From assembly GCF_000402035.1 (NCBI RefSeq), contig NC_021294.1, positions 1 to 64,000 of the forward strand: a stretch of 64,000 nucleotides of DNA, read 5' to 3'. Source of the DNA: Caballeronia insecticola (GTDB lineage Bacteria > Pseudomonadota > Gammaproteobacteria > Burkholderiales > Burkholderiaceae). Position 1 is the first letter of the stretch. The number at the start of each line of letters is the position of its first letter. Positions 1-64,000 of the stretch are shown piece after piece. The notes beneath the pieces are model-generated. The model ran no database searches. It saw only the letters and a list, made by a program, of their open reading frames with translations, and was not told where the DNA came from. A program made the translations under genes and the position numbers.

Positions 1-165
1 CTACCGATTTGGGTGCGAACAGGATGTCCAAGTTGCGAACAGTCATCTCGGCTCCGGCCTGAGCGGCTGTGGAATCAGCGCTTAGGATAGGCGATTTTGT
101 CCGGCAGGGGATGGCGGAAGGAACAGGTTGGCGGGGGCTTGAGCGCGGGCGTCTGAGGGGCAGGA
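1..165. other. Left edge, no gene recognised
   Basis: No convincing reading frame or RNA is visible here. A short direct repeat (TGCGAACAG, near 15 and 35) is present, with no known role. The stretch leads into the parS cluster upstream of parA. Confidence 0.4.
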
Positions 166-181
166 CTTTATGCGCATAAAG
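166..181. repeat. parS: parS centromere site 1
   Basis: Perfect 16-bp palindrome CTTTATGCGCATAAAG. The core TTTATGCGCATAAA matches the ParB site known for Burkholderia second chromosomes. It is the first of three copies clustered within 180 bp upstream of parA, where the ParB partition complex is expected to load. Confidence 0.9.
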
Positions 182-240
182 CTTGAGCTGCCCTGTGATC
201 GACAGAATGCCGCGTTTGCGTGCCGCCGGTACGACGGCGA

Positions 241-256
241 CTTTATGCGCATAAAG
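241..256. repeat. parS: parS centromere site 2
   Basis: Exact second copy of the palindrome CTTTATGCGCATAAAG, starting 75 bp after the first. Confidence 0.9.
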
Positions 257-328
257 TCTGCGGTGGCTGTGTGTTGACCGATTGCATTCTTGATCGCGTC
301 TGGACGCCCTGATCACGAGTCAAACCAG

Positions 329-344
329 CTTTATGCGCATAAAC
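329..344. repeat. parS: parS centromere site 3
   Basis: Copy CTTTATGCGCATAAAC, with one end base changed. It lies about 100 bp upstream of the parA start, so ParB bound here could also repress the parAB promoter. Confidence 0.88.
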
Positions 345-445
345 CTTGGCCAGACGGCTAACGCTATCGTTTGTCGCCGATTTTTACTGGAAAATTAACA
401 ACGGCAATGTAGAATTCAACGGACTTCAAAATCTCGAGGTAAAAC

Positions 446-1108
446 GTGGCGGCGGAAATCATAGCGATCACGCAGCAGAAGGGCGGTGTCGGCAAAAGCA
501 CAATCGCGATGCACTTGGGCGCGGCCTTTCACGAAAAGAAGAAGCGCGTGCTCGTCGTCGACGCGGATGGTCAGAACACGCTGGTGCATTGGGCGAGCGC
601 GGCATCGGATGGCGTCAGTGGAATCCCGTTTCCCGTCGTCAATCTGTCGGAAGCGGGAGGGCAGATCCACCGCGAAATCAAGAAGTTCGTCAACGACTAC
701 GACATCATCGTAGTAGATTGCCCGCCGTCCATTACCGAGAAAGTGTCCGGCGTCGTGCTGTTGGCAGCGAGTGTCGCGGTGATTCCCACTTCCTCATCGC
801 CGGCCGATTATTGGTCGAGCGTCGGTCTCGTCAAGCTCGTTCAGCAGGCCCAAGTCATGAACGAAGACTTGCGCGCCGTCTTCCTGCTCAACAAAACGGA
901 AGAGAAGCGCATGCTGACGCGCGAGTTGAAGGTTGCCCTCGAAGAGCTCGGTTTCCCGCTGCTCAAAACTCAGATTCCCACCCGTGAATGCTACAAGCAG
1001 GCAATGGCGCTTGGCCAAACCGTGCTGCAGATGACCGACCGCGGAGCGCGACTTGCCGCGACCGAGATCCGCGCCGTAGCCGACGAAATCCTCGGCATGC
1101 TTCCCTGA
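446..1108 (+). CDS. parA: ParA partition ATPase
   Basis: ParA/MinD-family P-loop ATPase that moves ParB-parS complexes over the nucleoid and so segregates this replicon. The deviant Walker A motif KGGVGKST is at residues 12-19, the A' motif DADGQ at 39-43 and Walker B VVDCPP near 85-92. At 220 residues it is the short form, without the N-terminal helix-turn-helix of long ParAs, so autoregulation is more likely through ParB and the flanking parS sites. The start is GTG at 446 behind a GAGG ribosome site. parB follows 24 bp later with a parS site between them, so the two genes form an operon. Confidence 0.95.
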   Translation: MAAEIIAITQQKGGVGKSTIAMHLGAAFHEKKKRVLVVDADGQNTLVHWASAASDGVSGIPFPVVNLSEAGGQIHREIKKFVNDYDIIVVDCPPSITEKVSGVVLLAASVAVIPTSSSPADYWSSVGLVKLVQQAQVMNEDLRAVFLLNKTEEKRMLTRELKVALEELGFPLLKTQIPTRECYKQAMALGQTVLQMTDRGARLAATEIRAVADEILGMLP

Positions 1109-1124
1109 CTTTATGCGCATAAAG
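1109..1124. repeat. parS: parS site 4, between parA and parB
   Basis: Palindrome CTTTATGCGCATAAAG begins directly after the parA stop. Its last bases (AAAG) run into the parB ribosome-binding site AAAGGA, so the centromere site and the translation signal share bases. Confidence 0.9.
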
Positions 1125-1132
1125 GACCCTGA

Positions 1133-2194
1133 ATGAAACCGTCCCAGTTTGCAAAGGGCTTCAAGGCCCGCCCCGACTCGACGAGCAGCGAGAAACGCAC
1201 GGCACTCGATCGCCTGAACGCGATCGATGGGATCGTCGATATCCAGCACGCGGGGCAGGCTGCCGCCAATGGCCGCTCGAGCGCCTTTGTGGAGGACGCT
1301 GGCGATATCGCGGCCGGCCCTGAATCCGAGGAATACCGCGCCTGGCGGCGTGCGAATCGCTACACCGCAGGGCAAGTCATCGAACTGCTGTTAAAGGCGA
1401 TCAAACCGAGCCCCTTCAATCCGCGTCATTTTTATCTGAAGACGTCGATCGCTGAGCTGGCCGTCAATCTCGCGAAGCAAGGACAGCAGCAGGCGATTCA
1501 CGTGATCCCCGATTACGAAAACCCGGGCACTTTCTTCGTCAGCGACGGCGGACGCCGCGTGCGGGCTTTGAAAGAGGCGAATAAGGATACGGTCAAGGCG
1601 GTGGTAGTCGATTTGCCGGTCGGCATCGAGAGCTACAAACTGGGCTATGACCTGAACGTGCAGCGCGATTCCCAGACGGTGTTCGACAACGCCATCGTCT
1701 GGCGGCGTTTCCTCGACGAAAAGCATTTCCAGAGTCAGCGCGAACTAGCCGATCATCTCGGACTCGACGAATCGACGATCGCGGTGGCACTGTCGATCGC
1801 GAAGCTTCCCGAAACCGTCATGCAGGAAATGGTGGCGAGGCCCGATCGCTTCGGCTCGAACATGGCCTATCAGATCACGCGCTATCACACTGCTCGCGGC
1901 AGCGACGCCACCTTGCGGCTCATCAACAAGATCACGTCGGACGATCTGAGCACGCGCCAGGTCGCGGATATCGTCAAGGGGCGCGCCAGTGCTCAGGAAA
2001 CGCCGAAGACGCCAGGCCGTCAGCGCTATGCGCAGCGACTCGATATCAAGCTGGATGGCGTCACCGTTGGCGATTTGAAATCATACGGTGAAGATCGATT
2101 AGAACTGCGTCTGCGCGGCCTGTCGCGCGAGAAGCGCGATGAACTGCTACATCAGATCGAAACGATGTTGCAATCCGGTCAGATCAACACGTAA
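1133..2194 (+). CDS. parB: ParB partition protein, CTP-dependent clamp
   Basis: Centromere-binding partner of ParA, 353 residues. The N-terminal ParB/Srx domain carries the CTP-binding motif as GGRRVRAL (residues 139-146, compared with the usual GERRxRA). A helix-turn-helix follows (QRELADHLGLDESTIAVALS, about residues 203-222), then a basic C-terminal dimerisation segment. By family knowledge it loads at parS, spreads as a CTP-gated clamp and stimulates ParA. The start ATG at 1133 follows AAAGGA with good spacing. Six matching parS sites are visible in the window: four around parAB and two at 10.2 and 12.3 kb. Confidence 0.95.
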   Translation: MKPSQFAKGFKARPDSTSSEKRTALDRLNAIDGIVDIQHAGQAAANGRSSAFVEDAGDIAAGPESEEYRAWRRANRYTAGQVIELLLKAIKPSPFNPRHFYLKTSIAELAVNLAKQGQQQAIHVIPDYENPGTFFVSDGGRRVRALKEANKDTVKAVVVDLPVGIESYKLGYDLNVQRDSQTVFDNAIVWRRFLDEKHFQSQRELADHLGLDESTIAVALSIAKLPETVMQEMVARPDRFGSNMAYQITRYHTARGSDATLRLINKITSDDLSTRQVADIVKGRASAQETPKTPGRQRYAQRLDIKLDGVTVGDLKSYGEDRLELRLRGLSREKRDELLHQIETMLQSGQINT

Positions 2195-2256
2195 TACGCA
2201 GAGACTGGTTGGTCGCCGGCGAGTGTCCGGCGGCCTTCCAGATCGATTAGCAGTGT

Positions 2257-3612
2257 TTAGCCCGCGCGCGACTGACTGAGCGTGAAAGCCAGGAGATCGC
2301 CATCCGTGGGCTCACCCCACGTCTTTCGAGCAAGCCAGTCGAAGAAGGACGTCTCGGCCAGTTTTGAATCCAGACCGCGCTTGCGCCAGTCATCGCGCAT
2401 ATGCGTGCCGAGGCCCGGCAAAATATCTTCCTCAAACGACTGACGCGCGATCTCCCGTTCGTCCTCACCTTGCTCGTCGTAAAGCACGCGCGCTTCCTTG
2501 CGGCGATACGCCGAAAACTCGCTCAATAACCGCGCCTTCAGATCGTCGGCACCCGGGGCCGAGACACGCGCGGCGGCGCTGGTCGTCGTGGGCGGCAGCA
2601 CTTCGAGCGGCGGCGCATAGCCCTTCTTGAGCGCATCCTTGAACAACGCCGCGGCGCTTCGAACCGGTGGCAGCGTCGTGCTGCGCATACGCTGCTCAGT
2701 CATCTGCAATGCCGCGCGGATGCGATTCTCTTCGCTGTCGGCGTAGAGCGTCTGAGCATCCTTGAGCGGAATGCCGATCTTCACCATCCGATCGACGAGC
2801 GTGCTGTCGAACACGTTCGGATGTTCATCGAGGGCGAGCATCGGCTGCTTTTGCTCGGTCACGCGAAACTGGATCTCCGCGACCCGTCTTCCCTCACGAT
2901 GCTCCACCAGTTCGACGAAGATATTCGTCACCGCGTTGACCTCGGCGATCGCAGGCCGTAGATAGTCGCGCTTAAAGTATTTGTACTCGCGCTTGGCTTC
3001 GTCGCCGGCCTCCGTGTCCGGGGTGCCGGAAAGGATCGGCCGCCACCATTCCCACGTTTCGCGCATCGTCAGGTGGCTGGGGTTGGTCAGGTAACGCACG
3101 CAGATTTCGTACAGCGCGAGACCCGCGCTGCTGCGCAACTGACTCTGAAACTGCAGGCTCAGACGCGCATACTGCACAGGATCGAGCAGCTTCTTCTTGA
3201 TCTTGGGCGCGAACGAGAACTCGACCCAGACGCGGCGCGTCGTCGGATCTTCGAGAATTTCGGCGTCGGCGATAAGCGTGGAAATGCCCCATTTGCGTCC
3301 GGGCTTCTGACTCGACGTTCCAGTGCTCCACTCCACCTGCACCGACACCATGCGGCGCAGATGCTCCTTCACGAGCGCAGTATCGTTCGAATCGAACGCC
3401 GAATTCGCGACGATGTCGGACAACAAAGCACGATAGGTATCGCCGGATTCGTCGGCTTGCTGCGCGACGGCAAGCAAAACGTTGAACAGCTTGCGAGTGA
3501 GCAGCGTGATTTTGCCACTCTTGGGCTGAATGGCGATGGCCTCGACGGCCTTGCGCAATTCGGCCGAGCTCGGGCTGACGACGTCGGTTTTCTTTGCGCG
3601 CTTGGTTGCCAT
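2257..3612 (-). CDS. repA: Replication initiator, Rep_3 (RepB/TrfA-like) superfamily
   Basis: A 451-residue initiator convergent with parAB and divergent from the iteron field. The first 270 residues look like the tandem winged-helix fold of iteron-binding Rep_3 initiators: an early segment KSGKITLLTRKLFNVLLAVA, a WG-ST-LIADAEI region, and FQSQLRSSAGLALYEICVRYL followed by a WEWWRPIL segment. The C-terminal 150 residues are less conserved and include an ARKTWGEP motif near the end. By family knowledge monomers bind the origin iterons and dimers repress the gene. The start is the first ATG, and an inverted repeat of an iteron-like half-site lies just upstream. This is the expected initiator of a Burkholderia chromid. 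Confidence 0.88.
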   Translation of the reverse strand: MATKRAKKTDVVSPSSAELRKAVEAIAIQPKSGKITLLTRKLFNVLLAVAQQADESGDTYRALLSDIVANSAFDSNDTALVKEHLRRMVSVQVEWSTGTSSQKPGRKWGISTLIADAEILEDPTTRRVWVEFSFAPKIKKKLLDPVQYARLSLQFQSQLRSSAGLALYEICVRYLTNPSHLTMRETWEWWRPILSGTPDTEAGDEAKREYKYFKRDYLRPAIAEVNAVTNIFVELVEHREGRRVAEIQFRVTEQKQPMLALDEHPNVFDSTLVDRMVKIGIPLKDAQTLYADSEENRIRAALQMTEQRMRSTTLPPVRSAAALFKDALKKGYAPPLEVLPPTTTSAAARVSAPGADDLKARLLSEFSAYRRKEARVLYDEQGEDEREIARQSFEEDILPGLGTHMRDDWRKRGLDSKLAETSFFDWLARKTWGEPTDGDLLAFTLSQSRAG

Positions 3613-3651
3613 GCGATGGATAGTTCGAATATTGCGTGCAAGGATACCGAT

Positions 3652-3698
3652 AGGGGTGAACCGCGTCTATAGGTGCCGCTTCACCCTACGGGGGTGAA
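3652..3698. promoter_or_regulatory. Candidate RepA autoregulatory operator
   Basis: A perfect inverted repeat, TTCACCC-TACGG-GGGTGAA (3680-3698), with an extra GGGTGAA half-site at 3654-3660. All lie 40-90 bp upstream of the repA start. The arm TTCACCC resembles the conserved iteron end CTCACCT, as in iteron plasmids where Rep dimers bind an operator built from iteron half-sites. The role is inferred. Confidence 0.6.
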
Positions 3699-3733
3699 CC
3701 CGTATCGGGCGACGCGACTCACTGCGGTGCGCT

Positions 3734-4975
3734 CCCGTAAACACTCACCGCTCACCTTTCGTGGTCATGCGATTCGCGTAGGATTCATGCGGGTAAACGG
3801 CTCGCGCCGTATTTTGAGGTTACGTGAAGGCTGGCAATGGCTTCCCGAAACTCCTCACCTAAAATATTTTTTCGCGCTACGCGAAGGTGGGGCAGGTGCG
3901 ACAAGGCGGCGCTCCAAGTGAATTCTGCTGCCCTGGCGCCCTTGGCGGTGCGGATATCAAGGCTTTTAGCCCCACGCTTTGTCCGAGGCCAAAAAGAATG
4001 TCCCGCAAAGTCTCACCTTTAGTCCGAGCGTCAAAAAAGGGCAACGCCCCGCTCCCCTTGTCTGGTGCGTCCTCGGGCGGATCGAGCTCCCGCAAAGTCT
4101 CACCTTCGCCATTTATCCGGGCTCGACACCCCGATCAGGGCGCCCGAGCGACTCCCGAAAAGTCTCACCTCAGTGCGACCCAGCGGAGAAATATGCGTTC
4201 CTGCAGGCACTTATCTCGCTTTCTTCATGTTCGTCCACGGAATTCGAATCCCGCAAAGCCTCACCCATTCGATTGTGAGCCGTCGCTCTCGAAGCACTGA
4301 AGGGCCCCGAAAAGTCTCACCTTTGCGTTCGACCCACGATGCTTATCATCTATAAGTCTATGTTTTTACGCTTTTTTTAAGGTCTAGCTAGGCCACTCGC
4401 TAACGCGGGCTGCCAAAGCAAGCCTTCACGATCCCGTAAGTTCTCACCATTAGCACGTCAGCCACATTGACCGAAAAAGGCTGGACAGAGCACTTTTAAT
4501 CTCCCGAAAATGCTCACCTGAAGCATAGAAACCAAACTTCTGGTCGCTGAGATGGCTCGAATGGCACGTTCGCACGCTCCGTTCGGCAAACCAAGCCCCG
4601 AAAAGTCTCACCTTTGGCCTTTATCGCCCACGTCTAATGCAAAAAAGGCGTCCCGGCCCCTGAAAACACTCACCTGTGATAGTCAAACGGCCCCGAAAAA
4701 CCTCACCAATCGGTAATAATGACCTGTGTGGACCAGACTTTGGGCCCATTTCAGCGCTCCCGGAAGTACTCACGTTGCCGAACCATCCGCTCCGCGGCCA
4801 TTCTCGATGCGACAATGGTCTGACGACAGCACGCTCCCGAAATCGCTCACCATTACTGCGCAGCGCCATCCTGAACCCGCTCACGATGCTTCCTGCTTCT
4901 CCTCACTATCGGCCCCGAAGGTCATCACCCGTGCATCCCGAAGAGTTTCACCATGTATCCTGCAAGGTCTCACCT
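3734..4975 (+). repeat. Origin iteron field, 17 copies
   Basis: Replication origin made of 17 same-strand repeats, consensus CCCGAAAAGTCTCACCTTT, starting at about 3734, 3844, 4002, 4089, 4154, 4250, 4306, 4433, 4503, 4597, 4657, 4692, 4759, 4836, 4914, 4937 and 4957. The ends CCCG and CTCACC are the most constant part; the middle varies (AAAAGT, CAAAGT, AAAATG, TAAGTT). Spacing runs from about 22 to 158 bp, unlike the tandem 20-22 bp arrays of classical iteron plasmids. There is no credible gene in the field. I saw no perfect TTATCCACA DnaA box, though looser matches may exist. Confidence 0.85.
4338..4386. other. AT-rich segment inside the iteron field, candidate unwinding element
   Basis: A run from ATGCTTATCATCTATAAG to CTTTTTTTAAGG is clearly AT-rich against GC-rich surroundings and falls in the largest interior gap of the later iterons (between 4324 and 4433). 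It is a plausible DNA-unwinding element, by composition and position only. Confidence 0.4.
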
Positions 4976-5308
4976 CATCGCCGGGAAAGCCTTATGGAGT
5001 AAGGCTTTCAGCGGGCGTTAACTGTTTTAACAAGGTTCAAAGGTGTTTACTTCTAATACTCTCAAAAGAGCCGTACAGAGTTTTCGTCCTGCAATTCGAG
5101 AACACCACTCGTGAAACAGACACCGGCTTTGCATGCTCGACAGAAACATGCGTAAAATCAGATAGATATCATTGCTTCTTCAGCGTGTTTCACGGAAACC
5201 ACTGAGCGCTGCAGGCTAGAGCATTCGCCGTAGCCCTTCGTTGACCCCGTCTTAGGCAAAGTATGCTAAACGCGGGAAAGGCATTACGAATTCTACGTAA
5301 AACGTTAT
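4976..5308. other. Origin-proximal spacer, no gene seen
   Basis: Moderately AT-rich non-coding stretch between the last iteron and the kfrA leader. It has some A/T tracts (near 5020-5070 and 5150-5200) but no iteron with both conserved ends and no credible frame. It may hold the kfrA promoter. Confidence 0.4.
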
Positions 5309-5324
5309 GATCGATACATCGATC
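5309..5324. promoter_or_regulatory. Palindrome in the kfrA leader, candidate KfrA operator
   Basis: GATCGAT-AC-ATCGATC has perfect 7-bp arms and ends 14 bp before the kfrA start. KfrA proteins are known to repress their own promoters, so this is the natural operator candidate. The binding itself is inferred. Confidence 0.5.
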
Positions 5325-5338
5325 CTCTAACAGCCAAC

Positions 5339-6532
5339 ATGAATCAAGCAACTCGAGACATCCTGCGAAAAGAGATTGAAACAATGCGAGCGGCTGGCGC
5401 GCGTCGGCAGGAGCTATCCCAGCACGCCTGCAAGCGCTTATTCCTCGATCTCGGCATTCGCCCGTCGGTGACCACGGTCCGTGAACTTACGCAAACGGGC
5501 AGCGCCAGCGACATTCCAAAAGACATCGAAACGTTCTGGACTAACCTCCGTTCGACTTTGCGCGTCCGAGTCGACACCGGAGATATCCCAGAATCGCTGC
5601 GTGAGCGGGCCGGCGAGCTGCTTGCCACGCTCTACGAAGAAGCGCGGCAGCACGCGCGCACCGTCCTCGACGAGGAAAAGAAACATCTCGACGCCGCCGT
5701 TCAAGCCGCGCAAGCTCAGGTCCGCGATGCCGATATTCGTCGCGAGACGATCGAGGACGCTTATCGGCGAGCCGAAGCGCGCGTTGAAGCGGGCGCGAGC
5801 CAAATAGCCGCGCTGGAGGCTGAGCTAAAGGCGCTTCGCAGCCAGGGTTCGGACGCGCAGTCAGGCTTGCGGGAGGTGATCGCGCGTTGGGAAAAAGAGA
5901 ATGAAGCGCTGACGTCGCGTCTGCAACAAGAGCAGACAGCCACATCCGGACTTCGCGATCGTGTCGACGAACTGCAGAGCGAGCTGCGCCAGAACGCCGA
6001 ACACTATGCCCAGCAAATCAAGGATGCCGTCAAGGAAGCCGAGCGACGCGTGCGGCCGATGCTCGTCGAACTCGACTCCCTGCGCGGGATGGCCGCGACC
6101 TATCAGGCTGGCGTACGCGAAGCGAGTCAGAAAGAATTTGATTTCATTCAACAACTTAGCGCGGTCAGAGGGCGTGCGGACCGGCTCGAATCGCAGGTAC
6201 GGGCGCAATCCGACGAGATCGATGCGCTCGTACGCGAACGCGACGCGCAACGCATCCAGTCCGGTGTCAGCGCCGAAACCGGCGCGCTGATCGCATCGCT
6301 AGTGGCCCAGGGACGCCTCACCGCCGAAGAAATCGCCGGGCTCGGCACACAAATCGATGCTCACGTCGCCTTGCCGAGCGTCTGTCCGGCATGCGAGGTC
6401 GGCGAACCCGAACTGCAGCGCCACGAGGATGAGTTCGAACTGTCCTGTCCGAATTGCGAGCGGACGTCGGAGGCTGCGTCGTCGAAGCTTGGCGCCGTCG
6501 AGGGTTTTCTTCGCCCGTCAAACGCATCCTGA
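5339..6532 (+). CDS. kfrA: KfrA-like coiled-coil DNA-binding protein with C-terminal zinc ribbon
   Basis: 397 residues. The N-terminal 100 residues match the KfrA DNA-binding domain of plasmid and replicon accessory proteins (a helix-turn-helix around GIRPSVTTVRELTQTGSASDI and the segment FWTNLRSTLRVRV). Residues 105-330 form a long alanine-, glutamate- and arginine-rich coiled coil. The end is unusual: C349-PA-C352 and C370-PN-C373 look like a zinc ribbon, which KfrA proteins normally lack. KfrA proteins are thought to help plasmid maintenance by forming filaments or a nucleoid-like scaffold. The position beside the origin and the leader palindrome fit that role. The ATG at 5339 follows directly on the operator-like palindrome. 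Confidence 0.75.
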   Translation: MNQATRDILRKEIETMRAAGARRQELSQHACKRLFLDLGIRPSVTTVRELTQTGSASDIPKDIETFWTNLRSTLRVRVDTGDIPESLRERAGELLATLYEEARQHARTVLDEEKKHLDAAVQAAQAQVRDADIRRETIEDAYRRAEARVEAGASQIAALEAELKALRSQGSDAQSGLREVIARWEKENEALTSRLQQEQTATSGLRDRVDELQSELRQNAEHYAQQIKDAVKEAERRVRPMLVELDSLRGMAATYQAGVREASQKEFDFIQQLSAVRGRADRLESQVRAQSDEIDALVRERDAQRIQSGVSAETGALIASLVAQGRLTAEEIAGLGTQIDAHVALPSVCPACEVGEPELQRHEDEFELSCPNCERTSEAASSKLGAVEGFLRPSNAS

Positions 6533-6557
6533 TTTTGCGATTGAGCGTGAACGGGCT

Positions 6558-7598
6558 TCAAAGGTGAGCGTTTTCGGGATCGCCGATCGGCCCATGCGGA
6601 TCGGCGATCCGCGTCGAGGCTGCGCGCGCCTGAGCGATATCGCGCTCCCGTATTTGCTCACCCATCCAGTCCTGCCACGCGCGATGCAGCCGATGCACCG
6701 AGATCGTCTGCTGAAAACCGAGCCACTGTCCGACTCGTTCGGGCTCCGTGCCATCCTCGAACAATTCGGCTGCGTAGGTGTTGCGCAGCGTCTGCGGACT
6801 TGCCCGCGCAACACGCGACACCGCGATACCGGACGCCGCCACGACCGCATCGATCGCGCGCAGCATGGTCGCCTTGTGCATCGGGCGACCGGACGGCGCA
6901 GCGGGGAACAGCAAATCGCCCGCTAGCGCCGCGGTCTTGCGCTCGCCGATCCAGCTGTCGATCAAGTCAACGGCAAACGGCGCAAGCCGCGCCTGCCGAA
7001 TCAGCAACGGATTCGAAGCATCAACGGTGACATAGGGCGCGCCGGCCGCGTAGCAATCGACGGTGAGTTGCGCCGCCTCGCCCGTCTTCACGCCGCCGCC
7101 CAGAAATGCGGCGACCAGCGCCCGATCGCGCCGCTCGCGCCAGCGTTGCCCGGCCGGCAACGCGCCGAGCGGCGAAAAGAGATGCGCGACCAACAGCGCG
7201 CGTTCATCGTGAGTGAGGAAGCCGGTGGGCTCGTTGTCGCGGGCCTTGCGCCACGCGGCATTGCCGTCCTGAGCGATAAAGCGCGCCGGGTTCGTCCCCG
7301 CGGATTCGATTTCCCGCACATGATCCAGCACGCGTTCGATGAGGCGCAGATACCGCATGCGCTGCGGCCGACGAATATCGAGTTGAGCAACGAATTGCTC
7401 GATGACCGGACGTTGCACCGTATGCAGCGTCGCGCGCTTCGCGTCGAGCCACTCCAGAAAATTGCCCCATTGCGCGCGATAGACATCCGCCGACGATGCT
7501 CTGAACGACTGCTGCGCGAGCCACGCGTCGAACGCGGCATGCGGATCGGCCTGCCAGTCGGCTCGCTGTTGGTCGAAGAGATCGGAAGTGTTCGGCAT
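6558..7598 (-). CDS. Tyrosine-recombinase-like protein, catalytic residues apparently lost
   Basis: 346 residues with an N-terminal SAM-like core-binding domain (about 22-110) and a C-terminal phage-integrase fold. Against the XerD pattern, box I reads GGGVKTGEAAQL, so the first catalytic Arg is Lys171. Box II reads QTLRNTYA: the first His becomes Gln269, Arg272 is kept and the next His becomes Asn273. The LGH motif reads LGF (F295), and the expected Tyr position falls in SVHRLHRAW, which has no tyrosine. It therefore looks like a DNA-binding pseudo-recombinase, perhaps structural or regulatory at the origin. The frame is intact with no sign of decay, so it is probably maintained. Its last codons overlap an iteron-like repeat. 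Confidence 0.7.
   Translation of the reverse strand: MPNTSDLFDQQRADWQADPHAAFDAWLAQQSFRASSADVYRAQWGNFLEWLDAKRATLHTVQRPVIEQFVAQLDIRRPQRMRYLRLIERVLDHVREIESAGTNPARFIAQDGNAAWRKARDNEPTGFLTHDERALLVAHLFSPLGALPAGQRWRERRDRALVAAFLGGGVKTGEAAQLTVDCYAAGAPYVTVDASNPLLIRQARLAPFAVDLIDSWIGERKTAALAGDLLFPAAPSGRPMHKATMLRAIDAVVAASGIAVSRVARASPQTLRNTYAAELFEDGTEPERVGQWLGFQQTISVHRLHRAWQDWMGEQIRERDIAQARAASTRIADPHGPIGDPENAHL
6560..6578 (-). repeat. Iteron-like repeat outside the origin (1)
   Basis: Minus-strand CCCGAAAACGCTCACCTTT differs from the origin consensus only in the variable GT dinucleotide. It lies 28 bp after kfrA and shares its final base with the recombinase stop codon (6558-6560). Confidence 0.7.
6647..6663 (+). 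repeat. Iteron-like repeat outside the origin (2)
   Basis: CCCGTATTTGCTCACCC keeps both conserved ends, but the middle is divergent. It lies inside the coding end of the recombinase gene, facing the copy at 6560. It is weaker than that copy. Confidence 0.4.
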
Positions 7599-7781
7599 GG
7601 TGTCGGTGAGCGCGCTTTACGCTGTATTGCACTGCGCACAGGGTCGGGCTTCGAGCGCCTCGCGTCAAGCGCAGGCGTTCACCGAAGTGTCGATAACTGT
7701 CTTGCGATGAGTGTGGTTCGTCGTCTACTGTCGTCTACACGGCTTCCTTCGACGCACAACTAAAAGAGCACGGAGTGAACG

Positions 7782-9206
7782 ATGGCCCAAGAGACCTGGC
7801 AGCAACGCCGCGCGAACGGGCGCGTGGCGCGCGAGCGCACGCCGCGGGGAGCCAACGAGACCATTGGCGATGTCGACCGCGATCCGGTTGAACTCCTGCG
7901 TGCGAGCAGCAAAGGCCGTGTTGATGCGTTGATTCCGCTGCGCTACGGCCGCATGCTCGTTTCGCCGTTCACCTTTTATCGCGGCAGTGCAATCATTCAG
8001 GCGCATGACCTGGCGGCCACCCCCAACAGCGGTATCTCGATTCAGATTTGCGGCGACTGTCATCTGTCCAACTTCGGCGGCTTTGCAACGCCGGAGCGCG
8101 CGCTCATCTTCGATCTCAACGATTTCGACGAAACTGCGCCCGGTCCGTGGGAGTGGGATCTGAAGCGACTCGTCGCGAGCTTCACGATCGCCGGGCGCCA
8201 TCTCGGCCATGGCGACCTTACCGCCGACGAGTTCGCCTTCCTCGTCACGCGCAGCTATCAATCGCATATGCGCGAGTATGCGGAGATGAGCGTGCTCGAC
8301 CTCTGGTATGAGCGCATCACGTTCGAACGCATGATGGGCGCAGTCCAGACGGACGACTCGCGGCGGCGCATCAAGCGCGGCATCGAGCGTGCGTCGCGGC
8401 GCACTCACGAAACGATGCTGCCGAAGCTGGCGGAGCAGACCGGCGACGCGTGGCGCATCCGCGATGCCCCGCCCGCCGTGTTCCATATTCGCGGCAAGAG
8501 CACGCTGATCGACAAGGACGACGCCTGGATGACGCTCGAAGGCAGCCGCGAAGAGATCATCGCGGCGCTCATGCGCGATTATGTCGCGACGCTGACGCCG
8601 GAACGCGCACGGTTGCTATCGCAATTTACGCTACAGGACGTCGCGTTCAAGGTGGTCGGCGTGGGAAGCGTCGGGACCCGCTGCCTGGTTCTGCTATTTA
8701 CGGATCATCACGATAAGCCTTTGTTTTTACAGATGAAGGAGGCTTCGGCCTCGGTCGTCGCGCGATACGCGAAGCGATCCGACGATGCGAATCCGTCCGA
8801 GCACGATGGACACCGCGTAGTCCACGGCCAACGTCTGATGCAGGCGGCGACGGACCCGTTTCTCGGCTGGGCGACCGGCCCGTTCGGTCGTGCGCTGTAT
8901 ATCCGCCAGTTACGCGACATGAAAATATCCGCCGAACTCGAGGCTCTCGACTCGGACGCGTTTCGGGATTACGCGGCAATCTGCGGCTGGGCACTGGCTC
9001 GCGCGCATGCGAAGTCGGGCGGCTGCGCAATCGAGATCTCGGGATATCTCGGCAACAGCGAACGCATGGCCGAAGTGCTCGTCGGCTATGGGCGCGCTTA
9101 TGCGGATCAGGTGGAAAAAGACTACGAGTTGTTTCGCGGCGCGTGCCGGGACGGCCGACTCAAGGCGCGCAGCGACGCTGATATCGCGGCAGACTTCGCA
9201 CCTTGA
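7782..9206 (+). CDS. DUF2252 family protein
   Basis: 474 residues covering the full DUF2252 domain: RYGRMLVSPFTFYRGSA, then CGDCHLSNFGGFATPERALIFDLNDFDET, then WEWDLKRLVASF, and late on KMKEASASVV-like and GWALARAHAKSG segments. The HLSNFG and DxNDFD signatures recall the catalytic and metal-binding loops of kinase-like aminoglycoside phosphotransferase folds, but the family has no firmly assigned reaction. It is predicted cytosolic, with no signal or membrane segment. The ATG at 7782 follows a GGAG at good distance. It stands alone between the recombinase and a small convergent gene. Confidence 0.85.
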   Translation: MAQETWQQRRANGRVARERTPRGANETIGDVDRDPVELLRASSKGRVDALIPLRYGRMLVSPFTFYRGSAIIQAHDLAATPNSGISIQICGDCHLSNFGGFATPERALIFDLNDFDETAPGPWEWDLKRLVASFTIAGRHLGHGDLTADEFAFLVTRSYQSHMREYAEMSVLDLWYERITFERMMGAVQTDDSRRRIKRGIERASRRTHETMLPKLAEQTGDAWRIRDAPPAVFHIRGKSTLIDKDDAWMTLEGSREEIIAALMRDYVATLTPERARLLSQFTLQDVAFKVVGVGSVGTRCLVLLFTDHHDKPLFLQMKEASASVVARYAKRSDDANPSEHDGHRVVHGQRLMQAATDPFLGWATGPFGRALYIRQLRDMKISAELEALDSDAFRDYAAICGWALARAHAKSGGCAIEISGYLGNSERMAEVLVGYGRAYADQVEKDYELFRGACRDGRLKARSDADIAADFAP

Positions 9207-9257
9207 CGCTGTTTGATGAAGCTCGATGACGATTGAAGGAAGGTGAAACGACGCTAA

Positions 9258-9280
9258 GCACGCGGTTCCAGGCCGCGTGC
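9258..9280. terminator. Inverted repeat between convergent genes
   Basis: GCACGCGG-TTCCAGG-CCGCGTGC forms a strong 8-bp stem between DUF2252 and the small convergent gene. There is no long T-run on either side, so it may be a bidirectional or weak terminator. Confidence 0.45.
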
Positions 9281-9296
9281 CTAGTGTGAGGCTGTG

Positions 9297-9653
9297 TCAG
9301 TGCGCGGCGATGGCGAGTCGCGGCTGGCCGTGTCGTGCGGCTTGTTCGTAGGCATCCACGGCGAAGGCGAAAACGGCGGGCAAGGCGTCGGAAGATGCGA
9401 TATCGACGACGTCGTCGGTTTCGGGGAAATGAAAATCATCGGGACGCGCGAACAGTTCTCGCAGCGCAGCTTCATGCCGCCCGGCAAAGCCCAGGTCTGC
9501 GACCGCCTCTGATTCGATCGCATGCAAAAGGCGCCAGGTCAGGGGCACGCCTTTGTCGATATAACGCCCCGCAATCTGGCGCGTGATGCGCTCGAGATCG
9601 CGCACCGCACGGGCAAACTGCTTCCTGCTCAGATTCTCGCCGTTCGACTCCAT
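9297..9653 (-). CDS. Small SOS-controlled protein of unknown function
   Basis: 118 residues, soluble and mostly helical, acidic in the middle and histidine- and alanine-rich at the end. I recognise no family. The gene looks real: it starts at ATG 9653 behind AAGGGGTGG and has a consensus LexA box 28 bp upstream. That box overlaps a good promoter read on the minus strand (TTGCAA, 17 bp, TACAGT). The product should therefore be induced by DNA damage. Possible roles are damage repair, growth arrest or a toxin, and none can be chosen from sequence. It is followed by the inverted repeat at 9258. Confidence 0.7.
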   Translation of the reverse strand: MESNGENLSRKQFARAVRDLERITRQIAGRYIDKGVPLTWRLLHAIESEAVADLGFAGRHEAALRELFARPDDFHFPETDDVVDIASSDALPAVFAFAVDAYEQAARHGQPRLAIAAH

Positions 9654-9681
9654 GATCCACCCCTTCCAACAGGTCTTATTG

Positions 9682-9701
9682 TACTGTACAAATATACAGT
9701 A
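9682..9701. promoter_or_regulatory. LexA (SOS) box
   Basis: TACTGTACAAATATACAGTA contains CTGT-N8-ACAG, the LexA consensus shared by gamma- and beta-proteobacteria, with extended TA flanks. It covers the spacer and -10 of the promoter for the minus-strand gene at 9297-9653. Confidence 0.85.
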
Positions 9702-9919
9702 CTTGTTGCAATGAAAATAGCGTCGCGCTACTCGACCCGGGTGTATGTGCGATTCCGCCTACGTGCGTTTCAGACATTCACGGCTATGCGTGCTCGCCAA
9801 CGAAGCGCATCGTGGAGTCATGCTTGGGAATGGTCCTGGGCGGAGTGCGCAGGCGCTTGAGATCGTCAGTTCAGGCGTACTGCGTGGCTAATCAAGCTGC
9901 AAAGCACGGGAGAACCGAG

Positions 9920-10108
9920 ATGAACAAGGATCAAGTTGAAGGCGTCGGCAAGCAGGTTAAGGGCAAGATCAACGAAGGTGTCGGCAAGATGACCGGCGAC
10001 AAGGTTCAGGAAGCCAAGGGCGACATGCAGCAGGCCGCAGGCAAGGTGCAGAAGGGCGTGGGTGACGCGCGCGAAGACGTGAAGGATGCGGTCAAGAAGA
10101 ATCCGTAA
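9920..10108 (+). CDS. CsbD-family stress protein
   Basis: 62 residues. Start at ATG 9920 behind GGAGAACC gives a typical CsbD protein: KDQVEGVGKQVKGKINEGVGKMTGDK, then repeated KGD-QQAAGKVQKGVGD segments ending in KKNP. It is lysine-, glycine- and glutamate-rich and probably intrinsically flexible. Family members are induced by general stress (sigma-B in Bacillus), but their molecular function is not known. Longer upstream readings lack the family pattern. A strong terminator follows at 10161, so the gene is a single unit. Confidence 0.9.
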   Translation: MNKDQVEGVGKQVKGKINEGVGKMTGDKVQEAKGDMQQAAGKVQKGVGDAREDVKDAVKKNP

Positions 10109-10160
10109 GCAGACTTCACGCGATTTGCATTGATGCCGCTTTGAGCAGTGTCATGCAGGA

Positions 10161-10195
10161 CGGGGCGCACTTGCCGTGCGCCCCGTTTTTGTTTG
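10161..10195 (+). terminator. Rho-independent terminator after csbD
   Basis: CGGGGCGCAC-TTGCC-GTGCGCCCCG gives a perfect 10-bp stem followed by TTTTTGTTT. Confidence 0.92.
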
Positions 10196-10219
10196 ACCGC
10201 AGGCCGGAATTTATCCGAC

Positions 10220-10235
10220 GTTTATGCGCATAAAG
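10220..10235. repeat. parS: Distal parS site 5
   Basis: GTTTATGCGCATAAAG has the full core with one end base changed. It lies about 9 kb from parAB, between csbD and the XRE regulator. Confidence 0.85.
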
Positions 10236-10267
10236 TCGGCCGATCCAGCGCGAGGCGCACTGCGCCA

Positions 10268-10870
10268 TCAGCCATGAATCACGATGAGCAACGCCTTGGC
10301 CTCAGAGCGTCCGACATTGCGGATGGCGTGTGCCTCGTCCGCCGCGTAGCGGGCCGTTTCCCCGGGTTTGAGCCGACGCGTCGCGCCCGATGCATCGATC
10401 TCAATCGAGCCGTTCAGCACCGTCAGATGTTCGCGCGTTCCCGGTTCGTGAGCCTTCGATGTCAGCGATGCGCCCGACTGCAGCGTGAGTTCGTACCACT
10501 CGAATTTGCCTGCGAGTTCTATCGGCCCCCAAACGCGCAATTGATATCCGCCGTTATCGCCGGTCAAGGTGGGGATGTCATGCGGTCCGGCCACGCGGAT
10601 CGCTTCGACGGGCCTTTGCTGTGCGAATAGTTGATCGAGACTGATGCCGAGCGCGTTGGTCAATCTCCAGGCGACTGCAATAGTCGGGTTCGCCTTGTCG
10701 CGTTCAATTTCCGACAACATCGATTTCGATACCCCCGCGGCGCGTGACAAATCGTCAAGCGTCAGCTTCCGTTCGTTGCGCAAGCGCTGAATGACCTCGC
10801 CGACGCGCGGCGGCGTCGCCCCGGTTCCGGCGAAGTCGCCTGTCTTTCCTTCTGAACCCACGCTTGCCAT
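10268..10870 (-). CDS. XRE-family regulator with cupin domain
   Basis: 200 residues. The N-terminal helix-turn-helix (about 23-75: VIQRLRNERKLTLDDLSRAAGVSKSMLSEIERDKANPT) is followed by a flexible link and a C-terminal cupin barrel (about 115-198: HEPGTREHLTVLNGSIEID, LKPGETARYAADEAHAIRN). This is the layout of small-molecule-sensing repressors such as PuuR and SutR. It is divergent from kbl-tdh, so it most likely controls threonine degradation and senses a ligand in the cupin pocket. Direct TTCGRWATAT repeats lie in the shared intergenic region. Confidence 0.88.
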   Translation of the reverse strand: MASVGSEGKTGDFAGTGATPPRVGEVIQRLRNERKLTLDDLSRAAGVSKSMLSEIERDKANPTIAVAWRLTNALGISLDQLFAQQRPVEAIRVAGPHDIPTLTGDNGGYQLRVWGPIELAGKFEWYELTLQSGASLTSKAHEPGTREHLTVLNGSIEIDASGATRRLKPGETARYAADEAHAIRNVGRSEAKALLIVIHG

Positions 10871-10893
10871 GAATCCCGCGATCCCTTAGAGTG

Positions 10894-10927
10894 TTCGGTA
10901 TATTGGAAATCGGTTCGAAATATCGAA
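10894..10927. promoter_or_regulatory. Candidate operator for the XRE-cupin regulator
   Basis: TTCGGTATAT (10894) and TTCGAAATAT (10914) are direct repeats 20 bp apart, and the second sits within the inverted repeat TTCGA-AATA-TCGAA (10914-10927). They lie just upstream of the XRE start and in the kbl promoter region. The regulator assignment is inferred from position. Confidence 0.45.
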
Positions 10928-11049
10928 TCTGTCCGATACGATGGATGCACTATAACAGGGCTAAGAGCCTGCGTGCGCGTGCCCGATCGAAATCGGCGTC
11001 TGCAAAAGCGGTGTCTGATTTCCGGCAGCAGCCCAAACAAAGGATTGCG

Positions 11050-12252
11050 ATGAACGACCGATATCTCTCCCATCTGCGCTCGACACTCGACGAGATCCGC
11101 GCGGCGGGCTTCTACAAGCATGAACGTGTGATCGCCAGCCCGCAGTCGTCGGATATCCGGCTTGCGGACGGAAGCGATGTGCTGAACTTCTGCGCCAACA
11201 ATTACCTCGGTCTCGCAGACGATTCCCGCCTGATCGACGCGGCGAAGGCCGGCCTCGACGCCGACGGGTTCGGCATGGCCTCGGTGCGCTTTATTTGCGG
11301 GACGCAAACCGTACACAAGGAGCTTGAGCGGGCCGTCTCGCAATTCCTCGGAACCGACGACGCCATTCTTTACTCCAGTTGCTTCGACGCGAATGGCGGT
11401 CTTTTCGAGACGTTGCTGACCGAAGAAGACGCAATCATTAGCGACGAATTGAATCACGCCAGCATCATCGACGGCGTGCGACTCTCGAAAGCCAAACGTC
11501 TTCGGTACAAGAACAACGACCTCGCCGATCTCGAAGCACGCCTGCAGGAAGCCGACGCCGCTGGCGCGCGCTTCAAGCTCATCGCAACCGATGGCGTGTT
11601 CTCGATGGACGGCATCATCGCCGATCTTGCCGGCATCTGCGATCTCGCCGACCGCTACGGCGCACTCGTGATGGTCGACGATTCGCACGCGGTAGGTTTC
11701 ATCGGCGAAAACGGGCGGGGAACGCCGGAGCATTGCGGCGTGGGCGATCGTGTGGACATCATCACCGGAACGCTCGGAAAGGCGCTCGGCGGTGCATCGG
11801 GTGGCTATGTCGCGGCGCACAAGGAAATCATCGAATTATTGCGTCAGCGCAGCCGGCCGTATCTTTTTTCGAACTCGCTGGCGCCGAGCATCGCGGCCGC
11901 GTCGTTGAAAGTGCTTGAGCTGCTCGCGAGCGACGAAGGTGCCGCGCTGCGCAAGCGCGTCCGGGAAAACGGCGCACGTTTCCGTAAGGCGATGACTTCA
12001 CTCGGATTCGAACTCGTTCCCGGCGAGCATCCGATCATTCCCGTGATGCTCGGCGATGCGCAACTCGCATCGAAGATGGCGGATGCGCTCCTCGGCGAAG
12101 GCGTGTACGTGATCGGCTTTTCCTTTCCCGTTGTGCCGAAGGGACGTGCCCGCATCCGCACGCAGATGAGCGCGGCGCACACGCCGGAACAGATCGATCA
12201 GGCGATCGATGCGTTCGCACGCGTCGGCCGATCCCTCGGGGTGATCCGCTGA
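11050..12252 (+). CDS. kbl: 2-amino-3-ketobutyrate CoA ligase (glycine C-acetyltransferase)
   Basis: PLP enzyme of the alpha-oxoamine synthase family. It splits 2-amino-3-ketobutyrate with CoA into glycine and acetyl-CoA, the second step of threonine degradation. The PLP lysine is in [15 protein letters not shown], with upstream signatures [39 protein letters not shown] and [21 protein letters not shown]. From ATG 11050 the protein has 400 residues, matching E. coli Kbl; upstream in-frame starts would add an unmatched basic leader. tdh follows after 81 bp that hold a parS site. Confidence 0.95.
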
Positions 12253-12267
12253 GCGAGCCCCGCTCGG

Positions 12268-12283
12268 CTTTATGCGCATAAAG
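12268..12283. repeat. parS: Distal parS site 6, between kbl and tdh
   Basis: Perfect CTTTATGCGCATAAAG in the kbl-tdh gap, about 11 kb from parAB. ParB bound here would sit inside the kbl-tdh transcription unit. Confidence 0.88.
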
Positions 12284-12333
12284 CCACCGCAACCCCGCGC
12301 CCACCCAACAAAGAACACCGAGATCAAACGCCA

Positions 12334-13365
12334 ATGAAAGCCCTCGCCAAACTCGAACGCGCGCCCGGCCTCACCCTGACGCGCGTGAAGCGGCCCGAAG
12401 TCGGCCATAACGACGTGCTCATCCGCATCCGCAAGACAGCCATCTGCGGCACCGACATCCACATCTGGAAATGGGACGAATGGGCTCAAAAGACGATTCC
12501 CGTGCCGATGCATGTCGGGCACGAATACGTCGGCGAGATTGTCGAGATGGGTCAGGAAGTGCGCGGTTTCGCCATCGGTGATCGCGTGTCCGGCGAAGGT
12601 CACATCACGTGCGGCTTCTGCCGCAACTGTCGCGCCGGTCGACGTCATTTGTGCCGCAATACCGTCGGCGTTGGCGTGAATCGCGAAGGTGCGTTCGCCG
12701 AATATCTTGTGATCCCGGCCTTCAATGCGTTCAAGATTCCGCCCGATATCTCCGACGATCTCGCCGCCATCTTCGACCCTTTCGGCAACGCGACGCACAC
12801 TGCCCTTTCGTTCAACCTCGTGGGCGAAGACGTGCTCATCACCGGCGCCGGGCCGATCGGTGTAATGGCCGTCGCGATCGCGCGGCATGTCGGCGCGCGC
12901 AATGTCGTCGTGACCGATGTGAACGACTATCGCCTCGAACTCGCCCGCAAGATGGGCGCGACGCGCGCGGTCAACGTGGCGAACGAAAATCTGCGCGACG
13001 TCATGAGCGAACTCGGCATGACCGAGGGTTTCGACGTCGGTCTGGAAATGTCCGGCGTGCCGAGCGCGTTCACCGCGATGCTCGAATCGATGAATCACGG
13101 CGGCAAGGTTGCGCTACTCGGCATTCCGCCCGCGCAAACTGCCATCGACTGGAATCAGGTGATTTTCAAGGGACTCGAGATCAAGGGCATCTACGGGCGC
13201 GAAATGTTCGAGACCTGGTACAAGATGGTCGCGATGCTGCAAAGCGGCCTCGATCTTTCGCCGATCCTCACGCACACCTTTCCCGTCGACGATTATCAGC
13301 GCGCCTTCGACACGATGCTCTCGGGCAACAGCGGCAAGGTCGTGCTCGATTGGACGGCGGCGTAA
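12334..13365 (+). CDS. tdh: L-threonine 3-dehydrogenase
   Basis: Zinc-dependent medium-chain dehydrogenase that oxidises L-threonine with NAD+ to 2-amino-3-ketobutyrate, the substrate of the upstream kbl product. The catalytic zinc site is seen in [13 protein letters not shown] and GHEYVGEI. The structural zinc loop has four cysteines in [15 protein letters not shown], and the Rossmann fold reads [20 protein letters not shown]. The length of 343 is normal. The start ATG at 12334 has only a weak ribosome site. Confidence 0.95.
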
Positions 13366-13377
13366 GCCGACAACGCA

Positions 13378-14010
13378 TTACTGAGAAGCCGGCGCCTTCG
13401 AAAACTCGGCCTGAATCGCGACGTGAACGTCGTCGCCGACTGCGGGATACCACGTCGACAATCCGAATTGCGCGCGGCTGAAATGTCCATCGGCTGAAAA
13501 GCCCAGCGTCTCCTGCTTCGTGAGCGGGTTGATCGCATGGCCGTTGAAGGTCACGTTCAGCGTGACCGGCTTTGTCGTGCCGCGGATCGTCAGGTCGCCG
13601 GTCAATGTGCCTTTGTCGTCGCCGGTGCGCTGAAAGCCCGTGCTCGCGAAGACGATGTCCGGATAGCGCGCGACGTCGAACATGTCCGGCCCCTTCAGCA
13701 TGCGATCGAGCAAGGGCACGTTGGTATTCACGCTCGCCGCGTCGATGGTGGCGCGCACCGAGCTTCCGGACATTCCGTCCGCATTCCAGTCGAGTTGCGC
13801 CGTCGTCTTGTCGAATCGGATAACGAAGCGCGAATAATGGAAATGATCGACGTCGAAGCTCACATTCCAGTGATGCGGATCGAGTTCGTAATGTCCGACC
13901 GGCACGCTCGATTCGCTCGACGAAACATGATGCGTGACCACCTGCAACGGCGTACAAGCGGTGACCGCCGCGACGAGAAGGCACGAATACAGAGGCTTGA
14001 AAATCTTCAT
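13378..14010 (-). CDS. YceI-family periplasmic lipoprotein
   Basis: 210 residues. ATG 14010, behind GAGG, gives a clear lipoprotein signal (MKIFKPLYSCLLVAAVTAC with lipobox VTAC), so the protein is anchored to a membrane on the periplasmic side. The rest is the YceI lipocalin-like barrel: YELDPHHWNVSFDVDHFHYSRF, then ATIDAASVNTNVPLLDRMLKGPDMFDVARYPDIVFAST, then GDLTIRGTTKPVTLNVTFNG and GFSADGHFSRAQFGLSTWYP. Family members bind polyisoprenoids or amphiphiles and are often stress-induced. It ends 12 bp from the convergent tdh. Confidence 0.88.
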   Translation of the reverse strand: MKIFKPLYSCLLVAAVTACTPLQVVTHHVSSSESSVPVGHYELDPHHWNVSFDVDHFHYSRFVIRFDKTTAQLDWNADGMSGSSVRATIDAASVNTNVPLLDRMLKGPDMFDVARYPDIVFASTGFQRTGDDKGTLTGDLTIRGTTKPVTLNVTFNGHAINPLTKQETLGFSADGHFSRAQFGLSTWYPAVGDDVHVAIQAEFSKAPASQ

Positions 14011-14164
14011 CGCGCAATGCCTCGGATAGAAAAAACAAGAATTCGACCAGTTTCGCCGAGATCGCAAAAACGTGCGCGCGCCGTCACGTCCCTTTCGCTC
14101 ATCCACACGAAAATGGCGCGATCGGTTAGAGTTCGCCTCGGCCTCCATCTCAAAAAAAGGCGCC

Positions 14165-14719
14165 ATGGCTCCGTGCGATGGCGGAAAACCTATGCGCTCG
14201 TGGCAGTCCCGTATTCGCACCGTTCGACGTCTTCGCGTCCGCTTGTTGATGCTTGCCACAGTGGCGGTATCGATGTGGGCGCCGGCCGCGCACGCGGGCT
14301 GGTGCGACGACGGTCTCTGGGTCGATGCGATGATCGGTTCCCACCACGTCAATCCGGACAAGGAGTTCAAGCAGTTCAATCCGGGGATCGGCCTGGAATG
14401 CTGGGTCTCGCCGCAATGGGCAGTGACGGGCGGCTACTTCCGCAACTCGCTCTCGAAGCCATCGTTCTATGGCGGCGGCGTGTGGGCGCCCGAGTTTCTC
14501 CACTGGCGATTCGTCCGGCTCGCCGCGATGGCCGGCCTCATCTCCGGATACGATTACGGCAACTGGGGCCTCGGTCATAACCATACGGTCGGACCGGTGG
14601 CCGCGCCGCTCATCATGTTCGACTACAAGCGCGTCGGCGCGAACATCATCCTGATTCCGCCGATTCCTTCGGACGATCTGCCGTTCACCATCGGCTTCAT
14701 GCTCAAAGTAAAGTTTTGA
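14165..14719 (+). CDS. Small outer-membrane beta-barrel protein, function unknown
   Basis: About 184 residues from ATG 14165 (AAGG ribosome site); ATG 14192 is possible. A signal peptide ends at AAHA before GWCDDGLW. The mature part of about 140 residues alternates like an eight-stranded barrel, is rich in Gly, Tyr, Trp and Phe, and ends in Phe, as BAM substrates do. Segments such as SHHVNPDKEFKQFNPGIGLECW and GGYFRNSLSKPSFYGG recall small lipid-A-modifying or acyloxyacyl-hydrolase-like barrels, but I see no catalytic signature I could defend. Confidence 0.6.
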   Translation: MAPCDGGKPMRSWQSRIRTVRRLRVRLLMLATVAVSMWAPAAHAGWCDDGLWVDAMIGSHHVNPDKEFKQFNPGIGLECWVSPQWAVTGGYFRNSLSKPSFYGGGVWAPEFLHWRFVRLAAMAGLISGYDYGNWGLGHNHTVGPVAAPLIMFDYKRVGANIILIPPIPSDDLPFTIGFMLKVKF

Positions 14720-14723
14720 GTCA

Positions 14724-14741
14724 TCCTGAATAATCTCACCT
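14724..14741 (+). repeat. Iteron-like repeat outside the origin (3)
   Basis: TCCTGAATAATCTCACCT follows the barrel gene stop by 5 bp. It is the upstream member of a pair 45 bp apart and keeps the CTCACCT end exactly. Confidence 0.55.
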
Positions 14742-14768
14742 CACGCACGGCGTGAAGTCATAAGCCAT

Positions 14769-14786
14769 CCCGAATAATCTCACCTT
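14769..14786 (+). repeat. Iteron-like repeat outside the origin (4)
   Basis: CCCGAATAATCTCACCTT keeps both conserved ends. It overlaps the stop codon of the convergent MocR gene (14780-14782). Confidence 0.65.
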
Positions 14787-16162
14787 GCGCGACTCAACGC
14801 CTTCTCGAACTTCGGATCACCGAGATACGCGACGTTAAAACGAAACCACGGCGACACGTTGTTCGCGTGCGCGGAAAAAATCGTCCCTGGCGCGAGAATC
14901 ACGTGCTTGTCCAGCATCTCTTTCGCAAAGGCAATGGAATCGTCGCGACCGGGCAGCCGCGCCCAGAGATACAGACTCTGGTCACTCACCTTGAAGATGG
15001 TCGCGTCCAGACGCAGCAATGCTTCGACGCCTGTGGCCGTCGCGCGCTTGAGCCGCTCCTGCAGACGATTCGTGTGCCGCAGAAAATGGCCATCGCTGAC
15101 GATTGCGTCGAGCGTGCGCTCGCAGTATTCGCTGCTGCTGACGTGCGTCAGCATCTTCACGTCGGCGAGATCGCTGGCGAGATTGGCGTCGCAGGCGAGG
15201 AAGCCCACGCGCAGCGCCGCCGACACCGACTTCGAAAAGCTGCCGATATAAATTGTGCGTCGCAGTTGATCCAATGCGCTGATGCGCGTGGCCGAACGCG
15301 GCTTGAGATCGGCGAGCGCATCGTTTTCGACGACGATCAGATCGTGTGCCTCGGCCAACTGCAAAATGCGATGCGCCTTCGCCGCGCTGATGTCCGTCGC
15401 GGTCGGATTGTGCCCGACCGATTGCGTGAAAAAGAGCCGCGGCCGGTGCGCTTTCAACCGCTCTTCGAGCGCGGCGATATCCGGTCCATCGACACCGCGC
15501 GGCACGCCGACGATATTCGCCCCTGACAGTTTCAGCTTGCCGAACAGCGCGTAATAGCCGGGATCGTCGACGAGCACGGTATCGCCCGCGCGCACGAAGT
15601 AACGCACGACCATGTCCATCGCCTGATTGGCGCCGTGCGTCAGGACGATCTGCTGCGGCGCTGCTTCGATTTCGTACCCGGCGAGTTTCTGCTGCAGATG
15701 CTGGCGCAACGGCAGATAGCCGAAGCGGCTGCCATACCGAAACAGCGACGCGACGCCGGTTCGCACCACACGCTGATGAAAGTGATCGAGCCGCGTTTCT
15801 TCGAGCCACGCGACGGGCGGAAAGCCCTCGCCGAGATTGAGAAAGTCCGGCTTGCTCTGCAACTGTTCGCGCATGAGCCAGACGGAATCCATCGCTCGAT
15901 CGAGCGTGGGCGCGTCTTCATCGTGCTGCTGCGGCTTCGCCACGCTCGCGACGTAAAAGCCCGCACCGCGCCGCGGTTCGATAAGACCGTTCGCCGTCAA
16001 CATATCGAACGCGCTGATGACCGTATTTTTCGAGCAGCCGTTCGCCTCAGCGTATTCCCTGATCGATGGGAGTTTGTCGCCGGTGCGCAGCACGCCTTCC
16101 GTGATCTGTCTGGCGAGATTGTTCGCGAGTGTCGCCGACAGGCTCGGCTTCTCGTCCCGCAT
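14780..16162 (-). CDS. MocR/PdxR-type regulator (GntR HTH fused to aminotransferase fold)
   Basis: 460 residues from ATG 16162 (AGGA ribosome site). The N-terminal GntR winged helix (1-75: LARQITEGVLRTGDKLPSIREYAEANGCSKNTVISAFDMLTANGLI) is fused to a fold-type I aminotransferase domain. The PLP lysine is in the IYIGSFSKSVSAALRVGFL segment, and HGANQAMDMVVRYFV and VENDALADL are typical. MocR proteins use PLP or an aldimine with an amino compound as effector. It is divergent from the mevalonate genes and close to repeated GGTACAGT sites, so control of that operon is the simplest reading. The effector is unknown, and a link from mevalonate to a PLP sensor is not obvious. Confidence 0.85.
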   Translation of the reverse strand: MRDEKPSLSATLANNLARQITEGVLRTGDKLPSIREYAEANGCSKNTVISAFDMLTANGLIEPRRGAGFYVASVAKPQQHDEDAPTLDRAMDSVWLMREQLQSKPDFLNLGEGFPPVAWLEETRLDHFHQRVVRTGVASLFRYGSRFGYLPLRQHLQQKLAGYEIEAAPQQIVLTHGANQAMDMVVRYFVRAGDTVLVDDPGYYALFGKLKLSGANIVGVPRGVDGPDIAALEERLKAHRPRLFFTQSVGHNPTATDISAAKAHRILQLAEAHDLIVVENDALADLKPRSATRISALDQLRRTIYIGSFSKSVSAALRVGFLACDANLASDLADVKMLTHVSSSEYCERTLDAIVSDGHFLRHTNRLQERLKRATATGVEALLRLDATIFKVSDQSLYLWARLPGRDDSIAFAKEMLDKHVILAPGTIFSAHANNVSPWFRFNVAYLGDPKFEKALSRAR

Positions 16163-16197
16163 CGTGTCGTCCTGTTCTAAAAGTGTCGAGCCGTATT

Positions 16198-16250
16198 GGG
16201 TACAGTGCCCGCACTGTTTGCCGAAATTGTACCTTTCATACGGGTACAGT
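16198..16250. promoter_or_regulatory. Candidate MocR operator for the mva operon
   Basis: Two direct GGGTACAGT repeats (16198-16206 and 16242-16250) flank an inverted half-site, ATTGTACC (16226-16233). The first overlaps the perfect palindrome ACAGTGC-CC-GCACTGT (16202-16217). Direct repeats tens of bases apart with an inverted element are the binding pattern known for MocR proteins such as GabR and PdxR. Assignment to this regulator is by position. Confidence 0.6.
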
Positions 16251-16357
16251 CCGCCTATTATTCGCCCATCCGGCGCATCGCTGCAAGCGCCGCTCGCAAA
16301 CAGTCGCAAGCAATCGCTGACACTCGAAATACACGTCCAGACAGTAGAGGAAGACAC

Positions 16358-17641
16358 ATGATCGATTCGAAGTTGCCGAATTTCCGCGCGATGTCGCCTG
16401 CGCAGCGCCTGAGCCACATCGCCCAGGCCGCCGGTCTCGACGACGCCGAGCACGCGCTGCTCGCAAGACCCGGCGCGCTGCCGCTCGACACCGCCAACGG
16501 CATGATCGAGAACGTCGTCGGCACGTTCGAATTGCCGATGGCGGTCGCCGGCTACTTCCAGATCAACGGCCGCGACGTGCTGGTGCCGATGGCCGTGGAA
16601 GAGCCGTCGATCGTCGCGGCGGCGTCCTATATGGCGAAGCTCGCGCGGGAGGCGGGCGGCTTCCGCACGTCGAGCACGGGCCCGCTGATGCGCGCGCAGG
16701 TGCAGGTGGTCGGCGTGTCGGACCCGTATGGCGCGCGGCTGGCGATCCTCAAGCATCGCGACGAGCTGATCGACATGGCCAACGCGCGCGACAAGGTGCT
16801 GATCGGTCTCGGCGGCGGTTGCCGCGACATCGAGGTGCACGTGTTTCCCGACACGCCGCGCGGCGCGATGATCGTCGCGCATCTGATCGTCGACGTGCGT
16901 GACGCGATGGGCGCGAACACCGTCAACACGATGGCCGAAACGGTCGCGGGCCGCATCGAGGAGATCACGGGCGGCAAGGTGCGGCTGCGCATCCTGTCGA
17001 ATCTCGCCGATCTGCGCCTCGCGCGCGCGCAAGTGCGCTACAGCGCGGCCACGCTGCAATCGAAGGAGTATTCGGGCGAGGATGTGATCGCGGGCGTCGT
17101 CGATGCGTACCTGTTCGCCGCGATCGATCCGTATCGCGCCGCGACGCACAACAAGGGCATCATGAACGGCATCGATCCGGTGATCGTCGCGACGGGCAAC
17201 GACTGGCGCGCAGTCGAAGCGGGCGCGCATGCCTACGCGAGCCGCGGCGGCCGCTATACGTCGCTGACGACGTGGGAAGTGGCGAACAACGGCGACCTCG
17301 TCGGCACGATCGAAATGCCGATGCCGGTCGGGCTCGTCGGCGGCGCGACCAAGACGCATCCGCTCGCGCGCCTCGCGCTGAAGATCATGAACGTGAAGTC
17401 GGCGCAGGAACTCGGCGAGATCGCGGTTGCGGTCGGACTCGCGCAGAACATGGGCGCGTTACGCGCGCTTTCGACCGAAGGCATTCAGCGCGGCCACATG
17501 GCGCTGCATGCGCGCAACATCGCGCTGGCGGCGGGCGCGAGCGGCGCGGACATCGACTGGGTCGTGAAGAAGATGGTCGCCGCGCGCAACGTGAGCGTCG
17601 ATTACGGCATGACGCTTCTGCAAGGGCCGCGCGATGAATGA
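16358..17641 (+). CDS. mvaA: HMG-CoA reductase, class II (degradative)
   Basis: 427 residues from ATG 16358 (AGAGGAAG ribosome site). Class II enzymes oxidise mevalonate with CoA and 2 NAD+ to HMG-CoA in bacteria growing on mevalonate. The sequence shows [18 protein letters not shown], the catalytic glutamate in [11 protein letters not shown], the NAD-binding loop [14 protein letters not shown], the catalytic lysine in [10 protein letters not shown], the aspartate in [12 protein letters not shown] and the histidine in [13 protein letters not shown]. Length and motifs match the Pseudomonas mevalonii enzyme. It overlaps mvaB by 8 bp. As this organism should make isoprenoids by the MEP route, a catabolic role is most likely. 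Confidence 0.93.
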
Positions 17642-18572
17642 GTTGCCCACGCGCGTGTGCATCGTCGAAGTCGGGCCGCGCGATGGCTTGCAGAACGAGC
17701 CGTCGCATGTGTCCGCCGACGTGAAGGCCGAACTCATCGAACGATTGATCGATGCCGGCGTGCGCTATGTGGAAGCCGCGTCGTTCGTGTCGCCGAAGTG
17801 GGTGCCGCAAATGGCCGATGGCGCGCAAGTGCTCGAACGCGTCGTGAATAAAGCGCGCGCGACGGGCACGACGCTCGCCGCGCTCGTGCCCAACATGAAG
17901 GGGCTGGAGGCGGCGCTGGCATCGCATGTCGCTGAAGTGGCGGTGTTCGCGGCGGCGTCCGAATCGTTCTCGCAGAAGAACATCAACTGCTCGATCGACG
18001 ACAGCATCGCGCGCTTCGAGCCGGTGATCGACGCCGCGCGCGAAGCGAACCTGCGCGTTCGCGGCTATGTGTCGTGCGTGCTCGGCTGTCCGTTCGAAGG
18101 CGATATCGCGCCGCAAGCCGTCGCGCGGGTCGCGAAAAAACTCTTCGACATGGGCTGCTACGAGATCAGTCTCGGCGATACCATCGGCGCGGGCACGCCA
18201 TCGAAAACGCAGGCGATGCTCGACGCGTGCATCGAACATGTGCCCGCTGAAGCATTGGCCGGGCACTTTCACGATACGTGGGGCATGGCCGCCGCCAACG
18301 TGCATGCGGCGCTGCAACGCGGCATCGCCGTGTTCGACAGTTCGGTATCGGGCATCGGCGGATGTCCGTATTCGCCGGGCGCGACGGGCAATGTCGCGAC
18401 CGAAGACATCGTCTATCTGTGCGATGGCATGGGCATCGAAACGGGCATCGATCTGAGCAAGCTGGCAGACGCGGGCGCATTCATTTCGGCCGCATTGAAA
18501 CGCGAGACGTCGTCGCGCGTGGCGCGCGCACTGAACGCTAAGCGCCGGCGACAAGAGCAGCAGTGCATCTAA
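17634..18572 (+). CDS. mvaB: HMG-CoA lyase
   Basis: 312 residues, TIM-barrel lyase that splits HMG-CoA into acetyl-CoA and acetoacetate, the step after the mvaA product. Signatures are [13 protein letters not shown] at the N terminus, the metal and substrate motif [18 protein letters not shown], and the catalytic cysteine loop [24 protein letters not shown]. It overlaps mvaA by 8 bp, so the two are probably translationally coupled. HMG-CoA lyase also serves leucine degradation, but its pairing with a class II reductase points to mevalonate catabolism. Confidence 0.93.
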
Positions 18573-18594
18573 AAACTCCATCAAAGGAGGAGAC

Positions 18595-19065
18595 ATGGAA
18601 CAGCAAATCGCCGCGCACGAACGCGGCCGCGCGCTTGCGCACAGCGCCGAAGCAACCGACTACAAGCTCGTCGAAATCTGGGGCGATACCGTCGATACGC
18701 GGCATCTCGCGTGGTCGGTCGTGCTCGGCATCGGCATCAGTTATGGCGCGTTCGCCGTGGCCAATCGCGTGCTCGCCGCCTACGTGCCCGACGTCGCGAT
18801 GGCCCGCGCCTACGCGATGCTCGTCGGCCTCGCGGGCTGTCTCATCGCGGGCGCGGTCTGCGCGAAGCTCTTCAAGCCGAAGCGCGAAGTCGTCGAGGAA
18901 GCGCATGGCGCCGTGGGTCGCGAAGAAGTGTTGAAGCAGCTCGCGAGCGAAGCGGGCGGACTCGGGCGCGTGGCGGACCTGCCGCCCGCGGTCGTCGCCG
19001 AGATGAAAGAGCTCGGGCTTTACGAGCTGTTTGCCGACTATGAAAAGCGCGAAGGAGCACGCTGA
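18595..19065 (+). CDS. Small two-helix membrane protein, probable transporter partner
   Basis: 156 residues starting 22 bp after mvaB behind a strong AAAGGAGGAGAC. It has a soluble N terminus of about 40 residues, two hydrophobic helices (about 41-64 and 72-93) and a charged C-terminal tail of about 60 residues. I do not recognise a family. Its stop shares one base with the start of the next gene, a multi-helix permease, so the two are almost certainly co-translated. A TctB-like accessory role is inferred, though TctB proteins usually have four helices. Confidence 0.7.
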   Translation: MEQQIAAHERGRALAHSAEATDYKLVEIWGDTVDTRHLAWSVVLGIGISYGAFAVANRVLAAYVPDVAMARAYAMLVGLAGCLIAGAVCAKLFKPKREVVEEAHGAVGREEVLKQLASEAGGLGRVADLPPAVVAEMKELGLYELFADYEKREGAR

Positions 19066-20450
19066 TGGAACCGTTCGTCACTCAACTGCTCGTCGCGCTC
19101 GGCATGGGGCTGATCGGCGCGATCGTCTTCTCGGGCATCGGCCTCATTTCCGGCACGGATGAAACCACCACGCTCGCGCCGCTCACGCTGCTCGTCGTAT
19201 TGCTCGGCGTGCCGCCTGTCGGCGTGTTTTCGTTCTTCATGGCGGGCGCGGTGTCCAAGCACATGACGCATGCCATTCCCACCGCGCTGCTCGGCATTCC
19301 CGGCGATACGCTCGCCACGCCCTTGCTGCAACAAGCGACGATGCTGCGCAATCTCGGCGTGCCGCACATCGCGTTGCGCAAGATGATCTCGGGCGCGATC
19401 GTCGCGGCGTTCGTCGCCGTGCCGCTCGCGGTGCTGTTCGCCGTGCTGCTCGCGCCGTTCGGGCCGGTCATCACGAAGGCCGCGCCGTGGGTGTTTCTCG
19501 CGGCATCGATTGCGATCGCGTTCTTCTCTTCCGGCCGCTGGGCTTCGGTGTTGCTGCTCGTGCCGTTCGTGCTGGTGATCGTCGGCTTGCAGGCGCTGAC
19601 GGGCAAGTACGGCGTGAAGCTGTCCGTGAGCTACTTTCTCGGCATCGCGATCGGGCCGCTCATCGCCGATCTGTTCTCGATCCTTTCGCCCGCCGACCGC
19701 GCCCGCATGCGCCGCGAGCGCGTGCGCACGTTCTCGCTCGCGCCGGACGTGAAGGGCTGGAGCGGCTACTTTCCGAATCCGCTGAAAGTGCTCGACGGCC
19801 AGCAACGCGGCTGGGTGGCGGCGACGGCTGCCATTTCGAGCGCGACCTTCGTGTTCAGTCCGGTGGCGATGACGGTCGTGCTGGGCGAACTCGTCGGCTC
19901 GCGCGTGAAGCATGCGTATCACCGGCTGACCACCGTGATCTCCGCGCGCAACGGCGTGACGGAGGCGACGTATATCGCCGAAGCGCTGATTCCGCTGATC
20001 GCGTTCGGCCTGCCGCTGAGTCCCGTTGCAGCGGGACCGGCCGCGCCGCTCTTCAATGCGCCGCCGCGCTTCTTCGTCGACACGGCGACGGGCCACATCA
20101 ACAATCTCCACACGTTGATGACCACGTGGCAGTTCCTCGGCTTCGGCTTGCTCGCGGTCGTGCTGGCTGCGCTCGTCGCGTATCCGCTGTCGATGAACTA
20201 TGCGCATCGCGCGGCGTCGTTCGTCGCGAGAAAGCTGAGTCACGAAGCGATCATCGCGACGTTCGTCGGGTTGATCGTCGTGATCAGCGTGTGGGAAGGG
20301 CAGTTGCTCGGGCTTCTCGTGATCCTGAGCGTCGGCTTGCTCGGCGGCTTGTTGTCGCGCAATTTCGGCTTCAACACCGGCGTGCAGTTCATGGGCTATT
20401 ACACGGCGGTGCTGAGCGTGCCCGCATTGACGAAGGCGTTCGGCGCATGA
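19065..20450 (+). CDS. TctA-like multi-helix permease, probable mevalonate transporter
   Basis: 461 residues with about 10-12 hydrophobic segments. The N-terminal half has a polar re-entrant-looking stretch (GIGLISGTDETTTLAPLTLLVVLLGVPP and GIPGDTLATPLLQQ) like the LNTPGD-type motif of TctA permeases, and a second such region is near AFGLPLSPVAAGPAAPLF. No TctC-type binding protein is encoded nearby, so if related it works without one or with a distant one. Its place at the end of the mvaAB operon implies uptake of mevalonate or a relative. That substrate is inference. Confidence 0.65.
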   Translation: MEPFVTQLLVALGMGLIGAIVFSGIGLISGTDETTTLAPLTLLVVLLGVPPVGVFSFFMAGAVSKHMTHAIPTALLGIPGDTLATPLLQQATMLRNLGVPHIALRKMISGAIVAAFVAVPLAVLFAVLLAPFGPVITKAAPWVFLAASIAIAFFSSGRWASVLLLVPFVLVIVGLQALTGKYGVKLSVSYFLGIAIGPLIADLFSILSPADRARMRRERVRTFSLAPDVKGWSGYFPNPLKVLDGQQRGWVAATAAISSATFVFSPVAMTVVLGELVGSRVKHAYHRLTTVISARNGVTEATYIAEALIPLIAFGLPLSPVAAGPAAPLFNAPPRFFVDTATGHINNLHTLMTTWQFLGFGLLAVVLAALVAYPLSMNYAHRAASFVARKLSHEAIIATFVGLIVVISVWEGQLLGLLVILSVGLLGGLLSRNFGFNTGVQFMGYYTAVLSVPALTKAFGA

Positions 20451-20466
20451 TGCGACGCGGCGTCGC

Positions 20467-21375
20467 TCACAGCGAGCGCGCCGCGTGCTGCAGGCATTCG
20501 AGCAACAACGTGGCGGCGGGCGTGAGCGGACTATCGCGCCGCGTCACGACCCGCACCGACACCGCGGGCAACGGGTCCGCGATCGGAAAGATCGCGAGCC
20601 CGTCGCCGACCCATTGATGATCGAGCAATGAGGCGGGCATCGAAGCGAGCGCATCCGATCCGCGCAACAGACCATGCGCGATGATGAAGCTCGGACACTC
20701 GATCACGCGCTTGGGCACGATCAGCCCGCGCGCGGCATACGAATCGAGCAACGCCTGCGTCGAGCTTTCCGGCGACGGATTCAGCAGCCACTCGGCCTCC
20801 GACAATTCCGCCAGCGACGTGCAGTGCCTGAGCGGATGATCCGCGCGCCCGACAATCACCGAGCGGCTCTCGTATAACGCGATGTGATCGAACTCCGGCG
20901 CGATGTGCTCCGCCACGACCACCGCGACGACGAAATCGAGCGAGCCGTCGCGCAAGCGCGGCATCGCGACGCCCGGAAAGCCTTCGATGAATGTCACGCT
21001 CGCGTCCGGCATCTGCCGCCGGAACGCGCGATACGCCTGCGGCAAGATGGACAGCGCCGCCGTCGGCGTGATGGCCGCGCTCACGCTTCCGGCGCCCGCG
21101 CCTTTCATCTGCTCGATGTCGTCCTCCGCGCGACGCATCTCGCTCACGATCAAATGCGCCCGCACGCGTAGCTGCTGCCCGAAAGCGGTCAACTGTACGC
21201 CGCGCGCGGTGCGCAGGATGAGCGGCACGCCTAGATCCTGCTCCAGTTCCTTGATCGCCTTCGTGAGCGCGGCCTGCGACAGATGCAGACTGCGCGCGGC
21301 CGCGCGAATGCTGCCTTGTTCGGCAGTGGTCAGAAACGCGCGCAACTGGTGGTACTTCATGCTCATCAGCGACAT
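20467..21375 (-). CDS. LysR-family regulator
   Basis: 302 residues at full length. The start may be internal (ATG 21366, better spaced from AGGATG). The N-terminal winged helix reads MKYHQLRAFLTTAEQGSIRAAARSLHLSQAALTKAIKELEQDLGVPLILR, and the rest is a periplasmic-binding-protein-like effector domain. It ends 16 bp from the convergent transporter gene and is divergent, across 115 bp, from the M20 amidohydrolase gene, which it most likely controls. Confidence 0.88.
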   Translation of the reverse strand: MSLMSMKYHQLRAFLTTAEQGSIRAAARSLHLSQAALTKAIKELEQDLGVPLILRTARGVQLTAFGQQLRVRAHLIVSEMRRAEDDIEQMKGAGAGSVSAAITPTAALSILPQAYRAFRRQMPDASVTFIEGFPGVAMPRLRDGSLDFVVAVVVAEHIAPEFDHIALYESRSVIVGRADHPLRHCTSLAELSEAEWLLNPSPESSTQALLDSYAARGLIVPKRVIECPSFIIAHGLLRGSDALASMPASLLDHQWVGDGLAIFPIADPLPAVSVRVVTRRDSPLTPAATLLLECLQHAARSL

Positions 21376-21490
21376 CCTAGGGTTAGCACCGACAACCAGC
21401 GGTAATCACGAAATTAATTTACCGTCTTTTGGTTGGCGTTTCGACTTTATATCCTTGGGGCATTGAGTTTGTGTCTAAAGGAGTTGTCCC

Positions 21491-22672
21491 ATGCTGTCCG
21501 TCGAACCCGTCATCCCCGGCATTGCCGCCATTGCGTCCGAATTCGTCGATGTGCGCCAGCGCATTCACGCGCACCCGGAACTTGCGTATGAAGAAACGCA
21601 GACGAGCGAACTCGTCGCGTCGCTGCTGGCGAAATGGGGCTACGAAGTGCATCGCGGGCTCGGCAAGACGGGCGTCGTCGGCGTGTTGACGCAGGGTACG
21701 GGCGGCAAGCGCATTGGCCTGCGTGCGGACATGGACGCGTTGCCGATCGAGGAAACGACCGGCCTGCCGTATGCCAGCAAGCACGCGCGCACGATGCACG
21801 CGTGCGGCCACGACGGCCACACCGCGATGCTTCTGTGCGCCGCGCGTTATCTCGCCGAGAGCCGTCAATTCTCGGGCACGCTGATCGTGATCTTCCAGCC
21901 CGCCGAGGAAGGTGAGGCGGGCGCCCGCGCGATGATCGAAGACGGCCTCTTCGAAAAGTTTCCGTGCGACGCCGTGTTCGGCCTGCACAACATGCCCGGC
22001 TTTCCCGCAGGCGACATGTACTTCACGCCGGGTCCGGGCATGGCGTCGTCGGACCGCGTGAACATCACTGTGCGCGGCGTCGGCGGCCATGGCGCAATGC
22101 CGCACGCGGCGCGCGATCCGATGTCCGCGGTCGCATCGATCATGCTCGGCCTCAACAGTATCGTCGCGCGTGAAGTGGATGCGCAAAAGCCCGCGGTCGT
22201 GACGGTCGGCAGCGTGCAGGCGGGCGAGGCGTGCAACGTGATCCCCGAGACCGCGCTGATGAAGCTCTCCGTGCGCGCACTCGACGCAGGCGTGCGCACG
22301 CTCCTGCAGGAACGCATCACCGCACTCGCGAACGCGCAGGCGCTCGCTTACGGCTGCACGGCGGAGATCGATTACGAACTCGGTTATCCCGTGCTTGTGA
22401 ATCTCGCCGAGCCGACCGCTTTCGCCACCGATGTCGCGGTCAAGATGCTCGGCGCGCAACGCGTCGATCCGGCGGCAAGACCGCTGATGGGCAGCGAGGA
22501 CTTCGCATTCATGCTCGAAGCCTGCCCCGGCACGTATGCGTGGATCGGCAACGGCGTCGGATCGAAGGGCGGCTGCATGGTGCATAACCCCGGCTACGAC
22601 TTCAACGACGACATTCTCGCGATCGGTGCGAGCTACTGGGTGCGCCTGGCCGAAGCCTGGCTCGCCGACTGA
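21491..22672 (+). CDS. M20-family amidohydrolase (hippurate/N-acyl amino acid hydrolase type)
   Basis: 393 residues, binuclear metal hydrolase of the M20D/HipO group that frees amino acids from N-acyl conjugates. Seen are RIHAHPELAYEE, GLRADMDALPIEETTGLPYAS, MHACGHDGHTAMLL (metal ligands), FQPAEEGEAGARAMIEDG (catalytic Glu pair), GLHNMPGFPAGD and GVGGHGAMPHAARDP (dimerisation domain). The start ATG 21491 follows AAAGGAG. An MFS transporter gene follows after 27 bp, so uptake and hydrolysis of one substrate are likely coupled, under the divergent LysR regulator. The actual acyl conjugate is not predictable. Confidence 0.9.
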   Translation: MLSVEPVIPGIAAIASEFVDVRQRIHAHPELAYEETQTSELVASLLAKWGYEVHRGLGKTGVVGVLTQGTGGKRIGLRADMDALPIEETTGLPYASKHARTMHACGHDGHTAMLLCAARYLAESRQFSGTLIVIFQPAEEGEAGARAMIEDGLFEKFPCDAVFGLHNMPGFPAGDMYFTPGPGMASSDRVNITVRGVGGHGAMPHAARDPMSAVASIMLGLNSIVAREVDAQKPAVVTVGSVQAGEACNVIPETALMKLSVRALDAGVRTLLQERITALANAQALAYGCTAEIDYELGYPVLVNLAEPTAFATDVAVKMLGAQRVDPAARPLMGSEDFAFMLEACPGTYAWIGNGVGSKGGCMVHNPGYDFNDDILAIGASYWVRLAEAWLAD

Positions 22673-22699
22673 CCCTTCGGCCCCGCCTCGGAGCACATG

Positions 22700-24019
22700 A
22701 TGAATACACCCACGTTCGCCACCCGCACCACGGCGGCCGCACCCGCGCAGACCAGCAGGGCCGCGCGCACGCGTCTCGTCGCGGCGGCGGCGGTCGGCAA
22801 CGCGCTCGAGTTCTACGACTTCACGGTCTATGCGTTCTTCGCGCTCGTCATCGGCAAGCTGTTTTTTCCGGTGCACGATCCGGTCGGCCAGTTGCTGCTC
22901 GCCGTGGCGAGCTTCGGCGTCGGGTTCTTCACGCGGCCAGTAGGCGGTCTTCTGATCGGCATGTACGCGGACCGCGCCGGCCGCAAGAAGGCGATGCTGC
23001 TCACGCTCGGCCTGATGGCGCTCGGCACCGCGATGATCGCCGTCGCGCCGACGTTCGCGCAGGCGGGCATCGCGGCGCCCGTGATCCTCGTCATCGCGCG
23101 GCTGATTCAAGGCTTCTCGGCAGGCGGCGAAGTCGGTGCATCGACCACTTTGCTGCTCGAACAAGCGCCGTCGAACCGCCGCGGCTTCTATGCGTCGTGG
23201 CAGTTCGCGAGCCAGGGATTGTCGGCGCTCGCGGGCGCATTGACGGGCGTCGCGCTCACCGCATCGCTTACAACGGCGCAACTCGAAAGCTGGGGCTGGC
23301 GCGTGCCGTTCATCATCGGCACGGCGATCGTCCCGGTCGGCTGGTGGCTGCGCCGCACGATGGAAGAAGCGCCGCGCGAAAGCGTCGAGGCCGCACCGAA
23401 GGCGCCGAAGCTGCCGCTCGTTACCGTGTTGCGCGAACACGGCCGCGCCGTGCTCAACGGACTCGGTCTCACGATCGGCGGCACGTCGGCGCACTTCATC
23501 ATCGTGTTCTATCTGTCGATCTACGGCGTGAAGACGCTCGGGCTTCCCAGCTGGACGGCGATGTTGTCGGGCTGCGTGTCCGGCGCGATTCTGTTCGTCA
23601 TTGCGCCGATCGGCGGTTATCTGTCGGATCGCATCGGCCGCAACAAGCTCGCGCAGACAACGCGCATCGCGCTCATGCTCATGATCTATCCGGCCTTCGT
23701 GCTGTTGAATCAGTCGCCGACCACGACGACGCTGCTCATCGTCGTCACGGTGCTGTCGATCGTGCATTCGTTCAACGTCGGCCCGACCGGCGCGATGCTC
23801 GGCGAGCTGTTTCCGCGAGAAGTGCGCGCAACGGGCGCGGCCATCGTCTATAGCCTGGGCGTTGCGATCTTCGGCGGCTTCGCGCAGTTCTTCGTGACTT
23901 CGCTCATCGTGATTACGAAGAGCGTGATGGCGCCGGCGTGGTATGTGATCGGCTGCGGCGTGCTGAGCGTGATCGCGGTGGCGCGCATGCGTGAGCGTTC
24001 GCGGGAGACGCTCGACTGA
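22700..24019 (+). CDS. MFS transporter, metabolite:H+ symporter (MHS) type
   Basis: About 439 residues with 12 membrane segments. MHS signatures are present: GNALEFYDFTVYAFFALVIGKLFFP in helix 1, the loop GMYADRAGRKKAMLLTL, and RLIQGFSAGGEVGASTTLL in helix 4. Such carriers import organic acids, betaines or citrate-like compounds with protons. ATG 22700 is better spaced from the GGAG than ATG 22697. It is cotranscribed with the amidohydrolase gene and followed by a strong terminator, so it probably imports that enzyme's substrate. Confidence 0.88.
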   Translation: MNTPTFATRTTAAAPAQTSRAARTRLVAAAAVGNALEFYDFTVYAFFALVIGKLFFPVHDPVGQLLLAVASFGVGFFTRPVGGLLIGMYADRAGRKKAMLLTLGLMALGTAMIAVAPTFAQAGIAAPVILVIARLIQGFSAGGEVGASTTLLLEQAPSNRRGFYASWQFASQGLSALAGALTGVALTASLTTAQLESWGWRVPFIIGTAIVPVGWWLRRTMEEAPRESVEAAPKAPKLPLVTVLREHGRAVLNGLGLTIGGTSAHFIIVFYLSIYGVKTLGLPSWTAMLSGCVSGAILFVIAPIGGYLSDRIGRNKLAQTTRIALMLMIYPAFVLLNQSPTTTTLLIVVTVLSIVHSFNVGPTGAMLGELFPREVRATGAAIVYSLGVAIFGGFAQFFVTSLIVITKSVMAPAWYVIGCGVLSVIAVARMRERSRETLD

Positions 24020-24090
24020 TCGTCGAAATGTGTAGGTAGAAGAGTGCCGGACAGGCGAGCGAGGTGTATAACTCGACCTATCCGGGTCAT

Positions 24091-24117
24091 GAAAAGGCCG
24101 CCTGCGCGGCCTTTTTT
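24091..24117 (+). terminator. Rho-independent terminator after the MFS gene
   Basis: AAAAGGCCGC-CTGC-GCGGCCTTTTTTT has a perfect stem with a T-run. It separates the amidohydrolase unit from the dehydratase unit. Confidence 0.93.
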
Positions 24118-24164
24118 TGCTGGATCCCACAATATGACGAACGCGCATTAATAAGGGGACATCC

Positions 24165-25877
24165 ATGCGCAAGCTCCGCTCGCAAAGCTGGTTCGGCGGC
24201 TCTGACAAAGACAGCTTCATTCATCGCTCGTGGATGAAGAATCAGGGCATTCCTCACGATAACTTCGACGGCCGGCCGGTGATCGGCATCTGCAATACGT
24301 GGTCGGAACTCACGCCGTGCAATGCGCATTTTCGCGAGCTTGCCGAATATGTGAAGCGCGGCGTGCGCGAGGCGGGCGGGCTGCCGCTGGAATTTCCGGT
24401 GATGTCGCTCGGTGAATCGAATCTGCGGCCAACGGCGATGCTGTTCCGCAATCTCGCGTCGATGGATGTCGAGGAATCGATTCGCGGCAATCCGATCGAC
24501 GGCGTCATTCTGCTCGTCGGCTGCGACAAGACCACGCCCGCGCTGTTGATGGGCGCGGCGTCCTGCAATCTGCCCGCGCTCGCAGTGTCCGGCGGCCCGA
24601 TGCTGAACGGGCGCTTTCGCGGCCGCACGCTCGGTTCAGGCACGGGCGTGTGGCAGATGTCCGAGGAAGTGCGCGCGGGCACCATGACGCAAGGCGAATT
24701 CGTCGAAGCCGAGTCGTGCATGAACCGTTCGCGCGGCCATTGCATGACGATGGGCACCGCATCGACGATGGCCTCGATGGTCGAATCGCTCGGCATGGGC
24801 CTGCCGCACAACGCCGCGATTCCCGCGGTCGATGCGCGCCGTCAGGTGCTCGCGCATATGGCGGGGCGGCGCATCGTCGATATGGTCAAAGAAGATCTCA
24901 CGATGGACAAGATCCTGACGCGCGCGGCCTTCGAGAACGCGATTCGCACGAACGCGGCGATCGGCGGATCGACCAATGCGGTCGTGCATCTGATCGCGCT
25001 GGCGAAGCGCATTGGCGTTGATCTCACGCTCGAAGACTGGGAGCTCGGCAGCGACGTGCCGTGTCTCGTCAATCTGCAGCCATCGGGCGAGTATCTGATG
25101 GAAGACTTCTATTACGCGGGCGGCTTGCCTGCCGTGTTGCGGCAACTGGGCGAACAAGGGCTTCTGCATCGCGATGCGCTCACGGTGAACGGGCGCACGC
25201 TGTGGGACAACGTAAGCGATGCGGCGAACTACGACGAAAAGGTCATCACCACGTTCGAGAAGCCGTTCAAGCCGCATGCGGGCATCGCGGTGCTGAAGGG
25301 CAATCTCGCGCCGAACGGCGCGGTGATCAAGCCATCGGCGGCGACGCAATCGCTCCTGAAGCATCGCGGCCGCGCGGTCGTGTTCGAGAACGTCGAGGAA
25401 CTGCACGCGAAGGTCGACGACGATTCGCTCGATATCGACGAACACTGCATCATGGTCTTGAAGGGCGCGGGACCGAAGGGTTATCCGGGCTTTGCGGAAG
25501 TCGGCAACATGCCACTGCCGAAAAAGGTCCTGAAAAAAGGCATCACGGACATGGTGCGCATCTCCGATGGCCGCATGAGCGGCACCGCATACGGCGCGGT
25601 CGTGCTGCATGTGTCGCCGGAAGCAGCGGCGGGCGGACCACTTGCGCTCGTGCAGACGGGCGACATGATCGAACTCGATGTCGAAGCGCGGCGCCTGCAT
25701 CTCGATGTATCGGACGAGGAACTGCAACGTCGCCGGGCCGCATGGCGCGCGCCCGAGTTGCCGACGCGCGGTTACTACCGCTTGTATGTGGAGCACGTAT
25801 TGCAGGCGGATCAGGGCGCGGACCTCGACTTTCTTGTCGGATCGAGCGGCGCGCCCGTGCCGCGCGACTCGCATTGA
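24165..25877 (+). CDS. IlvD/Edd-family dehydratase, sugar-acid (arabonate-like) type
   Basis: 570 residues. Iron-sulfur dehydratase with cysteines at residues 52 (LTPCN), 120 (VGCDKT) and 193 (RGHCMTMG). Their spacing matches the [2Fe-2S] ligands of pentonate dehydratases. The SDGRMSGTAYGAVVLHVSPEA motif near the end is also typical. The family removes water from dihydroxy acids; this subgroup usually acts on L-arabonate, D-xylonate or similar aldonates rather than in valine synthesis. Start ATG 24165 follows AGGGGA. A DapA-family lyase gene follows after 13 bp, the usual partner that processes 2-keto-3-deoxy acids. Substrate unknown. Confidence 0.88.
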   Translation: MRKLRSQSWFGGSDKDSFIHRSWMKNQGIPHDNFDGRPVIGICNTWSELTPCNAHFRELAEYVKRGVREAGGLPLEFPVMSLGESNLRPTAMLFRNLASMDVEESIRGNPIDGVILLVGCDKTTPALLMGAASCNLPALAVSGGPMLNGRFRGRTLGSGTGVWQMSEEVRAGTMTQGEFVEAESCMNRSRGHCMTMGTASTMASMVESLGMGLPHNAAIPAVDARRQVLAHMAGRRIVDMVKEDLTMDKILTRAAFENAIRTNAAIGGSTNAVVHLIALAKRIGVDLTLEDWELGSDVPCLVNLQPSGEYLMEDFYYAGGLPAVLRQLGEQGLLHRDALTVNGRTLWDNVSDAANYDEKVITTFEKPFKPHAGIAVLKGNLAPNGAVIKPSAATQSLLKHRGRAVVFENVEELHAKVDDDSLDIDEHCIMVLKGAGPKGYPGFAEVGNMPLPKKVLKKGITDMVRISDGRMSGTAYGAVVLHVSPEAAAGGPLALVQTGDMIELDVEARRLHLDVSDEELQRRRAAWRAPELPTRGYYRLYVEHVLQADQGADLDFLVGSSGAPVPRDSH

Positions 25878-25890
25878 ACGGAGGCGAGCG

Positions 25891-26811
25891 ATGTCCGATC
25901 AACTCACGCCGCCGTCCGGCATGTGGCCGGTTCTCTACGCGTACTTCGACGCGCTGAACCGGCTCGACAGCAACGCCACGCGCAGACAGATCGATGCGAC
26001 CATCGCGGCGGGCGCGCCTGCGATCGTCACGCTTGGTCTCGCGACGGAAGTGAACCGTCTGTCCGACGATGAAAAGCGCACCATGATCGACGATTGCGCC
26101 GCGCATATCGCGGGCCGCGTGCCGCTCGCGGTCACGATCACCGGCGACAGTGTCGACGCGCAGGTCGCGCTTGCGAATCACGCGCTCGAACGCGGCGCGT
26201 CGTGGCTCATTCTTCAGCCGCCGTCGAAACGCGGTGAGCCCGAGTCGTTCTACTACGACTTCTTTGCGTCAGTGCTCGAACGGACCGGCGCGAGCGCGGG
26301 CATTCAGAATGCGCCGGAGTATCTTGGCGTCGGCTTGTCGGCGGAATCGATTGTCGCGCTTGCCGCCGAGCGTCCGAACTTTCGTTTGCTCAAAGGCGAA
26401 GGACCGGCCGTGACGATACGCGCGACCATCGAACGCCTGCATGCGCTCGAACAGACGCTCGCGGTGTTCAACGGACGCGGCGGGCAGGAACTCGTCGACA
26501 ATCTGCGCGCGGGCTGCGACGGTCTGATCATCGCGCCGGATGCGTTCGATCATCAGGTCGCTATCTACGAGGCTTTTGCTGCAGGACGCGAGCATGAAGC
26601 CGAGTCGCTCTATGCGGAAGCGCTGCCGGAAATCGTCTTCGTGATGCAGTCCCTGGAAACGCTCACCTGTTACGGCAAGCGCATTGCGGCGTGGCGCATG
26701 GGATTCGATGTTGCGCACGATCGCGGCACGCGTCCGACGCCGTTCGGCATCGAATGCGCGCGACGCTTTGCGCAACGGCTCGGACCGACGTCGCGTCCTG
26801 TGCCGCGATGA
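25891..26811 (+). CDS. Dihydrodipicolinate synthase-family aldolase or dehydratase
   Basis: 306 residues from ATG 25891 (ACGGAGG). TIM-barrel class I lyase; the Schiff-base lysine is in FRLLKGEGPAV, and AGAPAIVTLGLATEVNRLSDDEK corresponds to the N-terminal substrate loop. It is not a lysine-synthesis DapA: beside a pentonate-type dehydratase gene it most likely acts on a 2-keto-3-deoxy sugar acid, as an aldolase or as a dehydratase leading to alpha-ketoglutarate semialdehyde. No semialdehyde dehydrogenase gene is adjacent. The convergent MarR-GNAT gene ends 1 bp away. Confidence 0.82.
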   Translation: MSDQLTPPSGMWPVLYAYFDALNRLDSNATRRQIDATIAAGAPAIVTLGLATEVNRLSDDEKRTMIDDCAAHIAGRVPLAVTITGDSVDAQVALANHALERGASWLILQPPSKRGEPESFYYDFFASVLERTGASAGIQNAPEYLGVGLSAESIVALAAERPNFRLLKGEGPAVTIRATIERLHALEQTLAVFNGRGGQELVDNLRAGCDGLIIAPDAFDHQVAIYEAFAAGREHEAESLYAEALPEIVFVMQSLETLTCYGKRIAAWRMGFDVAHDRGTRPTPFGIECARRFAQRLGPTSRPVPR

Positions 26812-26812
26812 A

Positions 26813-27787
26813 TCATCGAATCGAGCGGCGCGCGAAACGCTGCTCGATTACCGTTGTGCCCCATTGCGTGCCTTCGGCTTCGTCCGTCAATGCGAAGCCG
26901 AACGACTCGTACAGATGCCGCGCCGCGTCGAGGCTCTTGAAGGTCCAGAGATAGGTCTCGTCGTAATGCGTGTCGACGAATTCCATCGCGCGCGACATCA
27001 ACTGTCTTCCGGTGCCGCTGCCGCGCAATGAATCGTCGATGATGAACCAGCGCAAATGCGCGATGCGCGTATCCAGATCGCCGTCGATTGCAAGCGACCC
27101 GAGCGTACGCTCGCCCTCGACGACGAGCCACAACGCCTTGCCCGGCGCAGGCAGGCCTTCGGCGAACGCGGCAAGTTCGGTTGCAACCTTGCGCTCGAAG
27201 TACACGCCGAAGCCCGCATGATGCGCATAGAAACGCGCGTGCAGACTCGCGATATCGCCGATGCATCCCGGCCGATATCCTTCGACAATGCGCGCGCTTT
27301 CCGTATGCGCCGCGTGCGGCGTCTTGTGTTCGTGGCCGTGCGCGAGGGCGTCGGCATACAGCGCGAGCGAGCGCACGAGCGCCTGCTGATCTTCAGGCAC
27401 GAGACGGCGCAGCGCGTCGGAAACCTGATCGGTTGCGAATTTGTCGATCTTTCGGCGCAACCTTTGTCCGGCAGCGGTGAGCTTGAGTTCGGATGAACGT
27501 CCGTCTTCGCTCGACGTTTTCCGCTTCACAAAGCCGGCCGCTTCGAGCCGCGCGATCTGCCGGCTCGCATTCGATTTGTCGAGCCGCAGGATCGTGGCGA
27601 GGTCGCGCGCCTGTATGCCGGGCGTCGCGCCGATCTCGATGATCGCATGCACCGCCGATGGCGCGAGTCCGCTGTCCGCAAGCGTATTGCGCATGAAGCC
27701 GAGTTCGCGCACGAGCTTGCGCGAAAACTCGCGCAATTCGAGGATGGTTTTATCGCGTGATTGAGGCGGTGTTTCGACGAAGTCCAT
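26813..27787 (-). CDS. MarR-type regulator fused to a GNAT acetyltransferase (1)
   Basis: 324 residues from ATG 27787 (GGAG ribosome site). Residues 1-150 form a MarR winged helix (DLATILRLDKSNASRQIARLEAAGFVKRKTSSEDGRSSELKLTAAGQRLRRK). Residues 165-320 form a GNAT domain with the acetyl-CoA loop in DDSLRGSGTGRQLMSRAMEF and a YESFGF motif near the end. Such fusions are common in Proteobacteria but poorly understood; the GNAT part may sense acetyl-CoA or modify a target. Two identical-arm palindromes directly upstream suggest autorepression. Confidence 0.87.
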   Translation of the reverse strand: MDFVETPPQSRDKTILELREFSRKLVRELGFMRNTLADSGLAPSAVHAIIEIGATPGIQARDLATILRLDKSNASRQIARLEAAGFVKRKTSSEDGRSSELKLTAAGQRLRRKIDKFATDQVSDALRRLVPEDQQALVRSLALYADALAHGHEHKTPHAAHTESARIVEGYRPGCIGDIASLHARFYAHHAGFGVYFERKVATELAAFAEGLPAPGKALWLVVEGERTLGSLAIDGDLDTRIAHLRWFIIDDSLRGSGTGRQLMSRAMEFVDTHYDETYLWTFKSLDAARHLYESFGFALTDEAEGTQWGTTVIEQRFARRSIR

Positions 27788-27800
27788 GACATCTCCATCG

Positions 27801-27847
27801 GTTGCGGGGCGCAACCGGTTTCCTGTAATTTAGTTGCGGATTGCAAC
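27801..27847. promoter_or_regulatory. Twin palindromic operators of MarR-GNAT (1)
   Basis: GTTGC-GGGGC-GCAAC (27801-27815) and GTTGC-GGATT-GCAAC (27833-27847) have identical arms with centres 32 bp apart, about three helical turns. They lie 14-60 bp upstream of the regulator start, so two dimers on one DNA face could repress the gene. Confidence 0.75.
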
Positions 27848-27880
27848 TTTCGCAAGAAAAATGAAGTGCATGGGTCGGCT

Positions 27881-27898
27881 CCCGAAAATGCTCACCTT
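27881..27898 (+). repeat. Iteron-like repeat outside the origin (5)
   Basis: CCCGAAAATGCTCACCTT, whose first 17 bases are identical to the origin iteron at 4503. It touches the hpnL stop codon (27898-27900). Confidence 0.75.
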
Positions 27899-28893
27899 CA
27901 GCCACGCTCGGGCGCGAAACGGAGCGCGCGCCTGGACTCGGTCACGCGCAACAGCACGAGCGCAACGGCGCCCCACAGGAGTTCGCGCGCACGCCGCAGC
28001 AACGCGAGCGAAAGCGCGGCTTCGTGATCGATGCCGAACGCCGCCGCAATCGCGACGATCGCCGCTTCCTGTACGCCGAGACCCGCAGGCGCGATGAATA
28101 CCGCATTGCGCACGGCCTGCACGAGTGCTTCGATAGCGACGGCGCCCGCAATCGAAACCGGATGGCCGAGCATGGCAAGCGCAAGGTACGTTTCGGCAGC
28201 GCCGAGCACATAGCCCGAGAATTGCCACGAGAACGCGCTGGCGAGCAACGGCGTGCGCTGCAATAGCGTGCGGATGTCGTGATCGAGCCGCTTGCCGTCG
28301 AGCCGCGCGGCGAGCGTGCTTGCGGGATCGAGCCAGCGTCGCGCCATCGCTTCGAGACGATGAAACGGCTTCCCCTTATGCACGACGACGAACGCCGCGA
28401 GACCGACCGGCAGCGACACGATCAAGCCCGCGCCGATCACATCGCCGATGCGGCTGGTATCGTCGGCATGAAAGCGCAGGAGGACGAGGCCGAGTATCGC
28501 GAGCGCGTACTGCACGGCAATCGTCACCAGCAATTCGACGACCACCGATGCGCTGACGCGACTCACGTCCTGCATATAGCGCGCGGCGAGCCGGATGCCC
28601 GTAAGCTCGCCACCGATGCCGAGCACGGGCAGTAAACGCCCGACTGCTTCGCGGACGACCGCGATCCACCAGAGTGATCGAAGCGGAATGCGCTCGTCGA
28701 GCAGCCGATGCCACGCGCGCGCGTCGAAGAGCAAAGGCAGCGCGTGCAGCGGCGCGAGCCACAGCAGCATAGGCCCGGTGCGCACGATCAGCGCGTAAGC
28801 GGCGAACACGCCCTCATGCAAAGCAAGCGCGACGAGCAGCGCGATTGCCATGGGCCAGCGCAGCCATGCGACGCGCGCGAGCGCCGATTTCAT
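27898..28893 (-). CDS. hpnL: HpnL, hopanoid-associated flippase-like membrane protein
   Basis: 331 residues with about eight hydrophobic segments, of the lysylphosphatidylglycerol synthase transmembrane-region (UPF0104) family. Seen are REAVGRLLPVLGIGGELTGIRLA, the FSWQFSGYVLGAAETYLAL stretch and AGLGVQEAAIVAIAAAFG, typical of HpnL. It is the last gene of hpnIJKL, and its start overlaps the hpnK stop as ATGA. A role in moving or localising extended hopanoids between membranes is proposed for the family, but its mechanism is not established. Confidence 0.88.
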   Translation of the reverse strand: MKSALARVAWLRWPMAIALLVALALHEGVFAAYALIVRTGPMLLWLAPLHALPLLFDARAWHRLLDERIPLRSLWWIAVVREAVGRLLPVLGIGGELTGIRLAARYMQDVSRVSASVVVELLVTIAVQYALAILGLVLLRFHADDTSRIGDVIGAGLIVSLPVGLAAFVVVHKGKPFHRLEAMARRWLDPASTLAARLDGKRLDHDIRTLLQRTPLLASAFSWQFSGYVLGAAETYLALAMLGHPVSIAGAVAIEALVQAVRNAVFIAPAGLGVQEAAIVAIAAAFGIDHEAALSLALLRRARELLWGAVALVLLRVTESRRALRFAPERG

Positions 28894-29726
28894 GCGGCGA
28901 ACTCCGGCGTAGTCGCATGATCGAAGATGTCCGCGAAGCCGCCGTGCATCGCGCCGCTCGCCTCGATGGCGCGCGCGACGCGCGGCGAGCACAGCGCCGC
29001 GAGTTCGTCGGCGTGGCGGTAAGCGTGCATCGCGGGCGTGATGGGCGCGACGCCTTCTGTCGCCGGATGGCTGTAGATTTCGAGCACGCCTTGCGGTGCG
29101 TTCGCGAGAATCGCAAGGAGCGCGGCTTCGTCCATGTTGCCCGTCGCCGAGATGCCCGCGATCCAGTCGTTATGCGCGATGCCCGCGCGATCGAGCCGCG
29201 TCTTCATCCACGCGACCCACGGCGCGAACAGCAGCGATGCGTGCATCTCGCGAGGCAGGCGCATGGCGCGCATGCCGAACTGCGGCCCGATTTCGAGAAT
29301 CAGCGAAAGCACGCTGGGATGCAGATGAAAATGCTTGTGCGTGTTGACGTGATCGAGCGCAAGGCCCGTTGCGGCGAACGCCTCGAACTGCGCGCGAATC
29401 TCGATGGCAAGTTGACGGCGCACGCTTTCCTGAAAGAAGAAGCGCACGCCGTTGGCGAACATGGTGCCTTCGAAGTTACCGTGCATATCGACGAGATCGG
29501 GTATCGACCACGGCGGCAGCGACGCGATGCCGTCCGTCAGCACGAGATGCAATCCAACGCGCAAGCCCGTCAGTCGACGCGCGATCTTTACCGCATCATG
29601 AGCGGCGGGCGCGCCGATCATGAGACTCGCGCAGGTGAGCGCGCCTTCGCAGTGCGCGCGCTCGACGGCGGCGTTGACGCGTGCGTGCACGCCGAAGTCG
29701 TCGGCGGTGACGATCAGCCCGCGCAT
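28890..29726 (-). CDS. hpnK: HpnK, hopanoid deacetylase (YdjC/ChbG family)
   Basis: 278 residues. YdjC-type deacetylase with the metal-site motif IVTADDFGVHARVNAAVERA at the N terminus, GLHLVLTDG, and DHVNTHKHFHLHPSVL supplying histidines. In hopanoid side-chain assembly HpnK removes the acetyl group from the N-acetylglucosaminyl hopanoid made by HpnI, giving the amine needed by later steps. The gene starts 4 bp after hpnJ and overlaps hpnL by 4 bp. Confidence 0.92.
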   Translation of the reverse strand: MRGLIVTADDFGVHARVNAAVERAHCEGALTCASLMIGAPAAHDAVKIARRLTGLRVGLHLVLTDGIASLPPWSIPDLVDMHGNFEGTMFANGVRFFFQESVRRQLAIEIRAQFEAFAATGLALDHVNTHKHFHLHPSVLSLILEIGPQFGMRAMRLPREMHASLLFAPWVAWMKTRLDRAGIAHNDWIAGISATGNMDEAALLAILANAPQGVLEIYSHPATEGVAPITPAMHAYRHADELAALCSPRVARAIEASGAMHGGFADIFDHATTPEFAA

Positions 29727-29730
29727 CGCG

Positions 29731-31152
29731 TCACGCCTCGTGTGCGTGCAGGAAGCGGAAGAACTCGACGCCTTCGCGCAGGCGCCGCTTCATCATGTCG
29801 CGGCTCGTAAGCATTTCGCGCACGATCTCCCAGATCTTCGACGGACGAAAATAGAAGCGCTTATAGAAGCGTTCGAGTTCGTGATAAATCTCCTCGCGTG
29901 ACAGATGCGGATAACCGATCGCCGCCAACTGCACGCCTTCCTTGCTCACGAGATTGACGACCTGCGCGTCGAGCCAGCCGTTGTCCACCGCCTGACGATA
30001 AAGCGCCGTCCCAGGATAAGGCGCCGCGAGCGACACCTGAATCGTGTGCGGATTGATTTCCTTCGCGTACTGAATCGTTTTGTCGATGGTCTCCCGTGTC
30101 TCGCCGGGCAAGCCGAGAATGAACGTGCCATGCACCTTGATGCCGAGCTTGCGGCAATCATCGGCGAAGCGTCTCGCGATATCCGTGCGCAGACCTTTCT
30201 TGATGTTCAACAGGATCTGATCGTCGCCGGATTCATAACCCACGAGCAGCAGCCGCAGCCCGTTTTCCTTCATGATCCTGAGCGTCGAATAGGGCACGTT
30301 GGCCTTCGCGTTGCACGACCACGTCACGCCGAGTTCGCCGAGTCCGCGCGCGATTTCTTCGACGCGCGGCTTGAAGTCGGTGAAGGTGTCGTCGTCGAAC
30401 ATGATCTCTTTCACTTCGGGCATGTTGTCGCGAATCCACTTCACTTCGGCGAGCACGTTTTCCACCGAACGCACGCGATAACGATGCCCGCCCACCGTTT
30501 GCGGCCACAGACAGAACGTGCAGCGCGAACGGCAACCGCGTCCCGTATAAAGCGATACATACGGATAGTTCAGATAGCCGATGAAGTAATGCGCGATATT
30601 CAGATCGCGCTTGTACACGGGCGCGACGAACGGCAGCGCGTCCATGTTCTCGAGCATCGGACGCGCTTCGTTATGTTCGATCGAACCATCGGGCAGGCGA
30701 TAGCTCAAGCCCTTGATTGCGGCAAGCGGCAACCCTTCGGCGATGTCCTTGCACGTGTAGTCGAATTCCTCGCGGCACACGAAGTCGATGGCCTCGCTCG
30801 CCGCCAACGAGTTGTGCGGATCCACCGCAACCTTCGCGCCGACCATGCCGACAGCGATACCCGGCGCGCGTGCCTTCAGCTTTTCGGCGAAGAGCGCGTC
30901 GGTCGGAAACGAAGGCGTGCTCGTATGGATGATGACCAGTTCGTATTGCGCGGCGATATCGAGCGTTGCATCGACGGACAGCCCGTCGGCGGGCGCGTCG
31001 AGCACGCGCGATCCCGGCACGAGCGCGGCGGGCTGCGCGAGCCATGTCGGATACCAGAACGAGCGTATTTCGCGCTTTGCCTGATAGCGCGAGCCGGCGC
31101 CGCCGTCGAAACCGTCGAACGACGGCGCCTGTAGAAAGAGAGTCTTCTTCAT
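29731..31152 (-). CDS. hpnJ: HpnJ, hopanoid radical SAM enzyme
   Basis: 473 residues from ATG 31152. A cobalamin-binding-like N-terminal domain (about 1-175: QAPSFDGFDGGAGSRYQ and VGMVGAKVAVDP) precedes a radical SAM core with the cluster motif GCRSRCTFCLWP. Further marks are EIMFDDDTFTDF and the GTFILGLPGETRETIDKTIQYA stretch. HpnJ is assigned the ring contraction that turns the glucosaminyl group into the cyclitol ether of composite hopanoids. It lies 22 bp after hpnI and 4 bp before hpnK, so the set is one operon. Confidence 0.92.
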   Translation of the reverse strand: MKKTLFLQAPSFDGFDGGAGSRYQAKREIRSFWYPTWLAQPAALVPGSRVLDAPADGLSVDATLDIAAQYELVIIHTSTPSFPTDALFAEKLKARAPGIAVGMVGAKVAVDPHNSLAASEAIDFVCREEFDYTCKDIAEGLPLAAIKGLSYRLPDGSIEHNEARPMLENMDALPFVAPVYKRDLNIAHYFIGYLNYPYVSLYTGRGCRSRCTFCLWPQTVGGHRYRVRSVENVLAEVKWIRDNMPEVKEIMFDDDTFTDFKPRVEEIARGLGELGVTWSCNAKANVPYSTLRIMKENGLRLLLVGYESGDDQILLNIKKGLRTDIARRFADDCRKLGIKVHGTFILGLPGETRETIDKTIQYAKEINPHTIQVSLAAPYPGTALYRQAVDNGWLDAQVVNLVSKEGVQLAAIGYPHLSREEIYHELERFYKRFYFRPSKIWEIVREMLTSRDMMKRRLREGVEFFRFLHAHEA

Positions 31153-31174
31153 GGGCGAGGTCCTGTTGGATGCG

Positions 31175-32389
31175 TCATTGGCTGTCGGATGCGTTGGCGT
31201 CGTAGCGTTCGCGCGGATCGTCGATCGGCACGCGCACGCCGCGCCACACGACGCTCGAACCGAACGATGCCGCGAGCCATTGCAGGCACATGAGCACATC
31301 GCGCAGCGGAATGAGCGGCAGGTCGCGCCAGAACGCGCGCCGTGTACGCGCGCTGCGCCCGTGAAGCAGCAGCCGCGCGCTCAGGCCGAACGACGTGCTC
31401 AGATCGACGATCGTGTCCGCGACGTATTGTGCGAGGCCCGTTCCGTGCTCGAAGCCGAGACCGAGCAGCGCGCTCGTCAGCAGCCATGGCGTGGTGAACG
31501 TGAGGCAAATGCACGCGAAGCCGGGCGGATTGATCGAGCGGATCGTGCGCAGCCAGCGCGTCTCGCGGCTCCAGAGCGAGACGAGATCGCGTTCGATGAC
31601 ATCGGTCGCGACGACGACATCCGAAAGCGCAGTGCGCAGTCCGAGCGCGCGCACGCGTTCGGCGAGCCAGTAGTCGTCCGCGAGACAATCGCGCAGTGCT
31701 TCGAGGCCGCCGCTTTGCACGAGCGTGTCGCGTCTGAGCGCGAGCGTCGCGCCGAAGCCCAAGCGTTCGTAGCCGGCGGCGATCGCGACATGCACCGAAG
31801 GCGCGAACCATTCGTCGATGAAGAGCGCACCCACGCGCGACCAGAAGCCGCCCACGCGCCGCGCCCGATAAAGACACGTCACGACGCCGACGCTCGCATC
31901 GGCAAGCGGCGCGGTGACGCGCACGAGGTAGTCGGGCTCGACCGCGATATCGCTGTCCGCAATGACGATGACATCGTGCTTCGCGCGCGCCGCAAGATTG
32001 ATGAGATTGCCGACCTTGCGATTGCTGCCGTGCGTGCTGGCATCGATCACGAGTTCGATATCGCGCTCGGGATACGCACGCACGAGCCGCGTGACGACAT
32101 TGACGGCGGGATCGGACGCGCTCGCCACACCGAACAGCAACTGATACGACGGATGCGTTTGCTGGCAGAAGGTTTCGAGGTTCGCATACAAGCGCGGCTC
32201 CGCGCCGCACAGTGGCTTGAGCACGCTGACGCAAGGCGCGGGCGATTCGGACGAAGCATCGCCGCGCCGCGAAGAAGACGCGCCACGCGAGCCGGGATGC
32301 ACGAGCGCCGCAATCGCGACATGACACGTCGATGCACAGCACAACGCGATGACGATCCACAGGACAAGCGGAACCGAATGCGCGATCAT
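31175..32389 (-). CDS. hpnI: HpnI, hopanoid glycosyltransferase
   Basis: 404 residues from ATG 32389; a GTG three bases upstream is possible. Family 2 glycosyltransferase resembling ceramide glucosyltransferase: an N-terminal membrane helix, then SVLKPLCGAEPRLYANLETFC, the metal motif IVIADSDIAVEPDYL, the later aspartates in CLADDYWLAERV, the QxxRW-like SRETRWLRTIR and C-terminal helices. HpnI adds N-acetylglucosamine to bacteriohopanetetrol. It is the first gene of hpnIJKL, with a PmrA-like box 53 bp upstream of its start. The genes for hopene synthesis and HpnH/G/M/N are not in this window. Confidence 0.92.
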   Translation of the reverse strand: MIAHSVPLVLWIVIALCCASTCHVAIAALVHPGSRGASSSRRGDASSESPAPCVSVLKPLCGAEPRLYANLETFCQQTHPSYQLLFGVASASDPAVNVVTRLVRAYPERDIELVIDASTHGSNRKVGNLINLAARAKHDVIVIADSDIAVEPDYLVRVTAPLADASVGVVTCLYRARRVGGFWSRVGALFIDEWFAPSVHVAIAAGYERLGFGATLALRRDTLVQSGGLEALRDCLADDYWLAERVRALGLRTALSDVVVATDVIERDLVSLWSRETRWLRTIRSINPPGFACICLTFTTPWLLTSALLGLGFEHGTGLAQYVADTIVDLSTSFGLSARLLLHGRSARTRRAFWRDLPLIPLRDVLMCLQWLAASFGSSVVWRGVRVPIDDPRERYDANASDSQ

Positions 32390-32442
32390 CACTGACGGGT
32401 TCCTCGTGGCTCGTAAGGAACCCGCAGCCTGCGGCCGGAATG

Positions 32443-32459
32443 CTTAAGAAACGCTTAAC
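32443..32459. promoter_or_regulatory. PmrA/QseB-like response-regulator box before hpnI
   Basis: CTTAAG-N5-CTTAAC, an 11-bp direct repeat of TTAA half-sites matching the PmrA-type consensus YTTAAK-N5-YTTAAK. It lies 53 bp upstream of hpnI. Two related boxes flank the response-regulator gene near 33 kb. Confidence 0.7.
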
Positions 32460-32522
32460 TTCGCAAGCGGAAACGTGGTGCGAAACGTGTGCAAAAGGCC
32501 CGTCATGAAGGCGATCGCAGAC

Positions 32523-32550
32523 AAAAAAAACCCGGCATGCGACGCCGGGT
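32523..32550 (-). terminator. Rho-independent terminator for the small membrane-protein gene
   Basis: Minus-strand stem CCCGGC-GTCGCAT-GCCGGG followed by eight T residues, placed right after the gene at 32576-32962. Confidence 0.88.
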
Positions 32551-32575
32551 GAAGATGGCCGGGCATGTTCCGAGA

Positions 32576-32962
32576 TCACGCCCGACCGCGTGGCACTCTG
32601 CACGACGCCGCAGCGCGCGGACACGCGTGCGCCATGTCTTCGCGCGACACGGCATGCAACTCGACGTGAAGCTGCACGAGCCAGTCACGCGGACAAGGAT
32701 TCGCAATCACGAGTTTGTCCGCGCTCCAGTCGATATGGCGCGATGCACGCGCGGCATCGAAGGCAAGCGCAGCGATGCGCCGCACGAGGAACACGACGGC
32801 CGCCGCGCTCGCAAGCGTCGCCGCGCGTATCGTCGTGCTTTGCAGCGCCTCCGCGTGTCCCGCGCAGCCGCACACGGCAAGCCACGCGGCGTCGGAAGTG
32901 GCGACGCATGCAGCGATCAACACCACGTGGGCGCGCAGGGAAACGAGGGTGGATGCTCGCAT
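32576..32962 (-). CDS. Small membrane protein beside the two-component system, function unknown
   Basis: 128 residues from ATG 32962 (GGAA ribosome site); ATG 32968 is possible and longer readings have no clear start signal. It has two hydrophobic helices (about 3-28 and 40-60), then a soluble tail with HIDWSADKLVIANPCPRDWLVQLHVELHAVSREDMAHACP. It has several cysteines. No family is recognised. It has its own terminator and a PmrA-like box 64 bp upstream, so it is probably a target of the adjacent response regulator, perhaps an accessory or feedback protein. Confidence 0.65.
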   Translation of the reverse strand: MRASTLVSLRAHVVLIAACVATSDAAWLAVCGCAGHAEALQSTTIRAATLASAAAVVFLVRRIAALAFDAARASRHIDWSADKLVIANPCPRDWLVQLHVELHAVSREDMAHACPRAAASCRVPRGRA

Positions 32963-33026
32963 CGGCATTTCCGGGGAAGCGCGTGGCCAGGAACGGCGCG
33001 CTCGACGGTATAGTGCGAGGCCAGTC

Positions 33027-33043
33027 CTTATGCGATGCTTAAG
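33027..33043. promoter_or_regulatory. PmrA/QseB-like box before the small membrane-protein gene
   Basis: CTTATG-CGATG-CTTAAG keeps the 11-bp half-site spacing with one mismatch. It is 64 bp upstream of the minus-strand gene starting at 32962. Confidence 0.6.
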
Positions 33044-33098
33044 CCGCGCACGCGCCGCATCGCTAAATACAGTGCTTTGTGCGGTCGCGCGCATTGGC

Positions 33099-33115
33099 GT
33101 TAAGTGGCGCTTAAG
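33099..33115. promoter_or_regulatory. PmrA/QseB-like box before the response regulator
   Basis: GTTAAG-TGGCG-CTTAAG lies 51 bp upstream of the response-regulator start and fits autoactivation. It is the best match of the three together with the hpnI box. Confidence 0.7.
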
Positions 33116-33166
33116 CATGCGCGCCGGACAATCGGCGGCAATCTTGTTGTAGCCTGGAGAATGCGC

Positions 33167-33829
33167 ATGCGCCTGTTATTGGTGGAGGACGACGAGATGA
33201 TCGGGGAGACCGTGCTCGCCGCATTACGCCGCGCCAACTATACGGTCGACTGGGCGCAGGACGGCCGCGCGGCCGAGCTCTCGCTCGCCAACGGCGTGTA
33301 CGACCTCGTACTGCTCGATTTGAACCTGCCGAGACGCGACGGCCTCGAAGTGCTCGCAACGTATCGCAAGAACGGCGGCGACGCGCCCGTGATGATCATC
33401 ACCGCGCGCGATGCCGTCGACGATCGCATACGCGGCCTCGATGCCGGCGCGGACGATTACCTTCTAAAGCCTTTCGATCTCGACGAACTCGCCGCCCGCG
33501 TGCGCGCGCTATTGCGGCGCCGCACGGGCCAGAAGCATCCCGTCTACACGCACGGCGAACTTTCGCTCGATCCCGCCGCGCACGAAGCCCGGAAAGCCGA
33601 TGCCGTGCTCAATCTCGTGCCGCGCGAATTCGCGTTGCTGCAGGCGCTGATCGAGGAACCGGCGCGTGTGTTCCGGCGCTCCGAACTGGAAGAAAAACTG
33701 TATGGCTGGGGCGAGGAAGTGGGCAGCAATGCCATCGAAGTTCATGTGCACAGCTTGCGGCGCAAGATCGGCGCGGACGAGATCGTCACGGTGCGCGGCG
33801 TCGGCTATCGACTGAAGAGGGTCGGATGA
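33167..33829 (+). CDS. OmpR-family response regulator (PmrA/QseB/TctD group)
   Basis: 220 residues from ATG 33167, well spaced from GGAGA; ATG 33161 is too close to it. The receiver domain has the acidic pocket E7-D8-D9, phospho-acceptor D51 in LVLLDLNLPRRDG, and the KPFDLDELAAR switch lysine. The C-terminal winged helix is of OmpR type (PREFALLQALIEEPARVFRRSELEEKLYGWGEEVGSNAIEVHVHSLRRKIG). The VGSNAIEVHVHSLRRKIG segment is typical of the PmrA/QseB group, whose known sites are TTAA-type direct repeats like those nearby. The kinase gene starts within its stop codon (ATGA). Confidence 0.92.
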   Translation: MRLLLVEDDEMIGETVLAALRRANYTVDWAQDGRAAELSLANGVYDLVLLDLNLPRRDGLEVLATYRKNGGDAPVMIITARDAVDDRIRGLDAGADDYLLKPFDLDELAARVRALLRRRTGQKHPVYTHGELSLDPAAHEARKADAVLNLVPREFALLQALIEEPARVFRRSELEEKLYGWGEEVGSNAIEVHVHSLRRKIGADEIVTVRGVGYRLKRVG

Positions 33830-35205
33830 CTTCCATACGCCGATGGCTGCTCGGCTGGCTCATCTTCGGTCTCGCCATTGCGTGCCTGGTCGCGGGCTTC
33901 GGCATATTCAGCGCCGCGCGGCTGGAGGCGGGCGAACTCTTCGACTATGAATTGCGCACCGTCGCGCTTTCGCTGCCGCACAACATCGGCGCCGATGCGG
34001 TCGCGCAAGGCCGCGATCCCGAACTGCACGGCATCGCGGACGACCGGCTCGTCATCGATATCTGGGACCGCTCGGGGCGCCTCATCTATCACTCGCCGCA
34101 CGAGCCCGCGCTGCCGCGCTTCGGCGAAGGCTTCAAGTCGGCGGAGCGCGAAGGCTATCGCTGGCGCGCGTTCGGCATCGCGCAGCCGGAGCGCTTCGTG
34201 CAAGTCGCGCAGCCGTACTTCATTCGCGACGATCTCGCGATCACGCTCGCATTGCGCACCATCTGGCCGCTCGCGTTGCTGATTCCGGCGATCGTCATGA
34301 TCGTGTTGCTTGTCGTGGCGCGCGGGCTTTCGCCGGTGCGCTGGCTATCGCAGTCGCTTGCCGCGCGTTCGCCGGAGTCGCTCGATCCGATCACTTTTAC
34401 CAAGCCGATGCCGGACGAGTTGCGTCCGCTCGTCGATGCGCTGAACGATCTGCTCATGCGTCTGAACGAGGCGTCGCAGGCGCAACGCTCGTTCGTCGCG
34501 GATGCGGCGCACGAACTGCGCACGCCGCTCGCCGCGCTCAAGCTGCAGATTCAGGGCGCGGTCAGCGAAGGCTCGCTGCAAGTGGACGGCGCGACGCTCG
34601 CGAAGATCGACGGGCGGCTGAACCGCATCATCCATCTGGCGCAGCAACTGCTGAGCATGGCGCGCGAGGATGCCGCGCGCGAAGCCGCCATCGCGCCGAT
34701 GAGTCTGCGCACGCTCTGCGAACTGCGCGTGAGCGATTTCTCCTTACTTGCCGAAGCCAAGTCGATCGATCTGGGCCTCGAACTCGAAAACGCGCAAGGC
34801 GAGGCGGACGCATTCACCGTCATGGGCGACACGCACGCGCTCGCCGTGCTCGTGAACAATCTGATCGACAACGCAATTCGCCATACGCCGAAGGGCGGGC
34901 GCGTCGATGTCACGCTGCGCCGCGAAACCGCGGGCATTGCGCTGACGGTCATCGACAGCGGGCCGGGCATTGCCGAGAGCGAGATCGATCGCGTGTGCGA
35001 CCGCTTCTATCGCTGCGTGGGCGCGTCGGGGCAGGGCAGCGGACTCGGTCTCGCGATTGCGCAGCGCGTCGCCCAGCGTCATCATGCGACGCTCGACGTG
35101 ACGAATCGCAAGGACGCGAGCGGGTTGATCGTGGCGGTGCGAGGCCTGCGTGCAGCGGCGGCGCAAATGCGCACGAAGGATATCGTCAGCGGAATACATG
35201 CGTGA
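33826..35205 (+). CDS. Sensor histidine kinase (QseC/TctE-like)
   Basis: 459 residues. An N-terminal helix (about 7-29) and a second (about 143-166) enclose a periplasmic domain of about 110 residues like the 2CSK_N sensor region of QseC/TctE kinases, ending in ERFVQVAQPYFIRDDLA. A HAMP-like linker follows, then the H-box ADAAHELRTPLAALKLQIQG and the ATPase motifs NNLIDNAIRH (N), IDSGPGIAESE (G1) and GSGLGLAIAQRVAQRH (G2). It should phosphorylate the upstream response regulator. The signal is unknown; for the PmrB and QseC relatives it is metal ions, cationic peptides or small amines. Confidence 0.92.
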   Translation: MTSIRRWLLGWLIFGLAIACLVAGFGIFSAARLEAGELFDYELRTVALSLPHNIGADAVAQGRDPELHGIADDRLVIDIWDRSGRLIYHSPHEPALPRFGEGFKSAEREGYRWRAFGIAQPERFVQVAQPYFIRDDLAITLALRTIWPLALLIPAIVMIVLLVVARGLSPVRWLSQSLAARSPESLDPITFTKPMPDELRPLVDALNDLLMRLNEASQAQRSFVADAAHELRTPLAALKLQIQGAVSEGSLQVDGATLAKIDGRLNRIIHLAQQLLSMAREDAAREAAIAPMSLRTLCELRVSDFSLLAEAKSIDLGLELENAQGEADAFTVMGDTHALAVLVNNLIDNAIRHTPKGGRVDVTLRRETAGIALTVIDSGPGIAESEIDRVCDRFYRCVGASGQGSGLGLAIAQRVAQRHHATLDVTNRKDASGLIVAVRGLRAAAAQMRTKDIVSGIHA

Positions 35206-35309
35206 TGCATGCGTGATGTTATGCGCGAATGAAAGCGCAAGAAGCGGAGCCTGCTTCCGTCAATGCGGTGCGATGCTGGTCATCCGACCTTTTCACGGAT
35301 GAATCGATC

Positions 35310-35537
35310 ATGATGAAGCTGCGTCTTCTTTTTTCATGTGCATGCCTCGCGTGGTTCGGCGCGGCGCATGCAGCGGATGCCGCCATGCCCGGTGCGGCTT
35401 CAAGCACGGCCTCCGAAGCCAAAACCCTGAAAGAGCGTCTCGGCGACAAAGCAAGCGACGAGCAACGGGTGGACAATTGCAAGGTGCCCGCGGATCGACG
35501 CGGCACGAAGGTCCGCCCCGATACGTGCGCGCACTGA
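35310..35537 (+). CDS. Small exported protein
   Basis: 75 residues. Signal peptide MMKLRLLFSCACLAWFGAAHA, then a short hydrophilic mature part of about 54 residues with DNCKVPADRRGTKVRPDTCAH, holding two cysteines that could pair. No family recognised. It lies about 105 bp after the kinase gene in the same direction and may be cotranscribed, but a separate promoter is possible. The ribosome site is weak. Confidence 0.55.
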   Translation: MMKLRLLFSCACLAWFGAAHAADAAMPGAASSTASEAKTLKERLGDKASDEQRVDNCKVPADRRGTKVRPDTCAH

Positions 35538-35598
35538 CACCGTGCGTTTGTGGTAACTTCGTGGGCGAACCGTTTCGTACAAATTAAAGGAGCCCGCC

Positions 35599-36645
35599 TT
35601 GTCTTCCACTCAAGCCGCATCCGTCCTGCGCCTCGGCATTCTCGGCGGCGCGAATATCGCCAGGCAATTCACGCGCGACGTCAGGCCGAGCCAGACCGTG
35701 CGCGTCGTCGCGGTCGCGAGCCGCAGCGACGACAACGCGAAAACCTTCGCCGAAGCCAACGGTATCGAACGATGGTTCGGCAGTTATGACGCGCTGCTCG
35801 CAAGCCCGGACATCGACGCCGTCTATATTCCGCTGCCCAACAGCCTGCACGCCGAGTGGGCGATCAAGGCCGCCGAGCACGGCAAGCACATCCTGTGCGA
35901 AAAGCCGCTCGCGCTGAATCGCGACGAAGCCCTGCGCATGTTCGACGCCGCCGACCGTCACGGCGTCATGCTGCTCGAAGCGTTTCCGTATTACTTCCAG
36001 CCGCAGACCGCCGCGATGATGACCCTGATCGGCGAAGGCGCCATCGGCAGCGTGCGCGCCATTCAGGCGAGTTTCGGCTTCACGGTGGGCAATCCCGGCG
36101 CGAACATCCGCATGAAGCCCGAACTCGGCGGCGGCGCGTTGCTCGACGCGGGCAGCTATCCGCTGAGCCTGATTCGCCTCGTGATGGGAAGCGCGCCGCA
36201 ACGCGTGGACGCCGTCGCGACATGGGCCGACAGCAACGTCGACATCAGCCTCATGGCGACGCTGATTTACGCCGACGGCCGCCGCGCGCAAGTATCGTGT
36301 TCGATGGATGCGGCCAACCACCGTTTCGCGACGATCATCGGCACGCAGGGCACCATCGACACCGAATACCTCAATCACACGAGCGACCAGACTACGGGTC
36401 ATCCCTACGGCTATTTGCCGAGCCAGTTGCGCGTGCGGCGCGGCATTCCGAATTCGGTGCCGTTCGAGACGATCGCATCCGAATCGGGCAGCGGCTTCTT
36501 CTTCGCGGCGGAAAGCTTCGCGCGCATGATCGCAACGCACGACAGCGCCGCGATCGAGTTCTATGCGCAAGTGAGCCTCGACAATGCCGCGACGCTCGCT
36601 GCGATCATCGAAAGCGCGCGCAGCGAGAAACCGGTCACGCTCTGA
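35599..36645 (+). CDS. Gfo/Idh/MocA-family oxidoreductase
   Basis: 348 residues. An N-terminal Rossmann domain (RLGILGGANIARQFTRDV), the EKPLALNRDEA motif with its conserved Lys, and a C-terminal alpha/beta domain with GGGALLDAGSYPLSLIRLVMG. Family members oxidise or reduce sugars, inositols or aldehydes with NAD(P). The start is TTG at 35599, seven bases after AAAGGAG, because no in-frame ATG gives the complete Rossmann motif. The substrate is unknown and the gene has no metabolic neighbour. Confidence 0.88.
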   Translation: MSSTQAASVLRLGILGGANIARQFTRDVRPSQTVRVVAVASRSDDNAKTFAEANGIERWFGSYDALLASPDIDAVYIPLPNSLHAEWAIKAAEHGKHILCEKPLALNRDEALRMFDAADRHGVMLLEAFPYYFQPQTAAMMTLIGEGAIGSVRAIQASFGFTVGNPGANIRMKPELGGGALLDAGSYPLSLIRLVMGSAPQRVDAVATWADSNVDISLMATLIYADGRRAQVSCSMDAANHRFATIIGTQGTIDTEYLNHTSDQTTGHPYGYLPSQLRVRRGIPNSVPFETIASESGSGFFFAAESFARMIATHDSAAIEFYAQVSLDNAATLAAIIESARSEKPVTL

Positions 36646-36694
36646 AGTCACGGCCTCCAGAATCACGAGCGAATTCGGATTGACGATCGCCGAT

Positions 36695-36714
36695 TCTCTG
36701 ACTAGAGTCAGAGA
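36695..36714. promoter_or_regulatory. Perfect 20-bp palindromic operator of MarR-GNAT (2)
   Basis: TCTCTGACTAGAGTCAGAGA is fully self-complementary and ends one base before the regulator's ATG. Binding there would block both promoter and translation start region. It differs from the operators of the other MarR-GNAT gene. Confidence 0.8.
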
Positions 36715-36715
36715 T

Positions 36716-37600
36716 ATGAACCCGTCCGATATCAGCCAGATTCGCAGCTTCAACCGTACCGTTGCGGAGGGCATCGGTGCGCTGAGCGATCGTTTTCTCG
36801 GGCGCGGCCGTCCGATGGGCGAATCGCGGCTGCTCTGGGAAATCGGCGAGAGCGGCGCCGAGCTTCGCGTGCTGCGCGAACGTCTCGGGCTCGATTCCGG
36901 CTATCTGAGCCGCACGCTCGCGTCGCTGGAGCGGCAAGGCCTCATTGCCGTCGATGCCCGCCCCGACGATCGCCGCGTGCGTCGCGCGCAACTTACCGAC
37001 GCGGGCCGCACTGAACGCGAGGAACTCGAACGCCTGTCTGACGCGGTCGCCGGCGCGATGCTCGAACCGCTGAGCGAAACGCAGCGTCGCAGGCTGGTCG
37101 CGGCAATGTCCGAAGTTCAGCGCCTGCTGCAGCCATCGCTGACGCGTTTCATCGTTGAAGATCCCGCAAGCGACGACGCGCGCTGGTGCATCGGCCAGTA
37201 TTTCGATGAACTGGGCGCGCGCTTCGAATCGGGCTTCGATCCGTCGATCAGCTTGTCCGCTGATACTACCGAACTGACCGCACCGAACGGCGCATTGATC
37301 GTGGCGAGGCTTCATGGCGCGGCGATCGGGTGCGTCGCGCTCAAGTATCACGGCAAGGCGCCGGCCGAGTTGAAGCGGATGTGGGTGAGCGCGGCGGCGC
37401 GCGGCATGGGCATCGGCCGGCGTCTGCTCGAAGAAGCCGAAACGCATGCGCGACAAAGCGGCGCGACGGCCATTCGCCTGGAGACGAACAAGGCGCTGAA
37501 GGAAGCAATCGAGTTGTATCGGCGTTCGGGCTATGTCGAGGTCGATCGGTTCAGCGCCGAACCCTACGCCGATCACTGGTTCGAGAAAGCACTACGCTGA
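36716..37600 (+). CDS. MarR-type regulator fused to a GNAT acetyltransferase (2)
   Basis: 294 residues from ATG 36716, directly after the palindrome. The MarR part (1-145) contains LRVLRERLGLDSGYLSRTLASLERQGLIAVDARPDDRRVRRAQLTDAGRTE. The GNAT part (about 150-292) contains the acetyl-CoA loop KRMWVSAAARGMGIGRRLLEEAE and NKALKEAIELYRRSGY. It has the same domain order as the protein at 26813-27787 but is clearly divergent from it. It ends with a 9-bp overlap with the convergent LysR gene. Confidence 0.88.
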   Translation: MNPSDISQIRSFNRTVAEGIGALSDRFLGRGRPMGESRLLWEIGESGAELRVLRERLGLDSGYLSRTLASLERQGLIAVDARPDDRRVRRAQLTDAGRTEREELERLSDAVAGAMLEPLSETQRRRLVAAMSEVQRLLQPSLTRFIVEDPASDDARWCIGQYFDELGARFESGFDPSISLSADTTELTAPNGALIVARLHGAAIGCVALKYHGKAPAELKRMWVSAAARGMGIGRRLLEEAETHARQSGATAIRLETNKALKEAIELYRRSGYVEVDRFSAEPYADHWFEKALR

Positions 37601-38518
37601 GCGGCCCCGAACCTCCGTGAGCGCGATCACGAGTTCGAGAAACGCACGCGTCTTGGCCGGCGGATGATGCCGCGACGGATAAAACGCATACAGCGGAAAG
37701 CGCTCGTCGGGCCAGTCGGGAAAGAGGTCGATCAGCTTGCCGTCGGCGAGCAGTTTCTCCGAGCCGAGTTCGAGAATCTGCGCAATGCCGTATCCCGAGA
37801 GACACGCGCTCAGCATCGTGCCGACATCGTTCAACGTGAGGCGGCCGCGCGTATCGACGGTCACGCGCTTCTTCTTGCGATGAAACTCCCACACGAAGGG
37901 CCGCCCCGTCTCCGGATCGCGGAATTCGATGCACGTATGCGCGTCGTCGTTGAGAGCTTGCGGCGTCGCGGGCTTGCCGCGTCGCTTGATATACGACGGC
38001 GCGGCGACGGTCCGAACGCGCGTATCGAGCAGCTTGCGTCCGACGAGGCTCGAATTGCGCGGCTCGCCGAAGCGGATCGCGAGATCGAAGCCGTCCGCGA
38101 TCATGTCGCCGAGCCGGTCGCTCGTAATCAGCTCAAGTTCCAGCTCGGCGTGCGCCTTGAGGAACGCATCGAGTTTCGGTCCGAGCACGAGCCGCGAGAA
38201 GATCGGATCGACGTTCACGCGCAGGCGGCCGCGCACGGCCGTCGCGCTGCCGGACGCGGTTGCAGCCGCTTCTTCCAGACCGACGAGATGCGGCATCACG
38301 TGTTCGAAGAAGCGCCGGCCGTCATCGGTGAGCGACACGCTGCGTGTCGTGCGGTCGAACAGACGAATCTTCAGACGCGCTTCGAGGCGCGAAACGGCGC
38401 GGCTCACGCCGGGATGCGACATGCCGAGACGATCGCCCGCGGCAGCGAACGTGCCCGCATCGACGATCGCCGCGAACACGCTGATGCCGTTCAAGATGCG
38501 TTCGTTGAAGCCGGCCAT
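37592..38518 (-). CDS. LysR-family regulator
   Basis: 308 residues. The N-terminal helix-turn-helix (GTFAAAGDRLGMSHPGVSRAVSRLEARLKIRLFDRTTRSVSLTDDG) is followed by a substrate-binding fold with HTCIEFRDPETGRPFVWEFHRKKK. It belongs to the large DsdA/CrgA-like group that often controls divergent oxidoreductase genes. It is divergent from the SDR gene across about 107 bp, so that gene is its likely target. Confidence 0.88.
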   Translation of the reverse strand: MAGFNERILNGISVFAAIVDAGTFAAAGDRLGMSHPGVSRAVSRLEARLKIRLFDRTTRSVSLTDDGRRFFEHVMPHLVGLEEAAATASGSATAVRGRLRVNVDPIFSRLVLGPKLDAFLKAHAELELELITSDRLGDMIADGFDLAIRFGEPRNSSLVGRKLLDTRVRTVAAPSYIKRRGKPATPQALNDDAHTCIEFRDPETGRPFVWEFHRKKKRVTVDTRGRLTLNDVGTMLSACLSGYGIAQILELGSEKLLADGKLIDLFPDWPDERFPLYAFYPSRHHPPAKTRAFLELVIALTEVRGRSA

Positions 38519-38625
38519 TCATGCCTCCGTGTTATGGATCAAATGGCTTTCATGTTATCGCGAAGGGGTGCGAAGGCGCGCAGAATGGTCATCGTTCAAT
38601 CGGCTGATACGAAAGGAGGATGGCT

Positions 38626-39399
38626 ATGGCGCGAGTTTTCATCACGGGATCGACGGACGGGCTCGGCGCGATGTCGGCGCGGCTCTTGATCGATGAAGGT
38701 CATCGGGTCGTGTTGCACGCGCGCAATGCGTCGCGCGCCGACGATGCTCATGCCGCCACGCCGAATGCGGAGGCTATCGTGACGGGCGACTTGTCGAACA
38801 TCGCAGCGATGCGCGATGTCGCGGAGCAAGCGAACCGGCTCGGGCACTTCGACGCGATCATCCACAACGTGGGCATCGGTTATCGCGAGCCGCGCCGCAT
38901 CGAAACAGCGGACGGCTTGCCGCACGTATTCGCGACCAACGTGCTCGCGCCTTACGTGCTCACCGCGTTGATCGCGAGACCGCAACGGCTCGTCTTTCTG
39001 AGTTCGGGCATGCATCACGGATCGCGCGCGAATCTCGGCGATATCGAATGGACGCAGCGCCGCTGGAACGGTGCACAGGCGTATGCGGAGAGCAAGTTCA
39101 TGGACGTGCTGCTTGCGCTGGCCGTTGCGCGTCGCTGGCCGGACGTCTTATCGAATGCGCTGGAACCGGGCTGGGTGCCGACGAAGATGGGCGGACCTTC
39201 CGCGCCCGACAATCTCGATCTCGCGCATCGCACGCAGGCATGGCTCGCCGTCAGCGACGATGACGACGCACGCGTGAGCGGACGCTACTTCTTCCACATG
39301 CGCGAACGTGCCTGCGATCCTTCGGCGCGCGATGAAGCGCTGCAAGACAAGTTGATCGCGATTTGCGAGCGCCTGTCCGGCGTGAAGCTCGAACGCTGA
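38626..39399 (+). CDS. Short-chain dehydrogenase/reductase
   Basis: 257 residues from ATG 38626, six bases after AAAGGAGG; ATG 38620 overlaps the ribosome site. The nucleotide loop reads FITGSTDGLGAMSARLL. The active-site region has Ser in VFLSSGMHH and AYAESKFMDVLLALAVARR with YxxSK in place of the usual YxxxK pattern. HNVGIGYREPR replaces NNAG. It is an atypical SDR of unknown substrate, probably controlled by the divergent LysR. Confidence 0.85.
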   Translation: MARVFITGSTDGLGAMSARLLIDEGHRVVLHARNASRADDAHAATPNAEAIVTGDLSNIAAMRDVAEQANRLGHFDAIIHNVGIGYREPRRIETADGLPHVFATNVLAPYVLTALIARPQRLVFLSSGMHHGSRANLGDIEWTQRRWNGAQAYAESKFMDVLLALAVARRWPDVLSNALEPGWVPTKMGGPSAPDNLDLAHRTQAWLAVSDDDDARVSGRYFFHMRERACDPSARDEALQDKLIAICERLSGVKLER

Positions 39400-39404
39400 A
39401 CTCC

Positions 39405-39430
39405 AAAAAAAACGGGCCCCGAAGGGCCCG
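39405..39430 (-). terminator. Rho-independent terminator after the MHS transporter
   Basis: Minus-strand stem CGGGCCC-TTCG-GGGCCCG followed by eight T residues. The plus strand lacks a T-run, so it serves the convergent transporter gene. Confidence 0.88.
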
Positions 39431-39455
39431 GCAAATCACTCCAACACGGTCGATC

Positions 39456-40862
39456 TCATGCGTGCGCCTTGGCGACTTTCTCCACGGCCATGGAGTCGGC
39501 GCGCAGGCGCTCGTACTCTTGCTCGCTCATCGGCACGGCGTCCTTCTTGCCCAGATCGTTCAGGCGGATGCGATACGTCTCACGCGCCGAGTAGGCCGCG
39601 ATCGCCGCGATGATCGTCACGCCGAAAGCAATCGCGCCGACCGTCAGCGGGATGTTGTTCGATCCCGGGGGCGCCACTGCGGCGAACAGGGCGGGCAGGA
39701 GCGCGGTGATCGTCGTGCCGATGTTCTGCGCAATCGCCATGGCTGAAACACGCGAGCGAGTCGGGAACAGTTCCGGATAGAAGCTCGGGAAGATCGCGTT
39801 ATAGCCTTGATACACGACGCCCCACATCAGCAGCGACATCAGGAACGCGAGCGGGACGCTGTGGATGCTGATCGCATAGAGATACGCGAAGGCCAGCATG
39901 CCCGAGACCAGCGAGCCGCCGATCATCATCGGGCGACGGCCGATCTTGTCCGACAGATTGCCGACGAACGGAATCACCAGCACCGCGACGATGTTGCCGA
40001 CCACCGGAATCCACAAGTACACGCTCTTGTGGAAGCCGATGCCATACGAAGCCTGCACCGCATACGCCGCACCGAAGATCGTCGCGACGACGGGAATCAC
40101 GTTCATCAACGCCATGCAGACAACGCGGATCATGTCGGGCGTGCTGTTGGCGAACGCTTCCTTGATCGGCGACTTGGGCAGGCTGCCGTGCGACTCTTCG
40201 GACGTGAATGCCGGCGTTTCATGCACTTCCTTCCGGATGATGTAGCCCGCGACCAGCACGAAAGCCGACAGCAGGAACGGCACACGCCAGCCCCACGAAT
40301 TGAACATGTCTTCCGGCATGAACGTGGCGAGCGGCAGGAACACGGCGGCGGCGAGAATCTGGCCAGCCTGCACGCCTTGCAGCGTGAAGCTTGCGTAATA
40401 GCCGCGACGGCCGAACGGTGCGTGTTCCAGAATCATCGAGCTTGCGCCGGAGATTTCACCGGCCACCGCAAAGCCCTGAACCAGACGCAGCACCACGAGG
40501 AGCGCGGGCGCCAGCATGCCGACGCTGTGATACGTCGGCAACAGGCCGACTGCCATCGTCGAGAAGCCCATCAGGAACATGCAGATCAGCAGCACGTTCT
40601 TGCGGCCGTGCGTGTCGCCCAGATGGCCGAGTACGAATGCGCCGATCGGACGCGCGACATAGCCGACGCCGTAGGTCGCGAGCGACGCGATGATCGCCAC
40701 TTTCGGATTGCCCGACGGGAAGAACAACTGCGGAAAAATTAGCGCCGCCGCCTGTGCGTAGATAAAGAAGTCGTAATACTCCAGCGCCGAGCCGATCCAG
40801 CCGCTCGCGGTCGCTTTCTTCGCCTGCCGACCGCTGCTCGCGTCTTCCTTGAGGCTAGCCAT
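39456..40862 (-). CDS. MFS transporter, metabolite:H+ symporter (MHS) family
   Basis: 468 residues from ATG 40862 (GGAG ribosome site); a TTG further upstream is less likely. Twelve membrane segments, with GSALEYYDFFIYAQAAALIFPQLFFP in helix 1, the loop GHLGDTHGRKNVLLICMFLMG, and RLVQGFAVAGEISGASSMILE. Members import shikimate, alpha-ketoglutarate, betaine or aromatic acids with protons. The divergent IclR regulator is of a type often tied to aromatic-acid metabolism, but the substrate cannot be named. Confidence 0.9.
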   Translation of the reverse strand: MASLKEDASSGRQAKKATASGWIGSALEYYDFFIYAQAAALIFPQLFFPSGNPKVAIIASLATYGVGYVARPIGAFVLGHLGDTHGRKNVLLICMFLMGFSTMAVGLLPTYHSVGMLAPALLVVLRLVQGFAVAGEISGASSMILEHAPFGRRGYYASFTLQGVQAGQILAAAVFLPLATFMPEDMFNSWGWRVPFLLSAFVLVAGYIIRKEVHETPAFTSEESHGSLPKSPIKEAFANSTPDMIRVVCMALMNVIPVVATIFGAAYAVQASYGIGFHKSVYLWIPVVGNIVAVLVIPFVGNLSDKIGRRPMMIGGSLVSGMLAFAYLYAISIHSVPLAFLMSLLMWGVVYQGYNAIFPSFYPELFPTRSRVSAMAIAQNIGTTITALLPALFAAVAPPGSNNIPLTVGAIAFGVTIIAAIAAYSARETYRIRLNDLGKKDAVPMSEQEYERLRADSMAVEKVAKAHA

Positions 40863-41014
40863 AGAGATGTCTCCGAACAATAAGTTTATAAGTCGAACCT
40901 GAAAACCTGATCGAGCGGCGGACGATTCGGATCCGGAAATACGCGTCGCTCTGGGAGTGATTGGAGAATAAGAGCGCCATCCCTTTCGATCAATGTTTCA
41001 TGACAAATTTTGCG

Positions 41015-41044
41015 CGATAATCGCACGCACGTGTCCGATAATCG
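41015..41044. promoter_or_regulatory. Candidate IclR operator
   Basis: CGATAATCG occurs twice (41015-41023 and 41036-41044), 21 bp apart, about two helical turns, and each copy is itself nearly palindromic. It lies in the region shared by the transporter and iclR promoters. Confidence 0.6.
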
Positions 41045-41128
41045 ATCACTTTGGGGGTTAGCACTAGCAAATGGATACGATGAGCGGCAGAAACAGCCGT
41101 CGATCCATAACTAAACAAGCACATCAGC

Positions 41129-41896
41129 ATGACTAAACCTGCACTCGACAAGCGCGACTGGATCGCCGGCCTGGAGAAGGGCCTGGCGATCCTCGAAGCC
41201 TTCGACGATCAGCACGCGCGCATGACCCCGACGCAGGCCGCCACGCGCACCGGCCTGACGCGCACGGCGGCGCGCCGCTATTTGCTGACGCTTGCGCACC
41301 TCGGCTATGTCCAGACCGACGGCAAGCTCTTCAACCTGACGCCGCGCGTGCTGCGCATGGGCTGGTCGTATTTCGAATCGGCGCGCATGCCGCGCATCGT
41401 GCAGCCTTACTTGCAGCAACTGAGCGCGATGATTCACGAGTCGGTGTATGTGAGCGTGCTCGATGACTGGGATCTCGTCATCATCGCGCGCAACGGCTCC
41501 ACGCGCGTGATGACAACCGGCTTCGTGCTCGGCGCGCGCGTGCCGGCCGCGCTGATGTCGGGCGGGATCGCGATGCTCGCCTACAAGGACGAGACCTCGG
41601 TGCGCGAATGGCTCGATGCGACCGAGTTCAAGCCCTTCACGCCGCTCACGATCACCAACAAGGAAAAGCTCTACGAGAAGATTCGCCAGGCGCGCGTGGA
41701 TGGTTACGTCGCCATCGAGCAGCAGTTGCAGATGGGCGTGCGCGGCATCGCGGTGCCGATCAAGAACCGGCATGGCGCAGTGGTGGCGGCGTTGTCGGCG
41801 AACATGCCGATCGGCAAGGAGACGGACGAGGCGGCGCTCGTCCGCGTGTTGCAGCCGTTGCAGGAAACGGCGTTGTCGATGTTGAACGTGATCTAG
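41129..41896 (+). CDS. IclR-family regulator (PcaR/PobR-like)
   Basis: 255 residues. The N-terminal winged helix (GLEKGLAILEAFDDQHARMTPTQAATRTGLTRTAARRYLLTLAHLGYV) is followed by an IclR effector domain with MGVRGIAVPIKNRHGAVVAALSANMP. PcaR, PcaU and PobR in this subgroup respond to aromatic acids and usually activate. It is divergent from the MHS transporter gene, with a repeated CGATAATCG element in between, and is presumably that gene's regulator. Confidence 0.9.
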   Translation: MTKPALDKRDWIAGLEKGLAILEAFDDQHARMTPTQAATRTGLTRTAARRYLLTLAHLGYVQTDGKLFNLTPRVLRMGWSYFESARMPRIVQPYLQQLSAMIHESVYVSVLDDWDLVIIARNGSTRVMTTGFVLGARVPAALMSGGIAMLAYKDETSVREWLDATEFKPFTPLTITNKEKLYEKIRQARVDGYVAIEQQLQMGVRGIAVPIKNRHGAVVAALSANMPIGKETDEAALVRVLQPLQETALSMLNVI

Positions 41897-41897
41897 C

Positions 41898-42431
41898 TCA
41901 TCGCGTCGACCAGAACGCGCGCTGCACGCGCAACACTTCGTCCTCCACTTGCGCGACGGGGCCGATCAGTTCGACCGGCTTCTGACAATGATCGAAGACA
42001 TAGCGCGAGGAGACGCTCATCGTCGGATTCTCGGCGTGATTGCCGGTGGCTTCGAGCAGGCGTGCTTCGGTCAGCCCATAGACAACGCGTCCGATGTTGG
42101 CCCAGTACGCCGTGCCCGCACACATGCAGCACGGCTCGACCGACGTATAAAGCGTGCAGCCCCACAAATACTCCGGCGTGAAGTTGAGCGCCGCGACGCG
42201 CGCGAGAACCGACTCGGCATGATTCACAGTGTCGACGTTGCCTTGCTCCATCAACACGGTCTCCTGATCCGGACCGACGAGAATCGCGCCGAACGGATGA
42301 TGACCGAGCAGCGTCGCTCGCTCGGCAACGGCGCTCGCGTGCCGCAGATGCCGCACGATCTGCTCTTGCGTGGGCGTGAGACCTTGCGGCGGGAGATCGT
42401 CGCGTCGGGTGCCAGGCGCTGTGATGGACAT
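41898..42431 (-). CDS. Nucleoside/guanine deaminase-like zinc enzyme
   Basis: 177 residues from ATG 42431 (AAGGAGATG). Cytidine-deaminase fold with zinc ligands in NHAESVLARVA (His and catalytic Glu) and TSVEPCCMCAGTAYWANI (two cysteines), typical of the CMP/dCMP-guanine deaminase group. Substrates may be guanine, cytosine or related bases; the sequence does not decide. It ends 1 bp from the convergent iclR stop. Two iteron-like repeats lie upstream. Confidence 0.88.
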   Translation of the reverse strand: MSITAPGTRRDDLPPQGLTPTQEQIVRHLRHASAVAERATLLGHHPFGAILVGPDQETVLMEQGNVDTVNHAESVLARVAALNFTPEYLWGCTLYTSVEPCCMCAGTAYWANIGRVVYGLTEARLLEATGNHAENPTMSVSSRYVFDHCQKPVELIGPVAQVEDEVLRVQRAFWSTR

Positions 42432-42536
42432 GGTTGCATCTCCTTGATGTCGGTGTCGATGTCGATATTCGAACGGGCAGGATAGCGCGGCAAAAAGCCG
42501 GGCGATTACGCGTCTGGAGATGGTGGGAATAACGCG

Positions 42537-42555
42537 AAGGGTGAGGGTTTTCGGG
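42537..42555 (-). repeat. Iteron-like repeat outside the origin (6)
   Basis: Minus-strand CCCGAAAACCCTCACCCTT. Both conserved ends are present. Confidence 0.65.
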
Positions 42556-42620
42556 AGCGTGGTTTCGAAAGGCGCCTGGAGGCCTTGTTTTCGGGCACTT
42601 GCGAGAGGGGCGGGCAGTGC

Positions 42621-42639
42621 AAAGGTGAGGGTTTTCGGG
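42621..42639 (-). repeat. Iteron-like repeat outside the origin (7)
   Basis: Minus-strand CCCGAAAACCCTCACCTTT differs from the origin consensus only at the variable dinucleotide. It starts 84 bp from copy 6, on the same strand. Confidence 0.7.
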
Positions 42640-42773
42640 AGCCGGCTCGGAGTCACGAATCGAGCCCTCACTTTCCCCTAATTTCCCGTCCCTACACTGC
42701 TCGTCAAGGTCGCAACACAACGAAGTCGAGCGGCCGCGACCGAACCATCGACAAAAGGGAAAGGGGAAACGAC

Positions 42774-43310
42774 ATGACCCAGCTCAACGAATCGAATCAA
42801 GCTCGCCCCGCACGCCGCGGCCACCTTCTTCTCAAGCTCTCCGCGCTGAGCATTGTCACGGCGCTCTCGCTCGGCGTCGGTTCCGCGCCGGTGTATGCGC
42901 AGGCAATGCCGAACGATATCGACACCGCGGTTCACGCGCAGCCGCTCAACATGCGCACGCTGCACGATCAACTGAACCTGAGCGCCGATCAGGAAGTGCA
43001 ATGGCAAGCCGCGCTCGATGCGATGCGCCAGAGCCACGCATCCGAGCGCATGAACGCGGACCAGATGCAGTCGCGCATGCAGACGATGCTCAAGCAGCCG
43101 ATCCTCGATCTCTCCGCGCTGCACGCGATGGACGAGAAGGCGCGGCAGCAGGACGCGCCCTTATCCGATCAGTCGGCGAAAGCGTGGCTCAAGTTCTACG
43201 GCAGCCTGAACGATCAGCAGAAGACCACGTTCAGCGATGCGATCCGTCCGGAGTTCGCGAACATCGTGCATCATCCGGCGCGGCCTTACGATCCGCGGAC
43301 CGGACTGTGA
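42774..43310 (+). CDS. Spy/CpxP-like periplasmic protein
   Basis: 178 residues from ATG 42774. Signal peptide with cleavage near PVYA-QAMP. The mature part is helical and Gln/Met-rich. LHDQLNLSADQEVQWQAALDAM and SDQSAKAWLKFYGSLNDQQKTTFSDAI recall the LTxxQ helices of Spy-family chaperones and metal-responsive proteins, although the exact LTxxQ motif is replaced. It is probably an envelope-stress chaperone. A GAAAGGGGAAACGAC leader provides the ribosome site. Confidence 0.72.
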   Translation: MTQLNESNQARPARRGHLLLKLSALSIVTALSLGVGSAPVYAQAMPNDIDTAVHAQPLNMRTLHDQLNLSADQEVQWQAALDAMRQSHASERMNADQMQSRMQTMLKQPILDLSALHAMDEKARQQDAPLSDQSAKAWLKFYGSLNDQQKTTFSDAIRPEFANIVHHPARPYDPRTGL

Positions 43311-43329
43311 CGCGACGACACCACCACGC

Positions 43330-44037
43330 TCACGTTCCGCCCGTGAAGATCGGCCCTTGCCCGCCCGGCGCAAACGTGCGATGAACGCCATCGACGTGCG
43401 CGCCCGCCGCTTCGCGCGTGGATGCCGATGACGACGCCGACGCAGGCGCCGGATCGCGCAACGTGACCGCCGTTTCGGATGTGATCGGCACGCTCGGCTG
43501 TGCGAGCAGTTCGGTCTTGCGCATCGAACCTGCGGACGTCCCGAAGTAATAGCCGATGATGCTGATCCACGCCGTCCCGAGCGCGCCGACCACGACGTTC
43601 ACCAGATCGCGATTCGCCTCGGGCAGCGCGCGCAACGCCATCAGCAGCAGAATGCCGAAGAAGCCGCCGGTCACGCACATCGCGAGCACCTTGGGCACCC
43701 AGTCGCGATTCGCGATGCCCATCGCGCGCGCATCGGCACGATCGCCCGCCGCCATACGCGCCATGTCCGCTTCGAACGACAACCGCGCCTGCGCCGCCGC
43801 CACCACGAGCTGTTGCAGTTGCAGCGAGTTCGCGCTTTCCGCCTGACTGATTTTCTCGAGCGCGGCGGGATCGTTGAGCGCGGTCTCGACGACTTCCGGA
43901 TCGTTCGGCGTGCCGAGCGCATGCGAGATGATCGCGGCCGCCGCCGTCACGCCGAGCCCGACCGGCCCGCCGATGAGTCCCGCCAGAAGAGGCGCCCTCG
44001 CGCCGATGCTTGCCGCCACTTTCGACCAGTCCATCAT
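43330..44037 (-). CDS. Holin-like three-helix protein (GTA/phage lysis type)
   Basis: 235 residues from ATG 44037, overlapping the lysozyme stop by 4 bp. An N-terminal hydrophobic stretch (LLAGLIGGPVGLGVTAAAAIISHALG), a charged helical middle with FEADMARMAAGDRADARAMG, and two later helices (VPKVLAMCVTGGFFGILLLMALRAL and VNVVVGALGTAWISIIGYYFGTSAGS). This is the pattern of the three-helix holin family linked to gene-transfer-agent release. The C-terminal 60 residues are an Ala/Ser-rich tail. The holin would let the lysozyme reach the wall. Confidence 0.78.
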   Translation of the reverse strand: MMDWSKVAASIGARAPLLAGLIGGPVGLGVTAAAAIISHALGTPNDPEVVETALNDPAALEKISQAESANSLQLQQLVVAAAQARLSFEADMARMAAGDRADARAMGIANRDWVPKVLAMCVTGGFFGILLLMALRALPEANRDLVNVVVGALGTAWISIIGYYFGTSAGSMRKTELLAQPSVPITSETAVTLRDPAPASASSSASTREAAGAHVDGVHRTFAPGGQGPIFTGGT

Positions 44038-44516
44038 GCCGCTCCCAGAAGAAGATTCGTCGCCATGCGTTCGGTCCAGCCTCGGCTGAACGTCGGCCAT
44101 GCATGCAGGCCCTTCAGATAACGCAGCCGATACGCGGCGAAGCGCAGAACGAAGCGCATCGGATCGGCGGCTTTCACGGCATCGACGGTATCGGGGCCGA
44201 ACTTGCCGTCTTCCTGCGCGCCCGCTGCCTTCTGCATCCACAACACGACGAGCCCGCCGTTGTAGTTCGCATCGAAGATCTGGAAGGCGACGCGCGGATC
44301 GAATTCATCGAGATGCAGCGGGTCCCAGTACTTCTGCTTCGCGATGCGCTTCGCGAGATCGAGCGGCAGGTCCTTCATCGCGCCCGCATAGCCATAGCCG
44401 CGTGCGACGCGTGCCGTCACGCCCCACATGGTTTCGCCGCCCGGGTCCGCCGGATGAAACGAATAGCCGCCTTCGCTGCCGATGAGCGCGTCGAAGGCGT
44501 CGTCGAAATTGTTCAT
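44034..44516 (-). CDS. Glycoside hydrolase 108 lysozyme (endolysin type)
   Basis: 160 residues from ATG 44516 (AAGGAGAACACC). The GH108 catalytic motif EGGYSFHPADPGGETMWGVT with its Glu is at residues 15-34. QKYWDPLHLDEFDPRVAFQIFDANYNGG follows, then the peptidoglycan-binding-3 domain KFGPDTVDAVKAADPMRFVLRFAAYRLRYLKGL. It lacks a signal peptide, as endolysins do, so it depends on the overlapping holin gene for export. No phage structural genes are nearby; the pair is an orphan lysis cassette. Confidence 0.9.
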   Translation of the reverse strand: MNNFDDAFDALIGSEGGYSFHPADPGGETMWGVTARVARGYGYAGAMKDLPLDLAKRIAKQKYWDPLHLDEFDPRVAFQIFDANYNGGLVVLWMQKAAGAQEDGKFGPDTVDAVKAADPMRFVLRFAAYRLRYLKGLHAWPTFSRGWTERMATNLLLGAA

Positions 44517-44935
44517 GGTGTTCTCCTTGGCGCCTGCATGTGCCGCCGGAACTTCGCGATACGACGATCGCGGCGCCGGAAGAAACGGGCCGGCGCACGA
44601 GGCAGCCGGCCCGGTCGCATCGAGCCAGTGGCAGGCAGTCCCGATGCGACGGTAGGCATCTATGCAACCGCTATGCCAATGCACGTATAAAAGCGCGCGC
44701 GCGTTGTGGGACAAGGCTTGCGTGCTTCAGGAGAAGGTACGTGAAAAAGCGAACTGTCGTGCGTCATCCAACGCTTCCGATGCGCGATGTTCGCGCGATG
44801 CAAACAGTGTTGCGAGCGGCGCGCTCATTCGCGCCTCATTCAGCGTCTCTACGATGCACAGCATGCAAGGCGGCATGCGCGTCACATCCACACGCACCGC
44901 TCTGCGTTGACGATGTTTCATCGAGGAGAGAAGCC
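44517..44935. other. Intergenic region upstream of the lysis cassette
   Basis: About 420 bp without a convincing gene; short frames here lack family signals. It holds a hairpin, GGGCCGGC...GCCGGCCC (44587-44612), and presumably the promoters for the divergent lysozyme and terB genes. Confidence 0.5.
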
Positions 44936-45322
44936 ATGCGTCATTACCCATCGGACAGTCCCCGCGCGGCGGCGCGCATCGTCGTGATGTCGCTGATCGC
45001 GGACGGGCATATCGGCAGCGTCGAGATCGAGGCGCTCGAACGGCGCGGATTCTATGCGCGGCTCGGGCTGCATGCGGGCGAGTTGCACGACATCGTGCGC
45101 GAGGTGTGCGAAGACCTCACGCGCGCGTCGTATCTCACATGGGATGACGCGTGCCGGCTCGACGCTCATCTCGTGCAGCAGTTGGCGGAAGAAGTGCGCG
45201 ATGTGCGCATGCGGCGCGAAGTGCTCGAACTGTGCGAAGCGGCCGTGGTCGCCGACGGTCACATCACGTGCACCGAAGCCGCCGTGCTCGACGCGGTGAA
45301 GCGCGCCTGGCGCATGCATTGA
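44936..45322 (+). CDS. TerB-like protein
   Basis: 128 residues from ATG 44936 (GAGGAGAGAAG). It is all-helical, with two acidic DGHI loops in equivalent places (VVMSLIADGHIGSVEIEALERRGFY and EAAVVADGHITCTEAAVLDAVKRAW). This is the repeated metal-binding motif of the TerB/DjlA N-terminal fold, linked to tellurite and envelope-stress responses. No other ter genes are present. The usp gene follows after 25 bp, so the two may form a stress operon with phoD. Confidence 0.75.
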   Translation: MRHYPSDSPRAAARIVVMSLIADGHIGSVEIEALERRGFYARLGLHAGELHDIVREVCEDLTRASYLTWDDACRLDAHLVQQLAEEVRDVRMRREVLELCEAAVVADGHITCTEAAVLDAVKRAWRMH

Positions 45323-45347
45323 AGCGCGCGTTCAAGGAGACGACATC

Positions 45348-45938
45348 ATGCAAAAGCACATTCTCGTCGCAGTGGGCCCGAGCGGCAGCCATGCCGCGCT
45401 CTCGCTCGGCATCGCGCGGGCCCGCGAATGCAACGCGCGCCTCACGGCGCTTCATGTGGTGGACCGCATGCCGTTCTGGGCAGTATCGTCGGTGCAGTAC
45501 GACTGCGGCACGGCGCTCGCGTGCGTCGAAGAAAACGCGCGCGACATCGAGAAGCGCACATTGCAGGCGATACGCGCATCGAGCGTGAACGGCGTCTGCG
45601 TCGTGATGGACCTGCCGGACGGCATGACGGTCGCGCGTACGATCGCGCAGGCGGCGCGCGAGTTCGATGCCGATCTCGTCGTGACGGGCCGCGCGAAGGG
45701 CACGCACTGGCGCTTCTGGGAAGAGCGCGTGTCCGATGCGGTGAGCCGTCACAGCAACCGGCGCGTGCTGATTGCATCGAACCGCGAGCGCGATGAAGCG
45801 CCCGTTGAAACAAAAGCGACATCGTTACGATTTACCATCGCCGATTCGACGCAGCGCACATCTACCGCAACGTACAGTTCGAGAGGAAGCTCGCCATGCC
45901 GGATCGCATCGTCAAACCATCGCGACGTGCATTACTGA
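45348..45938 (+). CDS. Universal stress protein with an odd C-terminal extension
   Basis: 196 residues. Residues 1-145 are a normal UspA fold: HILVAVGPSGSHAALSLGIARA at the start and the nucleotide loop DLVVTGRAKGTHWRFWEERVSDAVSRHSNRRVLIA. The remaining 50 residues are Ser/Thr/Arg-rich and unlike any Usp, and the frame runs 43 bp into the next gene, phoD. This looks like loss of the original stop codon, with read-on through the phoD leader. The stress function itself is probably intact. Confidence 0.8.
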   Translation: MQKHILVAVGPSGSHAALSLGIARARECNARLTALHVVDRMPFWAVSSVQYDCGTALACVEENARDIEKRTLQAIRASSVNGVCVVMDLPDGMTVARTIAQAAREFDADLVVTGRAKGTHWRFWEERVSDAVSRHSNRRVLIASNRERDEAPVETKATSLRFTIADSTQRTSTATYSSRGSSPCRIASSNHRDVHY

Positions 45939-47518
45939 AAGGTCTCGTGTCCGGCACGGGGCTCGCGCTCACGGGCGCGGGCGCGGGCCTGGCCGATGCG
46001 CTCGCGCAAGGTGTCGCGCCCGCCATCGTCACCGCCGACAAGTTGCGTCCGCAACTACCCGGCGGCGTGATGAGCGGCGACGTCACCGCGACGAGCGGCA
46101 TTGTCTGGAGCCGCACGGATCGGCCTGCGCGCATGATCGTCGAGTATTCGGCGAGCGAGAACTTCGCGACGTTTCAGCGGCGTATCGGTCCGGCGGCGCT
46201 CGACGGCAGCGGCTTCACGGCGCGCGTCGATCTCACCGGTCTGCCGCCGGGCGCCGACGTGTTCTATCGCGTGCGCTTTCAGGATCTCGTCGATGGCAAG
46301 GCATACAGCGAACCGGCGACGGGACGCTTGCGCACGGCATCGTTCGATGCGAACAAGCCGGTCTGCTTCGTGTTTTCCGGCGACGAAGCGGGGCAGGGCT
46401 GGGGCATCAATGAACGCTTCGGCGGCTATCGTATTTATGAAGCGATGCGGCGCGAGTCGCCGGACTTCTTCATTCATCAGGGCGACCAGATCTATGCGGA
46501 CAGCGTGATCGAATCCGAAGTGCGCCTGCCGGACGGCACGATGTGGACGAACATCGTGACCGAAGGCAAGTCGCATGTTGCGCAGACGCTCGACGATTAT
46601 CGCGCGGCCTTCGCCTACAACCAGCTCGATAAAAACAAGCGCCGCTTTGCCGCCGACGTGCCGTTCCTCGTGCAATGGGACGATCACGAAGTGCGCAACA
46701 ACTGGTATCCCGGTCAGCAGATCGGCGCTGCGGAGACGCGTTATCAAACGCGCGCGATCAATCTGCTCGAAGCGCGTGCGAAGCAGGCGATGTTCGAATA
46801 CAACCCGTATCGCATCAATCAGCTCGATCCGGAGCAGGTTTATCGCGGCTTTCAGTTCGGGCCGCTGCTCGATGTGTTCATGCTCGACGAGCGGTCGTAT
46901 CGCGGCGCGAATTCACCGAACCGGCAGACGCGTCTCGACGCCGACTCGGCCTTTCTCGGCTCGCAGCAGACGGAGTGGCTGAAGGCGTCGCTCAAGGCTT
47001 CGCGCGCGACGTGGAAAGTGATCGCGAGCGATATGCCGATTTCGCTCGTCGTCCCCGATGCGAACCCCGACGTACCGAAGGGCACGTTTGAAGCGTGGGC
47101 CAACGCGGACAACGGCGCGCCGCTCGGCCGCGAGCTTGAGTTGAAAGAGATCCTCGGCTTCATCAAGCGCGAGGACATCAAGAACGTCGTGTGGATCACG
47201 GCCGATGTGCACTACGCGCAGGCGACGCATTACGATCCGTCGCGCGCGAAGTTCAGCGACTTCAAGCCGTTCTGGGAGTTCGTCGGCGGGCCGATCAACG
47301 CGGGCACGTTCGGCCCGAACGATCTCGATACGACCTTCGGCCCCGAACTGCGCTACGTGAGCGTGCCGAAGGACAATCCGCAGAACCGTTCGCCCGCCGC
47401 CATGCAGCAGTTCTACGGCCGCGCGAAGATCGATCCGGCGAGCCGCGCGATGACCGTCTCCCTGCACGATCTGAACGGCCGCTCGCTCTATGAAGTGAAG
47501 CTCGATATTGAAGCGTAG
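45896..47518 (+). CDS. phoD: PhoD-like alkaline phosphatase, Tat-exported
   Basis: 540 residues. Twin-arginine signal (KPSRRALLKGLVSGTGLALTGAGAGLADALA), then the Fn3-like N-terminal PhoD domain (GVMSGDVTATSGIVWSRTDRP), then the metallophosphatase core with FSGDEAGQ, HQGDQIYAD, QWDDHEVRNNW and WITADVHYAQATHY. PhoD enzymes release phosphate from mono- and diesters in the periplasm using calcium and iron. Tat export fits metal loading in the cytosol. The start lies inside the tail of the upstream usp frame. Confidence 0.92.
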   Translation: MPDRIVKPSRRALLKGLVSGTGLALTGAGAGLADALAQGVAPAIVTADKLRPQLPGGVMSGDVTATSGIVWSRTDRPARMIVEYSASENFATFQRRIGPAALDGSGFTARVDLTGLPPGADVFYRVRFQDLVDGKAYSEPATGRLRTASFDANKPVCFVFSGDEAGQGWGINERFGGYRIYEAMRRESPDFFIHQGDQIYADSVIESEVRLPDGTMWTNIVTEGKSHVAQTLDDYRAAFAYNQLDKNKRRFAADVPFLVQWDDHEVRNNWYPGQQIGAAETRYQTRAINLLEARAKQAMFEYNPYRINQLDPEQVYRGFQFGPLLDVFMLDERSYRGANSPNRQTRLDADSAFLGSQQTEWLKASLKASRATWKVIASDMPISLVVPDANPDVPKGTFEAWANADNGAPLGRELELKEILGFIKREDIKNVVWITADVHYAQATHYDPSRAKFSDFKPFWEFVGGPINAGTFGPNDLDTTFGPELRYVSVPKDNPQNRSPAAMQQFYGRAKIDPASRAMTVSLHDLNGRSLYEVKLDIEA

Positions 47519-48121
47519 TCAGCCGGCAAGCTTCGTCGCCAGTTCGGCGACATGCTTGCCCTGATAGCGCGCGATATCGAGTTCGTTCTGCGAGGGCTGG
47601 CGGCTTCCATCGGGCCCGGCGAGCGTGGTTGCGCCGTAGGGCGTGCCGCCCGATATCTCGCTCATGTTCGTGAGCCCCGCGCACGCGTAGGGCACGCCGA
47701 CGATCACCATGCCGTGATGCAGCAGCGTGTTATGAAACGACGTGATAGTCGTTTCCTGGCCGCCGTGTTGCGAAGCCGTCGATGAAAACACGCTGCCGAC
47801 CTTGCCGACGAGCGCGCCTTTCATCCACAGTCCGCCCGTCTGGTCGAGAAAGGTGCGCATCTGCCCGGCCATGTTGCCGAAGCGCGTGGGCGTGCCGAAG
47901 ATGATCGCGTCGTAGTCGGCGAGTTCGTCGACGGTTGCGACGGGCGCTTGTTGATCGAGCTTCGCGCCGATCTGCGCGGCGCGGTCGGCGGGAATCGTTT
48001 CCGGCACGCGCTTGAGCGTGACCTCGACGCCCGCGACGCCTTGCGCGCCTTCTGCAATGGCATGCGCCATTGTTTCTATGTGGCCGTACATCGAATAATA
48101 GAGAACCAGAACTTTCGCCAT
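47519..48121 (-). CDS. wrbA: NAD(P)H:quinone oxidoreductase, WrbA type
   Basis: 200 residues from ATG 48121 (AAGGACCC). Flavodoxin-like fold with [23 protein letters not shown] (FMN phosphate loop), [59 protein letters not shown] and GGTPYGATT. The two-electron quinone reduction limits redox cycling. It ends next to the convergent phoD, whose stop is the adjacent base. Confidence 0.95.
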
Positions 48122-48312
48122 GATGGGTCCTTGATCGAGGGGTGCATCCGATGGAGATGCGCGGTTCCTTGCGCAGTTGTCAAAGATAGCACCGCATGCG
48201 CGGGTGCATCGGTCGCACGAACTGGCCTGCCGGCGCACGCGCGAAGCGTTCATGGGCGCGCACGTTTCGCATCGACGACAATATAAAAAATCGAAACGGA
48301 GACGCCATCGAC

Positions 48313-48951
48313 ATGAACGGCCACGCCTTTCTCAGCGCGAATCTGCTGATCGCTTACTCGGCGTATTTCGTCGGCACCGCGAGCCCCGGGCCGAGCAATC
48401 TCGCCATCATGTCGATTGCCAGCACCTCGGGCCGGCGCGCGGCGTTCGCCTTTGCGGCGGGCGTCATGTCCGGCTCGTTCTTCTGGGCGATGCTCGCCGC
48501 GCTCGGCCTTTCCGCCGCGCTCACCGCGTATTCGGGCTTTCTCGTCGGCGTGAAGATTTGCGGCGGGCTGTATCTGTTGTGGCTCGCATTCAAGTCGGGA
48601 CGTTCGGCATTGAAGCCGACCGCGCGAACTTCCGCGACGCACGCGACGGGGCAGAGCGGCCGGAAACTCTATGCGCGCGGCGCGCTTTTGCATCTCACGA
48701 ATCCGAAGGCCATTCTCGTGTGGATGTCGGTGGCCGCGCTCGGTTCGTCGGCGGGCGAAGGGCCGGGACATATGCTCGCGGTGGTCGCGGGCTGTCTGTG
48801 CATCGGCGTCTGCGTGTTCGGCGGCTATGCGGCGCTCTTTTCGATGGCCGCCGCGCGGCGCATCTATACGCGCATTCAGCGCGGCCTCGACGCGTGCCTC
48901 GCGCTGGTGTTCGGCGCGGCGGGCATCCGGCTCCTGACATCGCGCGTGTGA
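48313..48951 (+). CDS. LysE/RhtB-family amino acid exporter
   Basis: 212 residues from ATG 48313. Five to six membrane helices with the family signature [38 protein letters not shown], then [16 protein letters not shown] and [22 protein letters not shown]. Members export amino acids, homoserine lactones or related molecules. It is followed 2 bp later by the CPBP reading frame. Confidence 0.9.
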
Positions 48952-48953
48952 CC

Positions 48954-49469
48954 ATGAATCAGCCCGCGCGTACGCATTCGCTTTCGGCCGAGTCCGCGTT
49001 TGCGTTTCTGACGCGGCTGCCGACGCCCATTCTGATCGTCGCGGCGGTCGTGGCGGGCTATGCGGCGAATATCATCGTGATGGAACTCGTGATGCTCGTC
49101 GCGCCCGATGCGCCGCTCAACGCCCCGCATCTGACGCTGAGCGGCCCGATGTTCATCGCGACGCTGATCGCCGCTTGCGCGATCCTGCCGCTGTTCGAGA
49201 CGCTCGTGTTTCAGTAGGCGATCATCGTCTTCGTGCGCCGCAAGCTGCGCTGGCGCGCGGTCTGGGCCGTGGCGCTGTCGGCGGCGGCGTTCGGGCTCGC
49301 GCATTCCTACAGCGCGCAGTACATGCTGCGCGCGGCGGCGGGCGGCCTTGTGCTGGGCACCGTGTTCGTCGTCGAGCAGGAGAAACGCGGCTCGCCGTTC
49401 TGGGTCGTGACGTCGGTGCATGCGTTCTACAACCTGATCGCCATGTTTCTGCTTGCGCAAGCCGTGTAG
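48954..49469 (+). pseudogene. CPBP intramembrane protease gene interrupted by an in-frame TAG
   Basis: One continuous reading frame of 172 codons is broken only by TAG at 49215-49217 (codon 88). Before it come two hydrophobic helices and the first CPBP motif in the variant form FETLVFQ. After it, in the same frame, come FGLAHSYS (motif 2) and SVHAFYNLIAM (motif 3). So all three metalloprotease motifs exist but are split between two halves. A TGG-to-TAG change would explain it, since Trp is common after ETLLFQ in relatives. Alternatives are a sequencing error or amber readthrough. The absence of further damage suggests that the change is recent. Confidence 0.78.
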
Positions 49470-49558
49470 CGGATTTGCCGCGCCGTGTGCGGTTCGGCTT
49501 TGCTTCCGGACGATCGGGGTCTAGTCTCAAGCCTGGACACTGAACGATTTCCGGACCG

Positions 49559-50851
49559 ATGCCGACCGACGATTCTCCCCGCCGCGCTCCTCCGCTCAAG
49601 CCGCCGCTCACCGCGATCATCGGCGAACATGCGCGCATCGTGCTCGATGCCTTCGCCGCGCTCGGACGCGAACTCGTCGCGATCGTGCCGACGCAGGCGC
49701 GCGCGCTCTTTGCGACGCAGGCGATGCTGTCGGTCGGGCTCGCCGTCGCGCTCGCCTATGCGTTTCACCTGTCCAACATCTGGTGGGCGGCGATCAGCGG
49801 CTTCGCGGTGATGCAGTCGAAATTCTCGGCGTGCGCGCAACGCGGTGTGCAGCGCGTCGTCGGCACGGTGGCGGGCGCGCTGATCGGCGCGGTCGCGGGA
49901 CCGACTATCGGCGACTTGCCGTGGCTGTTCGTGCCGCTGCTCGGGGTGATCGCGGGCGTGTCGGTGTATCGCGCGCTCGTGTCCGATGCGGGCTACGCGT
50001 GGGTGCTCGGCGCGGTGACTTCGCTGATGGTGACGTTCGAGGCGCACCGGCTCGCGTCCGCCGCGGCGACAGCGTCGTTCGCGCTCTTGCGCGTGGGCGA
50101 AGTGGCCGTCGGGACGATTGCGTGCGTGGGTGTATCGGCGCTGTTTCACGCGGGATTGCAGCACTATCGGAAAAAGCGCGGCGCCGCGCCGTTGCCGCGC
50201 GCGCAGGCGGCGTCGACGGTCGATCGCGTCGATGGCGTCAATGCGCAGACCATCACCATCATGCCGTCCGATGCGGCGCAGGCGGTGCAGGCGGTCGAGG
50301 CATCGCACGTCGCGCGCGCCGCACAGATTGCGCTCGCGATGCGCGGGCGTCTCGCATGGCAGAGCGCGTGGTCGGTGATGATTCTGGCGTCGCTCGCGTA
50401 TGCGTGGAATCTGCCGGGCTTCGCGCAGGCGATGGTCACCGCGATCGCCGTGCTGATCCTGCCTGCATCGGCGCTCGGCAAGCCGACCAGCAAGCCGATT
50501 GCGGAGCGCATGATTCAGCGCTTCGTCGGCTGTCTGCTCGCGGGCGGCGTGAGTCTCGCGCTGTTGCCTTTAGTGGGCGACAACGCGCTCGTCTGCATGA
50601 TCGCGCTGTGCGCGGGCGTGTGGATCGGCTGTCATGTGCAGACCGGCACGCAAGGCGCGAGCTACGTGGGGCGGCAGTTCAGCATCGCGTTCATCATGGT
50701 GTTCGTGCAGGATCACCATTGGTCGTCCGATCCGATGCCCGCGCTCACGCGGCTCGCGGGCATTCTGTGCGGGATCGTGGTGTTGTCCGGCGTGATGGCG
50801 GCCGGGACCGCGTGGACGCAAAGAAAAGCCCCGCGAACCGCGATGCGGTGA
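49559..50851 (+). CDS. FUSC-family membrane protein (aromatic acid efflux type)
   Basis: 430 residues with two hydrophobic blocks (about 47-200 and 270-420), each of five to six helices, separated by a cytosolic loop of 70 residues containing HYRKKRGAAPLPRAQAAS. This is the fusaric acid resistance/AaeB-like arrangement, though shorter than AaeB (about 650). The PTSKPIAERMIQRFVGCLLAGGV motif in the second block is typical. No periplasmic adaptor (AaeA-like) gene is adjacent, so it may work alone or with distant partners. Confidence 0.85.
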   Translation: MPTDDSPRRAPPLKPPLTAIIGEHARIVLDAFAALGRELVAIVPTQARALFATQAMLSVGLAVALAYAFHLSNIWWAAISGFAVMQSKFSACAQRGVQRVVGTVAGALIGAVAGPTIGDLPWLFVPLLGVIAGVSVYRALVSDAGYAWVLGAVTSLMVTFEAHRLASAAATASFALLRVGEVAVGTIACVGVSALFHAGLQHYRKKRGAAPLPRAQAASTVDRVDGVNAQTITIMPSDAAQAVQAVEASHVARAAQIALAMRGRLAWQSAWSVMILASLAYAWNLPGFAQAMVTAIAVLILPASALGKPTSKPIAERMIQRFVGCLLAGGVSLALLPLVGDNALVCMIALCAGVWIGCHVQTGTQGASYVGRQFSIAFIMVFVQDHHWSSDPMPALTRLAGILCGIVVLSGVMAAGTAWTQRKAPRTAMR

Positions 50852-50884
50852 CGTAACCGCATCGCGCTTCCCAAGCTCGAAAAC

Positions 50885-52360
50885 TCAAGCCTCTTCCGCC
50901 CAAGCCTGATTTTCCCTCGCCATCAACGCGCTGGATGCCGCGGGGCCGAAGGTTCCGGCGGTATAACCGCGCGGCCGGTCGCCCAGTTCCTTCCATCCGT
51001 TGAGAATCGGCTCGACCCACGCCCATGCCGCTTCCAGTTCGTCGCGCCGCATGAAATGCGTGAGGCGTCCGCGAATGACGTCGATCAGCAGGCGCTCGTA
51101 CGCTTCCGCGCGCCGCTGCTTCATGGCCTGCTGGAAATCGAGATTAAGTGTGACCGGCTGCATGTGCATGCCGCTGCCGGGTTCCTTCGCCATCATCTGA
51201 AGCTGGATGGACTCTTCCGGCTGCAGCGTGATGGTGAGCCGGTTGCCGTAGTGGCGCGGACCGTCGGGGATGATCGAGAACGGCAGATCGGCGAAATCGA
51301 TGACGATCTCCGAGCGCCGATTCTGCATGCGCTTGCCCGTGCGCAGGAAGAACGGCACGTTGGCCCAGCGCCAGTTGTTGATGTGCGCGCGCAACGCGAC
51401 GAAGGTTTCCGCGCGGCTGTCGGGCGGCACGTTCGCCTCTTCGAGATAACCCTTCACCGCCTCGCCGCCGACCGCGCCCGCCGTGTACTGGCCGCGCACG
51501 GTATCGCGCGCGATATCGGCGACCGACATCGGCCGAAGCGACTTCAGCACCTTCAGCTTTTCGTCGCGGACGGCGTCCGGATCGAGCGACACCGGCGGCT
51601 CCATCGCGACGATGCACAGCAGCTGCATCAGGTGGTTCTGCACCATGTCGCGCAGCGCGCCGGTGTGATCGTAGAAGCCCGCGCGGCTGCCGACGCCCAC
51701 AGTCTCCGACACCGTAATCTGCACGCTCTTGATATACGGCGCCTGCCACAGCGGCCCGAAGATCGCATTGCCGAAGCGCAGCACCATCAGGTTCTGCACC
51801 GTTTCCTTGCCGAGATAATGGTCGATGCGATAAATCTGCTCTTCCTTGAAGTGCTTGCCGACCGCGTCGTTGATCGCGCGCGCCGAGGCCAGATCGTGGC
51901 CGAGCGGCTTTTCCAGCACGACGCGCGAGGTCGCGTCGAGAATGCCGGCGGCGTCGAGGTTTTCGCAGATCGTCACGAACAGTTCCGGCGATGTCGACAG
52001 ATACAACACGCGTTGCGAGTTCGGACGCACGGCCTGCGCGAGCCGCTGAAAATCGCCAGGATTTTCGATATCGACGCGCACGTAATCGAAGAGCGCGAGA
52101 AATTTGTCCCACGACTGGGCATCGAAGGCCTTCGCGTCGATGAACGAACGCGACTGCTCTTCCATGAAGTTCTTCAGGTAATCCTCACGCGTCCAGTCCC
52201 TGCGGCCGATCGCGAGAATGCGCGTGTCGGCGGGAAGGTTGCAGTGCGTGTGCGCCATGTAGAGCGCCGGCAGCAGCTTGCGCGCCGCCAGGTCTCCGCC
52301 GCCGCCGAAGATGATCATGTCCAGCGGGCGTTCGTTCGAAGCAGAGGTTGAATTCGTCAT
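50885..52360 (-). CDS. zwf: Glucose-6-phosphate 1-dehydrogenase
   Basis: 491 residues. First enzyme of the oxidative pentose phosphate and Entner-Doudoroff routes; oxidises glucose-6-phosphate with NAD(P)+. N-terminal coenzyme loop IIFGGGGDLAARKLLPALY, the substrate motif YRIDHYLGKETVQNLMVLRFGN with catalytic His and Lys, and the C-terminal RRDELEAAWAWVEPILNGW typical of the family. The GGGGDLA loop departs slightly from the usual GxxGDLA. It stands alone; no pgl or edd gene is nearby, so this may be a second copy in the genome. Confidence 0.94.
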   Translation of the reverse strand: MTNSTSASNERPLDMIIFGGGGDLAARKLLPALYMAHTHCNLPADTRILAIGRRDWTREDYLKNFMEEQSRSFIDAKAFDAQSWDKFLALFDYVRVDIENPGDFQRLAQAVRPNSQRVLYLSTSPELFVTICENLDAAGILDATSRVVLEKPLGHDLASARAINDAVGKHFKEEQIYRIDHYLGKETVQNLMVLRFGNAIFGPLWQAPYIKSVQITVSETVGVGSRAGFYDHTGALRDMVQNHLMQLLCIVAMEPPVSLDPDAVRDEKLKVLKSLRPMSVADIARDTVRGQYTAGAVGGEAVKGYLEEANVPPDSRAETFVALRAHINNWRWANVPFFLRTGKRMQNRRSEIVIDFADLPFSIIPDGPRHYGNRLTITLQPEESIQLQMMAKEPGSGMHMQPVTLNLDFQQAMKQRRAEAYERLLIDVIRGRLTHFMRRDELEAAWAWVEPILNGWKELGDRPRGYTAGTFGPAASSALMARENQAWAEEA

Positions 52361-52525
52361 GGTGCGTGAGCCGTCAAGGGTTCAGAAAGCCGAAAGCGCG
52401 GCGACCGGTCGCGGTCGTTCGAGACAGCTATGTTGCATGTTTTGCCGGCTTTTTGCACGGTGGCCGCGCTAACGGACGTTCGATTCGAGCGGCCGAATAC
52501 GAAATATTTGCGGCGTCAGGCGTGT

Positions 52526-53434
52526 TTAGTCCGACCAGCTCAACGAAGGATCGGCGCGCAGCGTCGCGACGGCGAGATCGAGAAACGCGCGCACCTTTTG
52601 CGTGACGTGACGTCCCTCGCGATGCACGAGCTGGATCGGAACAGGCGGCGCCTCGAATTCGGGCAACACGATGACGAGACTGCCGTCGCTTACGTATTGC
52701 GCAACCTGATACGAGAGCAGCCGGGCGATGCCGAAATCCGCGAGTGCGGCGCCGATGGCGGAATCGTTGGTCGTGGTCGTCAGACGTGGATGCGCGCGCA
52801 CGAGGATCTGTCGCTCGCCGTCGTGCAGACGCCATTCGGCGGGCGTCGACGAACCGGTGGAGGCGATCACCACATGCTCCGCGAGATCGTCCGGATGCCG
52901 CGGCGTGCCGTGCTTGGCAAGATATGCGGGCGATGCGCACAACACGCGCCGCACGCGGCCGACGCTGATTGCCTGCAACGACGAGTCCGGCAATTGCGCG
53001 ATGCGCACGGCCACGTCGATCCCTTCGTCGACGAGATTCACGACGCGGTCGACGAACCAGCAGTTCGCATCGGCTTCGGGATAGCGGCGCAGATAGTCGA
53101 GCACGACCGGCGTGACATGCAGCCGGCCGAACATGACCGGCGCGGTGATCGAGAGCACGCCGCGCGGCGACGAGTGCGTGCCCGTCGCGGAAAGCTCGGC
53201 GATGTCGATTTCGCCGAGAATGCGGCGGCAGTCCTCGAAGTAGCCGGTGCCGGCGTCGGTGAGACGCACGACGCGCGTCGTGCGCGTGAGCAGACGCACG
53301 CCGAGATGCTCTTCGAGTTCGGTCACGACGCGGCTCACGACCGACGGCGAGATATCGAGCTTGCGCGCCGCCGATGCGAAGCCGCCGGTCTCGACCACCG
53401 TGACGAAGGTCGCCATTGCCTGGAAACGGTCCAT
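52526..53434 (-). CDS. LysR-family regulator
   Basis: 302 residues. Winged helix GGFASAARKLDISPSVVSRVVTELEEHLGVRLLTRTTRVVRLTDAGTGYFEDC, then an effector domain of the CrgA/DsdC-like group. It lies 90 bp after the flavoprotein fusion on the same strand, and might regulate it or be unrelated. Divergent targets are absent. Confidence 0.88.
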   Translation of the reverse strand: MDRFQAMATFVTVVETGGFASAARKLDISPSVVSRVVTELEEHLGVRLLTRTTRVVRLTDAGTGYFEDCRRILGEIDIAELSATGTHSSPRGVLSITAPVMFGRLHVTPVVLDYLRRYPEADANCWFVDRVVNLVDEGIDVAVRIAQLPDSSLQAISVGRVRRVLCASPAYLAKHGTPRHPDDLAEHVVIASTGSSTPAEWRLHDGERQILVRAHPRLTTTTNDSAIGAALADFGIARLLSYQVAQYVSDGSLVIVLPEFEAPPVPIQLVHREGRHVTQKVRAFLDLAVATLRADPSLSWSD

Positions 53435-53524
53435 GAGAATGCGCGGGGCCTGCGGGCTTGAGGGATGCCGTGCATTCTCGGGGATATGGGCGCGGGGGGC
53501 AATGCACCGTCGCCGCGATTCGCG

Positions 53525-55612
53525 TTACAAGTCGAGTTCGAGCCCACCCCCTTCATCCCCCGCCGGCACCGCGCAGCAGATCAGCGCTTCGTCATCGCCG
53601 ACATGAAACGCCGGCTCGCTCTCATACGACACCGCGCCTTTCACGATGCGCGTCCGGCACGTCCCGCACGTGCCGCCGCGGCAGTTGAATTCCGGCGCAA
53701 GGCCGCTCGCTTCCGCGAGTTCCAGCAACGTGCCGCTGTCCGGCTTCCACTGCGCATCGGTGCCCGACTTCACGAAGCTCACCTTCACCGGCTCGGCGGC
53801 GGCGGGACGCATCGGCTTCACGTCCGCGCCGCGATCCGCCGTGCGCTTCAGCGACGACGGACCGAACGCCTCCGCATGAATGCGCGTGTCCGACACGTTG
53901 AGCTTGCGCAAGCCGTCGTAGATCGACTGCATGAACGCGCCCGGCCCGCACAGATAAAAATCGTAGTCGTTGAACGGTAGCCGGCTCGTCAGCAGATCGA
54001 GGTCGATGCGCCCCGACATGTCGTAGTCGCGCGCAAGCTCCGCGCCCTGCGTGTCGCTCAGCACGCGGATCACATGCACCGCGCCGCCCGCGGCCTGCGC
54101 GAGATCGTCGATTTCGCGGGCGAACGCGCGGCTCGCAAGCGCATGCGCCGACACGATCATCCACACCGGACGTACGCGCCGCTTGCGCAGCCCTTCATAA
54201 ACGACGTGCCGCAGCATCGCGAGCATCGGCGTGATGCCGACGCCCGCCGCCATCAACACGGCGGGACGCGGTTCCAGCGCATCGATCGTGAAATCGCCCG
54301 CGGGTGCGCGTGCTTCGAGCGTGCCGCCGGTCTTCAGCGTGTCGTGCAGATACGCCGACACACGTCCGTCGCGCTTCACGCTGATGCGATACACGCCATC
54401 GGACGGCGCCACCGACAGCGTGTACGTGCGGATCTGCGGCCTCGCTTCGCCCGGCAGCGTGACGCGAATCGGCAAGTGCTGTCCGGCCTTGTGCGGTATG
54501 AGCCCGGCATCGTCCGCCGGGATCAGATGAAACGAGCGGATCGAGTCGCTCTCATCGACGATCTTGCTCACGCGGAACGTGCGCCACGCATTGGCAAGCG
54601 TCGTCGCCCTGATGCGCTCGGCCACTTGCCGCCAGTCGCCGGTCATCAGCGAATTCGGCGATGCGCCGTCGCGACGCGCTGCCCAGCGCAGCGGCAGCGC
54701 CTGCTCGCGATACACGATGCGGCGCGGCGTAAAGCGCCACAGCCGTTCGGCGCCCTGAAACGCGGCGATTTCCGGCGAATCGAGCAACACTTCGGCGTTG
54801 CCGGACATCTGCAGCAGCGTGCCCGTTTCGAAGTCGGCGAACACGAGTCCCGCGCGGCCGTTCTCCAGAATATTGCCGAGCGTGTTGAAGAACAGATTGC
54901 CCGCGAAATCCGGAATCGTGAGCACGCCGTCGTCCGACAGACGCACGAAACCCGGCTTGCCGCCGCGATGCGACACATCCACTTGCCGATGCCCGTCCTC
55001 GCGATCGAAATACGACGCGACGAACAGCGTATCCGCACCCGTAATCATCTCGCGCGCGCGCGGCGTGAGCGCGTCGAGCAGGACCGGCTGCACCGGCGAC
55101 GGCACCGCCGGATCGCGCACGAATTCGAAATCGCGCAACTGGATGTACTGCGGGCAATTGCCGAAGCTCTGCTCGACGGCCATGTCGAACCGGGCGTTCG
55201 CGCCGTCGCGATGAATCACGCCGTTCACGCGGTTACGGCGGCGCGTGTGCAATTCGATGCCGAGCAGGCCGATGGACGCGCCATCGTTCATGCCGGCGTC
55301 GGCGGGATCGAGCGGATCGCGCGCGCGGTCGATGGCGAGCGTCGTCGTGTTCGTCGTCTGCATGAAGCCCGGATGCCCGGCGAGGAGCGTCGCCCACGGA
55401 TCGCCGCGCTCATCCACGGCGCCAGCGACGATGAACGGCAGTTGCGCGAAGAACTGGCGATGCTGCTCGGGCATGTAATTGCGCACGACGCGGCGGCCTG
55501 CGCTATCCATGCGCTCGTAGGCGCCGGCGGCTTTCTGCAGCTTGATTTCGCCGCGATGCCACGGCGAGGGCGTCGCGACGGGCGCGACAGGGGGAACCGC
55601 GAGAGTGGACAT
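53525..55612 (-). CDS. Pyridoxamine-phosphate-oxidase domain fused to ferredoxin reductase and 2Fe-2S ferredoxin
   Basis: 695 residues from ATG 55612 (GGAGG). Residues 30-320 are a PNPOx-like FMN-binding barrel (LPFIVAGAVDERGDPWATLLAGHPGF and QVDVSHRGGKPGFV). Residues 350-590 are a ferredoxin-NADP reductase module with the FAD motif RTYTLSVAPSD and the NAD loop MAAGVGITPMLAMLRH. Residues 610-695 are a plant-type ferredoxin with cluster cysteines in CRGGTCGTCRTRI plus a late CC pair. It should carry electrons from NAD(P)H via flavin to the iron-sulfur cluster and the FMN barrel, possibly reducing an oxidant or detoxifying a small molecule. It is probably cotranscribed with the GST gene upstream. 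Confidence 0.88.
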   Translation of the reverse strand: MSTLAVPPVAPVATPSPWHRGEIKLQKAAGAYERMDSAGRRVVRNYMPEQHRQFFAQLPFIVAGAVDERGDPWATLLAGHPGFMQTTNTTTLAIDRARDPLDPADAGMNDGASIGLLGIELHTRRRNRVNGVIHRDGANARFDMAVEQSFGNCPQYIQLRDFEFVRDPAVPSPVQPVLLDALTPRAREMITGADTLFVASYFDREDGHRQVDVSHRGGKPGFVRLSDDGVLTIPDFAGNLFFNTLGNILENGRAGLVFADFETGTLLQMSGNAEVLLDSPEIAAFQGAERLWRFTPRRIVYREQALPLRWAARRDGASPNSLMTGDWRQVAERIRATTLANAWRTFRVSKIVDESDSIRSFHLIPADDAGLIPHKAGQHLPIRVTLPGEARPQIRTYTLSVAPSDGVYRISVKRDGRVSAYLHDTLKTGGTLEARAPAGDFTIDALEPRPAVLMAAGVGITPMLAMLRHVVYEGLRKRRVRPVWMIVSAHALASRAFAREIDDLAQAAGGAVHVIRVLSDTQGAELARDYDMSGRIDLDLLTSRLPFNDYDFYLCGPGAFMQSIYDGLRKLNVSDTRIHAEAFGPSSLKRTADRGADVKPMRPAAAEPVKVSFVKSGTDAQWKPDSGTLLELAEASGLAPEFNCRGGTCGTCRTRIVKGAVSYESEPAFHVGDDEALICCAVPAGDEGGGLELDL

Positions 55613-55676
55613 GATCGTATGCCTCCACACGCCGGGCGTGACGGCCGCGCGAGTGCGCCGCCGCCGCCGCGTCACT

Positions 55677-56297
55677 TTACGCCGCGAGACCCACGGCTGT
55701 CTTCTGGAACGGCACGAAGCCGGGGAGCGACTCGACGCGACGCAGCCATGCGTTCACGTTCGCGTACACGGACACATCGACGTTGCCTTCCGGCGCGCTG
55801 GAGATGTAGCTGTAGAGCGCGATATCGGCGATGGTCGGATGCGCGCTGTCGATGTCCGCGATCCAGTCGCGTGCCGCCAGTTGCGCGTCGATCAACGCGA
55901 GAATCGTGTGCGCGCGGGCGATGACTTCCGCTGCATCGAATCTGGCGCCGAACACGGTGATGAGACGCGCGGCTGCCGGGCCGAATGCGATCTGTCCCGC
56001 CGCCACCGACAGCCAGCGCTGTACCGCCGCGGCGTCTGCGGGCGTGTTGGGCAGCCATTTCGTATCGCCGGATTTGGCGGCGAGATAAACGAGGATCGCG
56101 TTCGAATCGGAGATGATGTGCTCGCCATCGACCAGGACGGGAACCTGCCCGAATGCGTTCAGCTTCAGATAATCGGGCGACTTGTGCTCGGCTTTGGCGA
56201 GATCGACGACAACTTCCTCGTGATCGATGCCAAGCAGGTTCAGGAAAAGACGCGCGCGGTGTGAATGCCCGGACAGCGGATATTGATAGAGCTTCAT
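55677..56297 (-). CDS. Glutathione S-transferase
   Basis: 206 residues from ATG 56297. N-terminal thioredoxin-like domain [24 protein letters not shown] with the glutathione-binding [25 protein letters not shown], and a C-terminal helical domain with [23 protein letters not shown] (the N-capping box). The active-site residue is probably Ser in the SGHS segment. It lies 64 bp upstream of the flavoprotein fusion, and a joint role in handling electrophiles or peroxides is plausible. Confidence 0.92.
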
Positions 56298-56468
56298 TTG
56301 CCAGAACCCTCGGTTTGATTGATGGCCGGGAGCCGCCCCTGCCTGTGAATCAAGTATCGGTTCTTGCAAAATGAAGCGGAATACCAGAGAAAATCAAATC
56401 ACTGTTCGCGAAACGAGAATGATGAGCGCGGTCCGGCTGCGTGTTACTTCGTCCGGTGGTCCGCGCGC

Positions 56469-56771
56469 TCAGTTCGGCGTAGGCACGTTCGCCTTGTTGC
56501 CCGCGAGCGGCGAGCCGTAGCCGCCGCTGTTCGCGTTGTTCGGCAGGCCGTTGACGAGCTGAGCACGCGGATCGCTCGGATTGAGATTCAACTCGCCGGC
56601 CTGTGCGTTGCCGTGCGTCGGGTACTGACTGCCGAGCGGCGCGTTCGGCATGAGGCGCGTGTCGTTTTGCGGCGCGTACATATCGGTTTCGACGCTCGGA
56701 TGCAGTTGCGCAAACGCGGACGTCGCGACGCAAGCCGCGGCCAGGACGAGTACGGTGCGGATCACTTTCAT
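56469..56771 (-). CDS. Small exported protein, function unknown
   Basis: 100 residues from ATG 56771 (GAGGAG). Signal peptide MKVIRTVLVLAAACVATSAFA, then a Pro/Asn/Gly-rich mature part of 79 residues (APQNDTRLMPNAPLGSQYP and NNANSGGYGSPLAG), likely disordered. No cysteines in the mature part and no family recognised. Confidence 0.7.
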   Translation of the reverse strand: MKVIRTVLVLAAACVATSAFAQLHPSVETDMYAPQNDTRLMPNAPLGSQYPTHGNAQAGELNLNPSDPRAQLVNGLPNNANSGGYGSPLAGNKANVPTPN

Positions 56772-56930
56772 GTCTGACTCCTCGATGAGCCGGTCGCGCC
56801 TTATTGGAAGATTCGCGAAGCTTCGGAAAGATTCGCAGACGTGGCCGCAAGCGCCCAGTCTATTCCGCACGCCCCGCGCAAGCGTCGATCACCCTACCGT
56901 CGACCAGTCCAGCGTTTGTTCCCGGCTCGC

Positions 56931-57113
56931 CTACTTCTTGTGTTTCTTGAGCTTGGCTTTGCGCTTCGGTATTTCATCGATGATCCGCGCGCGATGCTTG
57001 TCCTTCATCTTCTTCCACTGCTTGCATTCGTCCTTCGTGCGCAGGCAGCCGATGCACAGGCCGGTCTTCTCGTCGAACTTGCAGATGCTGATGCAGGGTG
57101 AATCGACTCCCAT
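56931..57113 (-). CDS. DUF1289-family protein
   Basis: 60 residues from ATG 57113 (GGAAGA); starts at 57146 or 57137 would add a short leader. Typical DUF1289: MGVDSPCISICKFDEKTGLC, IGCLRTKDE, then C-KQWKKMKDKHRARI. The five cysteines probably bind a metal. The C-terminal tail KRKAKLKKHKK is very basic. Function unknown, although family members sit near many metabolic genes. Confidence 0.85.
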   Translation of the reverse strand: MGVDSPCISICKFDEKTGLCIGCLRTKDECKQWKKMKDKHRARIIDEIPKRKAKLKKHKK

Positions 57114-57242
57114 GATGTCTTCCGTGATGGCGTGCATGGCACGCATGAGGCGGGACGGTCAATGTCGCATGCGCTATGCCCGCACATCCAACTGATTGTT
57201 CCGATCACGGCGATAGACGGGCGTTCGCGCGCCGCGCCGCTC

Positions 57243-57259
57243 CCGTATTGGCTCACCAT
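57243..57259 (+). repeat. Iteron-like repeat outside the origin (8)
   Basis: CCCGTATTGGCTCACCA keeps both conserved ends but the middle is divergent. It is paired with the copy at 57287. Confidence 0.5.
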
Positions 57260-57286
57260 TGAAGCGGTTGCAGCGAAATTCGGCTC

Positions 57287-57303
57287 CCGAATAAACTCAC
57301 CTC
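57287..57303 (+). repeat. Iteron-like repeat outside the origin (9)
   Basis: CCCGAATAAACTCACCT keeps both conserved ends. It lies about 140 bp upstream of the AI-2E transporter start. Confidence 0.6.
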
Positions 57304-57443
57304 AAAGTGCGCCCCGGAACACGCGACGGCACACGCCTTGCTTACAGTCGCGTGAGCCTGCACAAAAGCTGGCCGCGCCGCAGCATGTCAAGCGCCGCGC
57401 GCCTTTGATTCCGCGCCTCTCACTCTCAAAGCGAGCCGTCTCC

Positions 57444-59453
57444 ATGCCGCAAGCACCCGGGCCGCGCCGGCCACCCGCGAAGATTTTGCCGCCCGAGGCG
57501 CCCGGTGTGCGAGCGCTGGCCTCGCTGGTGACGGGCGTCATCATCATTTGCGCGCTGTATTTCGGGCGCGCGGTGATGATTCCGATCATCCTCGCGATTC
57601 TGCTGAGTTTTCTGCTCGCGCCGTTCGTCGAGTTTTTGCGGCGGCTGCGTTTCGGTCAGGTGCCGTCGGTGATCGTCGCGGTGGTGATCGCGCTGTCGGT
57701 GTTGACTGCCGTCGGTGCGCTGATCGGCGCGCAGGTCGCGCAACTCGCGGGCGATCTGCCGAAGTATCAGGTCGCCGTCGAGCGCAAGATCGATTCGGTG
57801 CAGCGTCTGACGGTCGGCCGCGCCGACGAGTTTCTCGGCCGCGCGTCGCGCGCACTGAAACGGATTTCGCCCGCGCGCGAGCAGGAGCCGAAGAACGAGG
57901 ACAACCCGGCCGCGTCGCCGATCGATCAGCCGATGCCCGTCGAAGTGCACGAACCGTCGCCGTCGCCGTTGGAGCTGGCGCAGCGTTTTCTATCGCCCGT
58001 CATCAGTCCGCTGGAAACCACCGGCATCGTGCTCGTGGTCGCGGTGTTCATCCTGCTGCAGCGCGAAGACTTGCGCGACCGGCTGATACGTCTGTTCGGC
58101 TCGCGCGACCTGCATCGCGCCACCACCGCGATGGACGAAGCCGCGCGGCGCCTGTCGCGCTATTTCCTGGCGCAGCTCGGCATCAACATGGGCGTGGGCA
58201 TCGTGATCTCCGTCGGGCTTGCGATCATCGGCGTGCCGGGCGCGCTGCTGTTCGGCGTGATGACCGCGCTGCTGCGCTTCGTGCCGTACGTCGGGACGTG
58301 GATTGCCGCGATCATCGCGGTGGTTTTCGCGGCGGCAGTCGGACCCGGCTGGTCGATGCTTGTGTGGACCCTCGTCCTTTTCGGCGTGACGGACGTGCTC
58401 GTCGGGCAAGTCATCGAACCGCTGCTTTATGGGCACAGCACCGGTCTCTCGCCTTTCGCGGTGATCGTCGCGGCGATTTTCTGGAGCTGGATCTGGGGGC
58501 CGGTCGGCCTCGTGCTTTCGACGCCGCTCACGCTGTGCCTCGTGATTCTCGGCCGTCACGTCGACCGCCTCGAATTTCTCGACGTGCTGTTCGGCGACCG
58601 GCCGGCGCTCACGCCCGCCGAAAACTTCTATCAGCGCCTGCTCGCGAACGATCCCGACGAAGCGCTCGTGCAAGCCGAGACGCTGCTCAAGGAACGCGCG
58701 CTGATCGCTTACTACGACGAAGTTGCGCTCGAAGGACTGCGCTTCGCCCACAACGACGTGCTGCGCGGCGTGGTGACGGCGAATCAGTTGCGGCGCATCA
58801 ACGAGTCGGCGCTCGACATTATCGAAGGGCTGGAGGAGACGGCGGACACGATCGTCGACGTCAAGGACCGGGAAGAGTTGCCCGCCAGTTTCGATTCGCC
58901 CGATGACTTTCCGGTGCCGTCAGAAACGCCGCCGTCGCGCTTCGATGCGTCGCAGGAAGGGCACACGGCGTCGGTGCTGTGCATTGCGGGGCGCGGCGAA
59001 CTCGACGATCTCGCGGCGACCATCGCCGTGCAGTTGTTCCGCAAGCACGGTCTGCACGCCGATCTCGCGGGCTACGACCGCTTTTCGCGCGGACGCTTCG
59101 GCGAGGTCGATTTGTCGGGCGTGTCGATCATTTGCGTCGTGTCGTTCGATGCGGCCGAATCGCCGCCGTATCTGCGCAATCTGCTGCGACGGCTGCATCA
59201 GCGGGCGCCGTCGGCGGAACTGATTGTGGGGCTGGTGGTTCCCGAGAGCGCGCTGCAAGGCGAAACGCTCGTGCGCACGAGTTCGGCGGCGGTGTCGTTC
59301 CGGGAACTGGTGGAAGCGTGCGTGGCCGCCGCGCGCCGTCAATCGACGGACGGCGTGCCGTGGGCCGGCCTGCATGAATTCGAAGGCGAAGCGGCGCTGA
59401 ACGGCCCGCCCGGCGAGACGCGCGAAGGCGTGCCGGAACTGCGCAACGCCTGA
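57444..59453 (+). CDS. AI-2E-family transporter with a large extra C-terminal domain
   Basis: 669 residues from ATG 57444. Residues 20-400 are a normal AI-2E family permease with about eight helices (GRAVMIPIILAILLSFLLAPFVEFLRR, MTALLRFVPYVGTWIAAIIAVVFAA, DVLVGQVIEPLLYGHSTGLSPFAVIVAAIFWSWIWGPVGLVLSTP). Normal members end near residue 370. Here about 270 more follow: a helical linker (about 395-490), then an alpha/beta segment starting SVLCIAGRGELDDLAATIAVQLFRKHGLHADLAGYDR with SIICVVSFDAAESPPYLRNLLRRL. This part looks like a flavodoxin-like cobalamin-binding fold, without the usual histidine. The substrate is unknown. Confidence 0.82.
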   Translation: MPQAPGPRRPPAKILPPEAPGVRALASLVTGVIIICALYFGRAVMIPIILAILLSFLLAPFVEFLRRLRFGQVPSVIVAVVIALSVLTAVGALIGAQVAQLAGDLPKYQVAVERKIDSVQRLTVGRADEFLGRASRALKRISPAREQEPKNEDNPAASPIDQPMPVEVHEPSPSPLELAQRFLSPVISPLETTGIVLVVAVFILLQREDLRDRLIRLFGSRDLHRATTAMDEAARRLSRYFLAQLGINMGVGIVISVGLAIIGVPGALLFGVMTALLRFVPYVGTWIAAIIAVVFAAAVGPGWSMLVWTLVLFGVTDVLVGQVIEPLLYGHSTGLSPFAVIVAAIFWSWIWGPVGLVLSTPLTLCLVILGRHVDRLEFLDVLFGDRPALTPAENFYQRLLANDPDEALVQAETLLKERALIAYYDEVALEGLRFAHNDVLRGVVTANQLRRINESALDIIEGLEETADTIVDVKDREELPASFDSPDDFPVPSETPPSRFDASQEGHTASVLCIAGRGELDDLAATIAVQLFRKHGLHADLAGYDRFSRGRFGEVDLSGVSIICVVSFDAAESPPYLRNLLRRLHQRAPSAELIVGLVVPESALQGETLVRTSSAAVSFRELVEACVAAARRQSTDGVPWAGLHEFEGEAALNGPPGETREGVPELRNA

Positions 59454-59471
59454 CGCGAGTGCTTCGCAGGC

Positions 59472-59705
59472 CTAGCGGTTGCCGTCGAACAGATCGTTGA
59501 GCATGGTGTCGAAGGCGGCTTGCGCGTCTTCGAGTTCCTGGAGCGCGGCATCGAAAGTCTGTAGCGCCATCTGCGACGGGCGGCCGTCGCCTTCCGGCGG
59601 AAAATGCGTCTGCAACGCGAGAAAGGCGGCTTGAACCTGCCGCGTCGCGTTGACGATACGTTCCATGGCTCGCGCTTCTTCTGCGCGATTGTTCTCAGCG
59701 GTCAT
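59472..59705 (-). CDS. Small helical protein, function unknown
   Basis: 77 residues from ATG 59705 (GAGGAG). It is acidic and helical, with MERIVNATRQVQAAFLALQTHF and MALQTFDAALQELEDAQAAFDTMLNDLF. No signal or membrane segment and no family recognised. It lies 145 bp from the chemoreceptor on the opposite side, on the same strand downstream, so it may belong to the same transcript. Confidence 0.65.
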   Translation of the reverse strand: MTAENNRAEEARAMERIVNATRQVQAAFLALQTHFPPEGDGRPSQMALQTFDAALQELEDAQAAFDTMLNDLFDGNR

Positions 59706-59766
59706 CGGAGACACTCCTCGTTGGCAATGCTCCGATAGTACCAAGCGATGCGCCGTTCGCGGCGGC

Positions 59767-61326
59767 TCAGGCCTTTTCGACGGTGAACAGTCGCACGGCT
59801 TCGTCGAGCACCACGGCGCGCTCGGCGAGACGCTTGGCGGTGGCCGCCGCCTGCTCGACCAGCGCGGCGTTTTGCTGGGTCGAATCGTCGAGATGGGCGA
59901 CCGCCTGATTCACCTGCGCGATGCCGTCGGCCTGTTCGCCGCTCGCTTTCGCGACTTCCATGATGATCGTCGATACGCGGTTGACCGCTTCGTCGATCGC
60001 GCGCATCTGGCTCGTCGTGCGCGTGACGAGGCTCGTGCCTTCCGCGATCTGCGCGACGCTCGTCGCCACCACGCCCTCGATTTCCTTCGCCGACGCCGCG
60101 CAGCGCTGCGCCAGATTGCGCACTTCGGTCGCGACCACCGCGAACGAGCGGCCCGCCTCGCCCGCGCGCGCCGCTTCGACGGCCGCGTTCAACGCGAGGA
60201 TGTTGGTCTGGAACGCGATGCCGTCGATCACGTCGGTGATGTCCGCGATGCGCCGCGACGCCGCCGTGATGCCCGCCATCGTCTGCTCGACCTGACTCGC
60301 GATGCGCCCGCCGTCGTCGGCCGCGGCCTGCGCTTCCTTCACGAGTTCGAGCGCGCGCACGGTGGCGTCGGCGTTGCCTTGTACGGTCGTGGTGAGCTGA
60401 TCCATGGTCGCGGCGGTCTGTTCGAGCGACGCCGCCTGCAACTCGGTACGGCGCGACAGGTCCGTGTTGCCGCTCGAAATCTCGTTCGCGGCGTCGAGCA
60501 TGCCGCCGATCTGGCCGCGCACGTCGAACACGATCGCCGCGAGATTCGCCTTCAACTGGCCGAGCGCGCGTTGCACGTCGCCGAGATCGTCGTGGCGGGC
60601 GTCGGGCATGTCGACGGTCAGATCGCCCGCGGCCATGCGCGCGGCAAAACCCGACATCGTGCGCACCGGCGTTTCCACCTGATGCGACAGCGCGAACCAT
60701 CCCGCCGCGCTCGCCGCCGCGCCCGCGCCGAGCGCGAGCCAGAACGGCAGCGGCGGCGCGCCGTGCCAGCCGATCAGCGCGGCGATCGCCGTGACGACAG
60801 GCGCCGCAGTGAACGCGACGCCGAGACGCGCGCTCACCGGCATGTGCGCGAGCGCCGCAAGCTTGCCCGCGAGACCGTGCCGGACGAGCGCGCCGCGCAC
60901 GAGTTTGTGCGACGCGTTGCCCGTCTTCATCTGCGCGTAAAGCGCGGTGGCTTCGCGCACTTCGTCGCGGGTCGGCTTCACGCGCACGGAGAGATAGCCG
61001 ACCGCACGGCCATGCTGCATCACCGGCGTGACGTTCGCGCGCACCCAGTAGTGATCGCCATTTTTGCGGCGGTTCTTGACGAGCGCGGTCCATGAACGGC
61101 CGGCGCGGATCGTCGACCAGAGATCGGCGAACGCTTCGCGCGGCATGTCGGGATGGCGGATCAGGTTGTGCGGCTGACCGATCAGTTCCTCGCGCGCGAA
61201 GCCGGAAACCGACACGAACGCGGGATTGCAGTACTGGATGTTGCCGGAGAGATCGGTCGCGGAGACGAGCATCTCCGAGGCGGGGTAATCGAATTCTTGC
61301 TGTGTGACGGGCTGGTTGTTGCGCAT
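59767..61326 (-). CDS. Aer-like PAS-domain methyl-accepting chemotaxis protein
   Basis: 519 residues. N-terminal PAS domain (about 10-125: [50 protein letters not shown]), then a linker and two adjacent hydrophobic segments (about 160-205), then HAMP ([22 protein letters not shown]). A classic signalling hairpin follows with the tip around [38 protein letters not shown]. As in Aer, the PAS domain is cytosolic and probably senses redox through FAD. It reports to CheA/CheW encoded elsewhere. Confidence 0.92.
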
Positions 61327-61498
61327 GATGTCCTTGCTTCTCTCGGTTCACGCGCCGCCCGCGGAACGGGCGGCGCGCGCTGAATTACAAGGACATAACG
61401 GTCATTATCCCCACAATCTTTAGGGGAATCCGAGCAAAACGCTCAAGTGTGCGGGCCGGTTGCCGATAGGCGCGCGCTTGATCGACCCGCACTGCGTC

Positions 61499-62308
61499 TT
61501 ACTGCGCGCTCCAGCCACCGTCGATCTGCAAAGCCGAGCCGCGCATTTCGCTGGCGGCGTCGGAGCAGAGGAACACGGCCATCTCGCCGATCTGCTGCGC
61601 CGTCACGAATTGCGCGGACGGCTGCTTGTCGCCGAGCAGCTTGGCGCGCGCCGCGTCGGGCGTGAGCGACTCGCGCGCGGCGAGATCGTCGATCTGCTTC
61701 TGCACGAGCGGCGTCAGCACGAAGCCCGGGCAGATCGCGTTGACCGTCACGCCGGTACGCGCATTCTCGAGCGCCGCGACCTTCGTCAGACCGAGAATGC
61801 CGTGCTTGGCGGCCACATACGCCGACTTGCCCGCCGAGCCGACCAGCCCATGCACCGACGCGATATTGATCACGCGGCCCCAGTTGCGCGCGCGCATCTG
61901 CGGCAACGCGACGCGCATCGTATGGAACGCCGAACTCAGGTTGATGGCGATGATCGCGTCCCAGCGATCGACCGGAAATTCGTCGATGGTCGCGACATGC
62001 TGAATGCCCGCGTTGTTCACGAGAATATCGACTGCGCCGAACTGTTCGTGCGCGAAGCCGATCATCGCTTCGATTTCGGCGGGCTTGGTCATGTCGGCGG
62101 GGTGATGCACGGCTTTGACGCCGGTCGCCTCGATCTGCTTCAGTGCGCCTTCAACGTCGCCGAAGCCGTTGAGCACGAGATTCGCGCCCGACTGCGCGAG
62201 CGCCGTGGCGATGCCTAAGCCGATGCCGCTCGTCGAGCCGGTGACGAGCGCGGTCTTGCCGGCGAGCGATCGGTTCGATGCGGATGAGTTCGATGCGGTT
62301 TGAGTCAT
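61499..62308 (-). CDS. bdhA: D-3-hydroxybutyrate dehydrogenase
   Basis: 269 residues from ATG 62308. Short-chain dehydrogenase oxidising 3-hydroxybutyrate to acetoacetate with NAD+. ALVTGSTSGIGLGIATALAQ is the coenzyme loop, NNAGIQHVATIDEFPVDRWDAI, VINIASVHGLVGSAGKSAYVAAKHG has the catalytic Ser, Tyr and Lys, and ICPGFVLTPLVQKQI plus the end WSAQ match 3-hydroxybutyrate dehydrogenases. It lies 111 bp downstream of a GntP-family permease gene, so import and oxidation of 3-hydroxybutyrate (for example from PHB breakdown) are coupled. Confidence 0.93.
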   Translation of the reverse strand: MTQTASNSSASNRSLAGKTALVTGSTSGIGLGIATALAQSGANLVLNGFGDVEGALKQIEATGVKAVHHPADMTKPAEIEAMIGFAHEQFGAVDILVNNAGIQHVATIDEFPVDRWDAIIAINLSSAFHTMRVALPQMRARNWGRVINIASVHGLVGSAGKSAYVAAKHGILGLTKVAALENARTGVTVNAICPGFVLTPLVQKQIDDLAARESLTPDAARAKLLGDKQPSAQFVTAQQIGEMAVFLCSDAASEMRGSALQIDGGWSAQ

Positions 62309-62419
62309 ACGCGGTTCTTTTCCTTCGGATTGGGTGGGCGTCCTGCGGGAGTGTGGAGCGTCACGCGCGCGGCGTGAATTGGGGTTGCCGTGGGTTTCGC
62401 CCCGCGGCAACCCCCGGCA

Positions 62420-63820
62420 TCAGACGATGCCCGTCAGGTAATAGACCGTGATGACGAAGAACACCGCCAGCGTCTTGATGATCGTGACCGCGAAAATGTC
62501 CTTGTACGACTCGCGGTGCGTAAGCCCCGTCACCGCGAGCAGCGTGATGACGGCGCCGTTGTGCGGCAGCGTGTCCATGCCGCCCGACGCCATCGCCACA
62601 ACCCGGTGCAGCACTTCGAGCGGAATGTGCGCGGCCTGCGCGCCGGCGATGAACGTATCGGACATTGCGGCGAGCGCGATGCTCATGCCGCCCGACGCCG
62701 AACCCGTGATGCCCGCGAGCGCGCTCACCGAAATCGCCGCGTTGACGAGCGGATTCGGAATGCTCTTCAGCGCATCCGACACGACGATGAACCCCGGCAA
62801 CGCCGCGATCACGCCGCCGAAACCGTACTCGGAGGCGGTGTTCATTGCGGCGAGCAACGCGCCCGCAACGGCGGCGCGCGTGCCGCCCGCGAAACGCTCC
62901 TTCACGCGCGGGAACGCGGTCAGCAGCACGAGCACGATGCCGAGCAAGAGCGCGCCTTCCACGGCCCAGATCGCGACGACCGTCTTGACCGCCGTCGTGA
63001 CCGGCGCGTGGACGCCGGGCAGCACTTCGGGCGCGACCGTGTAGCTCGCGCCGTACCACGTCGGAATCCACTTGGTCAGCGCGAAATTGGCGACGCCCAC
63101 GAGCACCAGCGGCGCAATCGCGAGCACCGGATTCGGCAGCGAAGTCGATTCGACGCGCTCCGGCTCGTTCACGAGCGACGTGCCGTAGCCTTCGCCCTTG
63201 GCCATCGCCGAGCGGCGGCGCCATTCGAGGAAGCTCAGCCCGACCACGATGATGAACAGCGAGCCGATCACGCCGAGCCACGGTGCGGCCCAGCCCGTCG
63301 TCTTGAAGAACGTGGTCGGGATGATGTTCTGGATCTGCGGCGTGCCGGGCAGCGAATCCATCGTGAACGAGAACGCGCCCAGCGCGATGGCGCCCGGCAT
63401 CAGACGCTTCGGGATATTGCTCTGGCGATACATTTCCGCCGCGAACGGATACACCGCGAACACGACGACGAACAGCGACACGCCGCCGTAGGTGAGCAGC
63501 GCGCACACCGCGACGATCACCGCATTGACGCGCGACTTGCCGATGTATCGAATGGCCGCGGCGACGATCGACTCGGAGAAGCCCGACAGCTCGATGACCT
63601 TGCCGAACACCGCGCCGAGCAGGAACACAGGGAAATAGAGCTTCACGAAGCCGACCATCTTCTCCATGAAGATGCCGGAAAACACCGGCGCGACGGCGGC
63701 GGGATCGGTGAGAAGGACGGCCGCGAGCGCGGCGATCGGCGCGAAAAGAATGACGCTGTAGCCGCGATAAGCGGCGAGCATCAGGAACGCCAGGGCGGCG
63801 AGCACGATGAGGAACGACAT
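62420..63820 (-). CDS. GntP-family permease, probable 3-hydroxybutyrate importer
   Basis: 466 residues with about 12-13 membrane segments. GntP signatures: the N-terminal RGYSVILFAPIAALAAVLLTDP, GKVIELSGFSESIVAAAIRYIG, and late SALAGITGSASGGMSIALAAMSDTF. Members carry gluconate and hydroxy acids. It is upstream of bdhA on the same strand, so 3-hydroxybutyrate is the likely cargo. Start ATG 63820 follows a GGAG at suitable distance. Confidence 0.88.
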   Translation of the reverse strand: MSFLIVLAALAFLMLAAYRGYSVILFAPIAALAAVLLTDPAAVAPVFSGIFMEKMVGFVKLYFPVFLLGAVFGKVIELSGFSESIVAAAIRYIGKSRVNAVIVAVCALLTYGGVSLFVVVFAVYPFAAEMYRQSNIPKRLMPGAIALGAFSFTMDSLPGTPQIQNIIPTTFFKTTGWAAPWLGVIGSLFIIVVGLSFLEWRRRSAMAKGEGYGTSLVNEPERVESTSLPNPVLAIAPLVLVGVANFALTKWIPTWYGASYTVAPEVLPGVHAPVTTAVKTVVAIWAVEGALLLGIVLVLLTAFPRVKERFAGGTRAAVAGALLAAMNTASEYGFGGVIAALPGFIVVSDALKSIPNPLVNAAISVSALAGITGSASGGMSIALAAMSDTFIAGAQAAHIPLEVLHRVVAMASGGMDTLPHNGAVITLLAVTGLTHRESYKDIFAVTIIKTLAVFFVITVYYLTGIV

Positions 63821-64000
63821 TGAGTCTCCATGAGTGGTTATTCTTTGAAACGTCGTCCGCGCGCTTCTCCTGGAAGCCGCGGAAGTTCTTCAACGCGATG
63901 GTGACGCGCCGCGCGGGCGAATGCAGCTTTCGTGCCAGCGTGCCGGGCTCAAGCCCGGCGGGCGGGAGCGGGTGCCGGTCGAGCATGACATCGCGAGATT
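63821..64000. other. Right edge, promoter region of the GntP permease gene
   Basis: 180 bp without a credible gene. It should contain the promoter of the permease gene. A G/C-rich inverted repeat, GCCGGGCTC...GAGCCCGGC-like, lies near 63940-63960. Confidence 0.4.

Follow-up and report, generated by a model that had tools for sequence, protein, structure and literature searches.

An array of sites on a Caballeronia insecticola chromid, where copies of the origin iterons recur well beyond the origin, bears on how chromosomes derived from plasmids come under the control of the cell cycle. Are these copies initiator sites kept by selection, and what would they do there? The window (the whole stretch of DNA analysed, 64,000 nt) is the start of the 1.465-Mb chromid (C4) within a 6.96-Mb genome. 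It opens with parA (446..1108, plus strand; Pfam AAA_31/CbiA) and parB (1133..2194, plus; ParB_N/HTH_ParB), followed by repA (2257..3612, minus), which encodes a Rep_3 initiator comprising WH1 and WH2 domains (Pfam Rep3_N and Rep3_C, both scoring above cut-off) and a C-terminal extension of ~190 residues. The predicted RepA model resembles RepE and pi (Foldseek, VIA-align) over residues 21-256, the only part that the structural matches span, with the C-terminal helices outside them. Next to the rep gene, the origin (3733..4976) holds 17 directly repeated iterons, all on the plus strand, 12 with exact cores and 5 with one mismatch. A WH1/WH2 initiator and direct iterons adjoining repA are both traits of Rep_3 (WH1-WH2) iteron replicons. 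A scan of the 64-kb window for exact letters found no DnaA box TTATCCACA. GATC is absent from all 12 exact origin cores and all 12 dispersed 16-letter cores; it overlaps the left edge of the origin iteron at 4433.

Iteron copies beyond the origin

The core CCCG-N6-CTCACC occurred 21 times in the window compared with 0.09 expected from dinucleotide shuffles, which bears out the judgement of the first-pass annotation that so many copies are unlikely to arise by chance. Between 8 and 120 kb of this chromid, 10 exact matches were found where a second-order Markov model predicts 0.002-0.003 per strand. Eight of the nine copies listed in that annotation carry the core exactly, while the ninth (14724/14725) reads CCTG and has one mismatch; the copy at 27881 does have the sequence TCCCGAAAATGCTCACCT in common with the origin iteron at 4503. 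Absent from the list was a core match at 2454, inside repA and without the conserved A.

The dispersed copies are thus real, and they extend past the window to C4:77.1 kb. All 21 exact matches to CYCGWAWNNNCTCACC in the 6.96-Mb genome lie on C4 at 3.7-77.1 kb, 9 in the origin and 12 dispersed. The unforced core gave 39 matches genome-wide (8 for a reversed-pattern control): 12 in the origin, 12 dispersed at C4:6.5-77.1 kb and 15 elsewhere (8 on C1, 1 on C2, 3 on C3, 1 on C5 and 2 more on C4). An A at the second variable base was found in 12/12 origin and 12/12 dispersed copies but in 0/15 of those elsewhere, and the WAW middle bases were found in every dispersed copy as opposed to 9 of the 12 in the origin, so that the dispersed set is the narrower one. 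Equal frequency of the motif on chromosome 1 would have spoken against the original proposal, but the exact WAW pattern has no match on C1, C2, C3 or C5. With one mismatch allowed there were 60 matches in total, 25 of them on C1, C2, C3 and C5, against 23 for the reversed control.

The dispersed copies group into seven stations, A, B, C, D, E, F and H. A kfrA-like gene (5339..6532, plus; Pfam KfrA_N) separates the origin from station A, which is borne by the 3' end of a tyrosine recombinase gene (6558..7598, minus; Phage_integrase) and comprises a site inverted relative to the origin iterons (6561..6579, minus; exact core at 6563) and a second at 6646..6664 (plus; core at 6647). Station B consists of the CCTG variant (14724..14742, plus; one mismatch to the core) and an exact copy between convergent gene ends (14768..14786, plus; core at 14769). 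In the neighbouring interval 14903-17641, Pfam supports a minus-strand gene, contrary to the ORF caller. Station C (27880..27898, plus; core at 27881) occupies a short gap that precedes a regulator gene. Station D is a minus-strand pair (42538..42556 and 42622..42640; exact cores at 42540 and 42624) and station E a plus-strand pair (57241..57259 and 57285..57303; exact cores at 57242 and 57286). The whole-genome core scan placed four more copies past the window, at C4:66656, 66803 and 67049 (plus) and 77100 (minus). The earlier description of the copies as mostly outside genes holds in general, the exceptions being A, which runs into the 3' end of the integrase ORF, H, which is internal to hpnD, and some sites that reach the end or the called start of a gene.

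Conservation of the stations

Stations A, C-F and H kept their order and strand in six of the seven other Caballeronia chromids compared, and station B was present in four of those six; SBC2 is without stations C and D. The stations stay where their neighbours have changed: the DNA beside B, C and D was replaced between species while the sites remained, and stations persisted where one flank had no match. Alignments of stations C, D and F (five genomes each, excluding G007 and M1242) revealed footprints, with a core identity of 0.99-1.00 compared to 0.44-0.65 in the rest of the gap. The footprint at station E was weaker (0.91 versus 0.54), and station B aligned poorly (0.52 versus 0.42) and was not used as footprint evidence.

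Conservation extends beyond the genus. Station A, led by a site in the orientation of its first site, was found in all 78 usable loci among 80 named RepA loci, themselves the best of 220, two being too short to judge. Station H lies inside hpnD, where the core and its rare codons were kept in 32/34 genes from iteron-bearing genera and in 0/14 others (50 loci, 30 listed and 20 hand-picked, from 120 genomes searched, 106 of which had a match); L247 and L272 are without the site. In a codon ranking that excluded these two loci, the outgroups and Vallotia, the three conserved codon columns ranked as most unusual, out of 72, fell at the H site, whose rare codons were kept once despite an Arg-to-Ser change. 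The outgroup genes L258 and L265 do use GGG. High motif counts track the genera that carry a RepA of this type.

The exact distance of a station from the origin is not fixed, because in other genera E, F and H lie, together with their genes, at different distances: station F is at ~62 kb in Caballeronia, at about -157 kb in Burkholderia-like G065, where a tandem run of ~11 iterons lies near the ortholog flanking it, and probably at +264 kb in G101, and station H is 176 kb away in Mycetohabitans G142. The orientation of station B varies among genera while the station itself is kept. On the reduced Vallotia plasmids, origin iterons were kept and no convincing dispersed ones were found: V. tarda has two weak matches outside the origin (scores 14.1 and 15.9), neither with the full core, V. 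cooleyia has three weaker matches at a threshold of 11, and the scan of V. lariciata covered 50,000 of 61,393 bases. The array was also considered as a general trait of large Rep_3 megaplasmids and rejected as such. In the 100 kb examined of a related 1.3-Mb Variovorax megaplasmid, four CCCA-N6-CTCACA sites lie at the origin, with single further ones at distances of 150 bp and 2.9 kb and no array beyond them; with just two extra sites, both less than 3 kb from those of the origin, a large replicon evidently does not always need one.

The gaps between stations were mostly more even than chance, with coefficients of variation (CVs) of 0.13-0.37 in five chromids (G008, G010 and SBC2 excluded) and P values from <5e-5 to 0.018 when stations were redrawn among intergenic gaps, shared ancestry being ignored. 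Of the 136 sites outside Caballeronia that lie within 120 kb, 123 face the origin. This count takes in G138, G130, G074 and G079, and also G128:1611, possibly an origin iteron; G130 and G138 have fewer and more scattered sites. Caballeronia breaks this polarity, with 19/63 facing the origin. Strand composition was rejected as the cause of the polarity, as in the six right arms that were tested it explains no more than a 1.4-3.0-fold bias.

Function of the dispersed sites

The near identity of the dispersed copies to origin iterons, their confinement near the origin, the conservation of their cores, the stations common to several genera and the DNA-level constraint in hpnD strongly support their being RepA-type iterons under selection. 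From this we infer that RepA occupies the stations, and we lean towards the view that they are RepA binding sites which form a negative control array next to the origin and are maintained by selection. Titration of RepA or pairing with the origin, both raised by the first-pass annotation, would be the best reading of these sites. Outgoing forks would duplicate the sites that lie in the first tens of kb, and free RepA would therefore fall; RepA at the stations may also pair with the origin iterons (handcuffing). Together, titration and handcuffing would block re-initiation and help tie a plasmid-derived replicon to one start per cycle. Plain titration, however, predicts neither the polarity nor the even spacing. 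The shifting distances of E, F and H among genera and the Variovorax megaplasmid that has no wider array also count against the control reading, as does the broken polarity in Caballeronia. A more speculative possibility, which we consider rather doubtful, is that the array gauges replication progress: the fork would read evenly spaced RepA stations, origin-facing in most genera, in sequence, and RepA availability or origin folding would report how far it had travelled. If so, this could be the regulation atypical of plasmids that the available passages of Du et al. (2016, PMC4948915) infer for the well-phased c2, and the selection on it would suffice to keep rare codons in hpnD.

Other explanations have to be weighed against a negative control array. 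RepA might bridge the stations and the origin and so organise the DNA, folding or holding the origin-proximal region and perhaps delaying sister separation, an unlikely reading though one that would suit the regular gaps (CV 0.13-0.37 in five chromids), the polarity relative to the origin outside Caballeronia and the spacing of the D pair, which is 83-84 bp in 5/7 chromids. In G007 and M1242, however, the two D sites are spaced 26-27 bp apart; 10-kb loops should need no given site orientation, and the number and spacing of stations differ strongly among genera. It is improbable that a protein other than RepA reads the dispersed motif. The KfrA gene does lie between the origin and station A, and the narrower middle bases of the dispersed copies (WAW in 12/12 versus 9/12) might reflect such a reader, but the core and the preferred A are those of the origin iterons, high motif counts follow the genera with this chromid's RepA, and a Methylovorus plasmid with a RepA relative has eight origin iterons of the form TCCG-N6-CTCACC and one more at the rep 3' end.

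The suggestion that the sites tie transcription to replication, with RepA at the stations acting on nearby genes as operators, fared poorly and seems to us quite improbable. Station E, some of F and station C precede genes, in the case of C a regulator gene, but A and B are at or between convergent gene ends, H is in mid coding sequence, the flanks of B, C and D are replaced between species while the sites stay, and the flanking genes have no evident common theme. That the copies are functionless relics of origin duplications, or chance survivors, is hardly credible: the tandem cluster at station F in G065 could descend from an origin copy, yet core bases are near-invariant beside diverged spacers, the rare codons of hpnD were retained even through the Arg-to-Ser change, and station B persists across genera in differing orientations.

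Relation to known systems

A negative control array of the kind proposed here has a precedent in Vibrio cholerae chromosome 2, for which the passages available of Baek and Chattoraj (2014, PMC3937223) describe RctB sites outside ori2, spanning 74 kb and ~40 kb from ori2, that lower the copy number of an ori2 plasmid, presumably by titration, an effect relieved by more RctB with the exception of one composite site. In both systems copies of origin iterons lie on the same chromid within ~100 kb; here, in contrast, the initiator is a Rep_3 protein, the iteron cores are free of GATC, and ordered stations are conserved across genera with one embedded in a gene. The parallel would suggest that two separate chromid lineages reached the same solution, and about a dozen short conserved sites make the question of chromid control testable outside Vibrio. 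Station H is a clear example of a protein-coding gene that carries a probable replication-control site in its sequence. Taken together, the array suggests a little-studied control system by which a chromosome of plasmid origin would replicate in step with the cell.

In plasmid P1, extra initiator sites outside the minimal origin (incA) lower initiation by titration and handcuffing, and both incA and the incC of plasmid F adjoin their origins, unlike the sites here, which are spread over ~72 kb of a 1.47-Mb replicon. For incC, bridging (handcuffing) by extra initiator sites is described in the accessible part of PMC11711613. In Escherichia coli, datA and other DnaA boxes are origin-proximal initiator sites whose number doubles soon after initiation, and datA works via DnaA-ATP hydrolysis, as recounted in passages of PMC3937223. 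Here the initiator is RepA and not DnaA. We know of no Rep_3 counterpart of datA-type hydrolysis.

Our literature search found no description of the station array. The consensus ctCCCGAAAAacCTCACCTtt is identical to that of Burkholderia cenocepacia c2 in the available passages of Du et al. (2016, PMC4948915), where segregation of c2 is reported to be as well phased as that of c1, implying regulation atypical of plasmids. In those passages, iterons elsewhere on c2, among them a second cluster that lies 140 kb from the origin, appear in a supplementary-table legend alone; nothing is said there of the map, conservation, orientation or function of such copies, or of a coding-embedded site.

Candidate sites outside the array

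The absence of an exact WAW iteron from C1 still leaves room for a trigger site there, as crtS is not iteron-like. A crtS-like lead, CCCGTAAAAGCTCACC, occurs on contigs without the origin and was rejected: G001, G004, G007 and G010, the four Caballeronia contigs with mutually matching flanks, seemingly carry it in conserved coding sequence, which we take, by reading of the letters alone, to be eut-like.

A weak match at 26651 (score 17.5), with counterparts in four of the six other chromids (12.4-17.5), was omitted from the station count, as were single low-scoring matches elsewhere. On the left arm, where M1242 has no match of score at least 15 within 100 kb, CCTG-type candidates were found at C4:1429719 and C4:1356802 and are not relied on. 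The first has a matching flank in SBC2, with a weaker site (17.9) near the matching place, and SBC2 holds another match (20.7) at 11.2 kb.

Origin-type iterons in the window and the genome

The window spans positions 1-64000 of chromid C4 (1,465,356 bp), one of five contigs of this 6.96-Mb genome, and contains an iteron array together with parA, parB, kfrA and genes for a Rep_3 initiator (repA) and a tyrosine recombinase; RepA of C4 shares 99% identity with its counterpart in the 'Burkholderia' peredens type strain, which makes Caballeronia the probable host. Where chance predicts 0.09 copies of the iteron core, CCCG-N6-CTCACC, the window has 21. Genome-wide there are 39 core matches (eight for the reversed-pattern control), 12 at the origin, 12 at C4:6.5-77.1 kb and 15 elsewhere. 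The search pattern left the second variable position free; it is A in 12/12, 12/12 and 0/15 of these, respectively. All 21 exact matches to CYCGWAWNNNCTCACC lie within C4:3.7-77.1 kb (nine at the origin, 12 dispersed), and an exact search of the other four replicons for CYCGWAWNNNCTCACC gave no match. The dispersion described in the first-pass annotation is thus borne out, in that exact CYCGWAWNNNCTCACC iterons are not equally common on chromosome 1, nor is the core in shuffled sequence; of the nine extra-origin copies it credited with both conserved ends, eight have them and that at 14724 carries one mismatch. A core match without the conserved A also lies inside repA (window 2453-2471), and a similar low-scoring site (13.3 versus 14.1) is present in five of six scanned Caballeronia relatives, the sixth sequence stopping short of repA; this match probably reflects coding constraint.

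Order and spacing of stations

The dispersed iterons form groups, here called stations, at 6561-/6646+ (A), 14724+/14768+ (B), 27880+ (C), 42538-/42622- (D), 57241+/57285+ (E), 66655+/66802+/67048+ (F) and 77098- (H). In six of seven further Caballeronia chromids, scored with the matrix used for C4, stations A, C, D, E, F and H were all present with order and strands unchanged, and copy number varied slightly (one or two at C and at E, three or four at F). Station B was present in four of these six, as a single site in three and as a +/- pair in M1242, and the seventh chromid, SBC2, was without C and D as well as the B-to-E DNA between. The coefficient of variation (CV) of the gaps was 0.24 on C4, 0.30 in G002, 0.37 in G004, 0.13 in G007 and 0.18 in M1242, whereas stations redrawn among the real intergenic gaps of these five chromids gave median CVs of 0.79-0.87 (P <5e-5 to 0.018); under uniform placement, gap-regularity P values for eight chromids were lowest at 0.0001 and highest, in SBC2, at 0.19, and the values are not independent across chromids because of shared ancestry. 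At window 26651-26669, some 1.2 kb ahead of station C, a weak iteron-like match (17.5) that was not counted as a station recurs in G002, G004, G008 and G010 with scores of 12.4-17.5.

Conservation of sites relative to their surroundings

In an alignment of five Caballeronia genomes, with identity measured against C4, core identity over ten bases was 0.99-1.00 at C, D and F, and that of the remaining gap sequence 0.65, 0.44 and 0.50, respectively; at E the two values were 0.91 and 0.54, B was uninformative and H is coding. At C and F the six middle bases varied roughly as freely as the spacer, but at D they were conserved (0.94). The right 2 kb beside B had a blastn match in none of six other genomes, yet station B was still present in four. 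The right flank had no blastn match in three of six genomes at C and in two of six at D, and both stations were present in all.

Station H lies within the hpnD codons TCG GTG AGR ATN TTC GGG, which include rare ones among the genes called here (AGA and AGG together make up 2.4% of Arg codons, GGG 9% of Gly codons). In 50 hpnD loci that were read, drawn from the 106 genomes that gave a match, the core was present in 32 of 34 genes of iteron-bearing genera (g1 12/12, g19 9/9, g24 5/6, g12 3/3, g10 2/2, Mycetohabitans 1/2), in 0/14 of other genera and in 0/2 on small Vallotia-like plasmids. Of the 32 core-bearing genes, 31 encode this Arg by AGA or AGG, and one, from g19, has AGC, which substitutes Ser but leaves the core intact. 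CGN is the codon in each of the seven outgroup genes that retain Arg, and two outgroup genes use GGG. In the core-bearing set, 72 conserved degenerate columns were ranked by how unusual they are, and the top three fall at the H site.

The array in other genera

Matches were found in 57/57 genomes of the genus (3 to 28 apiece, reversed-pattern controls mostly giving 0 or 1) and, in the family search, at least one in 133/200; at least ten per genome occurred only in genera g1, g7, g10, g12, g19 and g24, with up to seven in g15. We take g10 to be Burkholderia because its layout matches a B. cenocepacia record; g12, g19 and g24 are likewise codes for genera of compared genomes. Among the best 80 of 220 named RepA loci, station A was present in all 78 that could be judged (77 within the set interval, one at its edge), its leading site always inverted relative to the origin iterons. 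G101, G074 and M. rhizoxinica have station B next to the same gene but on the opposite strand. In annotated M. rhizoxinica, with 76% coding overall, nine matches, one of them weak (14.6), lie within 14 kb; eight fall entirely between genes and the other extends 3 bases into a gene start.

In G101, G074 and G065 the genes found at 69-81 kb of C4 (up to 91 kb for G101) are inverted and on the left side of parAB, and station H has gone with them. Compared with G101:C2, G074:C10 and G065:C2, C4:69-91 kb is on the opposite side of parAB, inverted, the iteron travelling along. In G065 the counterpart of F (L118:6709-6958) stands some 157 kb to the left of the origin and is a cluster of about 11 tandem iterons with a period of about 23 bp, nine scoring at least 16. 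G074 has a second tandem-like cluster, five CCTGGAA-type iteron variants some 18 kb to the right of its origin (C10:276322-276488, L113).

Polarity was counted for dispersed exact sites within 120 kb on 23 chromids or long contigs. Outside Caballeronia 123 of 136 sites face the origin (g10 52/53, g12 12/12, g7 4/4, g19 23/27, g24 32/40), and inside it 19 of 63; base composition predicts a strand bias of only 1.4-3.0-fold.

Possible roles of the dispersed sites

That RepA binds the dispersed sites is suggested by their near-identical sequence to origin iterons and by their occurrence together with this RepA. Vallotia symbionts offer a case of natural loss: they carry the same RepA (77-80% identity) on 61-72-kb plasmids. 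Two of these examined complete (V. cooleyia, V. tarda) and 50 kb of the V. lariciata plasmid have origin iterons and, outside the origin, nothing scoring at least 13 but two weak matches in V. tarda. The dispersed sites are therefore probably dispensable for origin function, at least in a small replicon. The best-supported reading is that these predicted RepA sites would serve titration and handcuffing, and the array is of the same scale as the RctB sites of Vibrio cholerae, which occupy a 74-kb span about 40 kb from ori2 and lower the copy number of ori2 plasmids, presumably through titration (PMC3937223). Replicating 72 kb takes a fork from one to a few minutes. Titration and handcuffing leave the regular spacing and polarity unexplained, and we therefore put forward, as an unlikely but bolder alternative, a replication-progress device in which the fork would read evenly spaced RepA stations in turn. 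No such array was described in the titles or abstract openings found by a literature search whose coverage took in a minority of subscription papers. For B. cenocepacia, Du et al. 2016 (PMC4948915) mention in a supplementary-table legend that c2 iterons occur away from the origin, among them a second cluster at 140 kb. Vibrio serves as the model for iteron chromids in one review (PMC6090056), and PMC11711613 deals with RctB binding.

Related iterons and partition-like sites

A further replicon, of 835-905 kb and probably Burkholderia c3, carries iterons of c2 type too, at G065:C3:754511 and 772961 and G230:C1:700733 and 788919 (L137-L140); one such pair has matching flanks in G065 and G230, so that replicon might be within reach of the c2 RepA. 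A Methylovorus plasmid with a RepA relative (44% identity) has TCCG-N6-CTCACC iterons at L277:3454-3908 and one further inverted copy at L277:5461, at the 3' end of rep. The window also has six palindromes, against 0.03 expected, that differ from GTTTATGCGCATAAAC, a parS motif, at no more than two positions; they lie at 166, 241, 329, 1109, 10220 and 12268, most reading CTTTATGCGCATAAAG; four are around parAB and two about 8-10 kb past parB, so partition sites too may be spread along the replicon.
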